From Agromyces aureus (GTDB lineage: Bacteria > Actinomycetota > Actinomycetes > Actinomycetales > Microbacteriaceae), in NCBI RefSeq assembly GCF_001660485.1, contig NZ_CP013979.1, positions 3,596,001-3,660,000 of the forward strand: a DNA stretch of 64,000 bases, given 5' to 3'. Position 1 is the stretch's first letter. Each line of letters begins with the position of its first letter. Made by a program: the position numbers and the translations under genes. Shown in pieces: positions 1 to 64,000 of the stretch. The notes below the pieces were generated by a model. It did no database searches and had not been told where the DNA came from. It was given only the letters and a program-made list of their open reading frames with translations.

Positions 1-38
1 CCCGACGGGTGAGCCGGACGATCCCCAGGCTCGGTCGC

Positions 39-680
39 TCAGCCCCGGCGGCGCACGAACAGCCAGGTCGCGACGCCGGCGACGAGCACCACGACGACGC
101 CCGCCCCGAGCCACAGCAGATCGGTCGAGCCGGATGCCGCGGCATCCGCCCCGCCGTCTTCCGCCTGGTCGGACGCGTCGCCCGTCGCCGACGGATCCGG
201 CTTACCGGAGCCCGTGGCGTCGCCGCCGCACGCGGGCGCATCGGTGCCCGTCGCGAGCACCGCACCCTCGGCCGGCTGCCACTCGAAGGTCCACTCCCCC
301 GAGATCGGGTGGCCGTCGGTCGAGACGACCTGCCAGAGCACGGTGTACGTGCCGGCCTCGCCGAGGTCGACCGCGGAGGACGCCGTCGCCCCGTCGATCG
401 TGGCGCAGCCGTCGCCGTAGTACCGATCGTCGGGACCCTGCACGAGCAGGGCCGCGCCGGTTCCGAGGTCGAGCAGCGCGTCATTGGTCGTGAGCGACAC
501 CGTGCCGGGCTGCTCGGTCACGACCGCGCCGTCGGCCGGCGTCGTCGAGATCACGGAGTTGTGCGCCGACGCCGACACCGCCGGCACGGTCACCAGCAGA
601 GCGGATGCCGCGACGAGCAGCGCTGCGCCGAGCACGCCGCGCGCGCCGGCACGACGTCCGACGCCGGGCCGGGCCCGCAT
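39..680 (-). CDS. copC: CopC-domain copper-binding protein, membrane anchored
   Basis: Predicted exported copper-binding protein of about 213 residues. A signal peptide covers residues 1-39 and the mature chain would begin near His40, the usual N-terminal copper ligand of CopC. The second conserved element DGHPISG is present, followed by an acidic, Ser/Pro-rich linker and one C-terminal membrane helix (about residues 186-208) ending in RRRG. It sits directly after the YcnI gene: the upstream stop TGA and this ATG share one base, so the pair is translationally coupled. A GTG one codon upstream (683) is an alternative start. The family binds Cu(I)/Cu(II) outside the membrane; the role here is inferred from the family and the YcnI neighbour. 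Confidence 0.9.
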   Translation of the reverse strand: MRARPGVGRRAGARGVLGAALLVAASALLVTVPAVSASAHNSVISTTPADGAVVTEQPGTVSLTTNDALLDLGTGAALLVQGPDDRYYGDGCATIDGATASSAVDLGEAGTYTVLWQVVSTDGHPISGEWTFEWQPAEGAVLATGTDAPACGGDATGSGKPDPSATGDASDQAEDGGADAAASGSTDLLWLGAGVVVVLVAGVATWLFVRRRG

Positions 681-1363
681 CACGCGTCCTTGCGGGGGCG
701 ACGCGCCGCGATCGCGACGACGAGGCCGACGACGCCGACCGCGAGGCCGCCGATGCCGAGCACGCGTGCGACGGTGTCGCTCGAGTCGGCGTCGGCCGCG
801 GCATCCGCCTCGTGCTCCTCACCCTCGGCGTCGCCCGCCTCGGCCGCGCCGCCGTGGTGGCCGCCCGCGACGGCCTCGGTGACCGTGATGCTCGGCGCCG
901 GGTGCTCGGGCTCGGCCTCGCCCTCGACCATGGGCTCGTTCCAGTTCGTCTCACCGGTCTCGCAGGTCTGCAGCACGGGGAACTCGAGGGTCTTGCCCGC
1001 GGCGTCCTCGGGCAGCGGCATCTGCAGCGCGATCGTGTCGCGGTAGCCGTCGACGAGCGGCGTGACGGCCGTGTAGACGACCTGGCTCGTGCGCTCGCCG
1101 TCGGCGACCTTCTCGATGGTCCAGTTCGGGTTGACGGTGGGCGTGACCGACTCGATCTCGTCGGGGATGTCGAACGTGAGGCTCGTGGTCGGGGAGCCCT
1201 CGCAGCCGTGTCCGACCGAGAAGGTCAGCACGCTGTAGCTGCCGGCGGCGGTGTCGGTCGGCGTCACGGTGACGTGGGCGCTCGCGGCCAGGGGCGCGCC
1301 GAGCGCGAGCAGCGCGCCTCCGACGAGGGCGGACGAGGCGATGGCGGCGGTACGGAAGTTCAT
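680..1363 (-). CDS. ycnI: YcnI family (DUF1775) copper-associated membrane protein
   Basis: About 227 residues: signal peptide 1-29, then a mature chain beginning with His30 (AHVTVTP), which fits the mono-histidine copper site of YcnI proteins. The conserved NWNEP segment is visible. After a His/Glu-rich linker (GGHHGG and an acidic stretch) comes one C-terminal membrane helix and a basic tail. ATG at 1363 was chosen over upstream in-frame starts because AGAGGAA lies at proper spacing and the signal peptide starts there. It forms an operon with the downstream CopC protein. The family is linked to extracytoplasmic copper handling; the identification is firm, the exact biochemical role less so. 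Confidence 0.9.
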   Translation of the reverse strand: MNFRTAAIASSALVGGALLALGAPLAASAHVTVTPTDTAAGSYSVLTFSVGHGCEGSPTTSLTFDIPDEIESVTPTVNPNWTIEKVADGERTSQVVYTAVTPLVDGYRDTIALQMPLPEDAAGKTLEFPVLQTCETGETNWNEPMVEGEAEPEHPAPSITVTEAVAGGHHGGAAEAGDAEGEEHEADAAADADSSDTVARVLGIGGLAVGVVGLVVAIAARRPRKDA

Positions 1364-1520
1364 GGGTTCCTCTTCGTGGGTGCGCGACGACGGCGATGTT
1401 CGGCGGTCGCGGATCAGGTGGTGCATGCAGGTGGTTCGGAGCCGTCGGCCGAGCAGATGCGCGAGGCATGCTTCGAGCGTTCGACGGCGTCGCCGACGTC
1501 GGGCGTGGTGCCCGGAGACG

Positions 1521-2147
1521 TCAGGCGGCGGCGAACCCCTGCGGCGGCCCACGGTGCCGCATCGCGGAGAGGTAGAGCAGGCCCGCGAGCACGCGCGGAG
1601 CCTCGAACCGAGCGGCGCGCGCCACGGCGGTCTTCGGTGCGAGCACGACGAGGGTCGGCATCGACGGGAGCACGGATGCCACGAGCAGGCCGCCTGCGCG
1701 GAACACGGCGCGGAGTGCCTCGTCGCCGTGCCGGATCGCGAGCACGGTCACGACGACGGCGAGCACGTGGGTCGCGAGCATCGAGAGGTCGTAGGAGAAC
1801 GCGGCGGAGGTCGTGGCCACGGGCAGCGGGAGGACGGCGTGGTGGTGTGCGCCGGTCGCGCTCGCCAGCCCGCCCGCATCGGCGGCGGTCGCACCCGCAG
1901 CACCCTGCACCGAGTACAGCGCGTGCAGCGCGAACTGCGTGAGCGAGACGGCGACGACCGTGCGCACCGGCGAGAGCCGCGCGCCGACCACGGCGATGCA
2001 GAGCAGCGCCGAGAAGGCGAACGACAGCCCGATCGCGAGGCCGCCGGGGGCCGAGCCGCCGCCGACCGTGTGCGAGACGGCGGCCACGAACGTCGCGAAC
2101 GCGGCGATCACGCCGCCGCGCGCAACGCGGGCCCACCTCGAGGTCAT
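1521..2147 (-). CDS. Polytopic membrane protein upstream of the YcnI-CopC pair
   Basis: About 208 residues, mostly hydrophobic, with five or so predicted membrane helices. Potential metal ligands lie in or next to helices: SHTVGGG near residue 26, FALHALY, a HHH cluster in the central loop and ATHVLA. I do not recognise a named family, but such His-rich membrane proteins often accompany YcnI and CopC, so a role in copper transport or sensing is plausible (inference). The start at 2147 was preferred over an ATG 31 codons upstream because the upstream part is Arg-rich and a TAGGCT -10-like hexamer lies 7 nt before this ATG, suggesting a leaderless mRNA. YcnI begins 157 bp after its stop. Confidence 0.75.
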   Translation of the reverse strand: MTSRWARVARGGVIAAFATFVAAVSHTVGGGSAPGGLAIGLSFAFSALLCIAVVGARLSPVRTVVAVSLTQFALHALYSVQGAAGATAADAGGLASATGAHHHAVLPLPVATTSAAFSYDLSMLATHVLAVVVTVLAIRHGDEALRAVFRAGGLLVASVLPSMPTLVVLAPKTAVARAARFEAPRVLAGLLYLSAMRHRGPPQGFAAA

Positions 2148-2154
2148 GCGCACC

Positions 2155-2160
2155 AGCCTA
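2155..2160 (-). promoter_or_regulatory. -10 element of a leaderless promoter
   Basis: On the minus strand TAGGCT lies 7 nt before the ATG at 2147. That is the spacing expected when transcription starts at the start codon. No Shine-Dalgarno sequence is visible. Confidence 0.45.
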
Positions 2161-2236
2161 GACGAGGCCGAGCGGGTCGAATCGCGGCGGGCACGCCGAA
2201 GGGCGGCGGGCACGAGGCCCGCCGCCCTCCGTCGGA

Positions 2237-5200
2237 TCACCAGGCCAGGACGGGAACCTGGAACATGCGCGAGTCCGTGTACGGCGCGGTGCCGTCGAAC
2301 TCGGCGCGCAGCAGGTGCAGGCCGCGCGACAGCTTCGGAACGGTCACGCTGACGCGACCGTTCGCCGCCGCCGTGAGCTCGACCGTGCCGACGAGCTTCG
2401 ACCCGTCGAACACCCGGACGGTGCCCACCGGCTTCGATCCGTCGGTCGCGAAGACCTGCGCCTTGTACGTCACCGAGCTGCCGGCGCGCACGAGGAGCGA
2501 GGTCGGAGCGCCGAGCGTGATCGTCGCGACCGGAGCCTCGGGCTCGGGTGCGTCGACCGTGATCGGCACACTGACACTCGTCTTCGTGGAGGCCACGGCG
2601 ATCTCGAGCGCGGTCGCGCCGTCGATGCCCTCGGGGATCGTGATCGTGAGCGAGGCGCGACCCCCCTCGTCGGTCGCGGGAACCGACGTGCGGTCGACCG
2701 GCGCCGTGCCGACGGCGATGCCGCCGATCGAGACGGTGACCTCGCCCGCGGCGACCTCGGTGGTGCTGAAGTCGAGCGAGCTGAGCGCGAGGTTCAGCGT
2801 CTCGCCGGGCACGTAGGCGGTGCCGTTGGCGGGAGCGGGGAGCACGAGACCCACCGAGCGCTGGGCCAGGTCGGGCGTCGCGGTCTTGTTCGCCGTGAAC
2901 CAGTCCACCATCGCCTGGAGGTCGACCTTGCCGGTGTCGGCGCGGCCCGTTCCCTTGCCGAGGGTGAAGAAGTTGTCACCGCCCGCCGCGAGGAAGGAGT
3001 TCGCCACGACCTTGTAGTTCGCCGCCGGGTCGAGTTCGACGCCGTCGAGCGAGACGTGGGTCACGCGCGACCCCGCCGCAGCCGTCGGGTCGTAGACGAC
3101 CTCGAGTCCGGCGTTGACGCCGAGCTTCAGGAACGGACGCGATGCGCCGGCCGGCTGCCACTGCTCCTCGAGCACCTGCTTGACCTGGGCGCCCGTGAGC
3201 GTCTGGGTGAAGAGGGTGTTCGCGAACGGCTGCACGTTGGCCGCCTCGCGGTAGGTGACGTTGCCGTCGGGGTCGGCGGCACCGGTGCTCTTGAACTTCA
3301 GGTCGGTGCGCATGCCGCCCGGGTTCATGAACGCGATGTCGGCCGTGCCGTCCTGCTTGGCGGCCCAGAGCTGCACGTCGGCGACGAAGTTGCCGATCGT
3401 CGATTCTGCGCCGCGCGCCTCGACGAGCACCGGGTTGCCGTTCGCATCCGTGCCCGGCATCTGGCCGCGGTTGAAGTCGGCCGTGATGTTGCCCACCTTG
3501 ACGGCGCCGAGCACGTCGGCCTTCGCCTTGGCGTCGGCCACGATCGCCGCGACCTCGGGGTCGGCCGGGTAGAGCGCCTTGGCGGGCACCGGCGGATTCG
3601 TCGTCGCGGTCGTCATGAGGGGCTTGAGCTCGTTCGAGATCGAGAGGAGTTCCTTCGACTCGGGGTCGACCTCGAGCTTCATGAGACCGAACTGCTCGCC
3701 GTACTGGCCGGCCGAGACGACCGGGCGGCCGTCGACGACGTGGTTGTACGGGAGGTGGGTGTGCGCGGAGACGATCGCGTTCACCTTCGGGTCGACGCCG
3801 GCGACGATCTTGCCGAACACCGAGCCGTCGGTGACGCTCGAGAGCGCGCTCGTCGTCGCACCCTCGTGCACGAGCAGGATGAGCACGTCGGCCTCGCCGT
3901 TGTCGGCCACGCCGTCGGTGAGGTTCTCGGCCTGCGCGTTCACCGATGCGACGATCGGGCGAACGTCGAGGTCGGCGATGCCGGCCGGGCTGACGAGCGA
4001 GGGCAGTTCCTCAGTGACGGCGCCGATGAAGCCGACGGTCACCCCTTCGAAGGTCTGCGTGTAGTACGGCGCGAGCGCCGTCTCGTTCGTGCCCTTGAGG
4101 AAGACGTTCGAGCTGATGTACTCGAAGTCCGCCTCGCCCTGCACGCGGTCCCGGAGGTCCTTCCATCCCTGGTCGAACTCGTGGTTGCCCGCTGCGCTCA
4201 CGTCGAGTCCGGCCGCGTTGAGGGCGGCGATCGTCGGCGAGTCCTTCTGGATGAAGGACGTGAACGTCGAGGCGCCGATGAGGTCGCCCGCCGCGGCGAA
4301 GACCGTGTTCGGGTTCTCGGCGCGGACGGCGTCCGCGGCTCCCGCGAGCACCGCGGCACCGGCAGACGGGGCCGCCTGCTCGATGCGGCCGTGGAAGTCG
4401 TTGATCGTCATCACGCTGATGTCGACCACGTCGGTGAGCTTCGCGCTGTCGAGACCGATGACCTGGGGGTCATGGTCGCTCGAGCGGAAGACCGAGTCGT
4501 CGGGCGAGCCGTTCTCGTACTGGCGGTCACTCCACTCGGGCGAGTTGATCGCCCAGCGGCCGATGCCCGTGACGCCCTGCACGGCTGCGGCGTTGCCGAG
4601 CGCGTGGTCGAGCGAACCCAGCTCGCCGTCGAACGTGTACGTGTACTGGTCGTCGGTGCGGTCGGGCAGCAGGTCGGAGTACCCGGCCTCGGTCAGCACC
4701 TGGATCGGGTCCTCTTCGGAGTACGAGTTGAAGTCGCCGAGCAGGAACACCTCGCCGGCCTCGGCCGCGAGGGTGTTCGCGAGCCCCAGGAGCGACGTGG
4801 CCTGCGCGATGCGGTCGGCGTTGAAGAAGCCCTGGCCGTCGGCCGGCTGCGTGCCGGAGCCGCTCTTCGACTTGAAGTGGTTGGCGACGACCGAGAAGTC
4901 GTTGCCGTTCGGCAGGGTGAAGACCTGGCCGATGGGCTCGCGGGCGTTGCCCCACACGGTCTCGTCGTCCACGGTCTGCGCGGCACCCTTGGGGGTGACG
5001 GCGTCGGTGCGGTAGATGATCGCGCTCTGGATGAAGTCCGTGTTGGCCGCCGTGAGCACGGCGGGCGTCGGCACGAACGCCCAGACATCGGAGCCCTGGG
5101 CCTCGTTCAGCGCGGCCACGAGCGTGGCGGTCGCCTCGTCACGTGCCTCGCCGAGCTTCAACGAGTTCTCGATCTCCTGGAGGGCGACGACCTCGGCGTT

Positions 5201-6817
5201 CAACGCGATGATCGCCTTGACGATCTTCTTCTCCTGCAGGGCGAATTCCTCGGCCGTGGCTGCGCCACGCGCGTTCGAGTTCTCGCTCAAGAGGGTCGTG
5301 AAGTAGTTGAGCACGTTGAAGACGCCGACCTGGAGGTCGCCGCCCACCGCGGGTGCGGTCGCGACTCGCGGGTTCAGGGTCTCGAACGTGGGCTTCACGG
5401 AGGCCGGGCTCGCGCTGTCGATCGGCGTCGTCGGCTGGAGGCGCCACGCGTCGAAGCCGTAGCTCAGCACGTACGGCGTCGAGGGCAGGATCACGCGGTC
5501 GCCGTTGCGGACGACCTGGTCCTTCGTCAGGTACGGCTGCTCGTTCGGGTGCGCCGCCGACGTGACGGCACTGTTCCAGCCGTCGTCGAGCACGAGCAGG
5601 CGGCCGCGGTTCGCGGCGGCGATCGCGTTCGCGTCGGCACCGGCGTCGACCAGCTCCGTGCTCTTGACGGGCAGCGTGTCGCCAGCAGAGAGCCACAGCG
5701 AACCGTAGTTGTAGACCTCGTGCGTGCTCGAGAGCAGGTAGTTGCCGGTGGGTGCGACGAGCATGCTCTCGAGCGCCTCTCGCGCTCCGCCGACGGTGGC
5801 GTCGGGTAGCGGCTGCGCATCGGGCACGCCCGCGTCGGCGGTCAGGACCTTCGCGCTCGCGGCATCCGCGGTGATCTGGGTGAGGCCGAAGTACTCGCTG
5901 ACGGCGCCGGTCACCTGCACCAGGTCGCCGACCTTGCCGACGGTGGGCATGCCGAAGACGAAGAGGCCGTCGGAGACGCCGGGCGTCGTGTCGGGGCCGG
6001 GCGTCTGGATGGTCACGCCGTTGTAGCCGCCGGTGCGGTAGTCGCCGGTGACGACACCCTCGACGGTGACCGTCTTGCCGACGAGCGGGCTGGCGTCGCC
6101 GCTGCCCTGCACCTCGGCGATGGTCGCGACCTCGGGCTCAGGCTCGGGGTCGACGGGGCCGGCTCCGGAGTTCTGCGGGGTCGGCGTCGAGCTGAACGCG
6201 AAGTCGGCGGCGTTGTTGTCGGTGTCGGCGCCGAGCGTGCGGGAGATGCTGCCGGGGACGGTGTTGCCCGGGGGCGTGACGCCGTCGCCGTAGACGGCGG
6301 CCGAGCCCTCGAACCCATTGGCGGAGCCGTATCCCACGTAGTCGATGACGTTCGGCGCGTTCACGATCGAGCCGATGCCCGGGTTGATCGCGCTCGTGGC
6401 GTTGGAGAGGAAGACGATTCCGTTCGATCCCTGCGGCGACATCGTCCCGCTGGCATCGGGAGTCGGCAGCGCCTCACCGTTGCTGCCATTGCTGGCGAGG
6501 GAGATCAGGTAGTGGCCGCCCGACGCGATCGATCCGTCGAGGGCGAGCAGACCGCCAGCAGTGCCCGTGGCGGATCGGTACTGCAGCGACCAGCCCGCGA
6601 GCGAGACGGCGGCGTTCGTCGGGTTGTACAGCTCGACGAACTTGTTCGTGTACGGCTGGCTGGCGCTGCCGCCACGTGCGTAGACCTCGTTGATGACCAC
6701 ACCCGAGCCGTCGGTCGCGGCGAACGCCGGCGGCGCCCCCAGCAATCCGACGAACAGTGCCGCCGCAGCCGTAGCTGCGATCGCGGACAGGCGTTGGGCC
6801 GTTCGACCACCCTGCAT
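2237..6817 (-). CDS. Secreted ExeM/NucH-type nuclease fused to 5'-nucleotidase
   Basis: A 1526-residue secreted multidomain enzyme. Order: signal peptide (1-33, cleavage after AFA), lamin-tail domain (about 38-190, VVINEVYARGG), OB-fold-like segment (about 220-330), endonuclease/exonuclease/phosphatase domain (about 490-830; LQEIE, NHFKSKSG, LGDFNSY, SDHDP), metallophosphoesterase of the 5'-nucleotidase family (about 840-1080; NDFHGR, AGDLIG, GNHEFD, SAHTHLP), 5'-nucleotidase C-terminal domain (about 1120-1330; NPGGMRTD, QPFANTL) and C-terminal Ig-like repeats. It probably degrades extracellular nucleic acid and dephosphorylates the nucleotides released, scavenging phosphate and nucleosides. 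ATG 6817 was chosen because GGGGAG precedes it and the signal peptide begins there. No LPXTG or membrane anchor is seen, so release into the medium is likely. Confidence 0.93.
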   Translation of the reverse strand: MQGGRTAQRLSAIAATAAAALFVGLLGAPPAFAATDGSGVVINEVYARGGSASQPYTNKFVELYNPTNAAVSLAGWSLQYRSATGTAGGLLALDGSIASGGHYLISLASNGSNGEALPTPDASGTMSPQGSNGIVFLSNATSAINPGIGSIVNAPNVIDYVGYGSANGFEGSAAVYGDGVTPPGNTVPGSISRTLGADTDNNAADFAFSSTPTPQNSGAGPVDPEPEPEVATIAEVQGSGDASPLVGKTVTVEGVVTGDYRTGGYNGVTIQTPGPDTTPGVSDGLFVFGMPTVGKVGDLVQVTGAVSEYFGLTQITADAASAKVLTADAGVPDAQPLPDATVGGAREALESMLVAPTGNYLLSSTHEVYNYGSLWLSAGDTLPVKSTELVDAGADANAIAAANRGRLLVLDDGWNSAVTSAAHPNEQPYLTKDQVVRNGDRVILPSTPYVLSYGFDAWRLQPTTPIDSASPASVKPTFETLNPRVATAPAVGGDLQVGVFNVLNYFTTLLSENSNARGAATAEEFALQEKKIVKAIIALNAEVVALQEIENSLKLGEARDEATATLVAALNEAQGSDVWAFVPTPAVLTAANTDFIQSAIIYRTDAVTPKGAAQTVDDETVWGNAREPIGQVFTLPNGNDFSVVANHFKSKSGSGTQPADGQGFFNADRIAQATSLLGLANTLAAEAGEVFLLGDFNSYSEEDPIQVLTEAGYSDLLPDRTDDQYTYTFDGELGSLDHALGNAAAVQGVTGIGRWAINSPEWSDRQYENGSPDDSVFRSSDHDPQVIGLDSAKLTDVVDISVMTINDFHGRIEQAAPSAGAAVLAGAADAVRAENPNTVFAAAGDLIGASTFTSFIQKDSPTIAALNAAGLDVSAAGNHEFDQGWKDLRDRVQGEADFEYISSNVFLKGTNETALAPYYTQTFEGVTVGFIGAVTEELPSLVSPAGIADLDVRPIVASVNAQAENLTDGVADNGEADVLILLVHEGATTSALSSVTDGSVFGKIVAGVDPKVNAIVSAHTHLPYNHVVDGRPVVSAGQYGEQFGLMKLEVDPESKELLSISNELKPLMTTATTNPPVPAKALYPADPEVAAIVADAKAKADVLGAVKVGNITADFNRGQMPGTDANGNPVLVEARGAESTIGNFVADVQLWAAKQDGTADIAFMNPGGMRTDLKFKSTGAADPDGNVTYREAANVQPFANTLFTQTLTGAQVKQVLEEQWQPAGASRPFLKLGVNAGLEVVYDPTAAAGSRVTHVSLDGVELDPAANYKVVANSFLAAGGDNFFTLGKGTGRADTGKVDLQAMVDWFTANKTATPDLAQRSVGLVLPAPANGTAYVPGETLNLALSSLDFSTTEVAAGEVTVSIGGIAVGTAPVDRTSVPATDEGGRASLTITIPEGIDGATALEIAVASTKTSVSVPITVDAPEPEAPVATITLGAPTSLLVRAGSSVTYKAQVFATDGSKPVGTVRVFDGSKLVGTVELTAAANGRVSVTVPKLSRGLHLLRAEFDGTAPYTDSRMFQVPVLAW

Positions 6818-7133
6818 GACGCTCCCCTGTGTCATTCGCTCGTGGACGTTCGCGCTCGGGTTGCGGGAGCGAACACACCCCACATCGGGGGCCACATTGC
6901 GCGCCAGCCTATGTTTCCGCTGGGTCTCTGCCAAGGGGTTCCCACCAATCGTGGGCCCGATTTCACGAGTCGTTTACGAATGCGCGCGCACGCGAGCGAA
7001 CCCGCCGGAGAACCGTGCGCAGATGAGCGAATTCCGGCCTCGCCCTTGCGCCGGAGCCCCCCGTGTGGGTGGCAACCGTGGGGACGCCCGCGCGCGGCAT
7101 CCGACGCCGTGATCGTCGCTACGATGAGGCCTC
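6818..7133. other. Divergent intergenic region
   Basis: About 316 bp between the secreted nuclease (minus) and the EamA transporter (plus). It contains the plus-strand TACGAT -10 at 7120 and one GGCATCCG motif near 7097. No open frame with convincing codon use and no RNA gene were recognised. Confidence 0.6.
7120..7125 (+). promoter_or_regulatory. -10 element of a leaderless promoter
   Basis: TACGAT ends 8 nt before the ATG at 7134 and no ribosome binding site is present. This suggests transcription begins at or next to the start codon. Confidence 0.5.
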
Positions 7134-8093
7134 ATGCTGACCGCGGTGTTCTCGCTCACGGGCGCGCTCGTGTTCGGCGCGGCCGACTTCTTGGGCGGGC
7201 TGGCCGCGAAGCGCATCAGCGCCCTGCTCGCGACGGCGATCGCCGCACTCTCGGGGGCCGTGCTGCTGGTGCTCGCCCTGCCCCTGATCGGCGGCGAGTG
7301 GAGCGCGCACGACGTGCTCTGGGGTGCGATCTCGGGCGTCGTCGGATGCATCGGCATCGCGCTGCTCTACGCGTGCCTCGCGATCGGGCCGATGAGCATC
7401 CTCTCGCCCACGACGGCCGTGGTCTCGGCGATCGTGCCGGTGGTCTACGGACTCGTGGTCGGCGGCGAGCGCTTCGACGCGATCGGGTACTGGGGCCTCG
7501 GCCTCGCGCTGGTCGCCGTGGTGCTCGTGGGATTCGTGCCCGAGCGCGGGGCCGTGCGGCCGTCGCTCCGCGGCATCGTCATGGCGGTCGGGTCGGGCGC
7601 GGCCATCGGCGGGTTCTACATCGCGATCGACCAGACGAGCGACGAGAGCGGCATCGTGCCGCTCATCCTGAATCGCGGGGTGAACGCGGCCATCATGTTC
7701 GCGGCTGTCGCGGCAGTGGCGGTCGTGGCGGGAGTTCGAGCGCGGCGGTCGCGCGTCGGAGTCGGCGCCGGGGGCGGCGCGGCGGTGTCGGGCCCAGGCC
7801 TCGGTTCGGCCGCGACGACCGCGGGCGAGCGGATGCCGCGGGCGGCCCGCCCGGCCCTCGCCGCCGGCATCCGGCTCGCCGTGGCCTGCGGCCTGGTCGA
7901 CGCGACGGCGAACGCGCTGCTGCTCTTCGGCATCCGCGCCGGGGACCTCTCGATCGCCGCCGTGCTGGGTGCGATGTACCCCGCGGGCACGATCCTGCTC
8001 GCGGCCCTCGTGCTGCGCGAGCGCATCGCGCCCGTGCAGTGGGCCGGTCTGGTGCTCGCCCTGGCAGCCGCGGCGATGCTCGCCGTGGCCTAG
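7134..8093 (+). CDS. EamA/DMT family transporter
   Basis: 319-residue membrane protein with about ten helices arranged as two EamA repeats (roughly 1-135 and 145-319). Repeat ends show the family pattern: SPTTAVVSAIVPVVYG in the first, AAVLGAMYPAGTILLAALVLRERI in the second. A cytoplasmic Gly/Ala/Arg-rich loop (about 200-240) separates parts of the second repeat and is longer than usual. Drug/metabolite transporters of this type usually export small metabolites; the substrate cannot be told. It is a monocistronic unit with a leaderless start and lies convergent to the helicase gene, with 21 bp between stops. Confidence 0.88.
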   Translation: MLTAVFSLTGALVFGAADFLGGLAAKRISALLATAIAALSGAVLLVLALPLIGGEWSAHDVLWGAISGVVGCIGIALLYACLAIGPMSILSPTTAVVSAIVPVVYGLVVGGERFDAIGYWGLGLALVAVVLVGFVPERGAVRPSLRGIVMAVGSGAAIGGFYIAIDQTSDESGIVPLILNRGVNAAIMFAAVAAVAVVAGVRARRSRVGVGAGGGAAVSGPGLGSAATTAGERMPRAARPALAAGIRLAVACGLVDATANALLLFGIRAGDLSIAAVLGAMYPAGTILLAALVLRERIAPVQWAGLVLALAAAAMLAVA

Positions 8094-8114
8094 GGCGCAC
8101 GGCCCCCGCCACCC

Positions 8115-10655
8115 CTAGAGCCGCACGACCTCGGTCACGCGCAGCACGGCCGTGCCCTCCTCGGCCGACGCCTCGAGATCCACCTCGGCGCGGATGCGCC
8201 AGTCGTGGTCGCCGGCCGGGTCGTCGAGGATCTGCTCGGCACGCCAGAGGCCGGCCGCGGCATCCGTCTCGTCGATGACGACGAGCTGCGGCGAGCGCGC
8301 GGCGGCGCCCGTGCCGAGGTCGTCGTGCTCGGCGTAGTACCGGTCGAGGGCGTCGGGCCAGCCCGCGTCGGGGTCGAGGGCCGCGAGCTCGTCGTCGCGT
8401 TCGAGCGCGGCGAGCTGCACGCGACGGAACAGCTCGTTGCGCACGAGCACCGTGAACGCGCGGCGGTTGGTGACGACCGAGGGCGGCGCGGGGGGCACGA
8501 CCGCGGCTTCGTCTTCCGGCAGGTGCGCGCTGGGGTCGACCAGCTCGTTCCACTCGTCGACGAGGCTCGAGTCGACCTGGCGCACGACCTCGCCGAGCCA
8601 CTCGATGAGGTCGAGCAGTTCCTCGGTCTTCGCGTCGTTCGGCACGGTCTGGCGCACGGCGCGGAACGCGTCGGAGAGGTAGCGCAGCACGAGCCCCTCG
8701 CTGCGGGCGAGCTGGTAGAACGACACGTACTCGCCGAACGACATGCTGCGCTCGAACATGTCGCGCACGACCGACTTGGGCGAGAGCTCGAAGTCGCGCA
8801 CCCACGGCTGGCTCGACGCGAAGGTCTCGAACGCCTGCCCGAGGAGCTCGTCGAGCGGTTTCGGCCAGGTGACCTCCTCGAGCAGTTCCATGCGCTGGTC
8901 GTACTCGATGCCCTCCTGCTTCATGGCGGCGACGGCTTCGCCACGCGCCTTGAACTGCTGCTGCGAGAGGATCGGGCGGGGGTCGTCGAGGGTCGACTCG
9001 ATGATGCTCACGACGTCGAGCGCGTAGTGGCCCGTGCCGATGCCGGTGCCGGGGGCGGCCTCGGGGTCGAGCAGGTCGATCGCGGCGAGCGCGAACGGCG
9101 AGAGCGGCTGGTTGAGCGCGAAGTTGGGTTGCAGGTCGACCGTGAGGGCGACCTTCACGTCGAGACCGCCGCCCGCGGCATCCGGAGTCAGCTCGACCAC
9201 GCCCGCATCGGCGAGCGTGCGCAGGATCTCGAGCGCTCGCCGGGCGAGTTCGAAGCGTCGCGTGCGCGACTCGTGGTTGTCGAACACGAGCGAGCGGATG
9301 CCGCCGACGACGTCGCCGCCGCGGCCGATCACGTTGATGAGCATCGCCGCGGTGAGCTTCATCTGCGGCACGAGCGGTTCGGGCTCGGCGGCGACGAGCC
9401 GGTCGTAGGAGGCCTCGCCCCACGTGATCTGGCCGGCGGGCGCCTTCTTGCGCACGATGCGCTTGAGCTTCTTCGCGTCGTCGCCGGCCTTGCGCACGGC
9501 GGCCGCGTTCTCGATCTCGTGCTCGGGCGCGAGCACGACGACCGTTCCGGCGGTGTCGTACCCCGCTCGACCGGCGCGCCCGGCGATCTGGTGGAACTCG
9601 CGAGCGCTCAGCTGCCGCATCTTCTGGCCGTCGAACTTGGTGAGCGCCGTGATGAGCACCGACCGGATGGGCACGTTGATGCCGACGCCGAGCGTGTCGG
9701 TGCCGCAGATCACGCGCAGGAGCCCGCGCTGCGCGAGGGTCTCGACGAGTCGGCGGTACCGCGGCAGCATGCCCGCGTGGTGCACGCCGATGCCCGCGCG
9801 CACGAGCCGAGAGAGGATCTTGCCGAACGCGGTCGTGAAGCGGAACCCGCCGATGGCCTCGGCGATCTCGTCGCGCTGCTCGCGCGTGACGACGCGGATC
9901 GACGAGAGCGCCTGCGCGCGTTCCATGGCCGCGGCCTGCGAGAAGTGCACGATGTAGACGGGCGCCTGGCGGGTCTCGAGCAGCTCCTCGACGGTCTCCT
10001 GCACGGGGGTCTTCGCGTACGAGTAGTGCAGGGGCACGGGCCGCTCGACGCCGGTGACCCGGGCCGTCGTGCGCCCGGTGCGCCGCTCGAGGTCCTCGGC
10101 AATCGACGTCACGTCGCCGAGCGTCGCCGACATGAGGATGAACTGCGCGCGCGGCAGCAGCAGGAGCGGCACCTGCCACGCCCAGCCGCGCTCGGGGTCG
10201 CCGTAGTAGTGGAACTCGTCCATGACGACCTGGTCCACATCGGCATCGGCCCCGTGCCGCAACGCGAGGTTCGCGAGGATCTCGGCCGTGCAGCAGATGA
10301 TCGGTGCATCGGGGTTGACCGAGCTGTCGCCCGTGACCATGCCGACGTTCGCGGCCCCGAAGATGTCGGCGAGCTGGAAGAACTTCTCGCTCACGAGCGC
10401 CTTGATCGGCGCCGTGTAATAGGTGCGACCGCCGGCGGCGACGGATGCCGCGTGGGCGGCGACCGCGACGAGGGACTTGCCCGTGCCGGTCGGCGTCGAG
10501 AGGATCACGTTCGCGCCCGAGACGATCTCGATGACCGCCTCGTCCTGCGCGGGGTAGAGGTCCAGCCCTCGGTCGGAGGCCCAGTCGACGAACGCGACGT
10601 ACATGGCGTCGGCGTCGTACGGTCGCGGCGCTCGCTCGAGCAGTGACTGGGTCAT
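8115..10655 (-). CDS. DEAD/DEAH-box RNA helicase with DUF3516 C-terminus
   Basis: 846-residue ATP-dependent helicase of the Ski2/Mtr4-like type found in actinobacteria. Motifs in order: Walker A (STPTGTGKS, about 53-61), TAPIKALVSEK (Ia), DEFH box (146-149), SATLGD (III), HHAGMLPRY and GTDTLGVGINVP (IV-V), QIAGRAGRAGYD (VI). The second half carries the long DUF3516-type region. It is expected to unwind structured or double-stranded RNA in the cytoplasm. ATG 10655 was preferred: the 32 codons upstream are Arg/Pro-rich and the conserved N-terminus starts with MTQSLLERAP. Transcribed alone. Confidence 0.93.
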   Translation of the reverse strand: MTQSLLERAPRPYDADAMYVAFVDWASDRGLDLYPAQDEAVIEIVSGANVILSTPTGTGKSLVAVAAHAASVAAGGRTYYTAPIKALVSEKFFQLADIFGAANVGMVTGDSSVNPDAPIICCTAEILANLALRHGADADVDQVVMDEFHYYGDPERGWAWQVPLLLLPRAQFILMSATLGDVTSIAEDLERRTGRTTARVTGVERPVPLHYSYAKTPVQETVEELLETRQAPVYIVHFSQAAAMERAQALSSIRVVTREQRDEIAEAIGGFRFTTAFGKILSRLVRAGIGVHHAGMLPRYRRLVETLAQRGLLRVICGTDTLGVGINVPIRSVLITALTKFDGQKMRQLSAREFHQIAGRAGRAGYDTAGTVVVLAPEHEIENAAAVRKAGDDAKKLKRIVRKKAPAGQITWGEASYDRLVAAEPEPLVPQMKLTAAMLINVIGRGGDVVGGIRSLVFDNHESRTRRFELARRALEILRTLADAGVVELTPDAAGGGLDVKVALTVDLQPNFALNQPLSPFALAAIDLLDPEAAPGTGIGTGHYALDVVSIIESTLDDPRPILSQQQFKARGEAVAAMKQEGIEYDQRMELLEEVTWPKPLDELLGQAFETFASSQPWVRDFELSPKSVVRDMFERSMSFGEYVSFYQLARSEGLVLRYLSDAFRAVRQTVPNDAKTEELLDLIEWLGEVVRQVDSSLVDEWNELVDPSAHLPEDEAAVVPPAPPSVVTNRRAFTVLVRNELFRRVQLAALERDDELAALDPDAGWPDALDRYYAEHDDLGTGAAARSPQLVVIDETDAAAGLWRAEQILDDPAGDHDWRIRAEVDLEASAEEGTAVLRVTEVVRL

Positions 10656-11040
10656 CCCCCGAGTCTGCCGTACTACGGCTGGGCGCCCGCCCGGGCAGAA
10701 AAGGGGGAGCCGGCCTGCTCGGCGTTTCGGGCGCCGAGCCGGCCGGCTCACTGATCGCGCATGCGGTGACAGTTCCCCCTGCGGTCCGCGCTGTGCGATC
10801 GGTTCAACCGTATGGGGGCGAGCGGATGCCGCGCCTCAGTGCTGTCCCTGAGGTTCGCGTCGCTGCGGTCGACCGGCATGCGCGCACCGTCGGTCGAATG
10901 CGCGCCGCGGCATCCGTCACCCGAACGGGAGGTCAGTGCAGGCCCGGAATTCCGCGGATCTCACTTGTCGGCATGGTTCGCGGGGGACTATTTTCGGATC
11001 GACCTGCACCGCTCGCGCCGCAACCATCCAGGAGGCCGCC
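10656..11040. other. Divergent intergenic region with inverted motif pair
   Basis: 385 bp between the helicase and the membrane hydrolase. It contains CGGATGCCGCG (10823-10833) and its exact inverse CGCGGCATCCG (10906-10916), a small CCTCAG/CTGAGG hairpin between them, and near the right end a possible promoter: TTGTCG at 10965, TATTTT at 10989, spacer 18. No coding frame convinces. Confidence 0.55.
10965..10994 (+). promoter_or_regulatory. Candidate sigma-70-type promoter of the membrane hydrolase gene
   Basis: TTGTCG (10965-10970) and TATTTT (10989-10994) are separated by 18 bp, in an otherwise GC-rich stretch. They lie 47 bp before the ATG at 11041, which has a strong AGGAGG ribosome binding site. 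Confidence 0.4.
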
Positions 11041-13122
11041 ATGCGTCTCGCACCCTCGACCGAAGCCGATCCGTCAGAGGCGCGCGCGGCCGACGCCGAC
11101 CCCGCGGACGGAACGTACGACGCCGCCCTTGTGCTCGTGCACGGCATGGGCGAGGCGACGCGCAGCCAGATCCTGCTCGAGTGGGCCGAGCCGATCCTCG
11201 CCCGCATGGACTGGATGACGCGCGACCAGGTCTACGGCGCGGACGACGCGTGCGGCGTGCGCCTCGACTCGTCCGACATCTCGGGCGACGCCCCGCTCAT
11301 CAGCGCGACCGTGACGTTCCCGAAGCGACGCACCGCCGACGCGGCGCCCGGCGCCCCGGTCGAGCTCGTCACGAAGCGCCTCGCGATCATCGAGGCCCGC
11401 TGGTCGGAGGCGTTCGTGCCGCTGAGCACCGCGCAGATCTTCCGCTGGGCGGGCCCGTTCATGTGGCGCGCCGTCACCCGGATGCTTCGGCTGTTCTGGG
11501 CGACCATGGTGCTGCTGCCCTGGTACACGCTGATCGAGCACCCCCGAATGCCGCGCAAGCGCCTCGCTCTGCGCTCGAAGGTGCTCACCTTCCTGTTCGA
11601 TCTCGTGCGGCTGATCGTCGGCCTCGCCGTGTACCTGCCGGTCGCGGCGTTCGTGCTGGTGCTGGCCGTCGTGCTCACGCCGGTCCTGCCGCTCATCAGT
11701 CCGCTGCTGCTGATCCCGGCGTTCAAGAAGGCCGCGGGCGACGTCATCCAGGGCTTGGCCGGGTCGATCGGCGACGTCACGGCGTGGAAGGAGACGCCGG
11801 TTCGGGCGAGCGCGATGCGGCTGGTCGTGCGCGATGCGGTCGAGCGCGCCAAGGCCTTCGTCGGCGACGGCGACGTGCACGTCTTCGCCCACTCGCAGGG
11901 CGCGGCCGTCTCGACGTTCACGCTCTTCGAGGAGATGGACCCGCACGCGTGCAACGTTCGGCAGCTCACGACCGTCGGCGCCGCGGTCAGCCTGCTCGGG
12001 CGCGAGCAGTGGCGAGGGCGGAGCGACGTGTACACGCCGGTGCAGAACTGGATCGACCGTCGCGCCGGCCAGGCGCACCCGGTCGCCTGGGCGAATCACT
12101 GGGCGATCTGGGACCCGTTCTCGGCCGGCCCGATCGCCGACCGAACCGACCGGGCGCGCGAGCGCTGGCGCGCGTCGTACTTCCCGCGGCTGGCGAGCTC
12201 GGCCCTCGGGCCCGAGGAGCACGCGGTGCACAACGTGAGCCAGCCGTTCCTCGACCACTCGTACTACTACAAGAACACGCTGCAGGTCGTCGAGCCGACG
12301 ATCCGCAACCTGCTCGGACCCGACCTGCCGGGGCCCTCGCCCGAGGTCGCGTACATCGAGAACCGGCTCAACGTCATCAACAAGAAGTCGCTCGGCACGA
12401 ACATGATCGCGGCCGTCGTGATCGCCGTGCTGCTGCCGGGCATCGCCGCGGTCTCGGCATTCTTCACCGACGTCATCGCCGTCGTCGCGAGCCCGATCGC
12501 GTGGGTCGGCGACCTGTTCAACGGGTCGGATGCCGCACCCGACGTCGTGGGCGGCCTCGGGTTCCTGCACGAGGGCGGTCAGCTCACGGGCTGGGGGTGG
12601 ATCGTCTCGTCGGCGCTCGTCGCCGCGCTCCTCATCTGGCTGAACCAGGTCATCACGGGCTACGTCGAACGCACGCTGCTCTGGGACCGGTGCCCGCTGT
12701 CAGTCGGATGGTGGCTCGCCCTCACCAGCCTGCCGCGACTGCTCTACGTGGTCGGCGCCGCGGTCGTGGTGTGGTTCGCCGTCGACCAGTGGGCGCCCGT
12801 CGCGCCCGAGTGGCAGCCGCTGCTGGCCGTGGGCTTCGTGATCGTCACGGCGTTCGCGTTCCTCGAGGCGCGGTTCGCCCCGGCGCCCGTGGTGGTGCCG
12901 GCCCGCACGAGCGAGGCCGAGGTGAAGGAGGTCATCGCGGCCGCGGCGGAGCCGCTCTCGTTGAGCTTCGCGCGTCGGAGCGCCGCGTACGGTGCGCTGC
13001 TCGCGCAGCGCCGCACGCTGCTCGAGCCGGTCGGGCCGTGGGCCACGTCGTGGGCGTACCTGTTCCACGGTTGGCGGCCGAAGCCGACGGCGGCGGTGGC
13101 GGGCGCGCCGAAGCGAGCCTGA
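11041..13122 (+). CDS. Large membrane protein with alpha/beta-hydrolase motifs
   Basis: 693 residues. An N-terminal LVLVHGMGE segment (31-38) looks like the oxyanion-hole strand of lipases, and FAHSQGA at 282-288 (Ser285) looks like a nucleophile elbow, with Ala where the first Gly of GxSxG usually is. Between and after these lie hydrophobic segments: about 140-165, two around 185-235, about 455-485, and several between 515 and 630. The hydrolase fold thus appears interrupted by, and followed by, membrane domains. I do not recognise a named family. A membrane-bound lipase/esterase-like enzyme is the best guess. The start is supported by AGGAGG 6 nt upstream. A GC-rich hairpin follows the stop. 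Confidence 0.7.
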   Translation: MRLAPSTEADPSEARAADADPADGTYDAALVLVHGMGEATRSQILLEWAEPILARMDWMTRDQVYGADDACGVRLDSSDISGDAPLISATVTFPKRRTADAAPGAPVELVTKRLAIIEARWSEAFVPLSTAQIFRWAGPFMWRAVTRMLRLFWATMVLLPWYTLIEHPRMPRKRLALRSKVLTFLFDLVRLIVGLAVYLPVAAFVLVLAVVLTPVLPLISPLLLIPAFKKAAGDVIQGLAGSIGDVTAWKETPVRASAMRLVVRDAVERAKAFVGDGDVHVFAHSQGAAVSTFTLFEEMDPHACNVRQLTTVGAAVSLLGREQWRGRSDVYTPVQNWIDRRAGQAHPVAWANHWAIWDPFSAGPIADRTDRARERWRASYFPRLASSALGPEEHAVHNVSQPFLDHSYYYKNTLQVVEPTIRNLLGPDLPGPSPEVAYIENRLNVINKKSLGTNMIAAVVIAVLLPGIAAVSAFFTDVIAVVASPIAWVGDLFNGSDAAPDVVGGLGFLHEGGQLTGWGWIVSSALVAALLIWLNQVITGYVERTLLWDRCPLSVGWWLALTSLPRLLYVVGAAVVVWFAVDQWAPVAPEWQPLLAVGFVIVTAFAFLEARFAPAPVVVPARTSEAEVKEVIAAAAEPLSLSFARRSAAYGALLAQRRTLLEPVGPWATSWAYLFHGWRPKPTAAVAGAPKRA

Positions 13123-13123
13123 C

Positions 13124-13162
13124 GCCGGCTGCGCCCGGTCGCCGGCGAGGCCCGCAGCCGGC
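13124..13162. terminator. Hairpin between convergent genes
   Basis: GCCGGCTGCG (13124-13133) and its exact complement CGCAGCCGGC (13153-13162) flank a 19-nt loop, immediately after the hydrolase stop and before the gntK stop. No U-tract; probably a bidirectional terminator. Confidence 0.55.
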
Positions 13163-13192
13163 ACGAAGCCGACGCCGACGCCAGGTCGACGC

Positions 13193-13717
13193 CTACGCGC
13201 GATCGACGCCGCGTTCGGTGAGACCGACCACGGCGTGGTCGACGATGGCCTCGATCGAGGCGTCGACGTCGACCAGCACGCCGAGCTCGTCGGCGCCCAG
13301 CGGCTCGAGCGTCGCGAGCTGCGAGGCGAGCAGGCTCGGCGGCATGAAGTGCCCGTTGCGCCCCGCGGCGCGTGCCGCGAGCACGGCGTCGTCGGCGTGC
13401 AGGTGCACGAACTCGACGGTCGGCGCCTGCGCGCGCAGCCGGTCGCGATAGGCGCGGCGCAACGCCGAGCACGCGATCACGAGCCCGGATGCCGCGGCGG
13501 CGGCCTGCAGTTCGAGCCCGACGATGTCGAGCCACGGCCACCGGTCGTCGTCGTCCAGCGGGGTGCCCGCGCGCATCTTCGCGACGTTCGCCGCGGGGTG
13601 CAGGTCGTCGGCGTCGCGGAACGGAACGCCGAGCCGGTCGGCGATGCCGAGGCCGATCGTGGACTTGCCGACGGCGGAGACGCCCATGACGACGATGAGC
13701 GGTGCGGTGCGGTGCAT
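13193..13717 (-). CDS. gntK: Gluconokinase
   Basis: 174-residue P-loop kinase of the GntK/shikimate-kinase-like group, converting gluconate and ATP to 6-phosphogluconate in the cytoplasm. Walker A is GVSAVGKST (12-20). The substrate segment FRDADDLHPAANVAKMRAGTPL and the DDDDRWPWL motif are typical of gluconokinase, as are ACSALRRAYRDRL and GRNGHFMPPSLLASQ. ATG 13717 matches the family N-terminus, and CAAGAT lies 6 nt upstream, which would fit a leaderless promoter. The divergent MFS gene starts 50 bp away, but its sequence does not show that it carries gluconate. Confidence 0.95.
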   Translation of the reverse strand: MHRTAPLIVVMGVSAVGKSTIGLGIADRLGVPFRDADDLHPAANVAKMRAGTPLDDDDRWPWLDIVGLELQAAAAASGLVIACSALRRAYRDRLRAQAPTVEFVHLHADDAVLAARAAGRNGHFMPPSLLASQLATLEPLGADELGVLVDVDASIEAIVDHAVVGLTERGVDRA

Positions 13718-13753
13718 GCCACCATCTTGCCTGCGAAGCATCCGGATTACTGG

Positions 13754-13759
13754 CAGGAT
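13754..13759 (+). promoter_or_regulatory. -10-like element before the MFS gene
   Basis: CAGGAT lies 8 nt before the ATG at 13768 with no clear ribosome binding site. It may be a leaderless promoter, facing away from the gntK start 50 bp to the left. Confidence 0.3.
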
Positions 13760-13767
13760 TCTTTCCG

Positions 13768-15027
13768 ATGTCTCACGAAGTCCGGGCCGCCCGCTGGTCG
13801 CTGCTGGTGCAGTTCGCGCTGTTCGGGCTCATCATGTCGTCGTGGCTCAGCCGCATGCCGTCGATCCGCGAGGCGCTCGACGTGAACGCGGCCCAGCTCG
13901 GCGGGCTCCTGGTCGTCGGCGGACTCGGCTCGCTGACCGGTGCGATGACGATCGGCGTGATCGTCGCGCGCTTCGGCGGGCGCCGGGCGCTGCTGGCCGG
14001 CACGATCGGCAACGTGGTCGGATTCGGGGCGATCGCGATCGCCACCGCGACCGGCGACGTGCGGTTCTTCATCGTCGGCGCGTTCGTCAACGGGTTCTGC
14101 GGCGCGCTCGTGAACGTGCCGATCAACACGAACGCCGCCGAGGTCGAGCACCGCATCGATCGTGCGATCCTGCCGCACTTCCACGCCTGCTTCTCGATCG
14201 GCGCGGCACTCGGCGCCCTCGTCGGGGCGGGCTTCGCGGCGTTGCACGTGTCGATCACCGTGCAGATCCTCGCGGTGCTGACCGCGGTGACGGTCACCCG
14301 GCTGGTGCTGTTCCGGCCGGCGACGGCGCTGACGCTGCAGGTGCCGGTCACGACCGAGACGGGCTCGATCCACGCCGAGGCGACGAAGCACCGCGACCGC
14401 GGAGCCGTCCGCCAGGCGCTCGGCGCCTGGCGCGAACCCCGAACGCTGCTGCTCGGCGTCGTGCTGCTCGCGGCCTCGCTCGCCGAGGGCACCGCCACGA
14501 CGTGGCTGTCACTCGCCGTGGTCGACGGCTTCGCGACCGCCGAGGCCGCCGGCGCCCTCGCCTACGGCACGTTCGTCGGCGCGATGACGGTGTTCCGGTT
14601 CCTGGGCACCCCGCTCATCGATCGCTTCGGCCGCGTCGCGGTGCTGCGGGTCTCCGGCGTCGCCACCTTCACGGGCGTGCTCGTCTTCGTCTTCTCGCCG
14701 AGCCTCGCGACCGCGTGGATCGGCGTGCTGCTCTGGGGGTGCGGTGCGGCGCTCGGCAACCCGATCGCGATCTCCGCGGCATCCGACGATCCGGCGCACG
14801 CCGGCCCGCGCGTGGCCGTGGTGACCTCGTTCTCGACGGTCTCCGCACTCGCGGCTCCCCCGCTGCTCGGCCTGCTGGCGAGCGAGGTCGGCGCTCGCAA
14901 CGCGATCCTGGTGGTCGCCGCGGTCGCCGTCGTGAGCTTCTCGGTGGCCTCGCAGGCGAGACGGCGACCGCTCAGCCCAGCAGCAGTGCCACCGCGAGCA
15001 GCACCGGAACCGACCCGATCGTCGTGA
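13768..15027 (+). CDS. MFS transporter, YbjJ-like
   Basis: 419-residue, 12-helix major facilitator. The N-terminus (SLLVQFALFGLIMSSWLSR) and the short loop motif RFGGRRALL after helix 2 resemble the YbjJ-like branch; helix 4 contains GFCGALVNVPINTN. The C-terminal tail is Pro/Arg-rich and its last 56 bp overlap the end of the opposite-strand AEC transporter gene. Substrate unknown. ATG 13768 was chosen over an upstream in-frame start because the hydrophobic protein begins there. Confidence 0.85.
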   Translation: MSHEVRAARWSLLVQFALFGLIMSSWLSRMPSIREALDVNAAQLGGLLVVGGLGSLTGAMTIGVIVARFGGRRALLAGTIGNVVGFGAIAIATATGDVRFFIVGAFVNGFCGALVNVPINTNAAEVEHRIDRAILPHFHACFSIGAALGALVGAGFAALHVSITVQILAVLTAVTVTRLVLFRPATALTLQVPVTTETGSIHAEATKHRDRGAVRQALGAWREPRTLLLGVVLLAASLAEGTATTWLSLAVVDGFATAEAAGALAYGTFVGAMTVFRFLGTPLIDRFGRVAVLRVSGVATFTGVLVFVFSPSLATAWIGVLLWGCGAALGNPIAISAASDDPAHAGPRVAVVTSFSTVSALAAPPLLGLLASEVGARNAILVVAAVAVVSFSVASQARRRPLSPAAVPPRAAPEPTRSS

Positions 15028-15892
15028 TGAACACGGTGTCGCGCGCGACGATCTCGGCCGTGTCGTACCGCTGCGCGAACACGAACACGTTCTGCGCGGT
15101 CGGCAGGGCGGCGAGCACGGTCACCGCGTAGAGGTCGATGCCGTCGAGCCCGAACACGAATCGGCCGAGCGCCCACGCCGCGAGCGGCATCGCGACGAGT
15201 TTCAGGGCCGAGGCGAGCAGCACGTCGCGGCGGCCGGTGCCCGGCTCGAGCAGGCGCTGCCCGTGCAGCGAGAGTCCGTAGGCGATGAGCATGAGCGGCA
15301 CGGCCGCGTGCCCGATGAGCTCGATCGGGTCGATCACGATCGGCGGCAGCTCGATGCCGGAGACCGAGACGAGCACGCCGAGCAGGGATCCGATGATGAT
15401 CGGGTTGCCGAAGGTCGTGCGCAGGATCATGGGCACCGAGGTGCGGCCCTCGACGCTCGCGCCGAGCACCGAGAGCGCGATCGGCACGAACACGAGCAGC
15501 TGCAACAGCACGATCGGCGCCGAGTAGGCGGCATCGCCCAGCATGTAGACGGCGATCGGGATGCCGAAGTTGTTGCCGTTCACGTACCCGGAGGCGAGCG
15601 AGCCGATGACCGTTCGTGCGGCGCCCCGACGCCACACGAACAGCGAGACGGCCGCGAAGCACGCCATGATCACGACGGCGACGATCGCCGACACGGGCAG
15701 CAGCACCGAGAACAGCGCGTGCACGTCGGCCGTCGCGAGCACCGAGAACAGCAGGAACGGTGCGAGCACGTTGAAGTTCAGCTGCGCGAGCACCGGGCGG
15801 GCGCTCGGGCCGAGCACGCCGAGGCGTCCGGCCAGCCACCCGACGAAGACCGCGAGCGCGATGACGGCGAACCCGGTGAAGATGCCGCTCAC
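14972..15892 (-). CDS. AEC family transporter (auxin efflux carrier type)
   Basis: 306-residue membrane protein with about ten helices. Family features include LNFNVLAPFLLFSVLA near residue 35, NGNNFGIPIAVYMLGD in the first half and LPTAQNVFVFAQRY near the end. These proteins export organic acids or related metabolites. GTG at 15892 was chosen because residues upstream of it in frame are Pro/Ser/Thr junk and GTGAGG precedes it. It begins 10 nt after the stop of the aldo/keto reductase gene, so the two form an operon. Its 3' end overlaps the convergent MFS gene by 56 bp. Confidence 0.87.
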   Translation of the reverse strand: MSGIFTGFAVIALAVFVGWLAGRLGVLGPSARPVLAQLNFNVLAPFLLFSVLATADVHALFSVLLPVSAIVAVVIMACFAAVSLFVWRRGAARTVIGSLASGYVNGNNFGIPIAVYMLGDAAYSAPIVLLQLLVFVPIALSVLGASVEGRTSVPMILRTTFGNPIIIGSLLGVLVSVSGIELPPIVIDPIELIGHAAVPLMLIAYGLSLHGQRLLEPGTGRRDVLLASALKLVAMPLAAWALGRFVFGLDGIDLYAVTVLAALPTAQNVFVFAQRYDTAEIVARDTVFITTIGSVPVLLAVALLLG

Positions 15893-15902
15893 GCGGAACG
15901 CC

Positions 15903-16892
15903 TCACCAGCGCTCGTGCACCTGCGCGCGAATGCTGCGGTCGTAGAGCTCGTGCACGGCGGCGTCGAAGGACGCGGGAAGCTCGAGTGAGCCCGCCGCGG
16001 CGTTCGCGCGCGCCTGGTCGACGTTGCGGGCACCGGGGATCGCCGAGCTGACGCCCGGCTGCGCAGCGATCCACGCGAGCGCGACCTGGGCGGCCGTGGC
16101 TCCGGGCGCTGCGGCGGCGGCGAGCGCCGTGAACTCGGCCGCGGCGGCGACGCCGGTCTCGTAGTCGATGCCCGAGAAGGTCTCGCCGACGTCGAACGAC
16201 TCGCCGTGGCGGTTGAAGTTGCGGTGGTCGTTCGCGGCGAACACGGTGTCGTTCGTGTACCGCCCCGAGAGCAGCCCGCTCGCGAGCGGCACGCGCGCGA
16301 TGATGCCGACGCCGGCCTCGACCGCGGCGGGCAGCACGGCGTCGAGCGGCTTCAGCCGGAACGCGTTGAGGATGATCTGCACGGTCGCCACGTTCGGCCG
16401 GGCGATCGCGGTGAGCGCCTCGTCGACCTTCTCGACGCTGACGCCGTACGCGGCGATCGAGCCGTCGGCCACGAGCGCGTCGAGCGCGTCGAAGACCGCG
16501 TCGTCGCCGTAGACCGAGGTCGGCGGGCAGTGCAGCTGCACGAGGTCGAGCGTGTCGACGCCGAGGTTCGCACGCGACCGGTCGACCCACAGGCGGAAGT
16601 GCTCGGGCGAGGAATTCTCGTGCTCCTGCGGCAGACGCCGGCCCATCTTCGTGGCGACCGTGACCCCCGCGTCGGGGTTCGCGCGCATCCACGTGCCGAT
16701 GAGCGACTCGCTGCGGCCGTCGCCGTAGACGTCGGCCGTGTCGAAGAACGTGACGCCCGCCTCGTGCGCGGCGTCGAGCACGGCGAGCGCGTCGGCCTCG
16801 TCGACGTCGCCCCAGTCGGCGCCGAGCTGCCAGGTGCCGAGGCCGATCACCGAGACCGAGCGGCCGGTGCGGCCGAGGGTGCGACGCTGCAT
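15903..16892 (-). CDS. Aldo/keto reductase (TIM barrel)
   Basis: 329-residue NADPH-dependent oxidoreductase. The catalytic tetrad is complete: Asp51 and Tyr56 (FFDTADVYGD), Lys82 (ATKMGRR) and His121 (QLHCPP). Length and the MQRRTLGRTGRSVSVIGLG start fit the AKR subgroup of potassium-channel-beta-like and general-stress reductases. Substrates are probably aldehydes or sugar-derived carbonyls (family knowledge). It has a GAGGAC ribosome binding site and is followed at 10 nt by the AEC transporter gene, possibly exporting a product or related acid. Confidence 0.9.
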   Translation of the reverse strand: MQRRTLGRTGRSVSVIGLGTWQLGADWGDVDEADALAVLDAAHEAGVTFFDTADVYGDGRSESLIGTWMRANPDAGVTVATKMGRRLPQEHENSSPEHFRLWVDRSRANLGVDTLDLVQLHCPPTSVYGDDAVFDALDALVADGSIAAYGVSVEKVDEALTAIARPNVATVQIILNAFRLKPLDAVLPAAVEAGVGIIARVPLASGLLSGRYTNDTVFAANDHRNFNRHGESFDVGETFSGIDYETGVAAAAEFTALAAAAAPGATAAQVALAWIAAQPGVSSAIPGARNVDQARANAAAGSLELPASFDAAVHELYDRSIRAQVHERW

Positions 16893-17081
16893 GGGAGTCC
16901 TCCAGGGGTGCGGGGTTCGGTGAACCGATGCGATGACGGATGGCGCGTGCGGCCGTCGTGCGAGCCGTCGATGCGGTCGCCTTCCGAGCCTACGCCGCGC
17001 CGCGGCATCCGCTCGGCGACGACGAGGGCCGACACGGCGGCGGAGAGCTCGCGCGCAGGTGCAGGCGCAGGAGCAGGCGCC

Positions 17082-17684
17082 TCAGGAGGCCTTGGCCGGA
17101 TGGAACCGCGTGGCCGACCAGGCGTCGGCGATCGCGCTGACCTTGGTGTCGCGCCACCCGTTGTCGCGGAGCGCGCTGCGAACGGCGTTGTCACCGGGCG
17201 CCGTCGTGCGCCGGCCCTTGCCGTGCACGATCCACACGGGCGAAGCGACGCCGCACTCGCGGAACCAGACGGGCAGCGAGGCCAGCTCGCCCTGATCGCG
17301 CACGACCACGACGACGAGCTCGGCCTCGAACGGCGCCACGCGCGTGGCACCGGCGAGCGCGTCCTCGAGTTCGGCGACCGGCAGTTCGCCGCGCACGGCG
17401 ACCGTGCGACCCGCGGCGATGCCGAGCTTCTCGGCGAGCGTGGGCGGAGCCGCGACGAGTGCGTGGGCCCAGGCCGGCGCGGCAGCGCCCAGCCGGAACC
17501 GGTACGTGTCGCCCTGCGCGACGAACGAGACGACGCCGTCGGTCGCCTCCACCTGCGAGAGTGCCGCCCTCGGCAGACGGGCTCGACGCTCACCCGAGAC
17601 CTGGAGTCCCCCTGCTTCGAGGTGGAGCGTGACGGCGGCAGACCCGTCGTCGTCGATCCAGGTCGCGCGTGCTTGTCGTCCCAT
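17082..17684 (-). CDS. DUF3052-like protein
   Basis: 200 residues. The second half (about 80-200) resembles DUF3052: TLAEKLGIAAGRTVAVRG, then a hydrophobic strand ELVVVVVRDQGEL, SPVWIVHGKG, and a C-terminal DTKVSAIADAWSATRF. The first half (1-78) is a beta-rich domain with ATWIDDDGSAAVTLHL that I do not recognise. Members are small cytoplasmic actinobacterial proteins of unknown function. The start has a GGGGGG-type ribosome binding site. It lies 94 bp downstream of PhzF in the same direction. Confidence 0.75.
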   Translation of the reverse strand: MGRQARATWIDDDGSAAVTLHLEAGGLQVSGERRARLPRAALSQVEATDGVVSFVAQGDTYRFRLGAAAPAWAHALVAAPPTLAEKLGIAAGRTVAVRGELPVAELEDALAGATRVAPFEAELVVVVVRDQGELASLPVWFRECGVASPVWIVHGKGRRTTAPGDNAVRSALRDNGWRDTKVSAIADAWSATRFHPAKAS

Positions 17685-17778
17685 GCAAATCCCCCCGGTT
17701 CATGATCGTCGTCCGGCACGCTCGACGCAATGCCCCCGAACGGATGTGACCGCTCGTTCCCGTCGTCGCGGCGTGCGC

Positions 17779-18690
17779 TCAGTCCGCGGGTGCCGGAATC
17801 GGCACGGCGCGCCCGCTCACCGTGATGCCGCCGCTCACGGGGATGTCGACCGTGAGCTCGCCGGGGCGTCCGACGTGGCGCCCCTGCTCGATGACGATGC
17901 GCGCCGGGGCGGCGACCGCGCCGAGCGCGCGCAGGTAGCCTCCGACGGCGGCCGCGGCCGACCCCGTCGCGGGGTCCTCGGTGATGCGGCCGACCGGGAA
18001 CAGGTTGCGCGCCTCGAAGCGGCGCGGGCTCGCGGCAGCCGTCTGCGCGATGGGGTGCAGCACCGTGATGGTCGCGGGCCAGCCCTGCTCGTCCATGAGC
18101 GCGCGCACGTCGGCCGGGTCGAACCCGAAGCCGTCGAAGGCCGGCGCGTCGGCGAGCACGAGCACGGGGTGCCAGTTGCCCGCGAAGGCGAGGCGCGGCG
18201 GCAACTCGCTCGAGAGCGCCGACGCCTCGAGTCCGAGGAGCCCCAGCACCCGGGCGAGCGTCGCGGGCTCGAACTCGGCGAGGTCGGTGTCGATGCTCGT
18301 GAACGCGGCCGTGATGCCGTCGGGCCCCTGCTCGGTGGCGATCTCGATCGGCCCGACCGGCGTGCGGAACCGCAACGACCCGGCTCGGGCATCGCCCTCC
18401 CTCGAACGCCCGGCGAGCGCGGTCGAACGCTCGGCGAGCGCGACGGCGGTCGCGACCGTCGCATGTCCGCAGAACGGCACCTCGGCGATCGGCGAGAAGT
18501 AGCGCACGACGTACGCGTCGCCGTCGCGCCCGGTGACGAACGCGGTCTCGGCGTAGTCGACCACGGCGGCGATGCGCTGCATCTGCGCGTCGTCGAGACC
18601 CGACGCGTCGAGCACGACCCCGGCCGGATTGCCGCCCGTCGGCTGGTCGGCGAAGGCGGCGTAGCGGAGGATCTCGGGCGCGCTGGTCAT
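17779..18690 (-). CDS. PhzF family isomerase
   Basis: 303-residue protein of the PhzF/diaminopimelate-epimerase-like fold. The N-terminal GNPAGVVLDA, the putative catalytic Glu in DYAETAFV, the FCGHATVA segment at the start of the second lobe and DPATGSAAAAVGGYL in the C-terminal lobe are all present. The family catalyses stereo- or double-bond isomerisation. There is no phenazine gene cluster here, so it is best seen as a generic PhzF-like enzyme of unknown substrate. GACGAT sits 6 nt before the ATG, suggesting a leaderless start. Confidence 0.9.
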   Translation of the reverse strand: MTSAPEILRYAAFADQPTGGNPAGVVLDASGLDDAQMQRIAAVVDYAETAFVTGRDGDAYVVRYFSPIAEVPFCGHATVATAVALAERSTALAGRSREGDARAGSLRFRTPVGPIEIATEQGPDGITAAFTSIDTDLAEFEPATLARVLGLLGLEASALSSELPPRLAFAGNWHPVLVLADAPAFDGFGFDPADVRALMDEQGWPATITVLHPIAQTAAASPRRFEARNLFPVGRITEDPATGSAAAAVGGYLRALGAVAAPARIVIEQGRHVGRPGELTVDIPVSGGITVSGRAVPIPAPAD

Positions 18691-18696
18691 GCCTCG

Positions 18697-18702
18697 ATCG
18701 TC
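18697..18702 (-). promoter_or_regulatory. -10-like element before PhzF
   Basis: GACGAT, read on the minus strand, lies 6 nt before the ATG at 18690. The same hexamer and spacing recur before the GTG at 63143. Confidence 0.35.
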
Positions 18703-18783
18703 CCACGTACGACCGGGCGCACTGCGCCGGACGTCGGGCGGCGGTGCCGCCGGGCAGCGGGGGAAGTGCCGCAGCGCATCGGA

Positions 18784-18840
18784 CGAGCGGATGCCGCGGG
18801 CCGCCCTCGTACGATGGGCGCGCGCCGCGGCATCCGCTCG
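18784..18840. terminator. Hairpin after the ArsR-SRPBCC-VOC operon
   Basis: Perfect 16-bp arms CGAGCGGATGCCGCGG (18784-18799) and CCGCGGCATCCGCTCG (18825-18840) enclose 25 nt. It lies just downstream of the VOC stop at 18855 on the minus strand and uses the reiterated GGATGCC/GGCATCC motif. Confidence 0.6.
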
Positions 18841-18854
18841 CTCGACGGCTCTGG

Positions 18855-19316
18855 TCAGGGCTGCTGCGCGGGCTCCGGCTGCTCCTGCTCGGCGCCGAAG
18901 CGCTGCCGCGCGTCGAGCGGGATGAGCGGTCTCGCCGCCCGTGCCTTGAGCTGCTGCACGGCCCAGGTGTTGCCGTCGGGGTCGCTGAAGCCGAAGAACG
19001 TGCCGCCGTCGCGCTCGTCGAACACGGTGATCGGGCTCGCGTCGATGCCCCGTTCGATGAGCTCGGCGCGCGCGGCCTCGGCATCGGCGACGACGAGCTG
19101 CAGGCCGCGCAACGAGCCCGGCGCCATCTCGTTCTGCGCGGGCAGGTTGCCGATGACGATCGAGCAGCCGGAGCCGCGCGGGGTCAGCTGCGCGATGTGC
19201 ACCTGCTCGGTGCGGGTGTCGTGGTCGAGGTCGAATCCGACCTGGTCGCGGTAGAAGGCGATCGAGCGGTCGAGGTCGGCGACGGGCACGATGACGACTT
19301 CGAGGGTCCAGTCCAT
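18855..19316 (-). CDS. VOC (glyoxalase/bleomycin-resistance) family protein
   Basis: 153 residues. A single VOC domain (about 1-120) with paired beta-alpha-beta-beta-beta units: VIVPVADLDRSIAFYRDQVGF opens the first, and the second ends with FGFSDPDGNTWAVQQL, the usual metal-site strand. The C-terminal 30 residues are Gln/Pro-rich and unstructured. It is the third gene of an operon with ArsR and an SRPBCC protein, 11 nt after the latter. This grouping is common in actinobacteria, but the substrate is unknown. Confidence 0.88.
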   Translation of the reverse strand: MDWTLEVVIVPVADLDRSIAFYRDQVGFDLDHDTRTEQVHIAQLTPRGSGCSIVIGNLPAQNEMAPGSLRGLQLVVADAEAARAELIERGIDASPITVFDERDGGTFFGFSDPDGNTWAVQQLKARAARPLIPLDARQRFGAEQEQPEPAQQP

Positions 19317-19327
19317 GGCGCCGCTCC

Positions 19328-19807
19328 TCAGCCCAGCAGGCCGTCGAGGCGCTGGTAGCCCTCGGTCAGCCCCTGCTCCATGTTCGACGCGACCATGCCG
19401 TCGCGGGACTCGACGCTCGGGTACGTCGAGTGGATGCGCAGGCGCGTGCGCCCGTCGCCGAGGTCTTCGAAGGCCATCGACTCGATCGCGACGACGTCGG
19501 GGAAGCCCTCGAACTCGAACGTCTGGATGGCGAACTCGTTCTCGCGCACCGTGTGGAAGGTGCCGTTGAAGCCGTAGGCCTCGCCCGCCGGATCGACGTG
19601 CACGTAGCGGTAGCCGCCCTGCGACACGAAGTCCCAGCGCTCGACCTGCATGTCGTAGCCGTTCGGGCCGAGCCAGCGCTTGACGAGCTCGGGGTCTCGG
19701 TGCGCCTCGAAGACGGCGCTCACCGGTGCGTCGAACTCGCGCACGATGTCGATGAACGGCAGGCCCTCGGGGGCGGTGATGGTGACGGGGTTGGTGGTGG
19801 TGGTCAT
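19328..19807 (-). CDS. SRPBCC family protein (AHSA1-like)
   Basis: 159 residues with the START/Bet-v1-like ligand-binding fold: VREFDAPVSAVFEAHRDPELVKRWLGP in the first third, YRYVHVDPAGEAYGFNGTF in the middle, and a long C-terminal helix (MEQGLTEGYQRLDGLLG). The ATG overlaps the ArsR stop as ATGA, so it is translationally coupled to the regulator. ArsR-AHSA1 pairs are frequent in actinobacteria, but their ligands are generally unknown. Confidence 0.9.
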   Translation of the reverse strand: MTTTTNPVTITAPEGLPFIDIVREFDAPVSAVFEAHRDPELVKRWLGPNGYDMQVERWDFVSQGGYRYVHVDPAGEAYGFNGTFHTVRENEFAIQTFEFEGFPDVVAIESMAFEDLGDGRTRLRIHSTYPSVESRDGMVASNMEQGLTEGYQRLDGLLG

Positions 19808-20211
19808 GATTCCTGTGCCTTGCGTGCGCGGCCGGCCTCGGGGCCGGTCGGTGCGGATGCGGCGGCGGGATCGTCGTCGCGGTCGGTGGCGAGCAGCGCG
19901 TCGAGAGAACGGAATCGCTGCTCGTGGATCAGCCGGTAGCGGTCGATCCACGCGGTGAGGGCTTCGAGCTGGGCCGGCGCCAGGTGCACGGGGCGGCGTT
20001 GCGCGTCGCGCGTTCGCGTGACGAGACCCGCAGCTTCGAGCACCTGGATGTGCTTGGACACGGCCTGCTTCGTGATCTGGAACGGTTCGGCGAGTTCGTT
20101 GACCGTGGCCGAACCACGGCTGAGCCTCGCGACGATGCCGCGACGCACCGGGTCGGCCAGCGCCATGAATGCGCGGTCGAGCCGGTCGTCTGCACCGGGG
20201 TCGAGGATCAT
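19804..20211 (-). CDS. ArsR family winged-helix regulator
   Basis: 135 residues. Winged helix at about 10-95: FMALADPVRRGIVARLSRGSATVNELAEPF, then the recognition helix TKQAVSKHIQVLEAAGLV. No CxC metal motif of the arsenic sensors is visible, so it belongs to the non-metal ArsR/SRPBCC-linked group. The C-terminal 25 residues are disordered. It heads an operon with the SRPBCC and VOC genes and is presumably an autorepressor acting at the AT-rich dyads just upstream (20225-20256). Confidence 0.9.
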   Translation of the reverse strand: MILDPGADDRLDRAFMALADPVRRGIVARLSRGSATVNELAEPFQITKQAVSKHIQVLEAAGLVTRTRDAQRRPVHLAPAQLEALTAWIDRYRLIHEQRFRSLDALLATDRDDDPAAASAPTGPEAGRARKAQES

Positions 20212-20224
20212 CTCGTCTAACCAA

Positions 20225-20256
20225 CCATTCCATTGATCAACTGTTTGATTGATTAC
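20225..20256. promoter_or_regulatory. AT-rich promoter/operator of the ArsR operon
   Basis: An AT-rich island in GC-rich DNA immediately before the ArsR start. It contains the palindrome TTGATCAA (20233-20240) followed by TTGATTGATTAC, so the TTGAT half-site occurs three times. It is a likely autoregulatory operator overlapping the promoter. Confidence 0.45.
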
Positions 20257-20372
20257 AACCTACGCCCGTACGACGGGCGGGTCAAGCGTTCTTCGAGAAT
20301 TCCTCGCGGTAGCGCGGCATCCGGAGCAGAATCGACGACGAACCCTCGACCGATGACGATCTGGAGCACGCC

Positions 20373-20789
20373 ATGCCCGTCACACTGAACCCCTACCTCA
20401 ACTTCCGCGGCACCGCCCGCGAGGCGCTCGAGTTCTACCACGCGATCTTCGGCGGCACCCTGAACATCAGCACCTTCGCCGACTTCCAGGCCTCCGAGAG
20501 CCCCGCCGACGCCGACCTCGTCATGCACGGGCAGATCGATGGAGCCGACGGGCTCACGATCATGGCGGCCGACGTGCCGGCCCACATGGAGTACCACGGC
20601 ATCTCGGGCGTCTCGGTGTCGATCTCGGGCGATGACGACGCGGTCATCCGGGGCTACTGGAACGGGCTCTCCGACGGCGCGACCGTGCTGCAGCCGCTCG
20701 AGGTCGCGCCATGGGGTGACGCGTTCGGCATGCTGCTCGACCGCTTCGGCGCGAGCTGGCTCGTCAACATCTCGGGCACCGCAGCCTAG
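20373..20789 (+). CDS. PhnB-like VOC family protein
   Basis: 138 residues. The start VTLNPYLNFRGTAREALEFYHAIFGG and the end WGDAFGMLLDRFGASWLVNI are diagnostic of the PhnB-like subfamily of VOC proteins, formerly called 3-demethylubiquinone-9 methyltransferase. Conserved metal ligands are replaced as usual in this subgroup. Function unknown. It is transcribed alone; its stop lies 17 nt before the convergent MarR stop. Confidence 0.9.
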   Translation: MPVTLNPYLNFRGTAREALEFYHAIFGGTLNISTFADFQASESPADADLVMHGQIDGADGLTIMAADVPAHMEYHGISGVSVSISGDDDAVIRGYWNGLSDGATVLQPLEVAPWGDAFGMLLDRFGASWLVNISGTAA

Positions 20790-20806
20790 CGGCGAGCACG
20801 CGAGCG

Positions 20807-21265
20807 TCAGCCCGCGGCGACCGGCGGCGCGATCGCGTGCAGCGCGTCGACGACGGGCGCGAGCTCGGGCTGCGCCTGCGCATCGGCGAGCACGCGCTCG
20901 AGCGTCTCGTCGTGGATCGGACGCGCGCGCTCGTACAGCGCCCGGCCCGCGTGCGTGAGCTCGGTGTAGATGCCGCGCCGGTCGTCGGCGCAGAGCACGC
21001 GGGTGAGCAGCGCGCGATCCTCGAGCCGGTTCACGAGTCTCGTGGTCGCACTCGGGCTGAGCGCGGTCGCGCGGGCGAGCTGCTGCATGCGCATGTGCCA
21101 GCCGTCCTGGCGGCTCAGCGCGTCGAGCACGGTGTACTCGACGACCGAGAGGTCGACGGAGCCCGAGAGGGCCCGCTCGAGCTCGCTCTCGATCAGCCCG
21201 TGCAGTGCGGCGAGCGTGCGCCAGCCGTGCGCGCGCACCTCGACGGCGTCGTCGGCGATGCCCAT
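20807..21265 (-). CDS. MarR family regulator
   Basis: 152 residues. Winged helix at about 50-110: MRMQQLARATALSPSATTRLVNRLEDRALLTRV, followed by the wing DDRRGIYTELTHAG. ATG 21265 was chosen because AGGAGA precedes it; upstream codons in frame encode a low-complexity duplicated stretch. It is divergent from an MFS exporter-reductase-DJ-1 operon, and the intergenic region carries perfect inverted repeats. By analogy with other MarR loci it probably represses both directions and is released by a toxic small molecule (inference). Confidence 0.9.
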   Translation of the reverse strand: MGIADDAVEVRAHGWRTLAALHGLIESELERALSGSVDLSVVEYTVLDALSRQDGWHMRMQQLARATALSPSATTRLVNRLEDRALLTRVLCADDRRGIYTELTHAGRALYERARPIHDETLERVLADAQAQPELAPVVDALHAIAPPVAAG

Positions 21266-21282
21266 GTCGTCTCCTGATCTCG

Positions 21283-21324
21283 CGTGCGGTGCGTGTGGTC
21301 GGGCGTGCGGTGCGTGTGGTCGGG
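21283..21324. repeat. Two tandem 21-bp repeats
   Basis: CGTGCGGTGCGTGTGGTCGGG occurs twice head-to-tail (21283-21303 and 21304-21324), in the 5' leader of the MarR gene. Recent-looking duplication, with no function evident. Confidence 0.8.
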
Positions 21325-21380
21325 CGTCGTTCGGCGCCCGGTCGGGGCTCCCGCGAGCACCGTCTCGGCGCGCCCGGGAA

Positions 21381-21458
21381 AAGTAGTTGCTTGCGCTAGG
21401 TAATTGCGTGTGCAACTATTGACCCTGCGTTCGCAATAGTCGGCGCTTGCAACTACTT
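21381..21458. promoter_or_regulatory. MarR operator region between divergent genes
   Basis: AAGTAGTTGC (21381-21390) and GCAACTACTT (21449-21458) form a perfect 10-bp inverted repeat. Nested inside, ACTATTG (21416-21421 region) and CAATAGT (21434-21440) form a second. A possible rightward promoter is TTGCGC (21391-21396) with AACTAT (21414-21419), spacer 17, so the dyads surround the promoter elements of the MFS gene. Confidence 0.6.
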
Positions 21459-21483
21459 CCCTCAGTGTACAGGAGAACCTCGC

Positions 21484-22743
21484 ATGCCACTCGGACTGCT
21501 CGCCCTCGCGATCGGAGCCTTCGGCATCGGCCTGACCGAGTTCGTGATCATGGGCCTGCTGCCCGACCTCGCCGCCGACTTCGGCGTCACCGAGGCCGCG
21601 GCCGGCTGGTTCATCTCGGGCTACGCCCTCGCCGTGGCCGTCGGGGCGATCGCCCTCACGGCGGCCGCCACCCGACTCCCCCGCAAGCCCGTGCTCATGG
21701 GCCTGCTCGGACTGTTCATCGCGGGCAACGCCGTCTCGGCGCTCGCCCCGACGTACGAGGCCATGATGGCCGGGCGCATCATCGCCGCACTCTGCCACGG
21801 CGCCTTCTTCGGCATCGGCGCGGTGCTCGCGGCCGACCTCGTCGCGCCCGCGAAGCGCGCCGGCGCCATCGCGATCATGTTCACCGGCCTCACCGCCGCG
21901 AACGTGCTGGGCGTGCCGTTCGGCACGTTCCTCGGGCAGCAGTACGGCTGGCGCTCGACGTTCTGGGTCATCTCGGCGATCGGGGTGGTGGCGCTCATCG
22001 GCATCGCCGCGCTCGTGCCGTCGACCCGCACCATGGCCGCCGGCACGAACATCGCCGGCGCGAACGGCGCCGCGCCGGCCCCGAGCCTCCGCCGCGAGCT
22101 CGGCGCATTCCGCTCGGGCCAGGTCTGGCTCTCGCTGACCGTCACCGTGCTCGGCTTCGGCGGCATGTTCGGCGCGTTCACGTACATCGCGTACACGCTC
22201 ACCGAGGTCAGCGGGTTCGCCGCGACCGACGTGCCGTGGCTGCTCGTGCTCTTCGGCGCGGGCCTCGTCGTCGGCAACTGGATCGGCGGCAAGCTCGCCG
22301 ACCGGTCGATCGACGGCACGCTGCTCGGCTTCATCGCCACCCTCGTCGTGGTGCTGGCCATGCTCGGCTGGCTCGCGGCCCTCCCCGTCGCCGTCATCGT
22401 GCTGCTCGTGCTCATGGGCGGGTTCGGCTTCGGCACGGTGCCCGCGCTGCAGAGCCGCGTCATGCGGTACGCAGACCAGGCGCCGACGCTCGCCTCGGGC
22501 GCGAACATCGCCGCCTTCAACATCGGCAACGCCCTCGGCGCGTTCGCAGGCGGCCTCGCGATCTCGGCGGGCCTCGGCTACACCTCGCCCATCTGGGTCG
22601 GCGCGATCATCACCGCCGCCGCGCTCCTCGTCATGGTCGTCGCCTGGTCCACCGCCCGCGCCGGTGCGCCGTCCGCCGAACGAGCGGATGCCGCGACCCG
22701 CGTCACGACCACGACCGGTGCCATCGCGACATCCGCTCTCTGA
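21484..22743 (+). CDS. MFS exporter of the AraJ/YdhP type
   Basis: 419 residues, 12 helices. LLALAIGAFGIGLTEFVIMGLLPDLA and the helix-2 loop TRLPRKPVLM, with CHGAFFGIGAVLA in helix 4, are characteristic of the drug:H+ antiporter-1 branch (AraJ, YdhP). Probable function is proton-driven efflux of small molecules. An AGGAG ribosome binding site lies 8 nt before the ATG. It is the first gene after the MarR operator, followed by an aldo/keto reductase and a DJ-1/PfpI protein. Confidence 0.92.
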   Translation: MPLGLLALAIGAFGIGLTEFVIMGLLPDLAADFGVTEAAAGWFISGYALAVAVGAIALTAAATRLPRKPVLMGLLGLFIAGNAVSALAPTYEAMMAGRIIAALCHGAFFGIGAVLAADLVAPAKRAGAIAIMFTGLTAANVLGVPFGTFLGQQYGWRSTFWVISAIGVVALIGIAALVPSTRTMAAGTNIAGANGAAPAPSLRRELGAFRSGQVWLSLTVTVLGFGGMFGAFTYIAYTLTEVSGFAATDVPWLLVLFGAGLVVGNWIGGKLADRSIDGTLLGFIATLVVVLAMLGWLAALPVAVIVLLVLMGGFGFGTVPALQSRVMRYADQAPTLASGANIAAFNIGNALGAFAGGLAISAGLGYTSPIWVGAIITAAALLVMVVAWSTARAGAPSAERADAATRVTTTTGAIATSAL

Positions 22744-22776
22744 TCTCGCTCCCGACCCCTCCCGAAAGGAACACCC

Positions 22777-23610
22777 ATGACCGCCACCGTCCCCACCATC
22801 GCCCTGAACAACGGCGTGCGGATGCCGCAGCTCGGCTTCGGCGTCTTCCAGGTGCCCGACGACGAGACCGCCGCAGCCGTGACCACGGCCCTCGAGGTCG
22901 GCTACCGCAGCATCGACACGGCCGCCGTCTACGGCAACGAGGCCGGAGTCGGCCGCGCCCTCGCCGCCTCGGGCATCGCGCGCGACGAGCTGTTCGTCAC
23001 CACGAAGGTCTGGAACTCCGACCAGGGCTACGACGAGACCCTTCGCGCGTTCGACGCGAGCGCCGCGAAGCTCGGCCTCGAGCAGCTCGACCTGTACCTG
23101 ATCCACTGGCCGACGCCCGACCGCGACCGCTACCTCGACACGTGGCGCGCGCTCGAGCGCCTGCTCGCCGACGGCCGCACACGTGCGATCGGCGTCTCGA
23201 ACTTCGAGCCCGAGCACCTCGACCGACTGATCGCGGCGAGCAGCGTGGTGCCCGCCGTCAACCAGGTCGAGCTGCACCCGGCCATGGCGAATCGCCGCGT
23301 CGTCGCCGCCGCCGCGGCACACGGCATCGCGACCGAGGCGTGGAGCCCGCTCGCGCAGGGCGCCGTGCTCGGCGAGGCATCCGTCGTCGCGATCGCCGAC
23401 CGCCATGGGCGCACGCCCGCACAGGTGGTGCTGCGCTGGCACCTGCAGCAGGGACGCATCGTGATCCCCAAGTCGGTCACCCCCCGCCGCATCGCCGAGA
23501 ACTTCGACGTGTTCGGCTTCGAGCTCTCGGCCGAGGAGCTCTCGGCGATCGACGCGCTCGAGCGCGACGGCCGCACCGGGCCGCACCCCGCCGAGTTCCA
23601 CGCGGCCTGA
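22777..23610 (+). CDS. Aldo/keto reductase, 2,5-diketo-gluconate-reductase type
   Basis: 277 residues, the compact AKR5-type length. Catalytic tetrad Asp47 and Tyr52 (SIDTAAVYGNE), Lys77 (TTKVWN), His110 (LIHWPTP). The NADPH-binding IPKSVTPRRIAENFDVFGFEL is intact. The family reduces 2,5-diketo-D-gluconate, methylglyoxal and other aldehydes. It follows the MFS gene by 33 bp (AAAGGAA ribosome binding site) and so lies in the MarR-controlled operon. A role in carbonyl detoxification is inferred from that context. Confidence 0.92.
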   Translation: MTATVPTIALNNGVRMPQLGFGVFQVPDDETAAAVTTALEVGYRSIDTAAVYGNEAGVGRALAASGIARDELFVTTKVWNSDQGYDETLRAFDASAAKLGLEQLDLYLIHWPTPDRDRYLDTWRALERLLADGRTRAIGVSNFEPEHLDRLIAASSVVPAVNQVELHPAMANRRVVAAAAAHGIATEAWSPLAQGAVLGEASVVAIADRHGRTPAQVVLRWHLQQGRIVIPKSVTPRRIAENFDVFGFELSAEELSAIDALERDGRTGPHPAEFHAA

Positions 23611-23669
23611 GCCGTCGGGCCGCCGGCCGGCCATCACGCAGAAGACCCACCACGCAGAAACGGAATCCC

Positions 23670-24374
23670 ATGAGCGACATCCTGATGATCGTCACCGCCG
23701 CCACGAGCCTCACGCTCAAGGACGGCACCGAACACCCCACCGGCTACTGGGCCGAGGAGCTCGTGACCGCGCACCGCGAGCTCGTCGCGGCCGGCCACGC
23801 CGTGACCATCGCGACCCCCGGCGGCGTCGCACCGTCCGTCGACGCGGGCAGCCTCGACCCGTCGCAGACCGGCGGCGAGTCGCGCGCCCGAGAGTTCGCG
23901 GACTACCTCGACGCGATCGCCGGCGAGCTCGCGACCCCGCGTGCGATCGCCGACGTCGACGCGGCCGACTACGCGGCGGTCGTGCTGCCCGGCGGGCACG
24001 GACCCATGAGCGACCTCGCGTTCGACGACGCGACCGGCCGGGTGCTTGTCGCCGCGAACGAGGCCGGCACGATCATCGCGCCGTTCTGCCACGGCCCGGC
24101 CGCCCTGCTCTCGGCGAACCTCGCCGACGGCTCGTTCGCGTTCGCCGGCCGCCGCCTCACCGTCTTCACCGACGAGGAGGAGCGCACGGGCGGCACGGGG
24201 GAGAACACGCCGTGGTGGGTCGAGAGCCGCCTCCGCGAGCGCGGCGCCGTCATCGACTCGGCGGCCCCGTGGAGCGACCACGTCGTAGTCGACGGCAACC
24301 TCATCACCGGCCAGAACCCGCAGTCCAGCGCCTCGGTCGCCGCGCGAGTGCTCGCCGCGCTCGCCGCCCGCTGA
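23670..24374 (+). CDS. Type 1 glutamine amidotransferase-like, DJ-1/PfpI family
   Basis: 234 residues. The nucleophile elbow is Cys140 in IAPFCHGPAALL, with VVLPGGHGPMSDLAF providing the oxyanion strand and the acidic residue upstream; VVDGNLITGQNPQSS is the conserved C-terminal strand. This matches the Hsp31-like branch with glyoxalase III or deglycase activity. It begins 60 bp after the aldo/keto reductase stop. With that enzyme and the exporter it suggests an operon against methylglyoxal-like electrophiles (inference). Confidence 0.9.
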   Translation: MSDILMIVTAATSLTLKDGTEHPTGYWAEELVTAHRELVAAGHAVTIATPGGVAPSVDAGSLDPSQTGGESRAREFADYLDAIAGELATPRAIADVDAADYAAVVLPGGHGPMSDLAFDDATGRVLVAANEAGTIIAPFCHGPAALLSANLADGSFAFAGRRLTVFTDEEERTGGTGENTPWWVESRLRERGAVIDSAAPWSDHVVVDGNLITGQNPQSSASVAARVLAALAAR

Positions 24375-24419
24375 GGGCCGACCGGGCAGGGCCGCCCCCG
24401 ACGTCGAAGCCGGCGACGG

Positions 24420-24476
24420 ACGACGGATGCCGCGGCACCGCGCTCGAGATGAGCGCCGCGCCGCGGCATCCGTCGT
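24420..24476. terminator. Bidirectional hairpin terminator
   Basis: Perfect 17-bp arms ACGACGGATGCCGCGGC (24420-24436) and GCCGCGGCATCCGTCGT (24460-24476), with a nested 6-bp stem GCGCTC/GAGCGC. It lies between the converging DJ-1/PfpI and zinc-ribbon genes and is built on the reiterated motif. Confidence 0.65.
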
Positions 24477-24515
24477 TCGTCGTTCCGGCCGTCGCTGAGC
24501 GTTGGGCGCCCCGCG

Positions 24516-24896
24516 TCAGTCGAAGAGGTCGGACAACCAGTTGTCCTTCTTCTTCTTGCGGTAGCCCTGGTCGCCGTAGCCGCGGTTGTCGTAGCCACGG
24601 TTGTCGTACCCGCGATTGTCCTGACCGCGGTTGTCGTACGGCGGCTGGCCGGAGGCGGGCTGGCCGTACTGCGGCTGCGACGGCGGCTGATAGGCCGGCG
24701 GGGCGGGCTGCCGGTACGCCGGCTGGGCCGGGGCGGGCGCGGTCGGTGCTGCACCGCTGTCGTTCGCGGCGCGCTCGATGATCTTGTCGAGCTCGCCTCG
24801 GTCCAGCCACACGCCGCGGCAGGTCGGGCAGTAGTCGATCTCGATGCCGCTGCGCTCGCTCATCACGAGCACGGCTCCGTCGTTGGGGCACTGCAT
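24516..24896 (-). CDS. TFIIB-type zinc-ribbon protein with DNRGY repeats
   Basis: 126 residues. The N-terminal zinc ribbon (1-45) has Cys3, Cys23 and Cys26; the fourth usual Cys is Asp6 (CPND rather than CPxC), a known variant. The helix LDRGELDKIIER follows. The middle is Pro/Gln/Ala-rich; then come imperfect DNRGY/DNRGQ pentapeptides (five in about 30 residues), and a basic-acidic end KKKKDNWLSDLFD conserved in the family. Function unknown. ATG 24896 has a GAGG-type ribosome binding site. Confidence 0.88.
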   Translation of the reverse strand: MQCPNDGAVLVMSERSGIEIDYCPTCRGVWLDRGELDKIIERAANDSGAAPTAPAPAQPAYRQPAPPAYQPPSQPQYGQPASGQPPYDNRGQDNRGYDNRGYDNRGYGDQGYRKKKKDNWLSDLFD

Positions 24897-25039
24897 GGGT
24901 GGGGGCTCCTCGTTCGCGGTTGCAAGGGGTCCTGGCCGAGCCTAGGCAGCGAAGCTCCGAGGACGCCCAGATCCGCGCCGGCCGGCAGGGTCGCGCCCCG
25001 GTCCGCACCGTCTCGCTCGAGGGCGCACCGGCGAAACGA

Positions 25040-25103
25040 CGACGAGCGGATGCCTCGGCGCACGCCTCACGAGGAGGCGGGCGACCGCGGCATCCGCTCG
25101 TCG
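25040..25103. terminator. Hairpin terminator after a cold-shock gene
   Basis: 19-bp arms (25040-25058 and 25085-25103) with one mismatch, containing GAGCGGATGCC and GGCATCCGCTC, and a nested stem CGCCTC/GAGGCG. It starts about 35 nt beyond the cold-shock stop on the minus strand. Confidence 0.6.
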
Positions 25104-25137
25104 ACCGGCGCGGGGCGCCGATCAGCGTGACGGAGAA

Positions 25138-25344
25138 CTATCCGATGACGCGGATGTTCTCGGCCTGCGGGCCCTTGGGTCCCTGGGCGGTGTCGAACTC
25201 GACCTTCTGGTTCTCGTCGAGCGAACGGTAGCCGTCCGACGCGATCGCGCTGAAGTGCGCGAAGACATCGGCCGAGCCGTCGTCGGGAGCGATGAAGCCG
25301 AAGCCCTTGTCGGCGTTGAACCACTTGACGGTTCCGGTAGCCAT
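25138..25344 (-). CDS. Cold-shock protein (CspA family)
   Basis: 68-residue single cold-shock domain, a small beta-barrel RNA/ssDNA chaperone. RNP1-like [10 protein letters not shown] and RNP2-like DVFAHFSAI are intact, with the usual start [14 protein letters not shown] and end [12 protein letters not shown]. Start chosen by family length, with AAGGAA just upstream. A second, very similar gene lies at 34337-34540. The 5' leader contains a 7-bp hairpin, which is usual for cold-shock mRNAs whose translation is temperature controlled. Confidence 0.96.
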
Positions 25345-25390
25345 GTTGTATTCCTTCATTCGTTCCGCCCCGCCGAAGCGGGTGCGGTGT

Positions 25391-25407
25391 GCACGGCGAG
25401 GCCGTGC
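25391..25407. terminator. Small hairpin between desaturase stop and cold-shock start
   Basis: GCACGGC (25391-25397), GAG loop, GCCGTGC (25401-25407). It may end the desaturase transcript or belong to the cold-shock leader. Confidence 0.35.
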
Positions 25408-25448
25408 GGGTTCCGGTCGCGAAATCCACAACCGGAGGTTCTAGGGTG

Positions 25449-26396
25449 TCACACCCGACGGAATTGGTTCACCATCGGGCAGTCGAACGGGTCGCGGGCC
25501 GAGAGGCCGACCTGGTTGAGGTAGCGGATGACGATGCCGTACGACTGCACGAGCGTGGTCTCGGTGTAGGGGACGCCGAGGGTCGCGCAGTGCTCGCGCA
25601 CGATCTCGCGCGCCTTGGCGAGGTGCGGGCGCGGCATGTTCGGGAACAGGTGGTGCTCGACCTGGTAGTTGAGCCCGCCGAGCAGGGCGCTGGCCCACAG
25701 CCCGCCCGAGATGTTGCGCGAGGTGAGCACCTGCTTCGAGAAGAAGTCGAGCTTCGAATCGGCCGGGATCAGCGCCATGCCCTTGTGGTTCGGCGCGAAC
25801 GACGCACCCATGTAGACGCCGAAGACGGCCATCTGCACGCCGATGAACGCGAACGCCATGCCGAGCGGCAGCACCCAGAACAGGGCGCCGAAGTAGACGA
25901 TGAAGTGCACGGCGATGAGGCTGAGCTCGATCCAGCGTCCCTTGACCGGGCGGCGCTCCATGAGCGTGGTGAGCGAACGAGCGTGCAGGTTCAGGCCCTC
26001 GAGCGTGAGGAGCGGGAAGAACAGGTAGCCCTGCTTGCGCGTGATCGCGGCGAGCAGGCCCTTCTGCTTGGCGGCATCGGTCTCGGTGAACGAGATCGTG
26101 TCCCACTCGATGTCGGGGTCCTTGCCGATCTTGTTCGGGTTCGCGTGGTGACGCGTGTGCTTCGTCATCCACCACGCGTAGCTGATGCCGACCACGCCGG
26201 CGGCGAGGATGCGGCCGACCCGGTCGTTGGCCGGGCCCGACTCGAGCACCTGACGGTGCGAGGCCTCGTGGGCGAGGAAGGCGAACTGCGTGAGGATCAG
26301 GCCGAGGGCTCCGGCCATGAGCAGCTGGAACCACGAGTCGCCGAGCAGGATGAACCCGGTGATCACCCCGCCGAGGGCGAGCGAGAGCGTGGTCAC
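25449..26396 (-). CDS. Membrane fatty-acid desaturase; true start probably upstream
   Basis: Acyl-CoA/lipid desaturase with three histidine boxes: HEASH, HTRHH and QVEHH (in LNYQVEHHLFPNMPR), and four or so membrane helices. It introduces a double bond into acyl chains using O2 and an electron donor. The coordinates use a GTG at 26396 (315 residues). However, the same frame stays open upstream to 26618 and translates into convincing family sequence, including PIITHADSLGAIRATKP and FTALSRVVRESGLLARTRW. No ATG, GTG or TTG occurs in that extension; CTG 26576 or ATC 26546 are the only possibilities. So either the start is unusual or a frameshift separates it from a GTG near 26590. Confidence 0.85.
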   Translation of the reverse strand: MTTLSLALGGVITGFILLGDSWFQLLMAGALGLILTQFAFLAHEASHRQVLESGPANDRVGRILAAGVVGISYAWWMTKHTRHHANPNKIGKDPDIEWDTISFTETDAAKQKGLLAAITRKQGYLFFPLLTLEGLNLHARSLTTLMERRPVKGRWIELSLIAVHFIVYFGALFWVLPLGMAFAFIGVQMAVFGVYMGASFAPNHKGMALIPADSKLDFFSKQVLTSRNISGGLWASALLGGLNYQVEHHLFPNMPRPHLAKAREIVREHCATLGVPYTETTLVQSYGIVIRYLNQVGLSARDPFDCPMVNQFRRV

Positions 26397-26663
26397 GAGT
26401 GCGGCGTAGAACCAGCGGGTGCGGGCCAGCAGACCGGACTCGCGAACGACCCGCGAGAGGGCGGTGAAGCTGCGGGTGACGTCAAGGGAGCCGGTGCGAG
26501 GCTTGGTGGCCCGAATCGCACCGAGGGAATCGGCGTGAGTGATGATGGGGGTCCCAGCTGGTCGTCGACTTCCCAGCCGTGGGTCACGGGCGAATGCCCG
26601 CTGAAGATGCGTCGAACGCTATGGCCTGAGCATGTGAACACGCTGAGAAAATATGCTCGACAT

Positions 26664-26679
26664 ATTCCAGAAATGGAAT
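26664..26679. promoter_or_regulatory. AT-rich dyad in the desaturase/epimerase divergent region
   Basis: ATTCCA, GAAA, TGGAAT (26664-26679), a perfect 6-bp inverted repeat in an AT-rich patch about 50 bp before the epimerase start. It could be an operator for either divergent gene. Confidence 0.35.
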
Positions 26680-26727
26680 CTATCGTCTAGCTTCGTTGGC
26701 TCGTTTCCCGGCTGCAAGACTGTTCCG

Positions 26728-27594
26728 ATGCGCATCATCGTCACCGGAGGATCCGGAAAACTCGGCCGCACGGTCGTCGCGACACTCCGCGACGAGGGCC
26801 ACGAGGTCGTGAACCTCGACCAGCACGGCGAGCGCGGAACGCTCGTGCGCGTCGACCTGACCGACTACGGGCAGGTGATCGACGCCATCGCGGGCGTCGA
26901 CGACCAGCACACCGGCACCGACGCGATCGTGCACCTCGCCGCGGTGCCCGCGCCCGGGCTCCTGAGCGACGTGGCGACCTTCCACAACAACATGCTCGCC
27001 TCCTTCAACGTCTTCCAGGCGGCCAAGCGCCTCGGCATCACCCGCATCGTCACGGCCTCGAGCGAGACCGTGCTCGGCCTGCCGTTCGACGTGCCGCCGC
27101 CGTACATCCCCGTCGACGAGGAGTACCCGGCGCGCCCCGAGTCGACGTACTCGCTCGTGAAGCACCTCGAGGAGACGATGGCGATCGAGCTCGTGCGGTG
27201 GAACCCCGAGCTCTCGATCACGGCGCTGCGCTTCTCGAACGTCATGGACCCCGACGACTACACCGCGTTCCCCGCCTTCGACGCCGACGCGACCCTGCGC
27301 AAGTGGAACCTCTGGGGCTACATCGACGCCCGGGACGGCGCCCAGGCCGTGAGCCGCGCGCTGGCCACGGCACGCCCGGGATTCGACCGGTTCATCATCG
27401 CCGCAGCCGACACCGTCATGACGCGGCCGAACGCCGAGCTCGTCGCCGAGGTGTTCCCGGGCGTCGAGGTGCGCGGCGACCTCGGCACCAACGAGACGCT
27501 GCTCTCGATCGACAAGGCGCGTCGCCTGCTCGGCTTCGAACCCGCGCACTCCTGGCGCGATCACCTCGAAGCGGATGCCGCGGGCGGGCGCTGA
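26728..27594 (+). CDS. NAD(P)-dependent epimerase/dehydratase (extended SDR)
   Basis: 288 residues. Rossmann motif GGSGKLGRT (residues 7-15 region), followed by VHLAAVPAPG, the active-site Ser segment VTASSETVLG, and the YSLVK catalytic Tyr-Lys pair. TALRFSNVMDP and the Trp-containing WGYIDARDGAQAV segment fit sugar-nucleotide-epimerase-like SDRs. Substrate unknown. ATG 26728 was chosen over an earlier in-frame ATG because the conserved fold begins there. It is divergent from the desaturase gene and convergent with the GMC oxidoreductase gene. Confidence 0.9.
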   Translation: MRIIVTGGSGKLGRTVVATLRDEGHEVVNLDQHGERGTLVRVDLTDYGQVIDAIAGVDDQHTGTDAIVHLAAVPAPGLLSDVATFHNNMLASFNVFQAAKRLGITRIVTASSETVLGLPFDVPPPYIPVDEEYPARPESTYSLVKHLEETMAIELVRWNPELSITALRFSNVMDPDDYTAFPAFDADATLRKWNLWGYIDARDGAQAVSRALATARPGFDRFIIAAADTVMTRPNAELVAEVFPGVEVRGDLGTNETLLSIDKARRLLGFEPAHSWRDHLEADAAGGR

Positions 27595-27631
27595 CCGCAC
27601 CGCCCGCGTGATGCGGTCGGCGATGACCGCA
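27579..27631. terminator. Two hairpins between convergent genes
   Basis: CGCGGGCGG (27579-27587) pairs with CCGCCCGCG (27600-27608), and TGCGGTC (27612-27618) with GACCGCA (27625-27631). They lie at the end of the epimerase gene and before the GMC stop, likely terminating both. Confidence 0.5.
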
Positions 27632-27665
27632 CCGCGGCTCGCGCTGCGCGCGACATCCGCTCGAC

Positions 27666-29318
27666 TCAGTCCTGCCGATCGGCGAGCACGGCCTGGATCG
27701 GGCGCTCGTCGGCGCCGCCCCGTCGCGGCCAGTGCGAGAGGGCCCGCTCGGCCATCGCGGTGATCGTGAGGGAGGGGTTCACGCCCGGGTTCGCGGGCAC
27801 GGCCGCACCGTCGACGACGTGCAGCCCCGGGTGCCCCCAGACGCGATGGTAGGGGTCGACGACGCCCTGCTCGGGCGACCCGGAGACGACGGCGCCACCG
27901 AGGAAGTGCGCCGTCATCGGGATGCCGAACACTTCAGGCCATGACCCCCGCGCCGCCGCCGGCACACCGCCCGCCGCCTGCATGCGCGCCGCGATCGCCT
28001 GCGCGGCGAGGTGCGCGCCGGGCAGGTGGCTCGGGTTCGGCTCGCCCTCCCCCTGCGCGCTCGTGAGCACACGGCGCCCGAAGCTGCGCTTCAGCGAGAG
28101 CGTCAACGAGTTGTCGACGGTCTGCATGACGAGCGCGATGATGCCGCGTTCGCTCCACCGCCGGAGCGAGCTCAGGCGGAGCGTCGTGATCGGATGCCGC
28201 AGCGCACTGCCGAGCAGCGCTCCGAGTCGGGCGAGCAGGGGCCGCCCGCCGGGCACGAGGCCGCTCGCGAGGGCACCCATGAGGTTGGATCCCGGGCCGT
28301 AGCGCACGTTCTCGACGTGGGTGCGCTCGTCGACGTGGAACGAGGTCGTGATCGCGATGCCGCGGGCGAGGCCGAGCCCCTCCGGCACGGAGACGGCGAC
28401 GGCGCCGTCGAGCGCCTCGGAGTTCGTGCGGGTGAGCCGGCCGACCGCGTCGGAGATGCCGGGCAGCGCCCCCGAGTCCTTCATGCGGTGCAGCAGCTGC
28501 TGCGTTCCCCAGGTGCCCGCGGCGAGCACGACCTGCTCGGCCGTGACCGTCCGCCGATCCGGGCGCATCCTCGCGCCCGTGCGCACGCTCGTGACGGCGA
28601 AGCCGCCGCCGTCGAGCGCCCGGACCTCGGTCACGGTGCGGAGCGGTTCGATGCTCGCGCCGAGGCGTTCGGCGAGCGGCAGGTAGTTCTTCGCGAGCGT
28701 GTTCTTGGCGCCGACGCGACATCCGACCATGCAGTTGCCGCAGAGCGTGCAGCCGGTGCGGTCGGGGCCGTCGCCGCCGAAGAAGGGGTCGGCGACGGTC
28801 TCGCCCGGCGTGCCGAAGTAGACGCCGACGGGTGCGCGGCGGAAGCTGTCGCCGACCCCGAGATCGTTCGCCGCGCCGGCCATGATCCGCTCGACGGGGC
28901 CATCGTGCGGGTACCGCGCGACGACGCCGAGCATGCGCTTCGCGGTGGCGTAGTGCGGCGCGAGCTCGGCATCCCAGTCGGCGAGCGCCGCCCACTGCGG
29001 GTCGGCGAAGAACGCCGGACCGGGTTCGTAGAGGGTGTTCGCGTAGTTCAACGAGCCGCCGCCGACGCCCGCCCCGGCGAGGATCATGACGTGCGGGAGC
29101 CGGTGGATGCGCTGCACCCCGTAGCATCCGATCGCCGGCGCCCACAGGTAGCGGCGCAGGTTCCACGAGGTCTTGGCGAAGTCGTCGTCGGCGAACCGAC
29201 GGCCGGCTTCGTAGACGTGCACGCGGTAGCCCTTGGTCGCGAGCCGCAGGGCCGCGACGGATCCGCCGAAGCCCGAGCCGACGATGACGACGTCGTGGTC
29301 GAATGCGAGGGCGGTCAT
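27666..29318 (-). CDS. GMC-family FAD oxidoreductase, cholesterol-oxidase-like
   Basis: 550 residues. FAD-binding GSGFGG at 14-19, followed by the acidic end of strand 2 (VYEAGRR). A Cys-rich segment CTLCGNCMVGC (middle) is typical of the bacterial cholesterol-oxidase-like GMC branch. The C-terminal half has HFLGGAVVSG and the FAD-closing NPSLTITAMAERAL. It oxidises an alcohol group of a hydrophobic substrate. The ATG overlaps the stop of the diacylglycerol-kinase gene (ATGA), making it the third gene of a coupled operon. A sterol substrate is not implied; a lipid substrate fits the neighbours (inference). Confidence 0.9.
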   Translation of the reverse strand: MTALAFDHDVVIVGSGFGGSVAALRLATKGYRVHVYEAGRRFADDDFAKTSWNLRRYLWAPAIGCYGVQRIHRLPHVMILAGAGVGGGSLNYANTLYEPGPAFFADPQWAALADWDAELAPHYATAKRMLGVVARYPHDGPVERIMAGAANDLGVGDSFRRAPVGVYFGTPGETVADPFFGGDGPDRTGCTLCGNCMVGCRVGAKNTLAKNYLPLAERLGASIEPLRTVTEVRALDGGGFAVTSVRTGARMRPDRRTVTAEQVVLAAGTWGTQQLLHRMKDSGALPGISDAVGRLTRTNSEALDGAVAVSVPEGLGLARGIAITTSFHVDERTHVENVRYGPGSNLMGALASGLVPGGRPLLARLGALLGSALRHPITTLRLSSLRRWSERGIIALVMQTVDNSLTLSLKRSFGRRVLTSAQGEGEPNPSHLPGAHLAAQAIAARMQAAGGVPAAARGSWPEVFGIPMTAHFLGGAVVSGSPEQGVVDPYHRVWGHPGLHVVDGAAVPANPGVNPSLTITAMAERALSHWPRRGGADERPIQAVLADRQD

Positions 29319-30295
29319 GCGGATGCCTCGCGGTCGGCGTCGGCGAACGAGTGCGACTCGCTCGCGGCGGGCACGAGCACGGTCAGTGCCCCCGGCAGTA
29401 CCCGGATCAGGGCACGACCCGATCCGACCCGCTCGCCGTCGGCGTAGACGACGAGCTCAGGGGCATCGACCTCGACCGATCGGGCCCTGGCCGTCGTGAC
29501 CTCCGGCCGGTCGACGTGCGCGCCGCGCAGCAGCAGCGGGAAGAGCCGCACGAGCTTGGCGCGACCCAGCGGCGCGACGTGCGTGACATCCAGCAGTCCG
29601 TCGTCCGGCCGTGCGCCAGGGCACACGGGCATGCCGCCGCCGTAGCTGCGCGTGCTGCCGATCGCGATGAGCGTGCCGGGCGCGGCGCGCACCTCGCCGC
29701 CGTCGAGGCCGTACTCGAAGGGCATGGGCCGCAGCCGCGCGAGCTCGACGAGCAGGGCCAGGTAGTAGCGGGCGCGCCCCCTGGGCCAGCGCAACCGGTT
29801 CGTGCGCTCGCTCACGAGCGCGTCGAATCCGAGGGCCGCGACGGTGAGGAACCGCCGGGTGCCCGACGCGGACTCGACCTCGCCGACGTCGATCGCCCGG
29901 GGCCGGCCGCGCACCGCGAGCTCGGCGGCCTCGGCTGCCGCGTCGCCGACCGCGTCGGCCGAGTCGCGAGCGCGCTCGAACGGCAGGCCGAGCGCGCGGG
30001 CGAGATCGTTGCCGGTGCCGGCGGGGACGAGCGCGATCGGCACGCCGGAACCGACGACCGCGTCGAGCACCGACGAGAGGGTTCCGTCGCCGCCGACGAC
30101 GACGAGCGCACGCGGATGCGACGCGACGGCCTCGCGCGCGAGCCGACGGGTGTCCTCGACGGTGCCGCCCTCGAGCACGCGCACACGGGCCTCGCCGACG
30201 AGCTCGCCGAGCCTGGCGACGGCGCGGTCGGCGGACTCGGCACCGCGGCCGCGGCCAGAGGTCGGGTTCACGAGCACGACGATGTGCCCGGCCAT
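29315..30295 (-). CDS. Diacylglycerol kinase-family lipid kinase
   Basis: 326 residues of the DgkB/YegS-type fold. The N-terminal NPTSGRGRG and the nucleotide-binding GGDGTLSSVLDAV (about 75-87) are diagnostic, as is VPAGTGNDLARALGLP. The second domain has the beta-sandwich with VNAL-like segment replaced by VAALGFDALVSERT. Members phosphorylate diacylglycerol, sphingosine-like lipids or related alcohols. The start lies 1 nt after the stop of the alkyl-DHAP-synthase-like gene, and its stop overlaps the GMC start: a tight three-gene operon. Confidence 0.93.
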   Translation of the reverse strand: MAGHIVVLVNPTSGRGRGAESADRAVARLGELVGEARVRVLEGGTVEDTRRLAREAVASHPRALVVVGGDGTLSSVLDAVVGSGVPIALVPAGTGNDLARALGLPFERARDSADAVGDAAAEAAELAVRGRPRAIDVGEVESASGTRRFLTVAALGFDALVSERTNRLRWPRGRARYYLALLVELARLRPMPFEYGLDGGEVRAAPGTLIAIGSTRSYGGGMPVCPGARPDDGLLDVTHVAPLGRAKLVRLFPLLLRGAHVDRPEVTTARARSVEVDAPELVVYADGERVGSGRALIRVLPGALTVLVPAASESHSFADADREASA

Positions 30296-30296
30296 C

Positions 30297-31982
30297 TCAG
30301 CGACTCCCGGGTTCGGGCGCCGACACCGCGGCGGTCGCACGCGCCGCGACGAGCGCGCCCGGGTTCATGATGCCGTTCGGATCGAGTTCGTCCTTGACCG
30401 CGCCGAGCAGCCGGACACCGACGGGTCCGATCTCCCGCTCGAGCCATGGCGCATGGTCGCGGCCGACGCCGTGGTGGTGGCTGATGGTGCCGCCGCCCGC
30501 CATGATGACGTCGTTGACGCCCGCCTTCACGGGCTCCCACGCGGCGAGCTGCTCGCCCTTCACCCCCGCGAGGATCGTGAAGTAGAGCGCGGCGCCCGTG
30601 GAGTAGATGTGCGAGACGTGGCAGAGCACGAGCGACTTCGCGCCCTGCGCGGCGAACCCGTCGGCGATCGCGGCCGTCACGTCGCGCTTCAGCCGTTCGA
30701 GGTTCGACCAGGTGGTCGCCGTCTCGAGGGTCTCGCAGAACACGCCGTGGTCGAGCAGCGCGTCGCGCAGGTACGGCGCGTTGAAGCGGCCGTGCACCCA
30801 CTCCTCGGCGGCCGCGGCGCCGGTCGAGGTGCCGCCGGCGGCGCGCAGCACCTCGGCCGTGCGCGCGTGCCGCTCGGCGACGAGGTCGGGCTCGCCTTCG
30901 AAGACGGTGACGGCGCTCGCGCCCTTGGCGAGCGCCTTGCCGATGCGCCCGACCTGCGCGAGCGAGACGCCGGTCTCGGCCTCGTCGGAGAGCCGGATGA
31001 CGGTGGGCCCCGCACCGACCTGAGCGACCTGTCGCAGCGCCTCCGCGCCCGCGGCGAAGTCGGGGAAGCTCCACGCCTCGGCGACCTGCGTCGCGGGCAC
31101 GGGGTGCACGCGAACCCGCACCTCGGTGATGACGCCGAACGCACCCTCCGAGCCGAGGAAGAGGCGCATCAGGTCGGGCCCTGCGGCCGATCCCGGGGCG
31201 CGCCCGAGATCGAGGTCACCGGTCGGGGTCGCCACCCGGAGGCCCGTGACCATGGCGTCGAACCGGCCGTTGCCCGCCGAGTTCTGCCCAGAGGAACGAG
31301 CGGCGGCGAAGCCGCCGATGGTCGCGTACCGGAAGCTCTGCGGGAAGTGGCCGAGTTCGTGGCCGTGCGCGCCGAGCAGGCGCTCGGCCTCCGGACCGGT
31401 GGTGCCTGCGCCGAGCACGGCCTCGCCGCTGGTGGCGTCGAGCGAGACGAGCCCCGAGAGCCGGGCGAGATCGAGGGCGATGACGGCGTGGTGCGCACCG
31501 CGTTCGGGGTCGAGGCCGCCGACGACGCTGGTACCGCCGCCGAAGGGCACGACGGCGATGCCGGAGCCGCTCGCGAGCCCGAGCACGGCGAGCACCTGGG
31601 TGTGGTCGGCCGGCGAGACGACGGCGTCGGGGGTCGCCTGACGGTGGGCACGGCGCCGCAGCAGGTCGGGCGTCGACCTGCCGCCCGCGTGGCGCAGTCG
31701 CGACTGGTCGTCGATGGCGACGTGCGCCTCGCCGACGGTGGCCGCGAGGGCTGCGCGGTCGGCCTCGTCGAGCCGCGACGGCTCGAGCACGACCTCGTCG
31801 ATCGCGGCGGGCGGGGCCGGCTTCGGCACGCGTCCGAGCAGCATCGGCAGCAGCGTGCGAACGGCGAGCGGCAGTTCCTTCGCCCTGGCGGGGTCGCCCC
31901 AGCCGTTCCAGCGCATCGGCGCCGCGGATGTCTCTTCGCCCGGCGTCGTTGCCGAGGGGGCGGTGCCGTCTTCGTCGACCAT
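30297..31982 (-). CDS. FAD-binding oxidase, alkylglycerone-phosphate synthase-like
   Basis: 561 residues of the vanillyl-alcohol-oxidase/PCMH superfamily. The FAD domain has VVPFGGGTSVVGG, the AGPS-type GAGTTGPEAERLL, SFRYATIGGFAAARSSGQNS and GSEGAFGVITEV. The C-terminal cap ends with ISHHHGVGRDHAPWL, the histidine motif of alkyl-dihydroxyacetone-phosphate synthases, which make ether bonds. Whether this enzyme makes ether lipids is unproven; many actinobacterial homologues are annotated only as FAD-binding oxidases. It heads the operon with a lipid kinase and a GMC oxidoreductase and is divergent from TetR-GlpD, with only 20 bp between starts. Confidence 0.88.
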   Translation of the reverse strand: MVDEDGTAPSATTPGEETSAAPMRWNGWGDPARAKELPLAVRTLLPMLLGRVPKPAPPAAIDEVVLEPSRLDEADRAALAATVGEAHVAIDDQSRLRHAGGRSTPDLLRRRAHRQATPDAVVSPADHTQVLAVLGLASGSGIAVVPFGGGTSVVGGLDPERGAHHAVIALDLARLSGLVSLDATSGEAVLGAGTTGPEAERLLGAHGHELGHFPQSFRYATIGGFAAARSSGQNSAGNGRFDAMVTGLRVATPTGDLDLGRAPGSAAGPDLMRLFLGSEGAFGVITEVRVRVHPVPATQVAEAWSFPDFAAGAEALRQVAQVGAGPTVIRLSDEAETGVSLAQVGRIGKALAKGASAVTVFEGEPDLVAERHARTAEVLRAAGGTSTGAAAAEEWVHGRFNAPYLRDALLDHGVFCETLETATTWSNLERLKRDVTAAIADGFAAQGAKSLVLCHVSHIYSTGAALYFTILAGVKGEQLAAWEPVKAGVNDVIMAGGGTISHHHGVGRDHAPWLEREIGPVGVRLLGAVKDELDPNGIMNPGALVAARATAAVSAPEPGSR

Positions 31983-32002
31983 GCGTTACAGTGTGACACA
32001 TC
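31983..32002. promoter_or_regulatory. 20-bp divergent promoter/operator
   Basis: The entire space between the oxidase ATG (31982) and the TetR ATG (32003). It contains TACAGT and the dyad TGTGACACA. Both mRNAs must be leaderless or nearly so, and a TetR dimer bound here would block both starts. Confidence 0.5.
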
Positions 32003-32599
32003 ATGGAAGATCGTCAAGCAGCAGAGCTCGACCGCCCCTCGTGGAACGAGGCCGAGACGCGCATGCTCGACGCTGCCGTCGAGCTCATCGCCGTCCGCGG
32101 GGTCGACGGGGTCACCGTCGCCGAGGTCGCCCGCAACGCCGGCGTCAGTCGTCCGACCGTCTACCGCCGATGGGCGAGCGCCGACGAGATCGTGCGCGCC
32201 GCCCTGCACCGCGCGACCGTGTCGCTCATCGAGCAGTTCCCCGATCCGGCGCACTCGCGCGACGAGATCGTGCGCGACGTGCTGCGCTTCTCCGAGCTGT
32301 TCCGCACCGACCCGCTCTACGGTCGGCTGCTCGAACGCGAACCCGAGGTCTTCACCCGCTACACGCTCCAGCGCATCGGCTCGAGCCAGCGGGTCATCCT
32401 GACCTGGCTCGCCTCGGCGATCGCGAACGCCCAGCGGGGCGGCACCGTGCGCCCCGGCGCCCCGAGCGACCTCGCGGTCATGCTCCTGCTCATCGCCCAG
32501 TCGGCGATCCTCTCGTACGACACCGTCTCCGCCCTCATCGACGAGCCGCATTGGAGCACTGAACTTTGGCACGCACTCGACGGACATCTCCGTCCCTGA
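32003..32599 (+). CDS. TetR family regulator of the lipid locus
   Basis: 198 residues. The N-terminal helix-turn-helix is ELIAVRGVDGVTVAEVARNAGVSRPTVYRRWASADEIV (within about 28-65). The C-terminal ligand domain is not distinctive. It is divergent from the AGPS-like operon and overlaps the start of glpD by 34 bp, so it is well placed to control both in response to a lipid or acyl ligand (inference). Confidence 0.92.
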   Translation: MEDRQAAELDRPSWNEAETRMLDAAVELIAVRGVDGVTVAEVARNAGVSRPTVYRRWASADEIVRAALHRATVSLIEQFPDPAHSRDEIVRDVLRFSELFRTDPLYGRLLEREPEVFTRYTLQRIGSSQRVILTWLASAIANAQRGGTVRPGAPSDLAVMLLLIAQSAILSYDTVSALIDEPHWSTELWHALDGHLRP

Positions 32600-34251
32600 C
32601 CACCCCTTCGTCCCCGACCAACACCGTCACAGGAGACCCGGCAGCACCGACCCACTCCTCGGCACTGAACGCCGCGCGCCGCGCGCGCGAGCTCGACGCC
32701 CTCGCGGAACACGTCGGCCCCATCGACGTGCTCGTCATCGGCGGCGGCGTCACCGGAGCGGGCGTCGCACTGGATGCCGCCAGCCGCGGTCTCTCGGTCG
32801 TGCTCGCCGAGGCGCACGACCTCGCCTTCGGCACCAGCAGGTGGAGCTCGAAACTCGTGCACGGCGGGCTGCGCTACCTCGCGACGGGCGACATCGCCGT
32901 CGCCCGCGAGAGCGCCGGCGAACGCCACCTGCTGATGACCCGCATCGCCCCGCACCTCGTGCGGAGCCTGCCGCAGCTCCTCCCGTTCACGCCCGTGCTG
33001 TCGACGCGGCAGCGCCTCGCGGGCGCCGCCGGCATGAGACTGGGCGACGGGTTGCGGATGCTCGCCCGGACCCCCGGGGAGGTGCTCGCCCACCCGCGCC
33101 GGGTCGGCCGCGACGAAGCGCTGCGCCTGGTGCCCGCGCTCCGCCGCGAGGGCCTTCGCGGCGGCATGCTCGCGCACGACGGACAGCTCGTCGACGACGC
33201 GCGCCTCGTGGTCGCCCTCGCCCGAACGGCCGCCGCCTACGGGGCCACCGTGCTGACCCGGGTGCGGGTCGCCGACGCCGACGGCGGGGGCGCGACGCTC
33301 ACCGACGTGCTCGAGGGCGGCACGATGCGGATCGACGCGCGGGTCGTGGTGAACGCGGCCGGAGTCTGGGCCGGCGACCTCGACCCCGGCATCCGGTTGC
33401 GACCGAGCCGCGGCACCCACCTGGTGCTCGATGCCGCAGCGCTCGGCCACCCGACGGCCGCACTCACCGTGCCGCACCCGGGTTCGATCAGCCGCTTCGT
33501 CTTCGCGCTGCCGCAGCAGCTCGGCCGCGTCGTCGTCGGCCTCACCGACGAGGATGCCCCGGGGCCGGTGCCCGACGTGCCCCGACCGTCTCCCGACGAG
33601 GTCGACTTCCTGCTGCGCACGGTGTCGACCGTGCTCGAACGCCCGCTCGGGCGCGGCGACGTGCTCGGCGCGTATGCGGGCCTGCGACCCCTGATCGACA
33701 CGGGCGGCGACGGCTCGACCGCCGACCTCTCGCGCCGGCATCACGTCGGCGTCTCGGAGCTCGGCCTCGTGAACGTGCTCGGCGGCAAGCTGACGACCTA
33801 CCGGGCGATGGCCCGCGACGCCGTCGACCTCGCCTGCCGGCACGCCGGACTGCCCGACCCCGGATGCCGCACCGCGACGCTTCCCCTCGTCGGGGCCGTC
33901 GGATCCGAGGTCCGGTTCGCCGAGGCGACAGGCCCCGATCGGGGCGCGACGTCGGATGCCGGCGCACGGCGGGAGTCCGTCGGGCGCGCCTCCGCGCTCG
34001 CGTCGCGGTTCGGCGCCGAGGCGTCTGTCGTGCTCGAACTCGCCGCATGCGACGAGCCGAGCGCACGGGTCGCACCCGGCCTCGACGTGACGCGCGCCGA
34101 GATCGAGTTCGCCGTGCGCGCCGAAGGGGCCTTCGACGCCGACGACGTGCTCGATCGACGCACGCGCATCGGCCTCGTCGACGCCGACCGCGAACGCGCC
34201 TCAGGCCCGGTTCGTGCGCTGGTCGCCGAGTCGCTGGCCGGACTCGGCTGA
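32566..34251 (+). CDS. glpD: FAD-dependent glycerol-3-phosphate dehydrogenase
   Basis: 561 residues. FAD-binding VIGGGVTGAG (about 58-67) followed by GTSRWSSKLVHGGLRYLATGD, the hallmark of GlpD, plus VVNAAGVWAGD, GAYAGLRPLID and VLGGKLTTYRAMA. It oxidises sn-glycerol-3-phosphate to dihydroxyacetone phosphate at the membrane and passes electrons to quinone. Product DHAP is the scaffold used by alkyl-DHAP synthases, linking it to the divergent operon. The only conventional start before the conserved fold is TTG 32566, inside the tetR end, with GGAG 9 nt before it, so translational coupling is likely. A shorter GTG start would remove the first strand. Confidence 0.92.
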   Translation: MARTRRTSPSLTTPSSPTNTVTGDPAAPTHSSALNAARRARELDALAEHVGPIDVLVIGGGVTGAGVALDAASRGLSVVLAEAHDLAFGTSRWSSKLVHGGLRYLATGDIAVARESAGERHLLMTRIAPHLVRSLPQLLPFTPVLSTRQRLAGAAGMRLGDGLRMLARTPGEVLAHPRRVGRDEALRLVPALRREGLRGGMLAHDGQLVDDARLVVALARTAAAYGATVLTRVRVADADGGGATLTDVLEGGTMRIDARVVVNAAGVWAGDLDPGIRLRPSRGTHLVLDAAALGHPTAALTVPHPGSISRFVFALPQQLGRVVVGLTDEDAPGPVPDVPRPSPDEVDFLLRTVSTVLERPLGRGDVLGAYAGLRPLIDTGGDGSTADLSRRHHVGVSELGLVNVLGGKLTTYRAMARDAVDLACRHAGLPDPGCRTATLPLVGAVGSEVRFAEATGPDRGATSDAGARRESVGRASALASRFGAEASVVLELAACDEPSARVAPGLDVTRAEIEFAVRAEGAFDADDVLDRRTRIGLVDADRERASGPVRALVAESLAGLG

Positions 34252-34278
34252 GCGCCCTGGTTCATGGTCGGAAACGAC

Positions 34279-34316
34279 GAACGCCGCCGTCCCACGTGAG
34301 TGGGGCGGCGGCGTTC
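34279..34316. terminator. Strong bidirectional hairpin terminator
   Basis: A 17-bp stem (34279-34295 with 34300-34316) with one G-U pair and loop GTGA, between the converging glpD and cold-shock genes. Arms start GAACGCCGCC and end GGCGGCGTTC. Confidence 0.7.
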
Positions 34317-34336
34317 GGTGATGCGAACGTCGCGGG

Positions 34337-34540
34337 TCAGAGACCGCGGATGTTCTCCGCCTGCAGGCCCTTGGGGCCCTGAGCGACCTCGAACTCGACC
34401 TTCTGGCCCTCATCGAGCGAACGGTAGCCGTTGCCCGTGATGGCGCTGAAGTGCGCGAAGACGTCGGCCGAGCCGTCGTCCGGAGCGATGAAGCCGAAGC
34501 CCTTTTCGGCGTTGAACCACTTGACGGTTCCGGTTGCCAT
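34337..34540 (-). CDS. Cold-shock protein (CspA family), second copy
   Basis: 67 residues, one cold-shock domain with [10 protein letters not shown] and DVFAHFSAI, differing from the copy at 25138-25344 at only a dozen or so positions, mostly in the C-terminal half. RNA chaperone. The gene has a long leader with two perfect hairpins at 34565-34576 and 34584-34602. ATG 34540 gives the standard [14 protein letters not shown] start. Confidence 0.96.
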
Positions 34541-34923
34541 ACTGCTGTCCTTCTGTCTTGCGGGCCGCACGTGCGGACCCGATGCGATCGTCTCTCGATC
34601 GCGACCTCGACGACTCGGTGCCGTCGAAGTTTGGGTCGAGGGACGGGGGTGCCTGAACGGCGTCCGTCGCCTCTCATCGGGTCATGCCACGCGGAAAACC
34701 GCCTCCGGGCAATCAGTTCAAATCACGGGCGAGCGCCCGCTTGATGGAGGAATCGTGGGTTCAGCCTACCGGGTTCTGCCCGAGAGTACAGAGCCGTATA
34801 TCACTTCGTGATATACGGCGTAACCGCATGCGTGCCGTGAAGGCGCCGAACGAGCGCCGAACGGCGTCTGTGAAATGCTCCGGATGGCGCACGGATGCTG
34901 CGGAACAGGTGCAGAATCGTGGG
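34541..34923. other. Intergenic region with hairpins and a long palindrome
   Basis: 383 bp between the divergent cold-shock and VanZ genes. It holds CCGCACGTGCGG (34565-34576), GCGATCG/CGATCGC (34584-34590, 34596-34602), both in the cold-shock leader, and an 11-bp-arm palindrome at 34794-34818. No convincing coding frame. Confidence 0.6.
34794..34818. promoter_or_regulatory. 25-bp AT-rich perfect palindrome (candidate operator)
   Basis: CCGTATATCAC, TTC, GTGATATACGG: 11-bp perfect arms around a 3-nt centre. The TATATCAC core is strikingly AT-rich for this genome. It lies 106 bp before the VanZ start and over 250 bp from the cold-shock start. Likely a binding site for a dimeric regulator encoded elsewhere; a small hairpin is the alternative. 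Confidence 0.55.
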
Positions 34924-35496
34924 ATGAACCGCCGCCCCCTGCGATTCGCCGCCATCGTGCTGACGATGGGGGTGCTCTGGGCGACGGTGGGCCCCGCCCC
35001 GTGGAGCACCTCCGGGCACGAGATCGAGGGCGGCGTGCTGAACCCCGACGCCTGGACCTCGGACGCCACGTGGTCGACCGGGTACTTCAGCGAGATCGCC
35101 TTCAACGTGGCGATGTTCGTGCCCATCGGCGCGGTCGCCGCCCTCCTCATGCACCGACGACACTGGCCGCTCGCGTTGGCGGCGGGCATCGCCCTGACGA
35201 CGTTCATCGAGCTCGTGCAGCTGTTCTTGCCCGACCGCGTCTCGGACCCCCGCGACCTCGTGCTGAACACGCTCGGCGCGAGCCTCGGCGTCGTGCTCGT
35301 GATGGCCGCGCGCGGGGTGCGCCGCGCGGCGGCGGTCGCATCGGGCCCCGCGCTCGGCACGGCCACCGGCACGACGGCGACGGGCGACACTGCCGTGGCC
35401 GCGGCATCCCCTCGCTCCGATGCGACGGCCGCGTCGACGGACGCCGGAAAGGTGCCCTTCGACGAACTCGTCGGCGCCGGCGACCGGCCTGCCTGA
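34924..35496 (+). CDS. VanZ family membrane protein
   Basis: 190 residues with four membrane helices; the core TGYFSEIAFNVAMFVPIGAVAALL, TFIELVQLFLPDRVSDPRDLVLNTLGASLG is the classic VanZ pattern (NxxxFxPxG and ELxQ...R..D..D...N..G). The C-terminal 55 residues are Thr/Ala-rich and disordered. VanZ-like proteins are linked to glycopeptide or lipid-targeting resistance, but most actinobacterial copies are uncharacterised. The ATG follows CAGAAT by 6 nt, so it may be leaderless. Confidence 0.9.
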   Translation: MNRRPLRFAAIVLTMGVLWATVGPAPWSTSGHEIEGGVLNPDAWTSDATWSTGYFSEIAFNVAMFVPIGAVAALLMHRRHWPLALAAGIALTTFIELVQLFLPDRVSDPRDLVLNTLGASLGVVLVMAARGVRRAAAVASGPALGTATGTTATGDTAVAAASPRSDATAASTDAGKVPFDELVGAGDRPA

Positions 35497-35588
35497 CCGG
35501 CCTGCCTGCCTGAACGCACGACCTGAGCGCACGGCCCGGCCGCCCGGCCCGGCCGCACGACGACCGCGGGCGTCGCCGACCCGGCGAC

Positions 35589-35594
35589 TACAGT
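35589..35594 (+). promoter_or_regulatory. -10 element of a leaderless promoter (TauE/SafE)
   Basis: TACAGT lies exactly 6 nt before the GTG start at 35601, with no ribosome binding site between. Confidence 0.5.
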
Positions 35595-35600
35595 GGGCTG

Positions 35601-36446
35601 GTGCCCTCCCCCGCCACGCCAGACGCGACCGACGCGCCCGCGCCGTCGCGCCGGTACCTGGCACTCGCGCTCGTCGGCGCCGCGGGCGGACTGCTGTCGG
35701 GTGCGTTCGGCGTCGGCGGCGGCATCCTCATGGTCCCGCTCCTCATCGTGGCCGCCGGCATGGACCAGCGGCGGGCCACCGCGACCTCGCTCGCCGCGAT
35801 CGTGCCCGCCTCGATCGCCGGCTCGATCACGTACCTCGCGAACGGCCAGGTCGACCTCGTCGCCGCACTGTTCATGGCGCTCGGCGGCATCATCGGCTCG
35901 TGGTTCGGCGCATGGCTGCTGCGACGGCTGCCCATCACCTGGTTGCGGTGGATGTTCATCGCGCTGCTCATCGCGGTCGCCGTGCGCATGCTGCTCGTCG
36001 TGCCCGAGCGCGGCGGCGGCCACGTGGACTTCGACCTGCTGCCGATCCTCGCGCTCTTCGGCATCGGCATCGTCGTGGGCGTCGCCTCCGGCCTGTTCGG
36101 CATCGGCGGCGGAACGATCATGGTGCCCGCGTTCATCGGGTTCTTCGTCATGGGCGACCTCATGGCCAAGGGCACCTCGCTCGCGGTCATGATCCCCACC
36201 GCCATCAGCGGCACCGTCTCGAACTCGCGGGCGCGGCTCGTCGACCTGCGCGAGGCCCTCGTCGTCGGCATCGCCGCGACGGTCGCCTCATTCGGCGGAG
36301 TCGCCGTCGCGTTCGTGCTCTCTCCCGAGTGGTCGGCGCGCCTGTTCGCCGCGTTCATCCTGATCGCGGCGGCGCAGCTCGCCCTGCGGGCCGTGCGCGC
36401 GCAGCGGCGCGAGTCGGGTCTCACCCAGGGTGACGACCTTGCCTGA
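35601..36446 (+). CDS. TauE/SafE family transporter
   Basis: 281 residues, about eight helices in two repeats, each beginning with the family motif: GLLSGAFGVGGGILMVPLL and GVASGLFGIGGGTIMVPAFIGF. Members export sulfite, sulfoacetate or related organosulfur anions; the substrate here is unknown. GTG start supported by a TACAGT -10 at leaderless spacing. Its 3' end overlaps the next gene by 17 bp, so the two are co-transcribed. Confidence 0.92.
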   Translation: MPSPATPDATDAPAPSRRYLALALVGAAGGLLSGAFGVGGGILMVPLLIVAAGMDQRRATATSLAAIVPASIAGSITYLANGQVDLVAALFMALGGIIGSWFGAWLLRRLPITWLRWMFIALLIAVAVRMLLVVPERGGGHVDFDLLPILALFGIGIVVGVASGLFGIGGGTIMVPAFIGFFVMGDLMAKGTSLAVMIPTAISGTVSNSRARLVDLREALVVGIAATVASFGGVAVAFVLSPEWSARLFAAFILIAAAQLALRAVRAQRRESGLTQGDDLA

Positions 36447-37185
36447 CTCCCGGCGGGTCGCCGGTTGGTACGTCGACGAGACGGATGCCGCGGCGCTCCG
36501 ATACTGGGACGGCGCCTCGTGGACGCCGCACACCGTGGCGCGCGCCGCGGCGGCGGGCCCCTCGGCCGATGCGTCGACCCTCGGCGTCGACGCTGACGCC
36601 GCTGACGCCGCGACGGTGTCGGTCGGCGTGACGGCGCTGCGCGGCACGCCCGTGCGCCGTGCGGGCGCGCGCGGCAGCACGGGCGTGCAGGGCGGTGGCG
36701 CGCACAGGTCCGGCGCATCCGACCGGCACGGCGCAGCGCGCGGCGCGAGCACGACCCCCGCGCCCGTCGACACGCTCGCAGACGACTTCTCGATCAGCGA
36801 GATGACGAGCATGCGCGCCGGGGTGACGCCGTCGGTAACCCCGATCGCCTCGGGCGCAGCGCCGATCGCCACGGCACCGCCGTCGTTCCCCGCTGCACCT
36901 TCGCTCCCCGCTGCACCCTCGTTCGCCGCCGAACCGTCGTTCTCGGCCCCGCTGTCCTTCGTGCGGACGCCGTCGGCACCGAGCGAGCACACGACGGTGC
37001 CGTTGCCGCCCACCGGGTTCGGCACGGCATCCGCCCGTCGCGCGTCGGGCGACGAGTCGGCGAACGAGCCGGCCCGCCGACCGACCCGCCGCCGCATCGC
37101 GTGGATCGTGACCGGCGCGGTCGTGCTGGCCGGGGTCTTCGCGGCGCTGCTCGCGAACCTCGTCGCGGTGCTCGGCTCGCGCTGA
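36430..37185 (+). CDS. DUF2510 membrane-anchored protein
   Basis: 251 residues. N-terminal DUF2510 (about 9-38): VAGWYVDETDAAALRYWDGASWTPHT. A long disordered Ala/Ser/Pro/Thr-rich region follows, with PAAPS-type repeats (about 155-180), then basic RRPTRRR and one membrane helix near the C-terminus. Topology would place the DUF2510 domain in the cytoplasm. Function unknown. GTG start overlaps the TauE/SafE gene. Confidence 0.82.
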   Translation: MTTLPDSRRVAGWYVDETDAAALRYWDGASWTPHTVARAAAAGPSADASTLGVDADAADAATVSVGVTALRGTPVRRAGARGSTGVQGGGAHRSGASDRHGAARGASTTPAPVDTLADDFSISEMTSMRAGVTPSVTPIASGAAPIATAPPSFPAAPSLPAAPSFAAEPSFSAPLSFVRTPSAPSEHTTVPLPPTGFGTASARRASGDESANEPARRPTRRRIAWIVTGAVVLAGVFAALLANLVAVLGSR

Positions 37186-37284
37186 TCTCGGTCGGACTCG
37201 GCCGGGAGCCCGCCGCTCGCGAAACCGCTCTGGAAGACTCGTCATGGCGCAGACCGGCGCCTTCCCCCAGTTCGAGGAGCATGC

Positions 37285-38223
37285 ATGATCGCCGATTCGA
37301 CCACGATCGCCGCCGCGCCCGCGCCCGGCCGGGTCGCGCGCACCTTCTGGGTCGGCCTCGCGGCGGCCGCCGTCTACGTGCTGATCGCCGCCGGACTCGG
37401 CAACCTCATGGACGTGCTCGTGCCGACGGAATCGCCGGAGCTCGAGTTCGCCCTGTCCCACCTCGTGCCGCTGCCGATCGCGCTCGCGCTCGGGCTCTGG
37501 TTCGCGCGCTGGTCGGGATGGTGGAGCGACATCTGGCGCCAGCGCCCCGTGACGTCGCAGCCACCGCGGCGGTACTGGATGCTCGCCGTTCCGGTGCTGC
37601 TGCTCGTGGGCCCGGTGCTCGGCCTGTTCGACGTGCCGTGGAGCGACCGATCGGTCGGGCTCGTGCTGTTGCTCGCACTCGGCTGCCTGCTCGTCGGTCT
37701 CGGTGAGGAACTGTTCTACCGCGGCATCATCCGCGTCAGCATCCGCGCCCGTCACGGGGAGTTCGTCGCGCTGCTCGTCACGTCGCTACTCTTCGGACTC
37801 AGCCACTCGGTCGGCAGCATGATCAACGGAGTGCCGGCGGGCGCCATCGCGTTCCAGGTGGCCGTGACCGCCTTCGACGGCGCGCTCTACTACGTCGTGT
37901 TCCGTGCGACCGGGAGGCTCTGGGTGCCCGTGCTGATCCACGCGATCACCGACTGCACGCTCTACCTGCAGAGCGACGAGTGGAGCGCGGCGACCGGCCA
38001 CGCGGTGCCCGACCCCGGCCCGGTCGCCATCGGTGCGCAATTCGTACTCGGAGCGCTGCTCATCGCGGCGGTGGTCAGCTTCCTCCTCGAGGACGCGCGA
38101 GCGCGTCGAGCGCGTCGAGCGCGCCGCGACGAGGCTTCGACGGGCGGGTCGGTCGGATCGGGCGGGTCGGCCGGATCGGCCGCTCCCTCGGGTTCAGCCG
38201 CGACGCCTCCGATCGAGGGGTAG
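37285..38223 (+). CDS. CPBP family intramembrane protease
   Basis: 312 residues, about eight helices. The abortive-infection/CAAX-protease motifs are present: EELFYR (Glu141, Glu142, Arg146) and FGLSH, followed by HAITDC as the third motif. These enzymes cleave or process membrane or prenylated peptides, and some confer bacteriocin self-immunity. The C-terminal 50 residues are Arg-rich then Gly/Ser-rich, encoded by short tandem repeats. AGGAG lies just before the ATG. It is followed 9 nt later by a DUF1905 gene. Confidence 0.9.
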   Translation: MIADSTTIAAAPAPGRVARTFWVGLAAAAVYVLIAAGLGNLMDVLVPTESPELEFALSHLVPLPIALALGLWFARWSGWWSDIWRQRPVTSQPPRRYWMLAVPVLLLVGPVLGLFDVPWSDRSVGLVLLLALGCLLVGLGEELFYRGIIRVSIRARHGEFVALLVTSLLFGLSHSVGSMINGVPAGAIAFQVAVTAFDGALYYVVFRATGRLWVPVLIHAITDCTLYLQSDEWSAATGHAVPDPGPVAIGAQFVLGALLIAAVVSFLLEDARARRARRARRDEASTGGSVGSGGSAGSAAPSGSAATPPIEG

Positions 38224-38232
38224 GCCGGACCC

Positions 38233-38526
38233 GTGCGATTCGAGTTCACGGCTCCGCTCTGGGAGTGGTCGGCGCGCGCCGAGTGGTTCTTCGTCACGGT
38301 TCCCGACGAGGCGTCCGCCGACATCCGCGAGATCCCGCGCCCACCGCGCGGCTTCGGGTCGGTGCGCGTGAGCGTGCGGGTCGGCGGTTCTTCGTGGACG
38401 ACGTCGATCTTTCCGGACTCGACGGTCGGCTGCTACGTGCTGCCGATCAAGAAGGCCGTGCGCGTCGCCGAGGGGCTGGCCGAGGGCGGCGAGGTCGCGG
38501 TGTCGTTGACGGTGCTCGACCTCTGA
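38233..38526 (+). CDS. DUF1905 domain protein
   Basis: 97 residues, a whole DUF1905 beta-barrel: FTAPLWEWSARAEWFFVTVP, then GFGSVRVSVRVGGSSWTTSIFPD, ending GCYVLPIKKAVRVAEGL. Function of the family is unknown. Nine bases after the CPBP protease stop, hence probably same operon. Confidence 0.9.
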   Translation: MRFEFTAPLWEWSARAEWFFVTVPDEASADIREIPRPPRGFGSVRVSVRVGGSSWTTSIFPDSTVGCYVLPIKKAVRVAEGLAEGGEVAVSLTVLDL

Positions 38527-38623
38527 AGAACGCCGGTCGGTCGAGAGCGGATGCCGCGGGCCGGCGCCCGTGAGCCCGGCTCGAGTGCGGTTGCCGCCGT
38601 GGCCGCTGCCGCCGTCGCCGCGG

Positions 38624-38803
38624 TCAGGCCATCAGGTCGCGCAGCAGCTCGCCCCACTCGAAGCCGCAGTCGCGGCAGTCGAAGAGGAGGTCGCCATCGC
38701 TCAGGGTGACCCCGACGGCCACGCGCGCGGCGTCTGATCCGCACCGCGGGCAGAGCTCGTGGGCCGCCTCCGGAACCAGGATCTGCTGGATCAACTTCGT
38801 CAT
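38624..38803 (-). CDS. Small zinc-ribbon protein
   Basis: 59 residues with two CxxC knuckles (Cys18/Cys21 and Cys43/Cys46) separated by 21 residues, followed by CGFEWGELLRDLMA. Probably folds around one zinc ion. No known function. The ATG at 38803 is preceded at 7 nt by TACCGT, so a leaderless mRNA is likely, and no ribosome binding site is seen. Confidence 0.75.
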   Translation of the reverse strand: MTKLIQQILVPEAAHELCPRCGSDAARVAVGVTLSDGDLLFDCRDCGFEWGELLRDLMA

Positions 38804-38810
38804 GGCAGAC

Positions 38811-38816
38811 ACGGTA
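38811..38816 (-). promoter_or_regulatory. -10 element of a leaderless promoter (zinc ribbon)
   Basis: TACCGT on the minus strand, 7 nt before the ATG at 38803. Confidence 0.45.
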
Positions 38817-38895
38817 CGCGCGGCATCCGACATCGCCCGACGCACACGCGCAGACTTCAGGCCCCGCATGCTCACGAGCGTCGGCGGGTCCGGGC

Positions 38896-38901
38896 TACCG
38901 T
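38896..38901 (+). promoter_or_regulatory. -10 element of a leaderless promoter (NUDIX)
   Basis: TACCGT, 6 nt before the ATG at 38908. The same hexamer serves the divergent zinc-ribbon gene 80 bp away. Confidence 0.5.
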
Positions 38902-38907
38902 TGGCGC

Positions 38908-39381
38908 ATGACCGAGACGAGCGCGGGCATCCTGCTGCATCGACGCCGCGCCGCGGCATCCGACCACCGTGACGTCGAGGTGCTGCTCGGGCACATGGGC
39001 GGGCCGTTCTGGCGCGGTCGCGACGAGGCCGCCTGGTCGCTGCCGAAGGGCACGTTCACCGACGAGGCGCCGCTCGACGCGGCCAGGCGCGAGTTCGCCG
39101 AAGAGCTCGGCAGCCCGGCGCCCGACGTGCCCTACGTGGAACTGGGCGTCTTCCGGTACACGTCGGGCAAGACGGTGACGGTGTTCGCCGCGGAGGCCGA
39201 CTTCGACGCCTCCTCGATCGCGAGCAACACCTTCGAGATCGAGTGGCCGCCGCGTTCGGGCCGACGCCAGTCGTTCCCCGAACTCGACGCCGCGGCGTGG
39301 GTGCCGATCGCCGACGCTCGCGCCCTGCTCGTCAAGGGGCAGCGCCCGGCGCTCGACGCACTGCTCGAGCGACTCGGCTAG
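38908..39381 (+). CDS. NUDIX hydrolase
   Basis: 157 residues. The Nudix helix is EAPLDAARREFAEELG (E-x7-REFxEE-x-G), preceded by WSLPKG; the distance from the motif Gly to the first Glu is one residue shorter than the GX5E consensus. It would hydrolyse nucleoside-diphosphate-linked compounds. Leaderless start supported by TACCGT 6 nt upstream. Substrate cannot be inferred. Confidence 0.9.
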   Translation: MTETSAGILLHRRRAAASDHRDVEVLLGHMGGPFWRGRDEAAWSLPKGTFTDEAPLDAARREFAEELGSPAPDVPYVELGVFRYTSGKTVTVFAAEADFDASSIASNTFEIEWPPRSGRRQSFPELDAAAWVPIADARALLVKGQRPALDALLERLG

Positions 39382-39438
39382 GCCCTCGCGGCCGCTGCCG
39401 AGCCCGGTCGCCCGGCATCGGAAGCGGGGCATCCGGCG

Positions 39439-40101
39439 TCAGGGGCGGTAGGCCCTCAGAAAGGCCTCGACCCCGGCCTCGGCCCGTTCGATCGCACGTG
39501 CGACGGCGTCGGGGTCGCCGTCTGCCGTCGGGTCGAACAGGGCTCGGTCGAGCGACGACCCGATGGCGAGGAATGCGAAGTGCTCGGCGGCGAGCTCGGC
39601 GTCGTCGATCCGGAGCAGGCCACGAGCGGCGAGCGCGTCGAACGCCGCGGCGACCGCCGTGATCACGCGACCCGGCGCGCGCCGGTAGTACTCCCCCGCG
39701 AACTCCGGGAACCGGGACGCCTCGCCGATGAGCAGGCGTCGGAGCGGCACCACGCGTCCGCCGAGCACGGATGCCGCGAGCTCGCGCGCGAGGTCGACGA
39801 GGGCCACCTCGAGGTCGATCGCGTCGGCGGTCGTGGCGGCGAGGTCGCCCGCGTACCGCTCGGCGGTGCCGATCGCCCCGCCGAGGATCGCTCGGAACAA
39901 CTGCTCCTTGTCGTCGAACACGTTGTAGACGGTGCGCTTGGAGACCCCGGCCTCGGCCGCGATGTCATCGACGCTGGTGCCAGGGAACCCCCGCTCGAGG
40001 AACACCCGTTCGGCGGCGGCCATGATCAGTGCGCGCGACCTCGTGATGCGAGGGTCCTCGTAGTCGACGCCGTCTGTGCTGGTGGTCGCGTTCGCAGGCA
40101 T
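39439..40101 (-). CDS. TetR family regulator
   Basis: 220 residues. Helix-turn-helix at about 25-60: AERVFLERGFPGTSVDDIAAEAGVSKRTVYNVFDDKEQLF. The C-terminal region resembles the TetR_C AefR-like group (GEASRFPEFAGEYYRRAPGRV). It is divergent from a DUF998 membrane protein and the intergenic space holds an inverted repeat, so it probably represses both genes. GGAGA precedes the ATG. Confidence 0.92.
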   Translation of the reverse strand: MPANATTSTDGVDYEDPRITRSRALIMAAAERVFLERGFPGTSVDDIAAEAGVSKRTVYNVFDDKEQLFRAILGGAIGTAERYAGDLAATTADAIDLEVALVDLARELAASVLGGRVVPLRRLLIGEASRFPEFAGEYYRRAPGRVITAVAAAFDALAARGLLRIDDAELAAEHFAFLAIGSSLDRALFDPTADGDPDAVARAIERAEAGVEAFLRAYRP

Positions 40102-40117
40102 ACGGTCTCCGATACTT

Positions 40118-40155
40118 TTGCACTCATCCGTTTACTTCTTTACTGACAAGTGCAA
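40118..40155. promoter_or_regulatory. TetR operator region
   Basis: TTGCACT (40118-40124) and AGTGCAA (40149-40155) form a perfect inverted repeat; between them TTTACT occurs twice directly. The region is AT-rich and lies between the divergent TetR and DUF998 starts. Confidence 0.5.
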
Positions 40156-40216
40156 TACTACACCGGTGAGGGCAGGTCGTCCCTCGGTGTCCCGCAGAAC
40201 CAGGAAGGCGAACAGG

Positions 40217-40897
40217 ATGTCCACCACCGCAGAATCACCGCTCCCGACCTTCGATCGCGGGCGCGCCGTCACGAAGTCGCTCCTCGGCTGGGGTGTCGTC
40301 GCCGGCCCGTTCTACCTCGTCATCGGGCTGGCACAGGCGTTGTTCGTGCCCGGGTTCGATCTCTCGCAGCACGCCCTGAGCCTGCTGCTGCTCGGTCCGC
40401 TCGGGTGGATCCAGGCCGCGAACCTCGTGCTCAGCGGCATCATGGTGCTCGCCGCGGCCACCGGGTTCGCCCGGTTGCTGCCCGCGCCGCGCCGAACGTG
40501 GGCGGCCGTGCTCCTCGGGCTCTACGGCGCGAGCCTCTTCGCCGCGGCGCTCTTCCCGCCGGACCCGATGCGCGGGTTCCCCGTCGGAGCTGCGGGTGCC
40601 ACGACCGCATCGATGAGCGGACTGCTGCACCTCGCGGCCGGGGCGATCGGGTTCGTGAGCCTCGCCGTCGCGGCCGTGGTCATCGGCGCCTGGTTCCGCC
40701 ATGAGGGCCGGCGCGGTCTCGCCGTCGCCTCGTGGATCGCCGCGGCCGTCATCGTGCTCGGGTTCATGGGCGGCGCGGCGCTCTCGGCGACCTCGGCGGG
40801 CGTCGGCATGCTCTGGCTCGCCGTCGTCACCGGCTGGGCGTGGCTCGCCGCAGCGTCGCTCGCCGCGTACCGCATGGCACCCCGGCCCGACTGCTGA
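40217..40897 (+). CDS. DUF998 membrane protein
   Basis: 226 residues, six helices. The DUF998 pattern is clear: VVAGPFYLVIGLAQALFVPGFDLSQHALSLLLLGPLGWIQ, followed by FPPDPMRGFPVG after helix 3. Function unknown; these proteins are often next to TetR regulators as here. ATG 40217 follows AGGAAGG; upstream in-frame starts would run through the operator region. Confidence 0.9.
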   Translation: MSTTAESPLPTFDRGRAVTKSLLGWGVVAGPFYLVIGLAQALFVPGFDLSQHALSLLLLGPLGWIQAANLVLSGIMVLAAATGFARLLPAPRRTWAAVLLGLYGASLFAAALFPPDPMRGFPVGAAGATTASMSGLLHLAAGAIGFVSLAVAAVVIGAWFRHEGRRGLAVASWIAAAVIVLGFMGGAALSATSAGVGMLWLAVVTGWAWLAAASLAAYRMAPRPDC

Positions 40898-41243
40898 GCG
40901 GCCCCGCCCGGCCGCCGCAGGTCGGGCGAATCGGCCCGACACCCGCCCGGTCGATCGGATCGGGCGGATGTCGGTGGCCTGCGTCACACTCGAAGAAGCC
41001 CCGATCGGGCGGCGAACCCGGCCGGTGTTCGCCCTCCGAGAAACCGGGGTTCGAGGGGCGCCCTGCGCTTGTCTCCGGGTGACTCGCGTGCGAGGCTATA
41101 ACGCTGCGCGAGCCCAGGGGGTGGGTTTTCGCGCGCCGACTCTGCCGAACCGCTGCGAAACGACCACGCGTCGTGGCGCGACATCCGTCGACCCATCCGC
41201 CCTCACCGCTGCATCACCGCCGCACCACCGGAGACCACATCAC
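40898..41243. other. Intergenic region before the ABC exporter operon
   Basis: 346 bp. A TATAAC hexamer at 41097-41102 is a possible -10 for the ABC genes, though no good -35 lies at 17 bp. Nothing else convincing was seen. Confidence 0.5.
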
Positions 41244-42977
41244 ATGCTCGGAAAACTCCTCGTCAGATATCTGAAGCCCTACGTCTGGTTGCTCGTCGGG
41301 GTTCTGGTCTTCCAGATCCTCTCGGCCATCGCCACCTTCAACCTGCCCGACCTCAACGCCAAGATTATCGACAACGGCGTGGCCAAGGGCGACACCGAGT
41401 ACATCTGGTCGACCGGCGCCGTCATGCTCCTGATCTCCCTCGGGCAGATCACGGCGTCGATCATCGCCACCTACTTCGCCGCGAAGGCCGCCATGCGCCT
41501 CGGCCGCGACATCCGCAACGACGTGTTCGAGAAGGTCAGCGGGTTCAGCGAGCGCGAGGTGTCGAAGTTCGGCCCCGGCTCGCTCATCACCCGCAACACC
41601 AATGACGTGCAGCAGGTGCAGATGCTCGCGATGATGGGCGCCACCATGCTCGTCACCGCCCCGATCCTCGCGATCGGCGGCATCTACTTCGCGCTCAGGC
41701 AAGACGTGGGGCTCGGCTGGATCATCGCGGTCGCCGTGACCGTGCTGCTCGTCATCGCGATCCTCATCATCAGCCGCATGGTGCCGCTGTTCCGCAGCTT
41801 CCAGCACAAGCTCGACAACGTGAACCGGATCATGCGCGAGCAGCTCACCGGCGTGCGCGTCGTCCGGGCCTTCGTGCGCGAGCCCATCGAGGAAGAGCGG
41901 TTCCGCGAGGCGAACACCGACATCATGATCGTCGGCCGACGCGTCGGGTCGCTCTTCGTGCTGCTCTTCCCGCTCTTCATGCTCGTGCTCAACGTCACGA
42001 TCGTCGGGGTCGTCTGGTTCGGCGCCTTCGCGGTCGACTCGGGCGACGCGCAGATCGGCACCCTGTTCGCCTTCATGCAGTACGTGATGCTGATCCTCAC
42101 GGGCGTGCTCATGGCGAGCTTCATGACGATCATGATCCCGCGCGCGGCGGTGTCGGCCGACCGCATCGCCGAGGTGCTCGACAGCACGTCGACGCTCGAG
42201 CGGCCCGCGAACCCCGTGCACGTCCTGCCCACCCCGGGCACGGTCGAGCTGACGAACGTCTCGTTCACCTACCCGGGTGCCGAGCACGCCGTGCTCGACG
42301 GCATCAGCTTCAGCGCGGCACGCGGTGAGACCGTGGCGATCGTCGGCTCCACCGGCGCCGGCAAGACCACGCTCGTGTCCCTGATCCCCCGCCTGTTCGA
42401 CACCACCGGCGGCTCCGTCGCGGTCGGCGGGGTCGACGTGCGCGAGGCCGACCTCGACGTGCTCTGGAACTCGATCGGTCTCGTGCCGCAGCGTCCGTTC
42501 CTCTTCAGCGGCACCGTCGCCTCGAACCTGCGGTTCGGGCGCGAGGAGGCCACCGACGAAGAGTTGTGGCACGCCCTCGAGATCGCACAGGGTCGCGACT
42601 TCGTCGAGGAGATGGAGGGCCAGCTCGACGCGCGCATCGCGCAGGGCGGCACCAACGTCTCGGGCGGCCAGCGCCAGCGGCTCGCGATCGCCAGGGCGAT
42701 CGTGCACCGCCCAGACCTGCTCGTCTTCGACGACTCGTTCTCGGCGCTCGACCTCACGACCGACGCCAACCTGCGGCACGCGCTCTGGCGCGAGCTGCCC
42801 GACGTGACGAAGATCGTCGTCGCGCAGCGCGTCTCGAGCATCACCGATGCCGACCGCATCATCGTGCTCGACGACGGCGCCATGGTCGGTGTCGGCACGC
42901 ACGAGCAGTTGCTCGAGACATCCGACACCTATCGCGAGATCGTCGAATCCCAGCTCGGCGCGGAGGCAGCCCGATGA
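41244..42977 (+). CDS. ABC exporter half-transporter, degenerate-site subunit
   Basis: 577 residues: six-helix type-I exporter membrane domain (about 1-320) and nucleotide-binding domain (about 330-577). Walker A is STGAGKTT, signature is the canonical VSGGQRQRL, and after Walker B Asp496 the catalytic Glu is replaced by Asp497 (VFDDSFSALD). That is the hallmark of the non-catalytic-site subunit in heterodimeric exporters such as TM287/288 and BmrCD. The stop overlaps the start of the partner gene (ATGA). Likely substrates are drugs or lipids. Confidence 0.92.
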   Translation: MLGKLLVRYLKPYVWLLVGVLVFQILSAIATFNLPDLNAKIIDNGVAKGDTEYIWSTGAVMLLISLGQITASIIATYFAAKAAMRLGRDIRNDVFEKVSGFSEREVSKFGPGSLITRNTNDVQQVQMLAMMGATMLVTAPILAIGGIYFALRQDVGLGWIIAVAVTVLLVIAILIISRMVPLFRSFQHKLDNVNRIMREQLTGVRVVRAFVREPIEEERFREANTDIMIVGRRVGSLFVLLFPLFMLVLNVTIVGVVWFGAFAVDSGDAQIGTLFAFMQYVMLILTGVLMASFMTIMIPRAAVSADRIAEVLDSTSTLERPANPVHVLPTPGTVELTNVSFTYPGAEHAVLDGISFSAARGETVAIVGSTGAGKTTLVSLIPRLFDTTGGSVAVGGVDVREADLDVLWNSIGLVPQRPFLFSGTVASNLRFGREEATDEELWHALEIAQGRDFVEEMEGQLDARIAQGGTNVSGGQRQRLAIARAIVHRPDLLVFDDSFSALDLTTDANLRHALWRELPDVTKIVVAQRVSSITDADRIIVLDDGAMVGVGTHEQLLETSDTYREIVESQLGAEAAR

Positions 42978-45073
42978 CCACCGAACCCACCCAGATCTCC
43001 GAAGAGGAGAAGTACGAGCTCGAGCTCGCCGAGCAGGCCCGCCTGAACTCCGGCGACTGGGACAGCGTCGCACCCGGCAAGGCCTCGCAGTTCGGCCCGA
43101 GCTTCCGCCGTCTCATCGGCCTGCTGAAGCCCCATGCGCTCGCGTTCACGTTCGTCTCGCTGCTCGGCGCCGCCGGCGTCGTGCTCGCCGTGATCGCCCC
43201 CAAGGTGCTCGGCGAGGCCACGAACGTGCTGTTCGCCGGCGTCATCGGCAAGCAGCTGCCCGCCGGCATCACGGCCGATCAGGCCGTCGAGCAACTGCGC
43301 GCGAGCGGTCAGGACGACCTCGCGAACATCGTGCAGACGGCGGGCGTCGTGCCCGGCGAGGGCATCGACTTCGTCAAGCTCAGCCAGATCCTCATCGTCG
43401 TGCTGCTGCTCTACGTGATCTCCGCGATCCTCACGTGGGTGCAGGGCTACGTCGTCAACGTGATCATGGTGCGCACCATGTGGAAGCTGCGCGAAGACGT
43501 CGAGGCCAAGCTCAACCGCCTGCCGCTCAGCTACTTCGACAAGGTGCAGCGCGGCGAGCTCATCTCGCGCGTGACGAACGACATCGACAACATCACGCAG
43601 ACCATGCAGCAGTCGCTGTCGGGTGCCATCACCGCGGTGCTCACCGTGGTCGGCGTGCTCATCATGATGTTCTCGATCTCGTGGCAGCTCGCCATCGTCG
43701 CGCTCGTTTCACTGCCGCTCATGGCCGTGATCTTCGGCGTCATCGGCCCGAAGTCGCAGAAGGCGTTCGGCATCCAGTGGCGCAAGGTGGGCCGGCTCAA
43801 CGCGCGCGTCGAGGAGTCCTTCTCGGGCCACGCGCTCGTCAAGGTCTTCGGTCGCGAGGCCGACTCGCACGCGAAGTTCAAGGCCGAGAACGAGGAGCTC
43901 TACGAGGCCTCGTTCAAGGCGCAGTTCCTCTCGGGCATCATCATGCCGGGCATGATGTTCATCGGAAACCTCACCTACGTGGGCATCGCGGTGCTCGGCG
44001 GCCTCATGGTCGCGAGCGGCCAGCTGCGCCTCGGTGACGTGCAGGCGTTCATCCAGTACTCGCAGCAGTTCACCCAGCCCCTCTCGGAGCTCGGCGGCAT
44101 GGCGGCCGTCGTGCAGTCGGGCACCGCCTCCGCGGAGCGCGTGTTCCAGCTGCTCGACGCCGACGAGCAGGACCCCGACGCGGTCGACTCCCCGAAGCCC
44201 GCCGAGGGCGACGGCACCATCGAGTTCGAGCACGTGTCGTTCTCGTACGCCCCCGAGCACCCGCTGATCCGCGACCTGTCGTTCCGGGTCGAACCCGGTC
44301 AGACGGTGGCGATCGTCGGGCCCACGGGTGCCGGCAAGACGACGCTCGTGAACCTCATCATGCGGTTCTACGAGCTCGACGGCGGGCGCATCCTGCTCAA
44401 CGGCCAGGACATCGCCGAGCTCACGCGTCGCGACATGCGCGCGAAGACCGGCATGGTGCTCCAGGACCCGTGGCTGTTCGCCGGTTCGATCCGGGAGAAC
44501 ATCCGCTACGGCCGCGAGTCGGCGACCGACGAGGAGATCCTCGAGGCCGCCCGCGCGACCTACGTCGACCGGTTCGTGCACTCGCTGCCCGACGGCTACG
44601 ACACCGTGCTCGACGAGGAGGCCTCGAACGTCTCGGCGGGCGAGAAGCAGCTCATCACGATCGCCCGTGCGTTCGTGGCGCAGCCCTCGGTGCTGATCCT
44701 CGACGAGGCGACCTCGTCGGTCGACACCCGCACCGAACTGCTGCTGCAGAACGCCATGGCCGCGCTCCGCGAGGGGCGCACGTCGTTCGTGATCGCGCAC
44801 CGTCTCTCGACGATCCGCGACGCCGACCTCATCCTCGTGATGGAGCACGGCGACATCGTCGAGCAGGGCAGCCACGACGAGCTCATCGCTCGCGAGGGCG
44901 CCTACTGGCGCCTCTACAACTCGCAGTTCGAGCAGGCCGCGGCCGACCTCGACGCCGAGGCGGCACTCGCCTCCGGTGGCCAGGAGGCCGCACTGGTCGG
45001 CGCCTCGACCGGGTCGGTCGAGGCCATCGACGGCGACCGGTCGGGCGAGGCGACGCCCACGAGCGAGGCGTAG
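42974..45073 (+). CDS. ABC exporter half-transporter, catalytic subunit
   Basis: 699 residues: an N-terminal cytoplasmic extension with an acidic helix (SEEEKYELELAEQ), six membrane helices with a large extracellular insertion between helices 1 and 2 (about 75-130), then the nucleotide-binding domain. Walker A PTGAGKTT; Walker B Asp577 with catalytic Glu578 intact (LDEATSSVDT); the signature is NVSAGEKQL rather than LSGGQ. With its partner, one site pairs Asp with a divergent signature and the other is consensus: an asymmetric heterodimer. The Ala/Gly-rich tail (about 650-699) is disordered. Confidence 0.92.
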   Translation: MTTEPTQISEEEKYELELAEQARLNSGDWDSVAPGKASQFGPSFRRLIGLLKPHALAFTFVSLLGAAGVVLAVIAPKVLGEATNVLFAGVIGKQLPAGITADQAVEQLRASGQDDLANIVQTAGVVPGEGIDFVKLSQILIVVLLLYVISAILTWVQGYVVNVIMVRTMWKLREDVEAKLNRLPLSYFDKVQRGELISRVTNDIDNITQTMQQSLSGAITAVLTVVGVLIMMFSISWQLAIVALVSLPLMAVIFGVIGPKSQKAFGIQWRKVGRLNARVEESFSGHALVKVFGREADSHAKFKAENEELYEASFKAQFLSGIIMPGMMFIGNLTYVGIAVLGGLMVASGQLRLGDVQAFIQYSQQFTQPLSELGGMAAVVQSGTASAERVFQLLDADEQDPDAVDSPKPAEGDGTIEFEHVSFSYAPEHPLIRDLSFRVEPGQTVAIVGPTGAGKTTLVNLIMRFYELDGGRILLNGQDIAELTRRDMRAKTGMVLQDPWLFAGSIRENIRYGRESATDEEILEAARATYVDRFVHSLPDGYDTVLDEEASNVSAGEKQLITIARAFVAQPSVLILDEATSSVDTRTELLLQNAMAALREGRTSFVIAHRLSTIRDADLILVMEHGDIVEQGSHDELIAREGAYWRLYNSQFEQAAADLDAEAALASGGQEAALVGASTGSVEAIDGDRSGEATPTSEA

Positions 45074-45088
45074 CGCGACTCGAGATCC

Positions 45089-45130
45089 AGAGCCCGGATG
45101 CGGCGTCCTCGGACGCGGCATCCGGGCTCT
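45089..45130. terminator. Hairpin terminator between convergent genes
   Basis: 19-nt arms (45089-45107, 45112-45130) with one mismatch and loop CTCG; arms begin AGAGCCCGGATGC and end GCATCCGGGCTCT. It lies between the ABC and esterase stops. Confidence 0.7.
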
Positions 45131-45148
45131 CGTGGTTCTCGGGCCGCG

Positions 45149-46303
45149 TCAGGCGCTCACGTTCGCGCCCAGCGCGGCATAGACCGCGCGCGTGTAGGCA
45201 TCGGAACGCGGCGAGCCGATGATGCCCGGCGACATCTGGTTCATCACGTAGGCGAACGTCGTGCGCCGATCGACGTCGTTGATGACGATCGACCCGCCCC
45301 AGCCGCCCCAGAACGCGACGCGGCCCTCGGGGATCCAGGGCGTGCTGGCCGGGTTCGATACTGCGAACCCGAGGCCGAAGCGAAGCGGCAGGCCGAGCAC
45401 GAGGTCGACGTTGTCGGTGTGCTCGGCGAAGATGCGGTCGACCGTCGCCGGCGAGAGCAGGCGCACGCCGTCGACCTCGCCGCCGTTCGAGACGAGCGCG
45501 TTGATACGCGCGACCGATCGGGCGTTGCCCTGGCCTCCGGCTCCGCCGACGCCCGCGGCGCGCCATTCCCGCGTCCACGTGACCTCGGCATCGAGCGGCG
45601 GGCCGGTGTAGGTCTTGAACGCCGGGGAGTCGGGTGGGATCGCCGAGAAGTCCAGCGTCCCCTGTGGCGGAACGACGTTGCTCACGCGGTGATCCTCGGA
45701 GGCGGGAAGTCCGAGCCAGAAGTCCGCGCCGAGCGGGCCGGCGAGCTCCTCGGCGACGTACGTTCCGAGGGAGCGTCCGGTGATGCGGCGCACGAGCTCG
45801 CCGATCAGGTGGCCGTAGTCGAGCAGGTGGTAGCCGGAGGCCGCGCCGGCCGGCCACCACGGCGGCTGCGACGCGAGACGCGCGGCTGCGGCATCCGTGT
45901 CGAGGATGTCGGCGCCCGTGATCGGCTGCGCCCAGCCCGAGACGCCCGACGTGTGCATGAGCACGTGCTTGACGAGCACGCCCTCCTTGCCGGCGGCGGC
46001 GAACTCGGGCCAGTAGTGGGCCACGGGCAGCTCGGGATCGAGTTCGCCGCGGTCGATGAGCACGAGCGCGGCGAGCGCCGTGACGGTCTTCGAGATCGAC
46101 CAGACGTTCGTGATCGTATCCTGCTGCCATTCGGCGGTGTGCTCGAGGTCGGACCAGCCTCCCCAGAGATCGACGACCGGCTCGCCGTCGACGATCACCG
46201 CGAGCGAGGCGCCGAGCTCGGCGCCCGAGGCGAGTCGGCGCTCGAACTCGTCGCGGAGCCCCGCGAAGTCGTCGTGCACGTGTCCGTGGATGGGAAGGCT
46301 CAT
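45149..46303 (-). CDS. Serine hydrolase (class C beta-lactamase-like esterase)
   Basis: 384 residues of the beta-lactamase/EstB-like family. The nucleophile motif is SISK (Ser69, Lys72) in NVWSISKTVTAL; HTSGVSGW and YHLLDYGHLIGELV (general-base Tyr) follow, and FWGGWGGSIVIND near the C-terminus replaces the KTG strand. No signal peptide, so it is probably a cytoplasmic esterase or lactonase rather than a beta-lactamase. It is divergent from the alcohol dehydrogenase gene across a strong dyad (46383-46406), placing it in the predicted catabolic regulon. GAGGAG precedes the ATG. Confidence 0.9.
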   Translation of the reverse strand: MSLPIHGHVHDDFAGLRDEFERRLASGAELGASLAVIVDGEPVVDLWGGWSDLEHTAEWQQDTITNVWSISKTVTALAALVLIDRGELDPELPVAHYWPEFAAAGKEGVLVKHVLMHTSGVSGWAQPITGADILDTDAAAARLASQPPWWPAGAASGYHLLDYGHLIGELVRRITGRSLGTYVAEELAGPLGADFWLGLPASEDHRVSNVVPPQGTLDFSAIPPDSPAFKTYTGPPLDAEVTWTREWRAAGVGGAGGQGNARSVARINALVSNGGEVDGVRLLSPATVDRIFAEHTDNVDLVLGLPLRFGLGFAVSNPASTPWIPEGRVAFWGGWGGSIVINDVDRRTTFAYVMNQMSPGIIGSPRSDAYTRAVYAALGANVSA

Positions 46304-46382
46304 CGTCGAGGCTCCTCGGGTCGAGTGGTGGTCGGGTGCGGCGTCGCGTGCTGCGTGCTGCGTGTTCCTGGTTCGATTCGCG

Positions 46383-46406
46383 AGCATACCGCGCGGTCGG
46401 TATGCT
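46383..46406. promoter_or_regulatory. Shared operator, site 1 (esterase/ADH divergent promoter)
   Basis: AGCATACCG, CGCGGT, CGGTATGCT: 9-bp perfect arms, core ACCG-NN-CG-NN-CGGT. Each outer half contains a TATGCT -10-like hexamer pointing outward, toward the esterase on one side and the alcohol dehydrogenase on the other. A repressor bound here would cover both promoters. Near-identical dyads occur at 52897-52916 and 63045-63062. Confidence 0.7.
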
Positions 46407-46456
46407 TGTCACGCGCGGTGTCGCCACGACCCGCTCGGCCGTCGAGGAGGACGTGC

Positions 46457-47605
46457 ATGCAGATCATCGGGGCGGTGCTCGAGACATCCGGCGCTGAAGC
46501 GCCCTTCGCGGTTTCGCGCCCGTTCACGGTCGGGCCGCTCGAGCTCGATCCACCGGGCGCCGGCGAACTCCTCGTGCGCATCGAGGCCGCGGGCGTGTGT
46601 CATTCAGACCTCAGCGTCGTCGACGGCAACCGTCGGCGCCCGACGCCCATGTTGCTGGGCCACGAGGCATCTGGCATCGTCGAGCAGGTCGGCGAGGGCG
46701 TGACCGACGTCGCGAGCGGCACGCGCGTGGTCATGACGTTCCTCCCCCGCTGCGGCGAGTGCCCCGAGTGCGCGAGCGACGGGCGCCTGCCCTGCCGCGT
46801 CGGCAGCGCCGCGAACGGCGCGGGCACGCTCACGGGCGGCGGCATCCGCCTGCACCGCGACGGCGCGCCCGTGCACCACCACCTCGGCGTCTCGGCGTTC
46901 GCGAGCCACGCGGTCGTCAGCCGCACCTCGGTCGTGCCGGTCGACCATGACGTGCCGGCCGAGATCGCCGCGCTCCTCGGCTGCGCGGTGCTCACGGGCG
47001 GCGGCGCCGTGATCAACGCCGGCCGGCCATCCCCCGGCTCCCGAGTCACGATCGTCGGCCTCGGCGGCGTCGGCATGGCCGCGCTGCTCGTCGCGGTCGC
47101 CCTCGGCCACGAGGTCGTCGGCGTCGATGCGCTGCCCGCCAAGCTCGCGACCGCGATCGAGTTCGGCGCGAGTGCGGCCTACGCGCCCGACGAGGCCCTG
47201 CGTGCGGCATCCGCCCCCGAGGCCGGCAACGGCAACGGCCGAGCGGATGCCGCGGGGCTCGCGCCGCTCGTCATCGAGGCCGCCGGCTCGGCCAGAGCCT
47301 TCGAGACCGCGCTCGCGTTCACCGCGCCGGGCGGCACGACGGTCACCGTCGGCCTGCCGGCGCCCGATGCCCGCGCGACGATCTCCCCGCTGACGCTCAC
47401 CGCGGAGGCCCGAACCGTCATCGGCAGTTATCTCGGCTCGGCTGTGCCGGACCGCGACATCCCGCGCTACGTGGAGCTGTGGCGGGCGGGGCGCCTGCCC
47501 CTCGAACGGCTCGTCTCGTCGCGCATCCGCCTCGACGAACTCGACGCGGCCATGGATCGCCTCGCCGCCGGCGGGGAACTCCGCCAGCTCATCACGCTCG
47601 ACTGA
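46457..47605 (+). CDS. Zinc-dependent alcohol dehydrogenase (MDR family)
   Basis: 382 residues. Catalytic-zinc segment GVCHSDLS and GHEASGIVEQVGEGV; structural-zinc lobe with four Cys in LPRCGECPECASDGRLPC; Rossmann motif VGLGGVGMAALL. It would oxidise a primary alcohol to an aldehyde with NAD+ (class III-like subgroup). Strong GAGGAGG ribosome binding site. First gene after operator site 1 and followed at 78 bp by an SDR gene. The end of the gene, including its stop, is tandemly duplicated (47597-47624). Confidence 0.92.
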   Translation: MQIIGAVLETSGAEAPFAVSRPFTVGPLELDPPGAGELLVRIEAAGVCHSDLSVVDGNRRRPTPMLLGHEASGIVEQVGEGVTDVASGTRVVMTFLPRCGECPECASDGRLPCRVGSAANGAGTLTGGGIRLHRDGAPVHHHLGVSAFASHAVVSRTSVVPVDHDVPAEIAALLGCAVLTGGGAVINAGRPSPGSRVTIVGLGGVGMAALLVAVALGHEVVGVDALPAKLATAIEFGASAAYAPDEALRAASAPEAGNGNGRADAAGLAPLVIEAAGSARAFETALAFTAPGGTTVTVGLPAPDARATISPLTLTAEARTVIGSYLGSAVPDRDIPRYVELWRAGRLPLERLVSSRIRLDELDAAMDRLAAGGELRQLITLD

Positions 47606-47635
47606 ACCCGCTCGACTGAACCCGCTCAACCGAAC
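47597..47635. repeat. 14-bp tandem duplication across a stop codon
   Basis: CTCGACTGAACCCG (47597-47610) is repeated exactly at 47611-47624, with a third degenerate partial copy to 47635. The unit contains the TGA of the alcohol dehydrogenase gene. Confidence 0.8.
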
Positions 47636-47683
47636 ATCACTCGGCCGGCCCTCGGCCGATCACCCCGACGAAAGGAACGTCGC

Positions 47684-48433
47684 ATGACCCGCACCGCCAT
47701 CGTCACCGGAGCCGCGCGCGGCATCGGAGCCGCCACCGCGAGACGCCTCGCCGCCGACGGGTTCGCCGTCGCCGTGCTCGATCTCGACGCTGCAGCCTGC
47801 GCCGACACCGTGGCCGCGATCGAGGCCGACGGGGGCCGCGCGATCGCGGTCGGCGCGAACGTCGCCGACTCGGCCGCCGTCGCGGCTGCCGTCGCCCGGG
47901 TCGCCGACGAGCTGGGGGCGCCGACGATCCTCGTGAACAATGCCGGCATCCTGCGCGACAACCTGCTCTTCAAGATGACCGACGACGACTGGGACGCCGT
48001 GCTCGGCGTGCACCTGCGCGGCGCGTTCCTGATGACCCGGGCCGTGCAGGCGCACCAGGTCGAGGCGAAATGGGGTCGCATCGTGAACCTCTCGAGCACC
48101 TCGGCGCTCGGCAACCGCGGGCAGGCGAACTACGCCGCCGCGAAGGCCGGTATGCAGGGCTTCACGAAGACGCTCGCGATCGAGCTCGGCCGCTACAACG
48201 TGACGGCGAACTCGGTCGCGCCGGGCTTCATCGCGACCGACATGCTGCGCCAGACGGCCGAGCGCATGGGCATCACGAACGAGCAGCTGCTCGAGGGCGC
48301 GGCCAAGGAGATCCCGGTCGGCCGCGTCGGCCAGCCAGAGGATGTCGCGGCCGCCGTGTCGTTCTTCTGCTCGGATGCCGCGTCGTTCGTCTCGGGCCAG
48401 GTGCTCTACGTGGCGGGCGGGCCGAAGGCATGA
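47684..48433 (+). CDS. SDR family 3-hydroxyacyl-CoA/ACP dehydrogenase
   Basis: 249 residues, classical SDR. Cofactor motif TGAARGIGAA (9-18), NNAG (85-88), catalytic Ser138, Tyr150 and Lys154 (NYAAAKAG). FabG-like length and PGFIATDML. In this context it most likely oxidises the 3-hydroxyacyl-CoA intermediate of beta-oxidation. The stop overlaps the start of the MaoC gene (ATGA), pairing it with the hydratase that precedes it biochemically. AAAGGAA ribosome binding site. Confidence 0.92.
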   Translation: MTRTAIVTGAARGIGAATARRLAADGFAVAVLDLDAAACADTVAAIEADGGRAIAVGANVADSAAVAAAVARVADELGAPTILVNNAGILRDNLLFKMTDDDWDAVLGVHLRGAFLMTRAVQAHQVEAKWGRIVNLSSTSALGNRGQANYAAAKAGMQGFTKTLAIELGRYNVTANSVAPGFIATDMLRQTAERMGITNEQLLEGAAKEIPVGRVGQPEDVAAAVSFFCSDAASFVSGQVLYVAGGPKA

Positions 48434-48906
48434 GCGCGACGCCCGGCTCCCCGCTGCGGCTCGCCTCGCCCGCCGACCTGCTCGACGCGGTCGGCACGGC
48501 CATCGGCCCCGGCGCCTGGTTCGAGGTCGACCAGGCCCGCATCGAGCGGTTCGCGGATGCCACCGACGACCACCAGTGGATCCACGTCGACGTCGAGCGG
48601 GCCACCGCCGGCCCCTTCGGCGCCCCGATCGCGCACGGGTTCCTCACGCTGTCGCTGCTCACCGCACTCGCCACCCCGCTGCTCGAGGTACCGGGCGTCG
48701 CGATGGGCGTGAACTACGGCTTCGAGAAGGTGCGGTTCCTGCAGCCGGTGACCGCGGGCTCGCGCGTGCGAGCGGTCGGAACGCTCGCCTCGGCCGAGCC
48801 GACCGGCAGCGGCATCCGGGTGGTGCAGGACCTCACGATCGAGATCGAGGGATCGGAGCGCCCAGCGCTCATCGCCCAGTGGGTCACGCTCCTCGTGCCC
48901 GCCTGA
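48430..48906 (+). CDS. MaoC family hydratase
   Basis: 158 residues, a single hot-dog domain. The hydratase motif is DDHQWIHVD with GAPIAHGFLTLSL, giving the Asp/His pair of (R)-specific enoyl-CoA hydratases. It would hydrate 2-enoyl-CoA to 3-hydroxyacyl-CoA for the coupled SDR. Similar to NodN/PhaJ-like enzymes of actinobacterial catabolic clusters. Last gene of the operon; a very long hairpin follows. Confidence 0.93.
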   Translation: MSATPGSPLRLASPADLLDAVGTAIGPGAWFEVDQARIERFADATDDHQWIHVDVERATAGPFGAPIAHGFLTLSLLTALATPLLEVPGVAMGVNYGFEKVRFLQPVTAGSRVRAVGTLASAEPTGSGIRVVQDLTIEIEGSERPALIAQWVTLLVPA

Positions 48907-48929
48907 CCACCGGTTGGCCTCCTGCGCAC

Positions 48930-48989
48930 GAGGACGGTTCGTGCGCAGGAGGACGGTCCGAACCGTCCTCCTGCGCACGAACCGTCCTC
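48930..48989. repeat. 60-nt perfect hairpin with 28-bp arms
   Basis: Arms 48930-48957 and 48962-48989 are exact reverse complements with loop CCGA. A second alternative stem exists: CCTCCTGCGCACG (48918-48930) with CGTGCGCAGGAGG (48940-48952). The unit CTCCTGCGCACGA thus occurs three times in alternating orientation. It sits between the converging MaoC and thiolase genes, so it may terminate both, but its length and repeats suggest a repetitive palindromic element. Confidence 0.75.
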
Positions 48990-49007
48990 AGGTGTGCGGC
49001 GCTGGCG

Positions 49008-50246
49008 TCAGACGCGCTCGAGCACGAGGGCCATGCCCTGGCCGCCGCCGACGCACATGGTCTCGAGGCCGTAGCGTCCGCCGGTGGCGGCGAGCCCGTT
49101 GATGAGCGTCGAGGTGATGCGCGCGCCCGTCATGCCGAACGGGTGTCCGACGGCGATCGCACCGCCGTGCACGTTGAGCCGCTCGGGATCGACGCCGAGC
49201 TCGCGCGCCGACGGGATCACCTGCGCGGCGAACGCCTCGTTGAGCTCGACGAGGTCGATGTCGTCGATCGAGAGTCCGGCGCGGGCGAGCGCCCGGCGCG
49301 ACGCCTCGACGGGTCCGAGTCCCATGATCTCGGGCGAGAGCCCGCTGACGCCCGTCGATACGATGCGGGCGAGCGGCTGCAGCCCGAGCTCGTCGACGAT
49401 GCGGTCGGAGACGACGACGACCGCCGCGGCGCCGTCGTTGAGCGGGCAGCAGTTGCCGGCGGTCACGGTGCCGTCGGGGCGGAACACGGGGTCGAGCCCC
49501 GCGAGGGCCTCGACCGTGACGCCGGCGCGCGGTCCGTCGTCGGCCGAGACGACCGTGCCGTCGGCGAGGGTCACGGGAGTGATGTCGTTCGCCCAGAATC
49601 CCGAGGCGATCGCCGCTTCGGCACGCTGCTGGCTGCGGGCGGCGAAGGCGTCCTGCTCGTCACGCGTGACGCCGCGCAGCTCGGCGACGTTCTCGGCCGT
49701 CTGGCCCATGGCGATGTACGCGTCGGGCAGCAGGCCGTCGATGCGGGGGTCGTGCCAGGGGCGCAGGCCCGCGGCATCCGCCCCACCGACGGCTCGGGCC
49801 TGCGTGCGCGCCTCGGCCTCGTCGAAACGCGGGTTGGTGAGCTTCGCGCCCGGGATGTAGTCGGCCGAGCCGACGCCCATGTTCGACACCGACTCGACGC
49901 CCGCCGAGATGAACACGTCGCCCTCGCCGGCCTTGATCGCGTGGAAGGCCATGCGCGTCGTCTGCAGGCTCGACGAGCAGTACCGGTTCACGGTCGTGCC
50001 CGGCAACCCGTCGAGTCCGAGCAGCACGGCGACGATGCGCGCCAGGTTCATGCCCTGCTCACCGCCGGGCTGGCCGCAGCCGAGCAGCAGGTCCTCGACC
50101 CGGGCGGGGTCGAGCGCCGGAACCGCGGCGAGCGCGGCCTCGACCATCTGCACGGTGAGCTCGTCGCCGCGGATGCCGGCGAGCGACCCCTTGCGGGCGC
50201 GGCCGATCGGCGAGCGGGCGGTGGCGACGATGTAGGCCTCGGTCAT
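49008..50246 (-). CDS. Acetyl-CoA acyltransferase (thiolase)
   Basis: 412 residues. Nucleophile Cys90 in NRYCSSSLQT, NEAFAAQ, HGGAIAVGHPFG (catalytic His) and the second Cys in METMCVGGGQG-like segment LETMCVGGGQG are complete. It performs the thiolytic cleavage ending a beta-oxidation round (FadA type). Transcribed toward the MaoC gene, 166 bp after the acyl-CoA dehydrogenase stop on the same strand. The ATG has a GGAGA-type ribosome binding site. Confidence 0.95.
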   Translation of the reverse strand: MTEAYIVATARSPIGRARKGSLAGIRGDELTVQMVEAALAAVPALDPARVEDLLLGCGQPGGEQGMNLARIVAVLLGLDGLPGTTVNRYCSSSLQTTRMAFHAIKAGEGDVFISAGVESVSNMGVGSADYIPGAKLTNPRFDEAEARTQARAVGGADAAGLRPWHDPRIDGLLPDAYIAMGQTAENVAELRGVTRDEQDAFAARSQQRAEAAIASGFWANDITPVTLADGTVVSADDGPRAGVTVEALAGLDPVFRPDGTVTAGNCCPLNDGAAAVVVVSDRIVDELGLQPLARIVSTGVSGLSPEIMGLGPVEASRRALARAGLSIDDIDLVELNEAFAAQVIPSARELGVDPERLNVHGGAIAVGHPFGMTGARITSTLINGLAATGGRYGLETMCVGGGQGMALVLERV

Positions 50247-50389
50247 GGGTGGTCTCCTGTCGGGCGGTTCGGGCGGGGAGTAGGGGCTGGCGGTTCGGGC
50301 GGGGATGGTTGGGGGCGAGCGGATGCCGCGTGCGATGTCGCTGGTCTCGAGACGGCGCTGGCGCGCCTCCTCGACCGACGAACAGCGAG

Positions 50390-50407
50390 CGGATGCCGCG
50401 GCATCCG
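50390..50407. terminator. 18-bp perfect palindrome after acyl-CoA dehydrogenase
   Basis: CGGATGCCGCGGCATCCG, 4 nt beyond the minus-strand stop at 50412. It is identical to 52870-52887 and to a copy inside copC (131-148). It might end the transcript, though without a loop the stem would be short. Confidence 0.45.
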
Positions 50408-50411
50408 GAGT

Positions 50412-51641
50412 TCAGACGAAGGCGGCGATGCCCGTGATGGCGCGGCCGACGATGAGCGTGTTCATGTCGTACGTGCCCTCGAACGTATAGACGGCCTCGG
50501 CGTCGGCGAAGAAGCGCGCGGCACCGTGGTCGAGCTGGATGCCGTTGCCGCCCATGAGTTCGCGACTGCGGGCGACGACCTCGCGCATGCGCTTCGTCGC
50601 GAAGGCCTTGGCCATGGCCGAGTGGTGGTCCTTCTGGGCGTCCTCGTCGAGCATCTCGCTCACGCGCACGCAGAGCGCGATCGACGCCGTGATGTCGGCG
50701 AGCGAGTCGGCGAGCTTCTGCTGCACGAGCTGGAACGAGGCGATGGGCTTGCCGAACTGCACGCGGGTCTTCGCGTAGGCGAGGGCGGCCTCGTAGGCGC
50801 CGACGGCGACGCCGATCGCCTGCCACGCGACATCCGCTCGGGTGAGGCGCAGCACGATGGCGACGTCGCGGAACCCGTGGATCTCCTGCAGCCGGTCGGA
50901 CTCGGGCACGATCACGTCCTCGAGCACGATGTCGGCGTTCTCGACAGCGCGGAGCGACTGCTTGCGCTCGATCTTCGTGGCGGTGAAGCCCGTGGCCGGC
51001 TGGCGCACGAGGTAGCCCTTGACCTGGTCGTCGGCCGTGTCGCGCGCCCAGATGACGACGACGTCGGCGAAGGTCGCGTTGCCGATCCAGCGCTTGGCGC
51101 CGTTCAGCACCCACTCGTCGGTGCCGTCGGCGTTCGTGCGACGCGTGGCCGTGGTCTCGAGGCCCTTCGCGGTGTCGGAGCCGTGCAGCGGTTCGGTGAG
51201 GCCGAAGGCGCCGATGAGCTCGCCGCGCGCCATCGGCTCGAGCCACTCGGCCTTCTGCTCGGGCGAACCACCGACGGCGATCGCGTTCATCGCGAGCCCG
51301 GAGTGCACGCCGATGAAGGTCGCGGTCGACGGGTCGACACGCGCGATCTCGAGGGCGATCCAGCCGCGGTAGACGGCCGAGTTCTCGAAGTGCGCGACCT
51401 CGGGGATGCCCGAGCCGAAGAGGCCGAGCTCGGCGAAGCCGGGGATCAGGTGCCGCGGGCTCGTCGTCGCCTCCCAGCGGTCGTCGGCGCCGGGGCGCAC
51501 CTCGCGCTCGAGGTAGTCGCGGATCTCGGCGACCGAGGCCTGCTCGGCCGGGGTGAGGCGGCCCATGAAGCCGTAGAAGTCGGCGTCGAGCACGGCGCCG
51601 GCCGTCGCGGCCTCGGACTGGGGGTCGAGTGTGAGCGTCAT
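50412..51641 (-). CDS. Acyl-CoA dehydrogenase, glutaryl-CoA-dehydrogenase-like
   Basis: 409 residues. FAD-binding and substrate segments GAFGLTEPLHGSDT and LNGAKRWIGNATFADV match the glutaryl-CoA dehydrogenase subfamily; the C-terminal MGGNGIQLDHGAARFFADAEAVYTFEGTYDMNTL contains the catalytic Glu (FEGTYD). It would introduce the 2,3-double bond in a short or branched acyl-CoA. Divergent from a QsdR-like regulator over a dyad at 51676-51699. ATG 51641 was chosen at the conserved MTLTLDPQ start, upstream sequence in frame being the reverse of the regulator gene. Confidence 0.93.
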   Translation of the reverse strand: MTLTLDPQSEAATAGAVLDADFYGFMGRLTPAEQASVAEIRDYLEREVRPGADDRWEATTSPRHLIPGFAELGLFGSGIPEVAHFENSAVYRGWIALEIARVDPSTATFIGVHSGLAMNAIAVGGSPEQKAEWLEPMARGELIGAFGLTEPLHGSDTAKGLETTATRRTNADGTDEWVLNGAKRWIGNATFADVVVIWARDTADDQVKGYLVRQPATGFTATKIERKQSLRAVENADIVLEDVIVPESDRLQEIHGFRDVAIVLRLTRADVAWQAIGVAVGAYEAALAYAKTRVQFGKPIASFQLVQQKLADSLADITASIALCVRVSEMLDEDAQKDHHSAMAKAFATKRMREVVARSRELMGGNGIQLDHGAARFFADAEAVYTFEGTYDMNTLIVGRAITGIAAFV

Positions 51642-51675
51642 CGCTTCTCCGTTCGTCGGTGAACTCCTCCCACTA

Positions 51676-51699
51676 TGCATCATTTTCGAGAATGTTGCA
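51676..51699. promoter_or_regulatory. Imperfect 24-bp palindrome between ACAD and QsdR-like genes
   Basis: TGCA (51676-51679) and TGCA (51696-51699) flank the near-palindrome CATTTTCGAGAATG (51681-51694; CATTnTCGAnAATG). It lies in the divergent promoter and is probably the operator of the regulator at 51732. Confidence 0.5.
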
Positions 51700-51719
51700 C
51701 GCTCGTGTTCGGCGGCGAG

Positions 51720-51725
51720 TAGAGT
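51720..51725 (+). promoter_or_regulatory. -10 element of a leaderless promoter (QsdR-like)
   Basis: TAGAGT, 6 nt before the ATG at 51732; no ribosome binding site. Confidence 0.5.
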
Positions 51726-51731
51726 TCCGGC

Positions 51732-52445
51732 ATGCCGACGACGACCGGAACCGCCCACGAGATCGCCGAGGTGGGCCTGCGCGCCGCACCCTCGTGGCTC
51801 TCCGAACGCCTGGCCGACGGCGGGCACGCCGACGCGGTGCGCGCATTCGAGCTCGCACGCGAGACCTTCATCAGCGGCCGTCGCATCGACATGGGCTCGC
51901 TCGCGACGACCCTCGGCGTCGACCGCACCTCGCTCTTCCGCTGGGTCGGCAACCGCGACGCCCTGCTCAGCGAGGTGCTGTGGTCGCTCGCCGTACCGAC
52001 GCTCGTGCTCTCGGAGCACGCGACCGAGCGCCTGCACGGCGCCGAGCGCGTGGCCGAGCAGCTCTCGAGCTTCGCTGGCGCGCTGATCAGTGCGCAGTAC
52101 TTCCGCGACTTCCTGCGCCGCGAACCCGCCCGCGCGCTGCGCCTGCTCACGACGACCGAGAGCGAGATCCAGCGCCGCTACGTCGCCACCGCCCGCTGGC
52201 TCGTCGAACGCGAACTCGGCGGGCGCCCGCTCGGCGGCGCGATCACGACCGACGAGCTCGCCTACCTGCTCGTGCGCGTCTCGGAGTCGTTCACCTACGC
52301 CGACCTCATCGCCGGCGACACCCCGAGCGAGGCGCGGGCGCGGCGCGCGTTCCGCATCCTGCTGCGGGCCGACCTCGCCGGGGCGACGGATGCCTCGACG
52401 GAGGACGCCGCGCCGACGGATGCCGCAGCCGAGGTCGCGCCGTGA
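51732..52445 (+). CDS. QsdR/TetR-like transcriptional regulator
   Basis: 237 residues. A central helix-turn-helix (about 55-85) reads MGSLATTLGVDRTSLFRWVGNRDALLSEVLW, preceded by a 40-residue N-terminal extension. This layout and the FELARETFISGRRIDMG lead-in fit the QsdR family, named after the regulator of gamma-lactone catabolism in Rhodococcus. The C-terminus is Ala/Asp/Thr-rich. It is divergent from an acyl-CoA dehydrogenase and overlaps a thioesterase gene (GTGA), so a local repressor of acyl-CoA genes is likely. QsdR membership is from memory of the family, not a search. Confidence 0.8.
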   Translation: MPTTTGTAHEIAEVGLRAAPSWLSERLADGGHADAVRAFELARETFISGRRIDMGSLATTLGVDRTSLFRWVGNRDALLSEVLWSLAVPTLVLSEHATERLHGAERVAEQLSSFAGALISAQYFRDFLRREPARALRLLTTTESEIQRRYVATARWLVERELGGRPLGGAITTDELAYLLVRVSESFTYADLIAGDTPSEARARRAFRILLRADLAGATDASTEDAAPTDAAAEVAP

Positions 52446-52855
52446 CGCACCGCCCCGAGCGCCGCCCGTTCACCACGCGCTGGAACGACAACGACCAGTA
52501 CGGGCACGTGAACAACACCGTCTACTACGAGGCCATGGACACGGCCGTCAACACGTGGATGATCGAGCACGCCGGCCTCGATCCGCACGGCGACGAGCCG
52601 ATCGGGCTCGTGGTCTCCTCGAACTGCGAGTTCCGCGCGTCGGCGTCGTTCCCCGAGCCGCTCGAGGTCGCGATCGGCGTCGAGCGCTTGGGCTCGTCGA
52701 GCATCACGTGGTCGCTCGGCATCCACCGCAGCGGCGAGGCCGAGCCCATCGCCGAGGGCCGCTTCGTGCACGTCTTCGTCGATGCCGGGTCGCGTCGCCC
52801 CGTGCCGATCCCGGCCGGCATCCGCTCCGAGGTCGAGGCGCGCCTGCTCGCGTGA
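52442..52855 (+). CDS. Acyl-CoA thioesterase (4HBT hot-dog fold)
   Basis: 137 residues. The catalytic segment WNDNDQYGHVNNTVYYEAMDTAVN is typical of 4-hydroxybenzoyl-CoA thioesterase-like enzymes (Asp in DQYGHVNN). It would hydrolyse excess acyl-CoA. GTG start overlaps the regulator stop by 4 bp, so it is coupled to QsdR. A perfect palindrome follows 15 nt after the stop. Confidence 0.92.
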   Translation: MTHRPERRPFTTRWNDNDQYGHVNNTVYYEAMDTAVNTWMIEHAGLDPHGDEPIGLVVSSNCEFRASASFPEPLEVAIGVERLGSSSITWSLGIHRSGEAEPIAEGRFVHVFVDAGSRRPVPIPAGIRSEVEARLLA

Positions 52856-52869
52856 GTCACAGGGGCGAG

Positions 52870-52887
52870 CGGATGCCGCGGCATCCG
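52870..52887. terminator. 18-bp perfect palindrome after the thioesterase
   Basis: CGGATGCCGCGGCATCCG, 15 nt after the stop at 52855 and 10 nt before operator site 2. Confidence 0.45.
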
Positions 52888-52896
52888 GTTCACGAA

Positions 52897-52916
52897 CATA
52901 CCGACCGCGCGGTATG
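52897..52916. promoter_or_regulatory. Shared operator, site 2 (phosphotransferase operon)
   Basis: CATACCG, ACCGCG, CGGTATG: core ACCG-NN-CG-NN-CGGT as at site 1. TATGCT at 52913-52918 overlaps the right half and, with TTCACG at 52889-52894 (spacer 18), could be the promoter of the gene starting at 52998. Confidence 0.7.
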
Positions 52917-52997
52917 CTGTCATGACGGGCCGATGAAAGGCCCCTCGCGCACCACGGCGGTGCGGGCACCACGGCGGTGCCGGAAAGGCGATCGACG

Positions 52998-54146
52998 ATG
53001 ACCGACACCCCAGGGCTGAACCTCGAGGGCTTCTCCGCATGGCTCGCCGAGGCGCACCCCGAGCTCGCCGAGACCGGTGCCGAGACCGGCACCGGCGTGG
53101 ACCCCGCCCCGTGGTCCGCGACCCTCATCGCCGGCGGGCGCAGCAACCTCACCTATCGCGTCGACGGCCCGCGGGTGCCGCTCATCGTGCGCCGCCCACC
53201 GCTCGGCCACGTGCTCGCGAGCGCCCACGACATGGGGCGCGAGCATCGCGTGATCAGCGCGCTCGCCGATTCGGGCGTGCCCGTGCCGCCCGCGGTCGAC
53301 CTCGTCGACGACACCGAGGCGGCGCGCATCACCGGCACCCCGTTCTTCGTGATGCGCGTCGTCGAGGGCGTCGTGCTCGCGAATCCGCGCCAGAACGCCG
53401 ACTACACGCCCGCCGGACTGCACGGCCTCGGACTCGAGTTCGCGGCGACGCTCGCCAGACTGCACACGCTCGACGCGGCATCCGTCGGCCTCGCGGACTT
53501 CGGTCGACCCGACGGGTACCTCGACCGCCAGCTGCGCACCTGGCGACGACAGCTCGAAGCCTCGCGCAGCCGCGACCTGCCCGAACTCGACCGCCTGCAG
53601 CAGCGACTCGAGGAGCGGATGCCGCCGGCGGGCGACCTGCGCAGCGGCATCGTGCACGGCGACTACCGCCTCGACAACGCGATCATCACCGGACCGGCCG
53701 ACCGGCCGCGCATCGCGGCGATCCTCGACTGGGAGATGGCGACCCTCGGCGACCCGCTCGTCGACCTCGGCATGCTCGGCATGTACTGGAACATCGCGTC
53801 GCTCGCCCCCGACGCCGTCGGGCTCACGCGCAGCGCGGTCGACCCGGCCGCGGGCTACCCGGGGTTCGACGAGCTCGTCGATCACTACGCGCAGGCCGCC
53901 GGCATCCGCCCGCCCGACCTCACCTGGTACCGGGCGTTCGCGGCCTACAAGCTCGCGGTGATCCTCGAGGGCATCCACTACCGCTACCGCCAGGGTCAGA
54001 CCCTCGGCGAGGGCTTCGACCGCATCGGCCAGCTCGTCGAACCGCTCGCGAGCACCGGCCTCGCCCATGCCACCACGAGCTCGACGGGCGCCGGTGCGGC
54101 GACCACGAACTCGACGACCACGAACTCGACGATCGCAGGAGCCTGA
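52998..54146 (+). CDS. Aminoglycoside-phosphotransferase-fold protein of acyl-CoA loci
   Basis: 382 residues with the APH/ChoK kinase-like fold. GGRSNLTYRVD is the N-lobe loop, GIVHGDYRLDNAII the catalytic loop (HGDxxxxN) and AILDWEMATLGDP the metal motif. This is the family found fused to or beside acyl-CoA dehydrogenases (ACAD10/11), where it phosphorylates 4-hydroxyacyl-CoA substrates. The next gene is an acyl-CoA dehydrogenase, starting 4 nt later. The last 25 residues are Thr/Ser/Asn repeats, encoded by a small tandem repeat. Start chosen at ATG 52998 with AAAGG upstream. Confidence 0.9.
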   Translation: MTDTPGLNLEGFSAWLAEAHPELAETGAETGTGVDPAPWSATLIAGGRSNLTYRVDGPRVPLIVRRPPLGHVLASAHDMGREHRVISALADSGVPVPPAVDLVDDTEAARITGTPFFVMRVVEGVVLANPRQNADYTPAGLHGLGLEFAATLARLHTLDAASVGLADFGRPDGYLDRQLRTWRRQLEASRSRDLPELDRLQQRLEERMPPAGDLRSGIVHGDYRLDNAIITGPADRPRIAAILDWEMATLGDPLVDLGMLGMYWNIASLAPDAVGLTRSAVDPAAGYPGFDELVDHYAQAAGIRPPDLTWYRAFAAYKLAVILEGIHYRYRQGQTLGEGFDRIGQLVEPLASTGLAHATTSSTGAGAATTNSTTTNSTIAGA

Positions 54147-54149
54147 CGT

Positions 54150-55364
54150 ATGGATTTCAATCACGACGATCGAACGCTCGACCTCATCGACCGGGTCGAG
54201 GCGTTCGTGCACGAACGGGCGATCCCCGCCGAGCCGGTGCTCGACGCACAGCTCGCCGCGACCCCCGGCGAGTGGCGGTTCCGGCCCGTCGTCGACGAGC
54301 TGCGCACGGCCGCGCGCGCCGAGGGCCTGTGGAACCTGTTCCTCCCCGGCGAGCGCGGCGCGGGCCTCACGAACGTGCAGTACGCGCCGCTCGCCGAGCG
54401 CACGGGCTGGTCGCCCCGCCTGGCCCCGGTCGCGTTCAACTGCGCCGCACCCGACACCGGCAACATGGAGGTGCTCGCCGACTTCGGCACGCCCGAGCAG
54501 CAGGCTCAGTGGCTCGACCCACTGCTCGCGGGCGACATCCGCTCGTCGTTCTGCATGACCGAGCCGGATGTCGCGTCGAGCGACGCCACGAACATCGCCA
54601 CCCGCATCCGCCGAGACGGCGACCACTACGTGATCACGGGTCGCAAGTGGTGGTCGACCGGGGCGATGAACCCCGACGCGGCGATCTTCATCGTGATGGG
54701 GCAGACCGATCCGGATGCCGAACGCCACCGGCAGCAGTCGATGATCCTCGTGCCCCGCGACACCCCCGGTGTGCGCATCATCCGGCCTCTGACGGTGTTC
54801 GGGTACGACGACCGCGACCACGGCGGGCACGCCGAGATCGCGTTCGACGACGTGCGGGTGCCCGCCGGCAACCTCATCGCCGGCGAGGGCGAGGGGTTCG
54901 CGATCGCGCAGGCCCGGCTCGGGCCCGGCCGCATCCACCACTGCATGCGCGCCATCGGCATGGCCGAACGCGCGCTCGCCCTCGTGACCGAACGGGCGAA
55001 CTCGCGCGTCGCGTTCGGTCGGCCGCTCGCCGAACAGGGCGTCGTGCGCGAGTGGGTGGCCGAATCCCGCATCCAGGTCGAGGCCCTGCGCCTGCTCGTG
55101 CTGAAGACCGCATGGCTGATGGACACCGTCGGCAACCGGCAGGCCATGACCGAGATCCAAGCCATCAAGATCGCCGTCCCGAGGGCCGTGCAGCAGATCC
55201 TCGACCGCGCCATCCAACTCTTCGGCGCCGCCGGACTCTCGGCCGACCAGCCCCTCGCCGAGATGTTCGCCGGCGCCCGTTCGCTCCGCCTCGCCGACGG
55301 CCCCGACGAGGTGCACCTCAACGCCCTCGGGCGGGCCGAGCTGCGCAGGGCACCGCGCGCCTGA
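54150..55364 (+). CDS. Acyl-CoA dehydrogenase, ACAD10/11-like
   Basis: 404 residues. SFCMTEPDVASSDATNI and ITGRKWWSTGAMNPDAAIFIVMG are characteristic of the ACAD10/11-type branch; LGPGRIHHCMRAIGMAERAL and FGAAGLSADQPLAEMFAGARSLRLADGPDEVH (catalytic acid region) follow. Paired with the preceding APH-fold protein, whose stop lies 3 nt before this ATG, as in the mammalian enzymes that carry both domains. It could act on 4-phosphoacyl-CoA or related gamma-hydroxy acids, consistent with lactone-derived substrates (inference). Confidence 0.92.
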   Translation: MDFNHDDRTLDLIDRVEAFVHERAIPAEPVLDAQLAATPGEWRFRPVVDELRTAARAEGLWNLFLPGERGAGLTNVQYAPLAERTGWSPRLAPVAFNCAAPDTGNMEVLADFGTPEQQAQWLDPLLAGDIRSSFCMTEPDVASSDATNIATRIRRDGDHYVITGRKWWSTGAMNPDAAIFIVMGQTDPDAERHRQQSMILVPRDTPGVRIIRPLTVFGYDDRDHGGHAEIAFDDVRVPAGNLIAGEGEGFAIAQARLGPGRIHHCMRAIGMAERALALVTERANSRVAFGRPLAEQGVVREWVAESRIQVEALRLLVLKTAWLMDTVGNRQAMTEIQAIKIAVPRAVQQILDRAIQLFGAAGLSADQPLAEMFAGARSLRLADGPDEVHLNALGRAELRRAPRA

Positions 55365-55432
55365 CCGTCGGCCGCGACATCCGCTCACCCACGAACTCCC
55401 GCACCATCAACGACGATGAAAGGACCCCGCGC

Positions 55433-57046
55433 ATGACCCCCACGGCTCCCCACCCCGCCGACCCCGCGGTCGACGGCGACGGCTTCGGCACCCTCTCGGT
55501 CGCGAGCATGCTCGCCGAGTCGGCCGCCCGCATGCCGGCCCGCGCCGCCCTGCACTTCATGGGCCAGACGATCGACTACGGCACCCTGTGGGACCAGAGC
55601 CGTGCGTACGCCGGCGCCCTGCGCGATCAGGGCATCGGTCGCGGCGACCGGGTCGCGATGCTCGTGCCGAACGTGCCCGACTTCGCCCGCGTCTACTACG
55701 CCGCGCTCGCGCTCGGGGCGGTCGTGGTGCCCGTGCACCTGCTCTTCAAGGCCGAGGAGATCGGGTACGTGCTGCGCGACTCCGGCGCCGACGTGCTCGT
55801 CGCCGCCGGTCCGCTGCTCGGCGAGGCCGTGCCCGCCGCGACGGCCGCGGGCGTGCCGCTCCTGACCGTGCTCACGCCGCCCGTCGAGGCCGGCGGGCCC
55901 GACCTCCCCCGACTCGAGGCGTTGGCCGCGACATCCGCCCCCATCGAACGACACGTGTCGGTACGCCCGACGGATGCCGCGACGATCCTCTACACGAGCG
56001 GCACCACCGGCACGCCGAAGGGCGCCGTCGGCTCGCACCTCGCGATCGTCGAGCAGGTGCACTGCGCGCTCATCGACGCGTTCGACATGCGCGCCGACGA
56101 CGTCGTGTTCGGCGGGCTGCCACTGTTCCACACGTTCGGGCAGACCGCGGTCATGAACATCGCGTTCCGCAAGGGCGCGTCGATCATCCTGCTGCCCAGG
56201 TTCGACCCCGACGAGGCGCTCGAGCTCATGAACGCGCACGGCGCGACGGTGTTCACGGCCGTGCCGACGATGTTCGTGGGCATGGTCGAGGCCGCGGCCC
56301 GCGCCGACGCGCGTCCGCCGCTGCGCTACGCCGTGTCGGGCGGTGCCGCGCTGCCGGTGGCGCTGCTCGAGGCGTTCGAACGCGCGTACGGCGCCGAGGT
56401 GCACGAGGGCTACGGCCTGACCGAGACCTCGCCGACGGTGTCGTTCAACATGGTCGGCGAGCCGATCCGCCCGGGCACCGTCGGCCGCACCTACTGGGGC
56501 ATCGACGCCGCGATCGCCGACTCCGAGGTCGAGGGGCGCATCGAGTTCGTCGACCAGCCCGGCGCGCTCGGCGAGATCGTCGTGCGCGGCCACAACCTCT
56601 TCAAGGGCTACCTCGGCCGACCGGACGCCTCGGCCGAAGCCGTCGTCGACGGCTGGTTCCGCACGGGCGACCTCGGCACGATCGTCGACGGCATCATCAC
56701 GATCGTCGACCGCAAGAAGGACATGATCGTGCGCAACGGCTACAACGTGTACCCGACCGAGGTCGAGGCCGTGATGATGCGGCATCCGGATGTCGCCATG
56801 GCCGCCGTCTTCGGCGTCGCCGACGACACCCGCGGCCAGGAGGTGCACGCCGCGGTCGTCGCCCTCGACGGGCACGAGGTCGACCCCGAGGCGCTCGTCG
56901 CCTTCACCAAGGAGCGGATCGCCGCCTACAAGTACCCGCGCGTCGTGCACGTCGCCGAATCGCTCCCACTGGGCGGCAGCGGCAAGGTGCTGAAGCGCCA
57001 ACTCGTCGAGCAGTACTCGCCGGAGGCGGTGCGCCAGGCGCCCTGA
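55433..57046 (+). CDS. AMP-forming acyl-CoA ligase (FadD-like)
   Basis: 537 residues of the ANL superfamily. A3 phosphate loop YTSGTTGTPKGA (about 180-192), YGLTETSP (A5), GWFRTGDLG (A7), DRKKDMIVRNGYNVYP (A8) and the catalytic Lys in LGGSGKVLKR (A10) are all intact. It activates a carboxylic acid with ATP and CoA, the entry step to the beta-oxidation genes nearby. The chain is of the medium-size FadD13-like length. AAAGGA precedes the ATG. Third gene of the operon starting at 52998. Confidence 0.94.
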   Translation: MTPTAPHPADPAVDGDGFGTLSVASMLAESAARMPARAALHFMGQTIDYGTLWDQSRAYAGALRDQGIGRGDRVAMLVPNVPDFARVYYAALALGAVVVPVHLLFKAEEIGYVLRDSGADVLVAAGPLLGEAVPAATAAGVPLLTVLTPPVEAGGPDLPRLEALAATSAPIERHVSVRPTDAATILYTSGTTGTPKGAVGSHLAIVEQVHCALIDAFDMRADDVVFGGLPLFHTFGQTAVMNIAFRKGASIILLPRFDPDEALELMNAHGATVFTAVPTMFVGMVEAAARADARPPLRYAVSGGAALPVALLEAFERAYGAEVHEGYGLTETSPTVSFNMVGEPIRPGTVGRTYWGIDAAIADSEVEGRIEFVDQPGALGEIVVRGHNLFKGYLGRPDASAEAVVDGWFRTGDLGTIVDGIITIVDRKKDMIVRNGYNVYPTEVEAVMMRHPDVAMAAVFGVADDTRGQEVHAAVVALDGHEVDPEALVAFTKERIAAYKYPRVVHVAESLPLGGSGKVLKRQLVEQYSPEAVRQAP

Positions 57047-57109
57047 CGAGGTCGCATGTCGACACTCCGGCCGGACGTGGTACCTGTGGGCCTGCACATG
57101 TTGCCGAGG

Positions 57110-57115
57110 TAGCGT
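57110..57115 (+). promoter_or_regulatory. -10 element of a leaderless promoter
   Basis: TAGCGT, 6 nt before the ATG at 57122. Confidence 0.4.
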
Positions 57116-57121
57116 CCGGTC

Positions 57122-57349
57122 ATGAGTGACACGCATGGCTCGATCCGTCCCTCGCCCGCCGTCCCCGACGCGCAGTTGCACCTCTTCCACGCCGCCGACG
57201 TCGAGAATCGCAATGTCGCGGCCTTCTGGGCGCAGTACGACCTTGCCCCTCATAGCCGACGACGGTGGTTCGACGCGGCCGCGGCGTACTGGGGATCGGC
57301 TGCCACCACGGAGGTCGGCGCGGAACGCCGTGAGTCGAAATACCGCTGA
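57122..57349 (+). CDS. Small hypothetical protein
   Basis: 75 residues with no family I recognise. It contains QLHLFHAADVENRNVAAFW and a RRRWFDAAAAYWGSA helix. Codon use is acceptable though less extreme in GC3 than the neighbours. The case for a gene rests on a TAGCGT -10 exactly 6 nt before the ATG, the same arrangement as other leaderless genes here. It could also be a remnant. Confidence 0.45.
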   Translation: MSDTHGSIRPSPAVPDAQLHLFHAADVENRNVAAFWAQYDLAPHSRRRWFDAAAAYWGSAATTEVGAERRESKYR

Positions 57350-57585
57350 CGAGTCGACCGCGCCACGATCGTGCCATGAACCCGTCCGAGCGCGACACCG
57401 GGGGCGCCGAGAGAGCTGAACGCCAGCTCGCCACCAGCGTGCGCCGCCCGATTCGGACTCGCCGGCGACGGCAGCCGGATTGGTGCGGCGTTCGACAGAG
57501 GAAGACATACGCATTTCTCCCGTGCCCGTACCCGTGCCCGTGCCGCGAGCATGTGGCGGGCCGGGCGTGCCGCGGCGACCCCTGC
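57350..57585. other. Intergenic region with hexamer microsatellite
   Basis: 236 bp without a credible gene. Four direct copies of CCCGTG/CCCGTA lie at 57519-57542. Confidence 0.5.
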
Positions 57586-57912
57586 TCAGTCCCAGTCGTA
57601 CGACTCCGGGTCCCGTCCGTGTCGCTCCGCGAACTGCGACCGGAGCTCCGCCTCGGTGACGACCTCGCCCGCGGCAAGACGTTCGAGATGGGGAAGCAGC
57701 CAGTCGCCGTCGGCGCCGCCGACCTTGTCCCGAAGCCGGCTGAGGACGAATGCGGGTTCGAAGCGGCCTCCGGCGGACCCGTGACCCGCACCCTCGGAGA
57801 CGGCCACCTTGGGTTCCGGCCCGGATACGCTCACGTCGATCCAGTACGGCCACGTGAAGGCATCGCCCTCGTTTCGGTCGAGCCAATTCGAGGCGAGTCG
57901 CAGATACCGCAT
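57586..57912 (-). CDS. Hypothetical protein, leaderless start
   Basis: 108 residues, no recognised domain: an N-terminal MRYLRLASNWLDRNEGDAFTWPYWIDVSVSG reminiscent of immunity-type small proteins, a glycine-rich centre, then helical LPHLERLAAGEVVTEAELRSQFAERHGRDPESYDWD. Codon bias is typical. TACGGT lies 6 nt before the ATG, so the mRNA is probably leaderless. It is the last gene in the direction of the Liv operon but is separated from it by a hairpin. Confidence 0.7.
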   Translation of the reverse strand: MRYLRLASNWLDRNEGDAFTWPYWIDVSVSGPEPKVAVSEGAGHGSAGGRFEPAFVLSRLRDKVGGADGDWLLPHLERLAAGEVVTEAELRSQFAERHGRDPESYDWD

Positions 57913-57918
57913 GGACCC

Positions 57919-57924
57919 ACCGTA
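57919..57924 (-). promoter_or_regulatory. -10 element of a leaderless promoter
   Basis: TACGGT on the minus strand, 6 nt before the ATG at 57912. Confidence 0.5.
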
Positions 57925-57948
57925 CGACGGGGCGATCGGCTCGAACGA

Positions 57949-57983
57949 CGGATGCCCCCGACCTCGTGGGCCAGGGGCATCCG
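57949..57983. terminator. Hairpin terminator of the Liv operon
   Basis: CGGATGCCCC (57949-57958) and GGGGCATCCG (57974-57983), perfect 10-bp arms, about 20 nt beyond the stop of the substrate-binding protein gene. Confidence 0.6.
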
Positions 57984-58003
57984 CCGTCTCGGTACCGTGC
58001 GAG

Positions 58004-59314
58004 CTACGACGTGGGGAGGCCGTCGTTCTCGAGCGGCACGGCGTCGCCGTCGAAGGGCTCGACGCCGCCGGATCCATCGCTCACGTAGGTGACGCCGATG
58101 AAGTCCTGCACGCCGTCGGCCACCGTGGTGATGGAGACGCCCTTGTAGGCGGCGTGGCTGTCGGCGCCGAACGAGAGCGGCACGAGGCCGTTGCCGACGA
58201 GGTCGCCCGACTGGATCGCGTCGACGATGCCCTGGCGGGTCGGGTTCTCGCCGGCCTTGGCGAGGGCTTCCGCGAAGAGGTACCCGACCGACATGCCGAA
58301 CACGGTGTTGCCGTCGAAGGGCGCACCGTCGTTGTACTCGTCGTTGATCTGGCGGAACAGGTCGTCCCACTCGTTGCCGGGCGCATAGGGCAGGTAGTTC
58401 GTGGTCACGAAGCCCTCGAGCAGCAGCGGCGCCGCATCGCCGAGGAATCCGGCGAGCGTCACGTAGTCGCCGCCCGATGAGGAGGACATCCACTGCGCCT
58501 GGTAGCCGAGCTTCGCCGCCGTGCCGATGGCGAGCGCCGTGAAGCCGTTGACGGTGGCGAGCATGTTCACCTCGCAGCCGGCGGCCTTCATGGCGCCGAT
58601 CTGCGCGACGACGTCCTGGTTCGAGACCGAGTAGCGCTGCACGCTCGCGAGCGATCCCTCGCCGAGCACGTTCTCGAGGCCCTCGATGAACTCGTCGCCG
58701 AAGTCGTCGTCCTGGCCGAGCACGCAGACCGACTTGCCCGCGAACTCGTCGTCGGCGTACTGCGCGAGCGCCTCGGCCTCGGTGACGTAGTCGGCGTTGA
58801 ACCCGAACGTCCACGGGTACTTCTCGGGCTGGTTCCAGCTGGTGGAGCCCGAGGCCACGAACAGGTCGGGCACCTCGTTCTGGTTGAGGTAGTCGAGCAC
58901 CGACGTGTGCGTCGGCGTGCCGAGGCCGTTGAGGATCGCGAACACCTCGTCGTCCTGCACGAGCTCGCGCACGACCGTCTGCGTGTTCGCGGGGTTGTAG
59001 CCGTCGTCCTTCACGAGGTACTCGATCTCGCGGCCGTTCACACCGCCGTTCTCGTTCAGGTAGGCGAAGTAGGCCGTGGTCGCGGCCGAGATCGACGAGT
59101 ATCCGGCCGCGGCCGGCCCGGTCAGCGGCTGGTGGGTGCCGATCGTCACGGTGTCGTCGGTGACGCCGGGCGCGGCTTCGGCGGGGTCGGCCCCGCTCGG
59201 GGTGCTGCACGCGCTCATCGCGACGAGCAGGGCGGATGCGGCCGCGATCGCGGCGGCGGTGCGCGTCGGTGCGCTGCGCGTCGCGGCGGCGGTGCGCTGC
59301 GGTGCTTGGGACAT
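58004..59314 (-). CDS. livK: Liv-type ABC transporter substrate-binding lipoprotein
   Basis: 436 residues. Signal peptide with lipobox ending AMSAC (lipidated Cys near 36), then a type-I periplasmic-binding fold: VTIGTHQPLTGPAAAGYSSI, FAILNGLGTPTHTSVLDYLN, VCVLGQDDDFGDEF. It binds the substrate outside the cell for the Liv permeases. Despite the Leu/Ile/Val name, proteins of this family in acyl-CoA clusters often bind aromatic or aliphatic carboxylates; the substrate cannot be told from sequence. AGAGAGG precedes the ATG. It is the last gene of the operon, 5 nt after LivM. Confidence 0.92.
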   Translation of the reverse strand: MSQAPQRTAAATRSAPTRTAAAIAAASALLVAMSACSTPSGADPAEAAPGVTDDTVTIGTHQPLTGPAAAGYSSISAATTAYFAYLNENGGVNGREIEYLVKDDGYNPANTQTVVRELVQDDEVFAILNGLGTPTHTSVLDYLNQNEVPDLFVASGSTSWNQPEKYPWTFGFNADYVTEAEALAQYADDEFAGKSVCVLGQDDDFGDEFIEGLENVLGEGSLASVQRYSVSNQDVVAQIGAMKAAGCEVNMLATVNGFTALAIGTAAKLGYQAQWMSSSSGGDYVTLAGFLGDAAPLLLEGFVTTNYLPYAPGNEWDDLFRQINDEYNDGAPFDGNTVFGMSVGYLFAEALAKAGENPTRQGIVDAIQSGDLVGNGLVPLSFGADSHAAYKGVSITTVADGVQDFIGVTYVSDGSGGVEPFDGDAVPLENDGLPTS

Positions 59315-59319
59315 GGTGG

Positions 59320-60549
59320 TCACCTCTCTGTTGTGGTGGGGATGGGTTCTGCTGCGGAGCTGGTGCGAGGTTCGGGGGCGGGCGCGGGCGCGGAGTCGAG
59401 CTCGGGCACGTTGTCGGGCGCCGGCACGACGGCCGACGGCGTCGCGGAGGCGCCGCGTCGCGGCATCCGCTTCGGAAGCACCCCGCGAATGCCGCCCGGC
59501 CAGGCCGCCGTCACGACGATGAGCAGCACGCCGAACACGAGCACGGGCAGGTTGCCCGTGAGGCGCTGGGCGGCGTCGGCCGAGAGGTCGAGCGCGCCGG
59601 TCGCGGTCTGGATGACCCACGGCAGCATGACGATCACGATCGACCCGAGGAACGCGCCGAGCAGGCTGCCGAGTCCGCCGATCACGACGGCCACGACGAG
59701 CAGCAGCGAGAACGCGAGCGTGTAGGCGCCGGGGCTCACCGACTGGGTCACGAAGCAGAGCACCGCGCCGCCCGCACCGGCCGCGATCGAGCTCGCGGTG
59801 AAGGCGAGCACCTTCACGCGTCCGGCGCGCACGCCCTGCAGCCGGGCGGAGGTCTCGTCGTCGCGCACGGCGCGCATGCCCAGGCCGGCGGGCCCGTTGC
59901 GCAGCACCGCGAGCCAGGTCACGACTGCCGCGGCCACGAGGATCGCGACCCACGCCTGCCACTGCTCGACGGCGATGAGCGTGCGCAGCGCCTCGGGCAC
60001 CCCGTCGTACGCGATCTGCACGCCCTGGTCGCCGCGGAACACGCCCGAGAACACCGAGGTGAACGCGGGCAGCGCGATCACGAGCACGAGCGTCACGCCC
60101 GAGAGGTACGGCCCCTTGAGGCGCGCGGCGGCGAGCCCGAGCAGCAGGCCCAGCAGGGCGGATGCCGCGACCGCCGCCGCGAGCGACACCACGAAACGCG
60201 GCACGCCGTCGACCCCTGCGTCGGTCAGCGCGTTCGAAGCGAGCGCGTAGCCGTACCCGCCGGCGGCCATGAGCGCGGCGTGCCCGAGCGAGAGCTGACC
60301 GGTGAGGCCGATCAGCAGCGTGAGCCCTGCGGTCGCGCAGAACGTCGCGGCGATGAGGGCGAACTGGTAGTTGCGGTACGGGTCGAGCAAGAACGTCGCG
60401 CCGATCGCGACGAGCGTGAGCACGAGCGCGGTGACGAGCAGGCGCGGGGTCGGGCGGCGTGCACCCGCACGGCCGTTCGCGCTCCCGCTCGCGCGGATGC
60501 TCGTGGTGAGCGGCCCGGCTGTGCGGGGCTCCTGGGCGTCGGCGCTCAT
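59320..60549 (-). CDS. livM: Liv-type ABC permease, LivM subunit
   Basis: 409 residues, about ten helices. LivM features: FCATAGLTLLIGLTGQLSLGHAALMAAGGY near the start and the cytoplasmic EAA-type loop LRNGPAGLGMRAVRDDETSARLQGV. The C-terminal 55 residues are Pro/Ala-rich and disordered, longer than usual. Start overlaps the LivH stop (ATGA). Confidence 0.92.
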   Translation of the reverse strand: MSADAQEPRTAGPLTTSIRASGSANGRAGARRPTPRLLVTALVLTLVAIGATFLLDPYRNYQFALIAATFCATAGLTLLIGLTGQLSLGHAALMAAGGYGYALASNALTDAGVDGVPRFVVSLAAAVAASALLGLLLGLAAARLKGPYLSGVTLVLVIALPAFTSVFSGVFRGDQGVQIAYDGVPEALRTLIAVEQWQAWVAILVAAAVVTWLAVLRNGPAGLGMRAVRDDETSARLQGVRAGRVKVLAFTASSIAAGAGGAVLCFVTQSVSPGAYTLAFSLLLVVAVVIGGLGSLLGAFLGSIVIVMLPWVIQTATGALDLSADAAQRLTGNLPVLVFGVLLIVVTAAWPGGIRGVLPKRMPRRGASATPSAVVPAPDNVPELDSAPAPAPEPRTSSAAEPIPTTTER

Positions 60550-61424
60550 GCGGTCCTCGCCTCGGTCGCGGCGAAGAGCCCGCCGGGGCGCACGAGCAGC
60601 ACGGCCACGAGCAGCCCGAGCACCGCGATGGGGGCGACGGTCGCGCCGAGGTATCCGGTCACGAGGCTGATGAGCACCCCGACGACGAGTCCCCCGATGA
60701 GCGCGCCGGGCGGCGAGTCGAGCCCGCCGACCACGGCGACCGTGAACGCCGAGACGAAGAGCAGGTCGGCCGAGTGCGGGTTGAGGCCGAGCTCGGTCGG
60801 CACGAGCAGCAGCGCCGCGAGGGCGCCCACGGCCGACGCGAGCACCCATCCGGCCGTGACCATGCGGGCCACGCGCACGCCGAGCAGGCGCGACACCTCG
60901 GGCGCGAATGCCGAGGCGCGCAGCTGCAGGCCGAGCGAGGTGCGCGTGAAGAGCAGCGCGAGCACGCCCATGAGCCCGATCGCCACGACGAGCACGAACA
61001 GGTCGTACGGCGAGAGCACGGGCACCCCGCCGAGCACGATCGGCGTCTCGGGGAACGGCGCCTCCATCGGGCGCGCGTTCGGTCCGAACGCGATGCCGAG
61101 CAACGACTGCAGCACCATCACCACGCCGATCGCGATGATCACGCCCGAAAGGGGTGACGCATGCGTCGCGAAGCGCATCACCCCGCGCTCGACGATAAGG
61201 CCCATCAGGCCGCCCGCGACGAGGGCGCTCGCGAGGCCGATCCAGTACGAGCCGGTGAGTCCGGTGACGGCGAAGGCGACGTAGGTCGCGACGACGGCCA
61301 TCGCCCCCTGGGCGAAGTTCACGACGCGCGCGGCGCGCCAGATGAGCACGAGGGCGAGGGCGAACAGCGCGAAGATCGCGCCGCGCGCGAGGCCGGTGGC
61401 GAGGAGGAAGAGGAGGCGGTCCAT
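60546..61424 (-). CDS. livH: Liv-type ABC permease, LivH subunit
   Basis: 292 residues, eight helices. ALFALALVLIWRAARVVNFAQGAMAVVATY at the N-terminus and the EAA loop TSLGLQLRASAFAPEVSRLLGVRV followed by PPGALIGGLVVGVL are diagnostic. The LivF stop and this ATG share one base. Forms the membrane channel with LivM. Confidence 0.93.
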   Translation of the reverse strand: MDRLLFLLATGLARGAIFALFALALVLIWRAARVVNFAQGAMAVVATYVAFAVTGLTGSYWIGLASALVAGGLMGLIVERGVMRFATHASPLSGVIIAIGVVMVLQSLLGIAFGPNARPMEAPFPETPIVLGGVPVLSPYDLFVLVVAIGLMGVLALLFTRTSLGLQLRASAFAPEVSRLLGVRVARMVTAGWVLASAVGALAALLLVPTELGLNPHSADLLFVSAFTVAVVGGLDSPPGALIGGLVVGVLISLVTGYLGATVAPIAVLGLLVAVLLVRPGGLFAATEARTA

Positions 61425-62212
61425 CAGAATCCCAGGTAGGCGTGGCGGAGGGCGGAGTCGGTGCGGAGGTCTTCGGCCGGACGATCGGCGACGACCTCGC
61501 CGAGGTTCAGCACGACGCCGTGGTCGGCGACGGCGAGGGCGCTCGTGACGTTCTGCTCGGCGAGCAGCACCGTGAGGCCGCGCTCGTCGCGCAGCGTGCG
61601 CAGCACGGCCATGATCTGGGCGACCACGCGGGGCGCGAGCCCGAGCGAGGGCTCGTCGAGCAGCAGCACGCGCGGCTCGGCGATGATCGCCCGGCCGAGC
61701 GCGAGCATCTGCCGCTCGCCGCCCGAGAGCTGGTGCCCGGCGGAGCGACGGCGGCGCGCGAGCGGCTCGAACATCTCGTAGACGCCGTCGACGGCCGCGG
61801 TGAGCCGCCGCCCGCGGAAGCGCTGCAGGCCACCGAGGCGCAGGTTCTCGTCGACGGTGAGCTCGGCCACGACGCTGCGTCCCTCGGGCACCTGCGCGAG
61901 TCCGGCGCGGGCGCGGTCCTCGACCGAGACGCCGGCCAGGTCGACGCCGTCGAACACGATGCGACCGGATGCCGCGGGCACGAGTCCCGACACGGTGCGG
62001 AGCAGCGTGGTCTTGCCCGCTCCGTTCGCTCCGAGCAGGGCGAGGATCGTGCCGGCCGGCACGCGCACGTCGACGCCGCGCAGCACGGGCGCGCCGCCGT
62101 AGCCGGCGGTCAGGCCGTCGAGGTGCAGCTCGGCGCCGGCGCGCTCCGCGACGCGGAGGGCGTCGCGCGCACTGCGAACGGCAGCTGCGGTGGCGTGCGG
62201 TTGCGCGCTCAT
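61424..62212 (-). CDS. livF: Liv-type ABC ATPase, LivF subunit
   Basis: 262 residues. Walker A GANGAGKTT, Q-loop region QVPEGRSVVAELTVDENL (LivF-specific), signature LSGGERQML, Walker B LLLDEPSLGLAP, switch His region AEQNV. An Ala-rich 30-residue N-terminal extension precedes the domain. Start overlaps the LivG stop (ATGA). Confidence 0.94.
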   Translation of the reverse strand: MSAQPHATAAAVRSARDALRVAERAGAELHLDGLTAGYGGAPVLRGVDVRVPAGTILALLGANGAGKTTLLRTVSGLVPAASGRIVFDGVDLAGVSVEDRARAGLAQVPEGRSVVAELTVDENLRLGGLQRFRGRRLTAAVDGVYEMFEPLARRRRSAGHQLSGGERQMLALGRAIIAEPRVLLLDEPSLGLAPRVVAQIMAVLRTLRDERGLTVLLAEQNVTSALAVADHGVVLNLGEVVADRPAEDLRTDSALRHAYLGF

Positions 62213-63003
62213 GCGGCCGGCTCGATCCCGAGGTACGCCTCTTCGACGCGGGGGTCGGCACGCACCTCGTCGGGCGTGCCGCAAGCGATGACGCGTCCGA
62301 AGTCGAGCACGACGATGCGGTCGGCGACGCCCATCACGAAGTCCACGTGGTGTTCGACGAGCAGCACCGAGCATCCGGATGCCGCGACCGCGCGCACGAC
62401 GTCGGCGAGCGCGTCGATGTCCTCTTCGCCGAGTCCGCCGGCCGGCTCGTCGAGCAGCAGCAGGGTCGGACCCGTCACGAGGGCGCGTGCGAGTGCGACG
62501 CGCTTGCGCTCGGGGTAGGGCAGGGCGGCGACCGGCCGTGACGCGAGGTGGGCGATGCCGAGCCGCTCGAGGCATCCGCTCGCCTGCGTCGTGGCGTCGG
62601 CGCGCGACGTACGACCGACCGCTCGACCGCTCGCACCCGATTCGAGTGGCACGAGCACGTTCTCGAGCACGCTCATCGAGTCGAAGAGGCCGAGGCCCTG
62701 GAGCGTGCGGGCGACGCGCCGGGTGACGAGCCCGGTCGGACGACTCGGCGCGGAGACGCCGTCGATGCGGATCTCGCCGGCGGCCCGCCGCACGAGACCG
62801 CACACGGCGTTGAACACCGTGGTCTTGCCCGCGCCGTTGGGGCCGATGAGGGCGACGACCTCGCCCGCGCCGACCTCGAACGAGACGTCGTCGAGCGCGG
62901 TGAGCCCGCCGAAGCGCACGGTCAGCTGGTCGACCCGCAATCGCGGTTCGGGAACGGATGCAGCGGCGGAGGTCTGCTCCGCGCCGCTCGGCGTGTGGTT
63001 CAT
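62209..63003 (-). CDS. livG: Liv-type ABC ATPase, LivG subunit
   Basis: 264 residues. Walker A GPNGAGKTT, the LivG pattern RRVARTLQGLGLFDSMSVLENV, Walker B LLLLDEPAGGL and the switch VEHHVDFV. The signature motif reads LPYPERKRVALARAL instead of the usual LSYGxQRR/LSGGQ form, an unusual substitution at the ATP-contacting Gly-Gln positions. First gene of the five-gene operon. ATG 63003 is preferred over a GTG two codons upstream because AGAGG is 5 nt away. Operator site 3 is 42 bp before it. Confidence 0.9.
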   Translation of the reverse strand: MNHTPSGAEQTSAAASVPEPRLRVDQLTVRFGGLTALDDVSFEVGAGEVVALIGPNGAGKTTVFNAVCGLVRRAAGEIRIDGVSAPSRPTGLVTRRVARTLQGLGLFDSMSVLENVLVPLESGASGRAVGRTSRADATTQASGCLERLGIAHLASRPVAALPYPERKRVALARALVTGPTLLLLDEPAGGLGEEDIDALADVVRAVAASGCSVLLVEHHVDFVMGVADRIVVLDFGRVIACGTPDEVRADPRVEEAYLGIEPAA

Positions 63004-63044
63004 CGGCACCTCTTCGTGTCGGTTGCAAGGTCACTGTACAACAG

Positions 63045-63062
63045 ATACCGACCAGACGGTAT
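63045..63062. promoter_or_regulatory. Shared operator, site 3 (Liv/DUF1254 divergent promoter)
   Basis: ATACCG, ACCAGA, CGGTAT: same arms and spacing as sites 1 and 2, with CA instead of CG in the centre. It lies between livG (start 63003) and the DUF1254 gene (start 63143). A TACAGT -10-like hexamer toward livG is near 63032-63037. Confidence 0.65.
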
Positions 63063-63130
63063 GCCCGAGTTCCGCACTCGCGCGACGCGCCGCCCACCGC
63101 CGCCTCGACCTCCCGTGCGAGGGTGCGTGC

Positions 63131-63136
63131 GACGAT
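63131..63136 (+). promoter_or_regulatory. -10-like element before the DUF1254 gene
   Basis: GACGAT, 6 nt before the GTG at 63143; same hexamer and spacing as before PhzF. Confidence 0.35.
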
Positions 63137-63142
63137 CGGACG

Positions 63143-64000
63143 GTGAGCATCCACGTGAACGTCGACAACTTCGCCCGCGCCGAGACCGACCGCATGTTCC
63201 ACGACCTGCAGCGAAATGCCGGCGGCGTCGGCCGGTTCCTGCACAATCGCGAGCCCGCGTCGGTCGAGGAGCAGGCCGTGATCCGCATGAACCGCGACAC
63301 GCTCTACAGCTTCGCGGTGGTCGATGCCACGGCCGGCGCCACGCTGACGCTCCCCGAGCACGGCGATCGCTACCTCTCGGCGATGGTCGTCAACGAGGAC
63401 CACTACATCGACGCCGTCTTCCACGATCCGGGCGAGTACGAGATCACCGCCGAGCGCTTCGGCACGCCGTACGTCGTGGTCGCCGTGCGCACGCTCGTCG
63501 ACCCCGCCGACCCGGCCGACATCGCCGCGGTCGCCGCGATCCAGGACGCCATCTCACTCGCCACCGGCGCCGACGCGACCCCGTTCGAGTCCCCCGAGTA
63601 CGACACCGCCTCGCTCGACGAGACCCGCGACGCACTGCTCGCCCTCGCCCGCAACCTCACGGGCTTCGACCGCACGTTCGGCGCGAAGCACGAGGTCGAC
63701 CCGGTGCGTCACCTCATCGGCACCGCCGCGGGCTGGGGCGGCCTCCCGAGCAGCGAGGCGTCGTACCTCGGCGTCGACCCGCGACTGCCGGTCGGCACCT
63801 ACGAACTCACGGTGGCGGATGTCCCGGTCGACGGCTTCTGGTCGATCTCGGTCTACAACGCGAAGGGGTTCTTCGAGCCCAACGAGCGCGGTGCGTACAC
63901 GGTGAACAACATCACCGGCGTGCGCAATGCCGACGGATCGACGACCGTGCGCTTCGGCGACTATCCGGCCGACGTGCCGAACGCGATCCCGATCACCGAG
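63143..64000 (+). CDS. DUF1254/DUF1214 protein, cut by the window end
   Basis: 286 residues are present; the C-terminus lies outside the window. VSIHVNVDNFARAETDRMFHDL and NRDTLYSFAVVDAT open the DUF1254 part; the DUF1214 part shows DGFWSISVYNAKGFFEPNERGAYTVNN and FGDYPADVPNAIPITE. Function is unknown; such proteins often occur beside catabolic or lipid genes. GTG start with a leaderless GACGAT arrangement. No signal peptide is seen. It is divergent from the Liv operon across operator site 3 and so belongs to the predicted regulon. Confidence 0.88.
   Translation, partial: MSIHVNVDNFARAETDRMFHDLQRNAGGVGRFLHNREPASVEEQAVIRMNRDTLYSFAVVDATAGATLTLPEHGDRYLSAMVVNEDHYIDAVFHDPGEYEITAERFGTPYVVVAVRTLVDPADPADIAAVAAIQDAISLATGADATPFESPEYDTASLDETRDALLALARNLTGFDRTFGAKHEVDPVRHLIGTAAGWGGLPSSEASYLGVDPRLPVGTYELTVADVPVDGFWSISVYNAKGFFEPNERGAYTVNNITGVRNADGSTTVRFGDYPADVPNAIPITE

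Follow-up and report, generated by a model that had tools for sequence, protein, structure and literature searches.

The window, a stretch of 64,000 nt of the Agromyces aureus contig NZ_CP013979.1, carries three dyads of the form ATACCG-N6-CGGTAT between genes for transport, CoA activation and β-oxidation-like steps (Table 1). This raises the questions of which regulator owns the dyad, whether all of these genes form one regulon, and what compound they degrade. Sequence comparisons point with good confidence to a regulon, conserved in actinobacteria and controlled by two TetR repressors encoded nearby, for the catabolism of 4-hydroxy (or 4-oxo, γ-lactone) carboxylic acids.

Table 1. Genes and predicted operators of the cluster (window positions; ext., extended window frame, beyond the window).
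Feature	Position	Strand	Basis or context
EST, serine esterase, β-lactamase fold (LipL/EstB-like)	45149..46303	-	PF00144
TetRA operator 1 (predicted) ATACCGCGCGGTCGGTAT	46386..46403	.	between EST and ADH; 53 bp to ADH start, 82 bp to EST start
ADH, Zn-dependent alcohol dehydrogenase	46457..47605	+	PF08240/PF00107
SDR1, FabG-like 3-hydroxyacyl dehydrogenase/reductase	47684..48433	+	profile matches
MAOC, MaoC-like enoyl-CoA hydratase	48430..48906	+	PF01575
THL, acetyl-CoA C-acetyltransferase	49008..50246	-	NF005890, 708 bits, above cut-off
ACAD1, conventional acyl-CoA dehydrogenase	50412..51641	-	catalytic Glu; lacks phosphate-binding residues
TetRB operator (predicted) TGCATCATTTTCGAGAATGTTGCA	51676..51699	.	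divergent ACAD1/TetRB promoter; sole exact match in genome
TetRB, QsdR-like TetR (TetR_C_36)	51732..52445	+	PF18598, 126 bits
TE, 4HBT-type thioesterase	52442..52855	+	PF13279
TetRA operator 2 (predicted) ATACCGACCGCGCGGTAT	52898..52915	.	before APH-ACAD2-LIG; 82 bp to APH start
APH, APH-fold kinase, LvaA/ACAD10-11 type	52998..54146	+	PF01636; ACAD11 kinase domain, E 1e-43; catalytic residues
ACAD2, LvaC/ACAD10-11-type phosphate-eliminating acyl-CoA dehydrogenase	54150..55364	+	ACAD11, E 3e-138; R256, R261, H264, R267, D383
LIG, acyl-CoA ligase	55433..57046	+	PF00501
LivK, substrate-binding protein of Liv importer	58004..59314	-	PF13458
LivM, LivH (permeases), LivF, LivG (ATPases)	59320..63003	-	PF02653; PF00005
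TetRA operator 3 (predicted) ATACCGACCAGACGGTAT	63045..63062	.	between LivG and DUF1254; 41 bp to LivG start
DUF1254/DUF1214 protein, accessory	63143..64000, runs on to 64084	+	
TetRA	66135-66734 (ext.)	-	
TetRA operator 4 (predicted)	67654-67671 (ext.)		

Occurrence and conservation of the dyad

The three dyads reported in a sequence-only reading of this DNA are perfect, the intervals given there including flanking bases, and the gene order was also read correctly: EST and the Zn-ADH flank site 1, site 2 is followed by APH-ACAD-ligase, and site 3 lies between the Liv operon and DUF1254. Nor is the dyad common or unlinked to these genes, a point which that reading had left for checking. The whole genome (4.37 Mb) contains exactly four perfect sites, all inside C1:3642386-3663671 (21.3 kb), and five with one mismatch; from base composition (window GC 71.7%), chance alone would give 0.001 perfect dyads in 64 kb and 0.075 in the whole genome. 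The pattern read backwards has no match in the genome. The fourth perfect dyad lies outside the window, upstream of an SDR-TetR-quinone oxidoreductase-SDR operon; this site (ATACCGACTAGACGGTAT) would be lost with the stricter pattern ATACCGNNCRNNCGGTAT proposed earlier. At up to three mismatches the window count of 13 is at chance level (shuffle mean 10.9), and therefore weight is placed on the perfect sites only. No constant overlap of the dyads with a -10 box was found.

Near-identical dyads are present at matching promoters in Microbacterium, Cellulomonas, Isoptericola, and Glycomyces. A tally over 21 genomes (320 bp upstream; divergent genes share one site) places a dyad with at most one mismatch, of 12 positions, at 19/19 LivG, 20/21 APH, 16/18 ADH, and 9/10 EST promoters, and at 17/21 SDR2 promoters, the latter becoming 21/21 at two mismatches or fewer. 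The background of 309 genes, from which those <900 bp from a cluster gene were excluded, yields none at one mismatch and two at two. EST and MFS were each called in 10 of the 21 genomes, with a dyad at six of the ten MFS genes, and DUF1254 in only three. Among 80 named loci, 79 contain intergenic dyads (≤2 mismatches), including 71/73 SDR2 and 61/62 LivG promoters. Only 7 of 39 APH genes there are preceded by a dyad of their own at a distance of up to 400 bp; many appear to sit behind Liv in the same direction or at the locus edge.

A candidate owner of the dyad

The QsdR-like protein in the window (TetRB) had been hinted at as the dyad regulator. The likely owner is instead TetRA, a TetR encoded just beyond the window; its gene lies behind a dyad, as the check suggested in the earlier reading had asked of one TetR gene. 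This assignment rests on the co-occurrence of TetRA orthologs (E <1e-50) with at least two perfect dyads. Across 150 genomes, the present one included, 21 possess a TetRA ortholog and 16 have at least two perfect dyads: 15 of the 21 with the ortholog versus one of the 129 without it. With that one (G083) counted as negative, Fisher p is 3e-16, p values being overstated here since the surveyed genomes are related; its two dyads are 355 kb apart and unlinked, with unrelated spacers. The remaining six TetRA genomes have one perfect dyad (G037) or near-perfect ones only, at the same promoters. Because an identical core dyad is also used by an unrelated TetR/MFS pair, the dyad alone cannot name its owner. 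The consensus from 145 sites is AtACCGaCC|GGtCGGTaT, in which the 12 core positions, but not the inner six, are favored by the way the sites were selected.

The cluster is distributed patchily within the genus and family (19/91 genomes), and ACAD2 occurs in 19/19 TetRA-positive versus 0/72 TetRA-negative genomes; 11 genomes of other families carry an ACAD2 relative without TetRA. Three distant TetRA-like loci (45-46% identity) were also fetched. G304 (46%) has a one-mismatch dyad before APH-ACAD2, G375 has a two-mismatch dyad at TetRA only and no APH-ACAD2 in 20 kb, and at G341 neither dyad nor APH-ACAD2 was found.

A model of the Agromyces allii TetRA ortholog (pLDDT 91.9) was compared using Foldseek, giving query TM values of 0.78-0.86 to KstR2, PfmR, and AibR (AibR with isovaleryl-CoA); FadR proteins are also among its fold neighbors. 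The modeled fold thus resembles those of acyl-CoA-sensing TetRs, and since the fold alignments show TetRA to be only 21-22% identical to KstR2, PfmR, and AibR, the effector class is a guess.

The kinase-dehydrogenase module and the substrate class

According to PMC12440821 and PMC11342911, a kinase and an atypical ACAD convert 4-hydroxyacyl-CoA through a 4-phospho intermediate to 2-enoyl-CoA. The prediction of this route from the APH-ACAD pair, already made in the sequence-only reading, is well founded because the pair has the ACAD10/11/LvaC residues; the two genes also adjoin, as in the LvaAC and ACAD10-11 modules. Numbered as in mouse ACAD11, Arg626, His634, Arg637, and the catalytic Asp753 are kept in all 60 full-length ACAD2 orthologs, a set from which 11 short sequences of the 71 found were dropped, and in 0/21 full-length ACAD1 proteins, which served as negative control. 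Full-length APH proteins (39, after 17 short ones were left out of 56) retain the kinase catalytic Asp220 and Asn225 in 39/39 and the CoA-contact Arg176 in 38/39 (one X). No Arg occupies the alignment column of the published kinase R86; an Arg beside the following Glu (positions 84-85) is present in 39/39.

The cluster is like the lva operon of Pseudomonas putida and mammalian ACAD10/ACAD11 in these diagnostic residues, and like lva in having a ligase and SDRs close by. It is unlike them in that a single gene set also includes a Liv importer, QOR, MaoC, ACAD1, thiolase, and additional SDRs. LvaR is sigma-54 dependent. It is the regulator named for the lva operon in PMC10164729, whereas the cluster described here has two TetR regulators.

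A general or medium-chain fatty-acid β-oxidation regulon (FadR-like), with APH-ACAD2 as one branch of many, is improbable. The types to which ACAD1, MaoC, SDR1, thiolase, ligase, and thioesterase belong are usual in β-oxidation, and FadR proteins appear among the TetRA fold neighbors, but the genome has nine Acyl-CoA_dh_1 matches (two in the cluster) and seven Thiolase_C matches (one in the cluster) while no perfect dyad lies outside the cluster. The patchy distribution, in which TetRA tracks ACAD2 exactly, and the recurrence of a dyad before APH-ACAD2 in distant G304 also argue against it.

Still less probable is phenylacetate-like catabolism of an aromatic or alicyclic acid. The operator core of PaaR from Burkholderia cenocepacia (ACCGACCGGTCGGT; PMC2770484) is identical to the dyad core, and the ACCGACC-type half sites and the spacing liken the dyad also to the operators of Thermus PfmR (TACCGACCGNTNGGTN, quoted in PMC7022988) and Azoarcus MbdR (ATACN10GTAT; PMC4424350). 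SDR3 resembles 4-hydroxycyclohexanecarboxylate dehydrogenase, ChcB1 being its best NCBIfam match, but at 263 bits is under the cut-off of 400. Unlike those of PaaR and MbdR, the targets here are not phenylacetate or methylbenzoate genes, and PaaR, PfmR, and MbdR have low sequence identity to TetRA. Among the cluster genes scanned there is no ring oxygenase or ring-opening enzyme, the paa ring-epoxidase and ring-opening genes included, and APH-ACAD2 would be left without a role. The substrate is likely a 4-hydroxy acid, 4-oxo acid, or γ-lactone, the last being plausible.

TetRB and a second palindrome

TetRB belongs to PF18598, a family named after QsdR. In the PDB its sole relative, searching to E 0.01, is QsdR (4ZA6), the similarity being weak (E 5e-10). 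It was called in 20 of the 21 genomes and located in the remaining one via tblastn. All 20 called TetRB promoters carry its palindrome at ≤1 mismatch (background 0/309 at two mismatches), and no dyad is found within 320 bp of ACAD1, thiolase, TetRB, or thioesterase in the 20-21 genomes where these were called. In Promicromonospora, where TetRB is relocated beside SDR2, the palindrome is upstream of TetRB in 5/6 loci (1-2 mismatches). Since TetRB has a palindrome of its own, common to ACAD1-thiolase, two interleaved regulons are proposed, not one. Thus the single regulon proposed originally holds as far as the dyads mark one conserved transport/CoA-activation/β-oxidation-like regulon, whereas ACAD1-thiolase and TetRB-thioesterase stand under a separate palindrome.

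That TetRB itself binds the ATACCG dyads in a single regulon is very unlikely; it lies within the cluster and shares the cluster's range, but its promoters bear the different palindrome, which accompanies it on relocation, and SDR2, the gene before TetRA, has the dyad in every genome of the tally. The chance that the dyads are terminators, repeats, or chance palindromes is negligible: they are palindromic and two overlap predicted sigma-70-like boxes (one directed away from APH), but position and core are conserved across many genera against an empty background at ≤1 mismatch.

The TetRB part of the cluster is like the qsd operon of Rhodococcus erythropolis in that a catabolic gene is divergent from the adjoining regulator, and γ-lactone chemistry would fit; it is unlike qsd in that the divergent gene is ACAD1-thiolase and not the lactonase gene qsdA. 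PF02126, the family of QsdA, has no match in the genome; the same profile was positive in 2/14 control genomes. EST scores 184 bits against NF052353, far under the cut-off of 650.

Proposed pathway and regulation

The substrate would enter by Liv import, or by ester or lactone cleavage by EST, and be ligated to CoA by LIG. SDR2, SDR3, QOR, and ADH may adjust carbonyl, hydroxyl, or enone groups. APH would phosphorylate the 4-hydroxyl and ACAD2 eliminate the phosphate to give 2-enoyl-CoA, which MaoC could hydrate, SDR1 oxidize, and THL cleave; ACAD1 would serve later rounds. TetRA is predicted to bind its consensus at four promoter regions, controlling EST/ADH-SDR1-MaoC, APH-ACAD2-LIG, Liv/DUF1254, and its own SDR2-TetRA-QOR-SDR3/MFS; judging from PaaR, MbdR, and AibR, it is probably released when a pathway CoA thioester accumulates. 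TetRB would bind TGCAWCATT-N6-AATGTTGCA and control ACAD1-thiolase and TetRB-TE, and by analogy with QsdR its ligand may be a lactone.

More speculatively, and with low probability, TetRB might respond to the lactone or 4-hydroxy compound in free form, and TetRA to the corresponding CoA thioester. With such a two-key switch the full pathway would open only when the substrate is both present and undergoing activation. Given the Liv importer, the SDRs, and a QOR of the enone reductase type, C5-C9 4-hydroxy/4-oxo-2-alkenoic acids from oxidized lipids or plant oxylipins are possible natural substrates; in that case bacteria would have an equivalent of the 4-hydroxy-acid clearance of mammals.

Significance

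Catabolism of 4-hydroxy acids via a phosphorylated CoA intermediate is a recent finding in mammals (PMC11342911, 2024; PMC12440821, 2025). This locus would represent a conserved bacterial 4-hydroxy-acid system with proposed regulators and operators, occurring in Agromyces, Microbacterium, Cellulomonas, Isoptericola, and Glycomyces. Three questions thereby open to direct testing: the range of 4-hydroxy/4-oxo acids or lactones burned by these soil actinobacteria, the signal to which a TetR responds when its PaaR-type operator serves something other than aromatic catabolism, and the sensing of lactones by a QsdR-like protein in contexts other than quorum quenching. The operators may perhaps be usable as sensors for acids of this kind.

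Dyad sites in the Agromyces aureus genome

A pattern search of the whole genome, which the sequence-only reading had proposed as a check, reveals four perfect copies of the dyad ATACCG-N6-CGGTAT, the putative operator of TetRA (a TetR gene just beyond the window), and every one lies within 21.3 kb. Base composition alone leads one to expect 0.075 perfect dyads per genome, and the reversed pattern, used as a control, had no match in the whole genome. The three dyads reported earlier inside the window were all perfect and located where that reading had put them. Past the window end, SDR2 is followed by TetRA, a quinone oxidoreductase-like gene (QOR) and a second SDR. The genome also contains one-mismatch copies at C1:1871006 (C1 is the genome contig) and four other places; the former is ruled out as a regulon member, as it sits in a divergent TetR/MFS pair homologous to that of locus L035.

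Positions of operators and genes discussed in the text (L, loci; G, genomes; C, contigs)
Feature	Position	Strand	Location
Dyad	window 46386-46403		
Dyad	window 52898-52915		
Dyad	window 63045-63062		
Fourth perfect dyad	C1:3663654; 67654-67671 in the extended window frame		3.7 kb past the window end, between SDR2 and the MFS gene
TetRA	66135-66734 in the extended frame; L010:7135-7734	minus	TetR gene after SDR2
TetRB	window 51732..52445	plus	
TetRB palindrome	window 51676-51699		ACAD1/TetRB intergenic stretch
163-aa open frame	window 57586-58077	minus	between the ligase and LivK
Separate conserved operator	L035:1497-1522, L021, L022, L025, L209-L211; own C1:1871006 (L006)		between small TetR-like and MFS-like genes
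Extra acyl-CoA dehydrogenase gene	L175:7824-9056; similar in L122, L124, L126, L129, L153, L159		divergent to SDR2 at the dyad, several Microbacterium genomes
HAD-family hydrolase	L249:8735-9430		between SDR2- and MaoC-like genes, near the ACAD2 ortholog of a TetRA-less genome
Two TetRA-type dyads	G173:C17:114253 and 114343 (L173); L183		same promoter region in Leucobacter, 90 bp from each other
Degenerate TetRB-type palindromes	L155:13013, L156:12591, L161:13558, L166:12618		starting 21-30 bp before the Liv dyad

Conservation of the dyad and TetRA

The survey included 150 genomes, A. aureus among them, with TetRA orthologs defined by E < 1e-50; matches at 30-32% identity (G014, G034, G065, and G066) were scored negative. 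A perfect dyad is found in 31 of these genomes and a TetRA ortholog in 21; 15 of the 16 genomes with two or more perfect dyads possess TetRA. The sixteenth (G083) carries its two dyads 355 kb apart with an unrelated spacer. The surroundings of TetRA were examined in all 20 other TetRA genomes, with genes called by a custom script; a promoter was counted when a dyad lay within 320 bp of the gene, mismatches being taken over the 12 core bases. With at most one mismatch, the dyad is present at LivG, the importer ATPase gene (19/19), the kinase gene APH (20/21), the Zn-alcohol dehydrogenase gene ADH (16/18), the esterase gene (9/10), and the MFS gene (6/10). At SDR2 the figure is 17 of 21 genomes, rising to all 21 at two mismatches or fewer. 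The background of 309 genes away from the cluster, from which any gene within 900 bp of a cluster gene was left out, gave none at one mismatch and two at two mismatches. In G006, the sole APH miss, the gene start was seemingly called too far upstream, and the dyad directly precedes APH.

A reduced cluster, consisting of Liv and SDR-TetRA only, in G001, G006, G016, and G024 was ruled out by longer DNA, which places the remaining cluster genes on the same contig, about 20 kb off, with near-perfect sites. A constant overlap of the dyad with the -10 element was likewise rejected: of the site flanks scanned for TANNNT at the offset in question, 10 of 73 at SDR2 and none of 60 at LivG contain it.

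A TetRA-alignment scan of named genomes gave at least 479 confirmed matches, the best 80 of which were analyzed with up to 10 kb on either side. The genera among these best 80 include Agromyces, Leifsonia, Microbacterium, Cellulomonas, Isoptericola, Promicromonospora, Demequina, Kineosporia, and Glycomyces. Within this set of 80, the dyad at two mismatches or fewer lies outside genes in 79 loci, and at 71 of 73 called SDR2 and 61 of 62 called LivG promoters; the exceptions are L186, which starts at SDR2, L142, where a site was not found, and L169, where a called frame separates the site from LivG. Extragenic positions account for 158 of the 185 such sites in these best 80 loci and for 183,668 of their 1,516,379 bases. 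Only seven of 39 loci in the set have a dyad of its own within 400 bp of APH, a gene that follows LivK in the same direction in several genera and lies at the locus end in others. The consensus pooled from 145 sites of the same 80 loci consists of the half-sites AtACCGaCC and GGtCGGTaT. The pattern AWACCG-N6-CGGTWT occurs 106 times over 29 named genomes searched whole, and its backward control not once. Two Leucobacter loci (L173, L183) have paired dyads and more than one LivK-like gene.

Of 296 genomes drawn from across the class, 17 contain TetRA (E < 1e-50), 11 of them at 44-47% identity. Three such distant loci were examined: G304 (TetRA at 46%) has a one-mismatch dyad ahead of APH-ACAD2, the only dyad of G375 is the one at TetRA, with two mismatches, and a search of the G341 locus found none.

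TetRA as a putative regulator

Matches to TetRA in the PDB include 3dcf, 2iai, PfmR (3vpr), and MbdR (4uds). The A. allii ortholog, modeled with 15 orthologs as input (pLDDT 91.9), has KstR2, 3dcf, DarR, PfmR, and AibR with isovaleryl-CoA as its closest structural neighbors. These neighbors are not all acyl-CoA sensors, because DarR binds c-di-AMP. The TetRA dyad agrees with the operators of its relatives: that given for PaaR, ACCGACCGGTCGGT, is required for repression (PMC2770484), that of PfmR is quoted as TACCGACCGNTNGGTN (PMC7022988), and that of MbdR, whose inducer is 3-methylbenzoyl-CoA, is ATACN10GTAT (PMC4424350). From the fold neighbors and these operators, our best guess is that the TetRA effector would be a CoA thioester.

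As a caution, an unrelated TetR/MFS pair found in several of these genomes displays the same core in an extended form, TACTATACCG...CGGTATAGTA. This operator reads TACTATACCGGCTGGACGGTATAGTA in L035, and the core, common to it and the TetRA dyad, reads ATACCAACTGGACGGTAT in A. aureus; the two genes were recognized by inspection and through their homology to L035.

A second palindrome and TetRB

Wherever they were called, no dyad stands within 320 bp of the genes for ACAD1 (the conventional acyl-CoA dehydrogenase), thiolase, TetRB (the QsdR-like TetR of the window), or thioesterase. A distinct palindrome, TGCAWCATT-N6-AATGTTGCA, is found upstream of TetRB, and since it is separate and these four genes are dyad-free, the single regulon of the sequence-only reading is replaced by two predicted, interleaved ones. 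The palindrome has a single exact match in the A. aureus genome and one further place at three mismatches; the backward control gave three places at three mismatches. All 20 called TetRB promoters have it with at most one mismatch, four of them in genomes that played no part in reading the motif; with at most two it is present at none of the 309 background genes. The motif was read by eye from the ACAD1/TetRB intergenic stretches of 16 of these genomes, so that the independent test consists of G001, G006, G016, G024, G023 (where TetRB was missed in gene calling and recovered by tblastn), and the named loci. Among the best 80 of at least 479 matches, seven of ten named loci with a called TetRB possess it at two mismatches or fewer; L157 and L187 do not, and the L143 locus stops at the TetRB gene. 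In Promicromonospora, TetRB and SDR2 are neighbors, and in five of six loci TetRB is immediately preceded by a palindrome of this type, at one or two mismatches.

Four loci of Isoptericola and Krasilnikoviella carry degenerate palindromes of this type (2-4 mismatches) ahead of Liv, as if TetRB governed import there too. A single PDB relative was found for TetRB, 4ZA6 (E 5e-10); this is QsdR, a repressor that responds to lactones (PMC6262395, PMC6476934).

The APH-ACAD2 pair

The match to ACAD11 is at E 3e-138 for ACAD2, the ACAD10/11/LvaC-type dehydrogenase, and at E 1e-43 for APH against the ACAD11 kinase domain. In the account of PMC12440821, Arg626, His634, and Arg637 bind phosphate and are missing in conventional ACADs, Asp753 is the base, and Asp220 and Asn225 are the named kinase residues. 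The ACAD10/11-type residues are kept in all 60 full-length ACAD2 (of 71 found) and the kinase pair in all 39 full-length APH (of 56 found); in ACAD1 the corresponding positions are Val/Ile, Val, Gln/Ser, and Glu in 21 of 21 full-length copies. These residues are the strongest evidence that a 4-hydroxyacyl-CoA would be an intermediate.

Of 91 genomes of the genus and family, 19 have ACAD2 at 75% identity or above, exactly those with TetRA, as do both TetRA-positive genomes of a neighboring family. Eleven more genomes from other families possess a less similar ACAD2 and no TetRA. Of the three examined, two have SDR2-like genes beside ACAD2, accompanied in one by QOR, another SDR, and a thioesterase, and in the other by MaoC and a HAD hydrolase; another SDR is present in the third. 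Because they adjoin ACAD2 in TetRA-less genomes too, such enzymes are probably part of the chemistry. According to PMC12440821, ACAD10 combines its kinase and ACAD domains with one that is HAD-like. The pathway steps given to ADH, QOR, SDR2, and SDR3 (the latter two in the TetRA operon) are those that we infer.

Substrate and neighboring genes

Gamma-lactones, 4-hydroxy acids, and 4-oxo acids fit as the substrate class. General beta-oxidation as the whole story is ruled out by nine Acyl-CoA_dh_1 matches in the genome, two of them here, and seven Thiolase_C matches, one of them here, counts which argue that the cluster is not the only beta-oxidation locus. A QsdA-type lactonase was rejected after a search for that family only (PF02126, no match in the genome). 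The 24 weak PDB matches of LivK to binding proteins (best E 4e-18) were uninformative as to its ligand.

Among the SDR2 neighbors of other genera, those recognized by eye as DNA-ligase-like, PerM-like, and PEBP-like are genus-specific and were judged unrelated; the sole candidate pathway gene is c9, an acyl-CoA dehydrogenase. The table includes the extra dehydrogenase gene of Microbacterium and a window open frame for which neither Pfam nor NCBIfam gave a match.

The enzyme pair and the operator type are each already known, and no description of this regulon was found among the open-licence papers listed. Nor was any case seen there of the pair and operator being combined, within a single conserved set of actinobacterial genes, with a Liv importer, additional SDRs, QOR, and two TetRs of their own.
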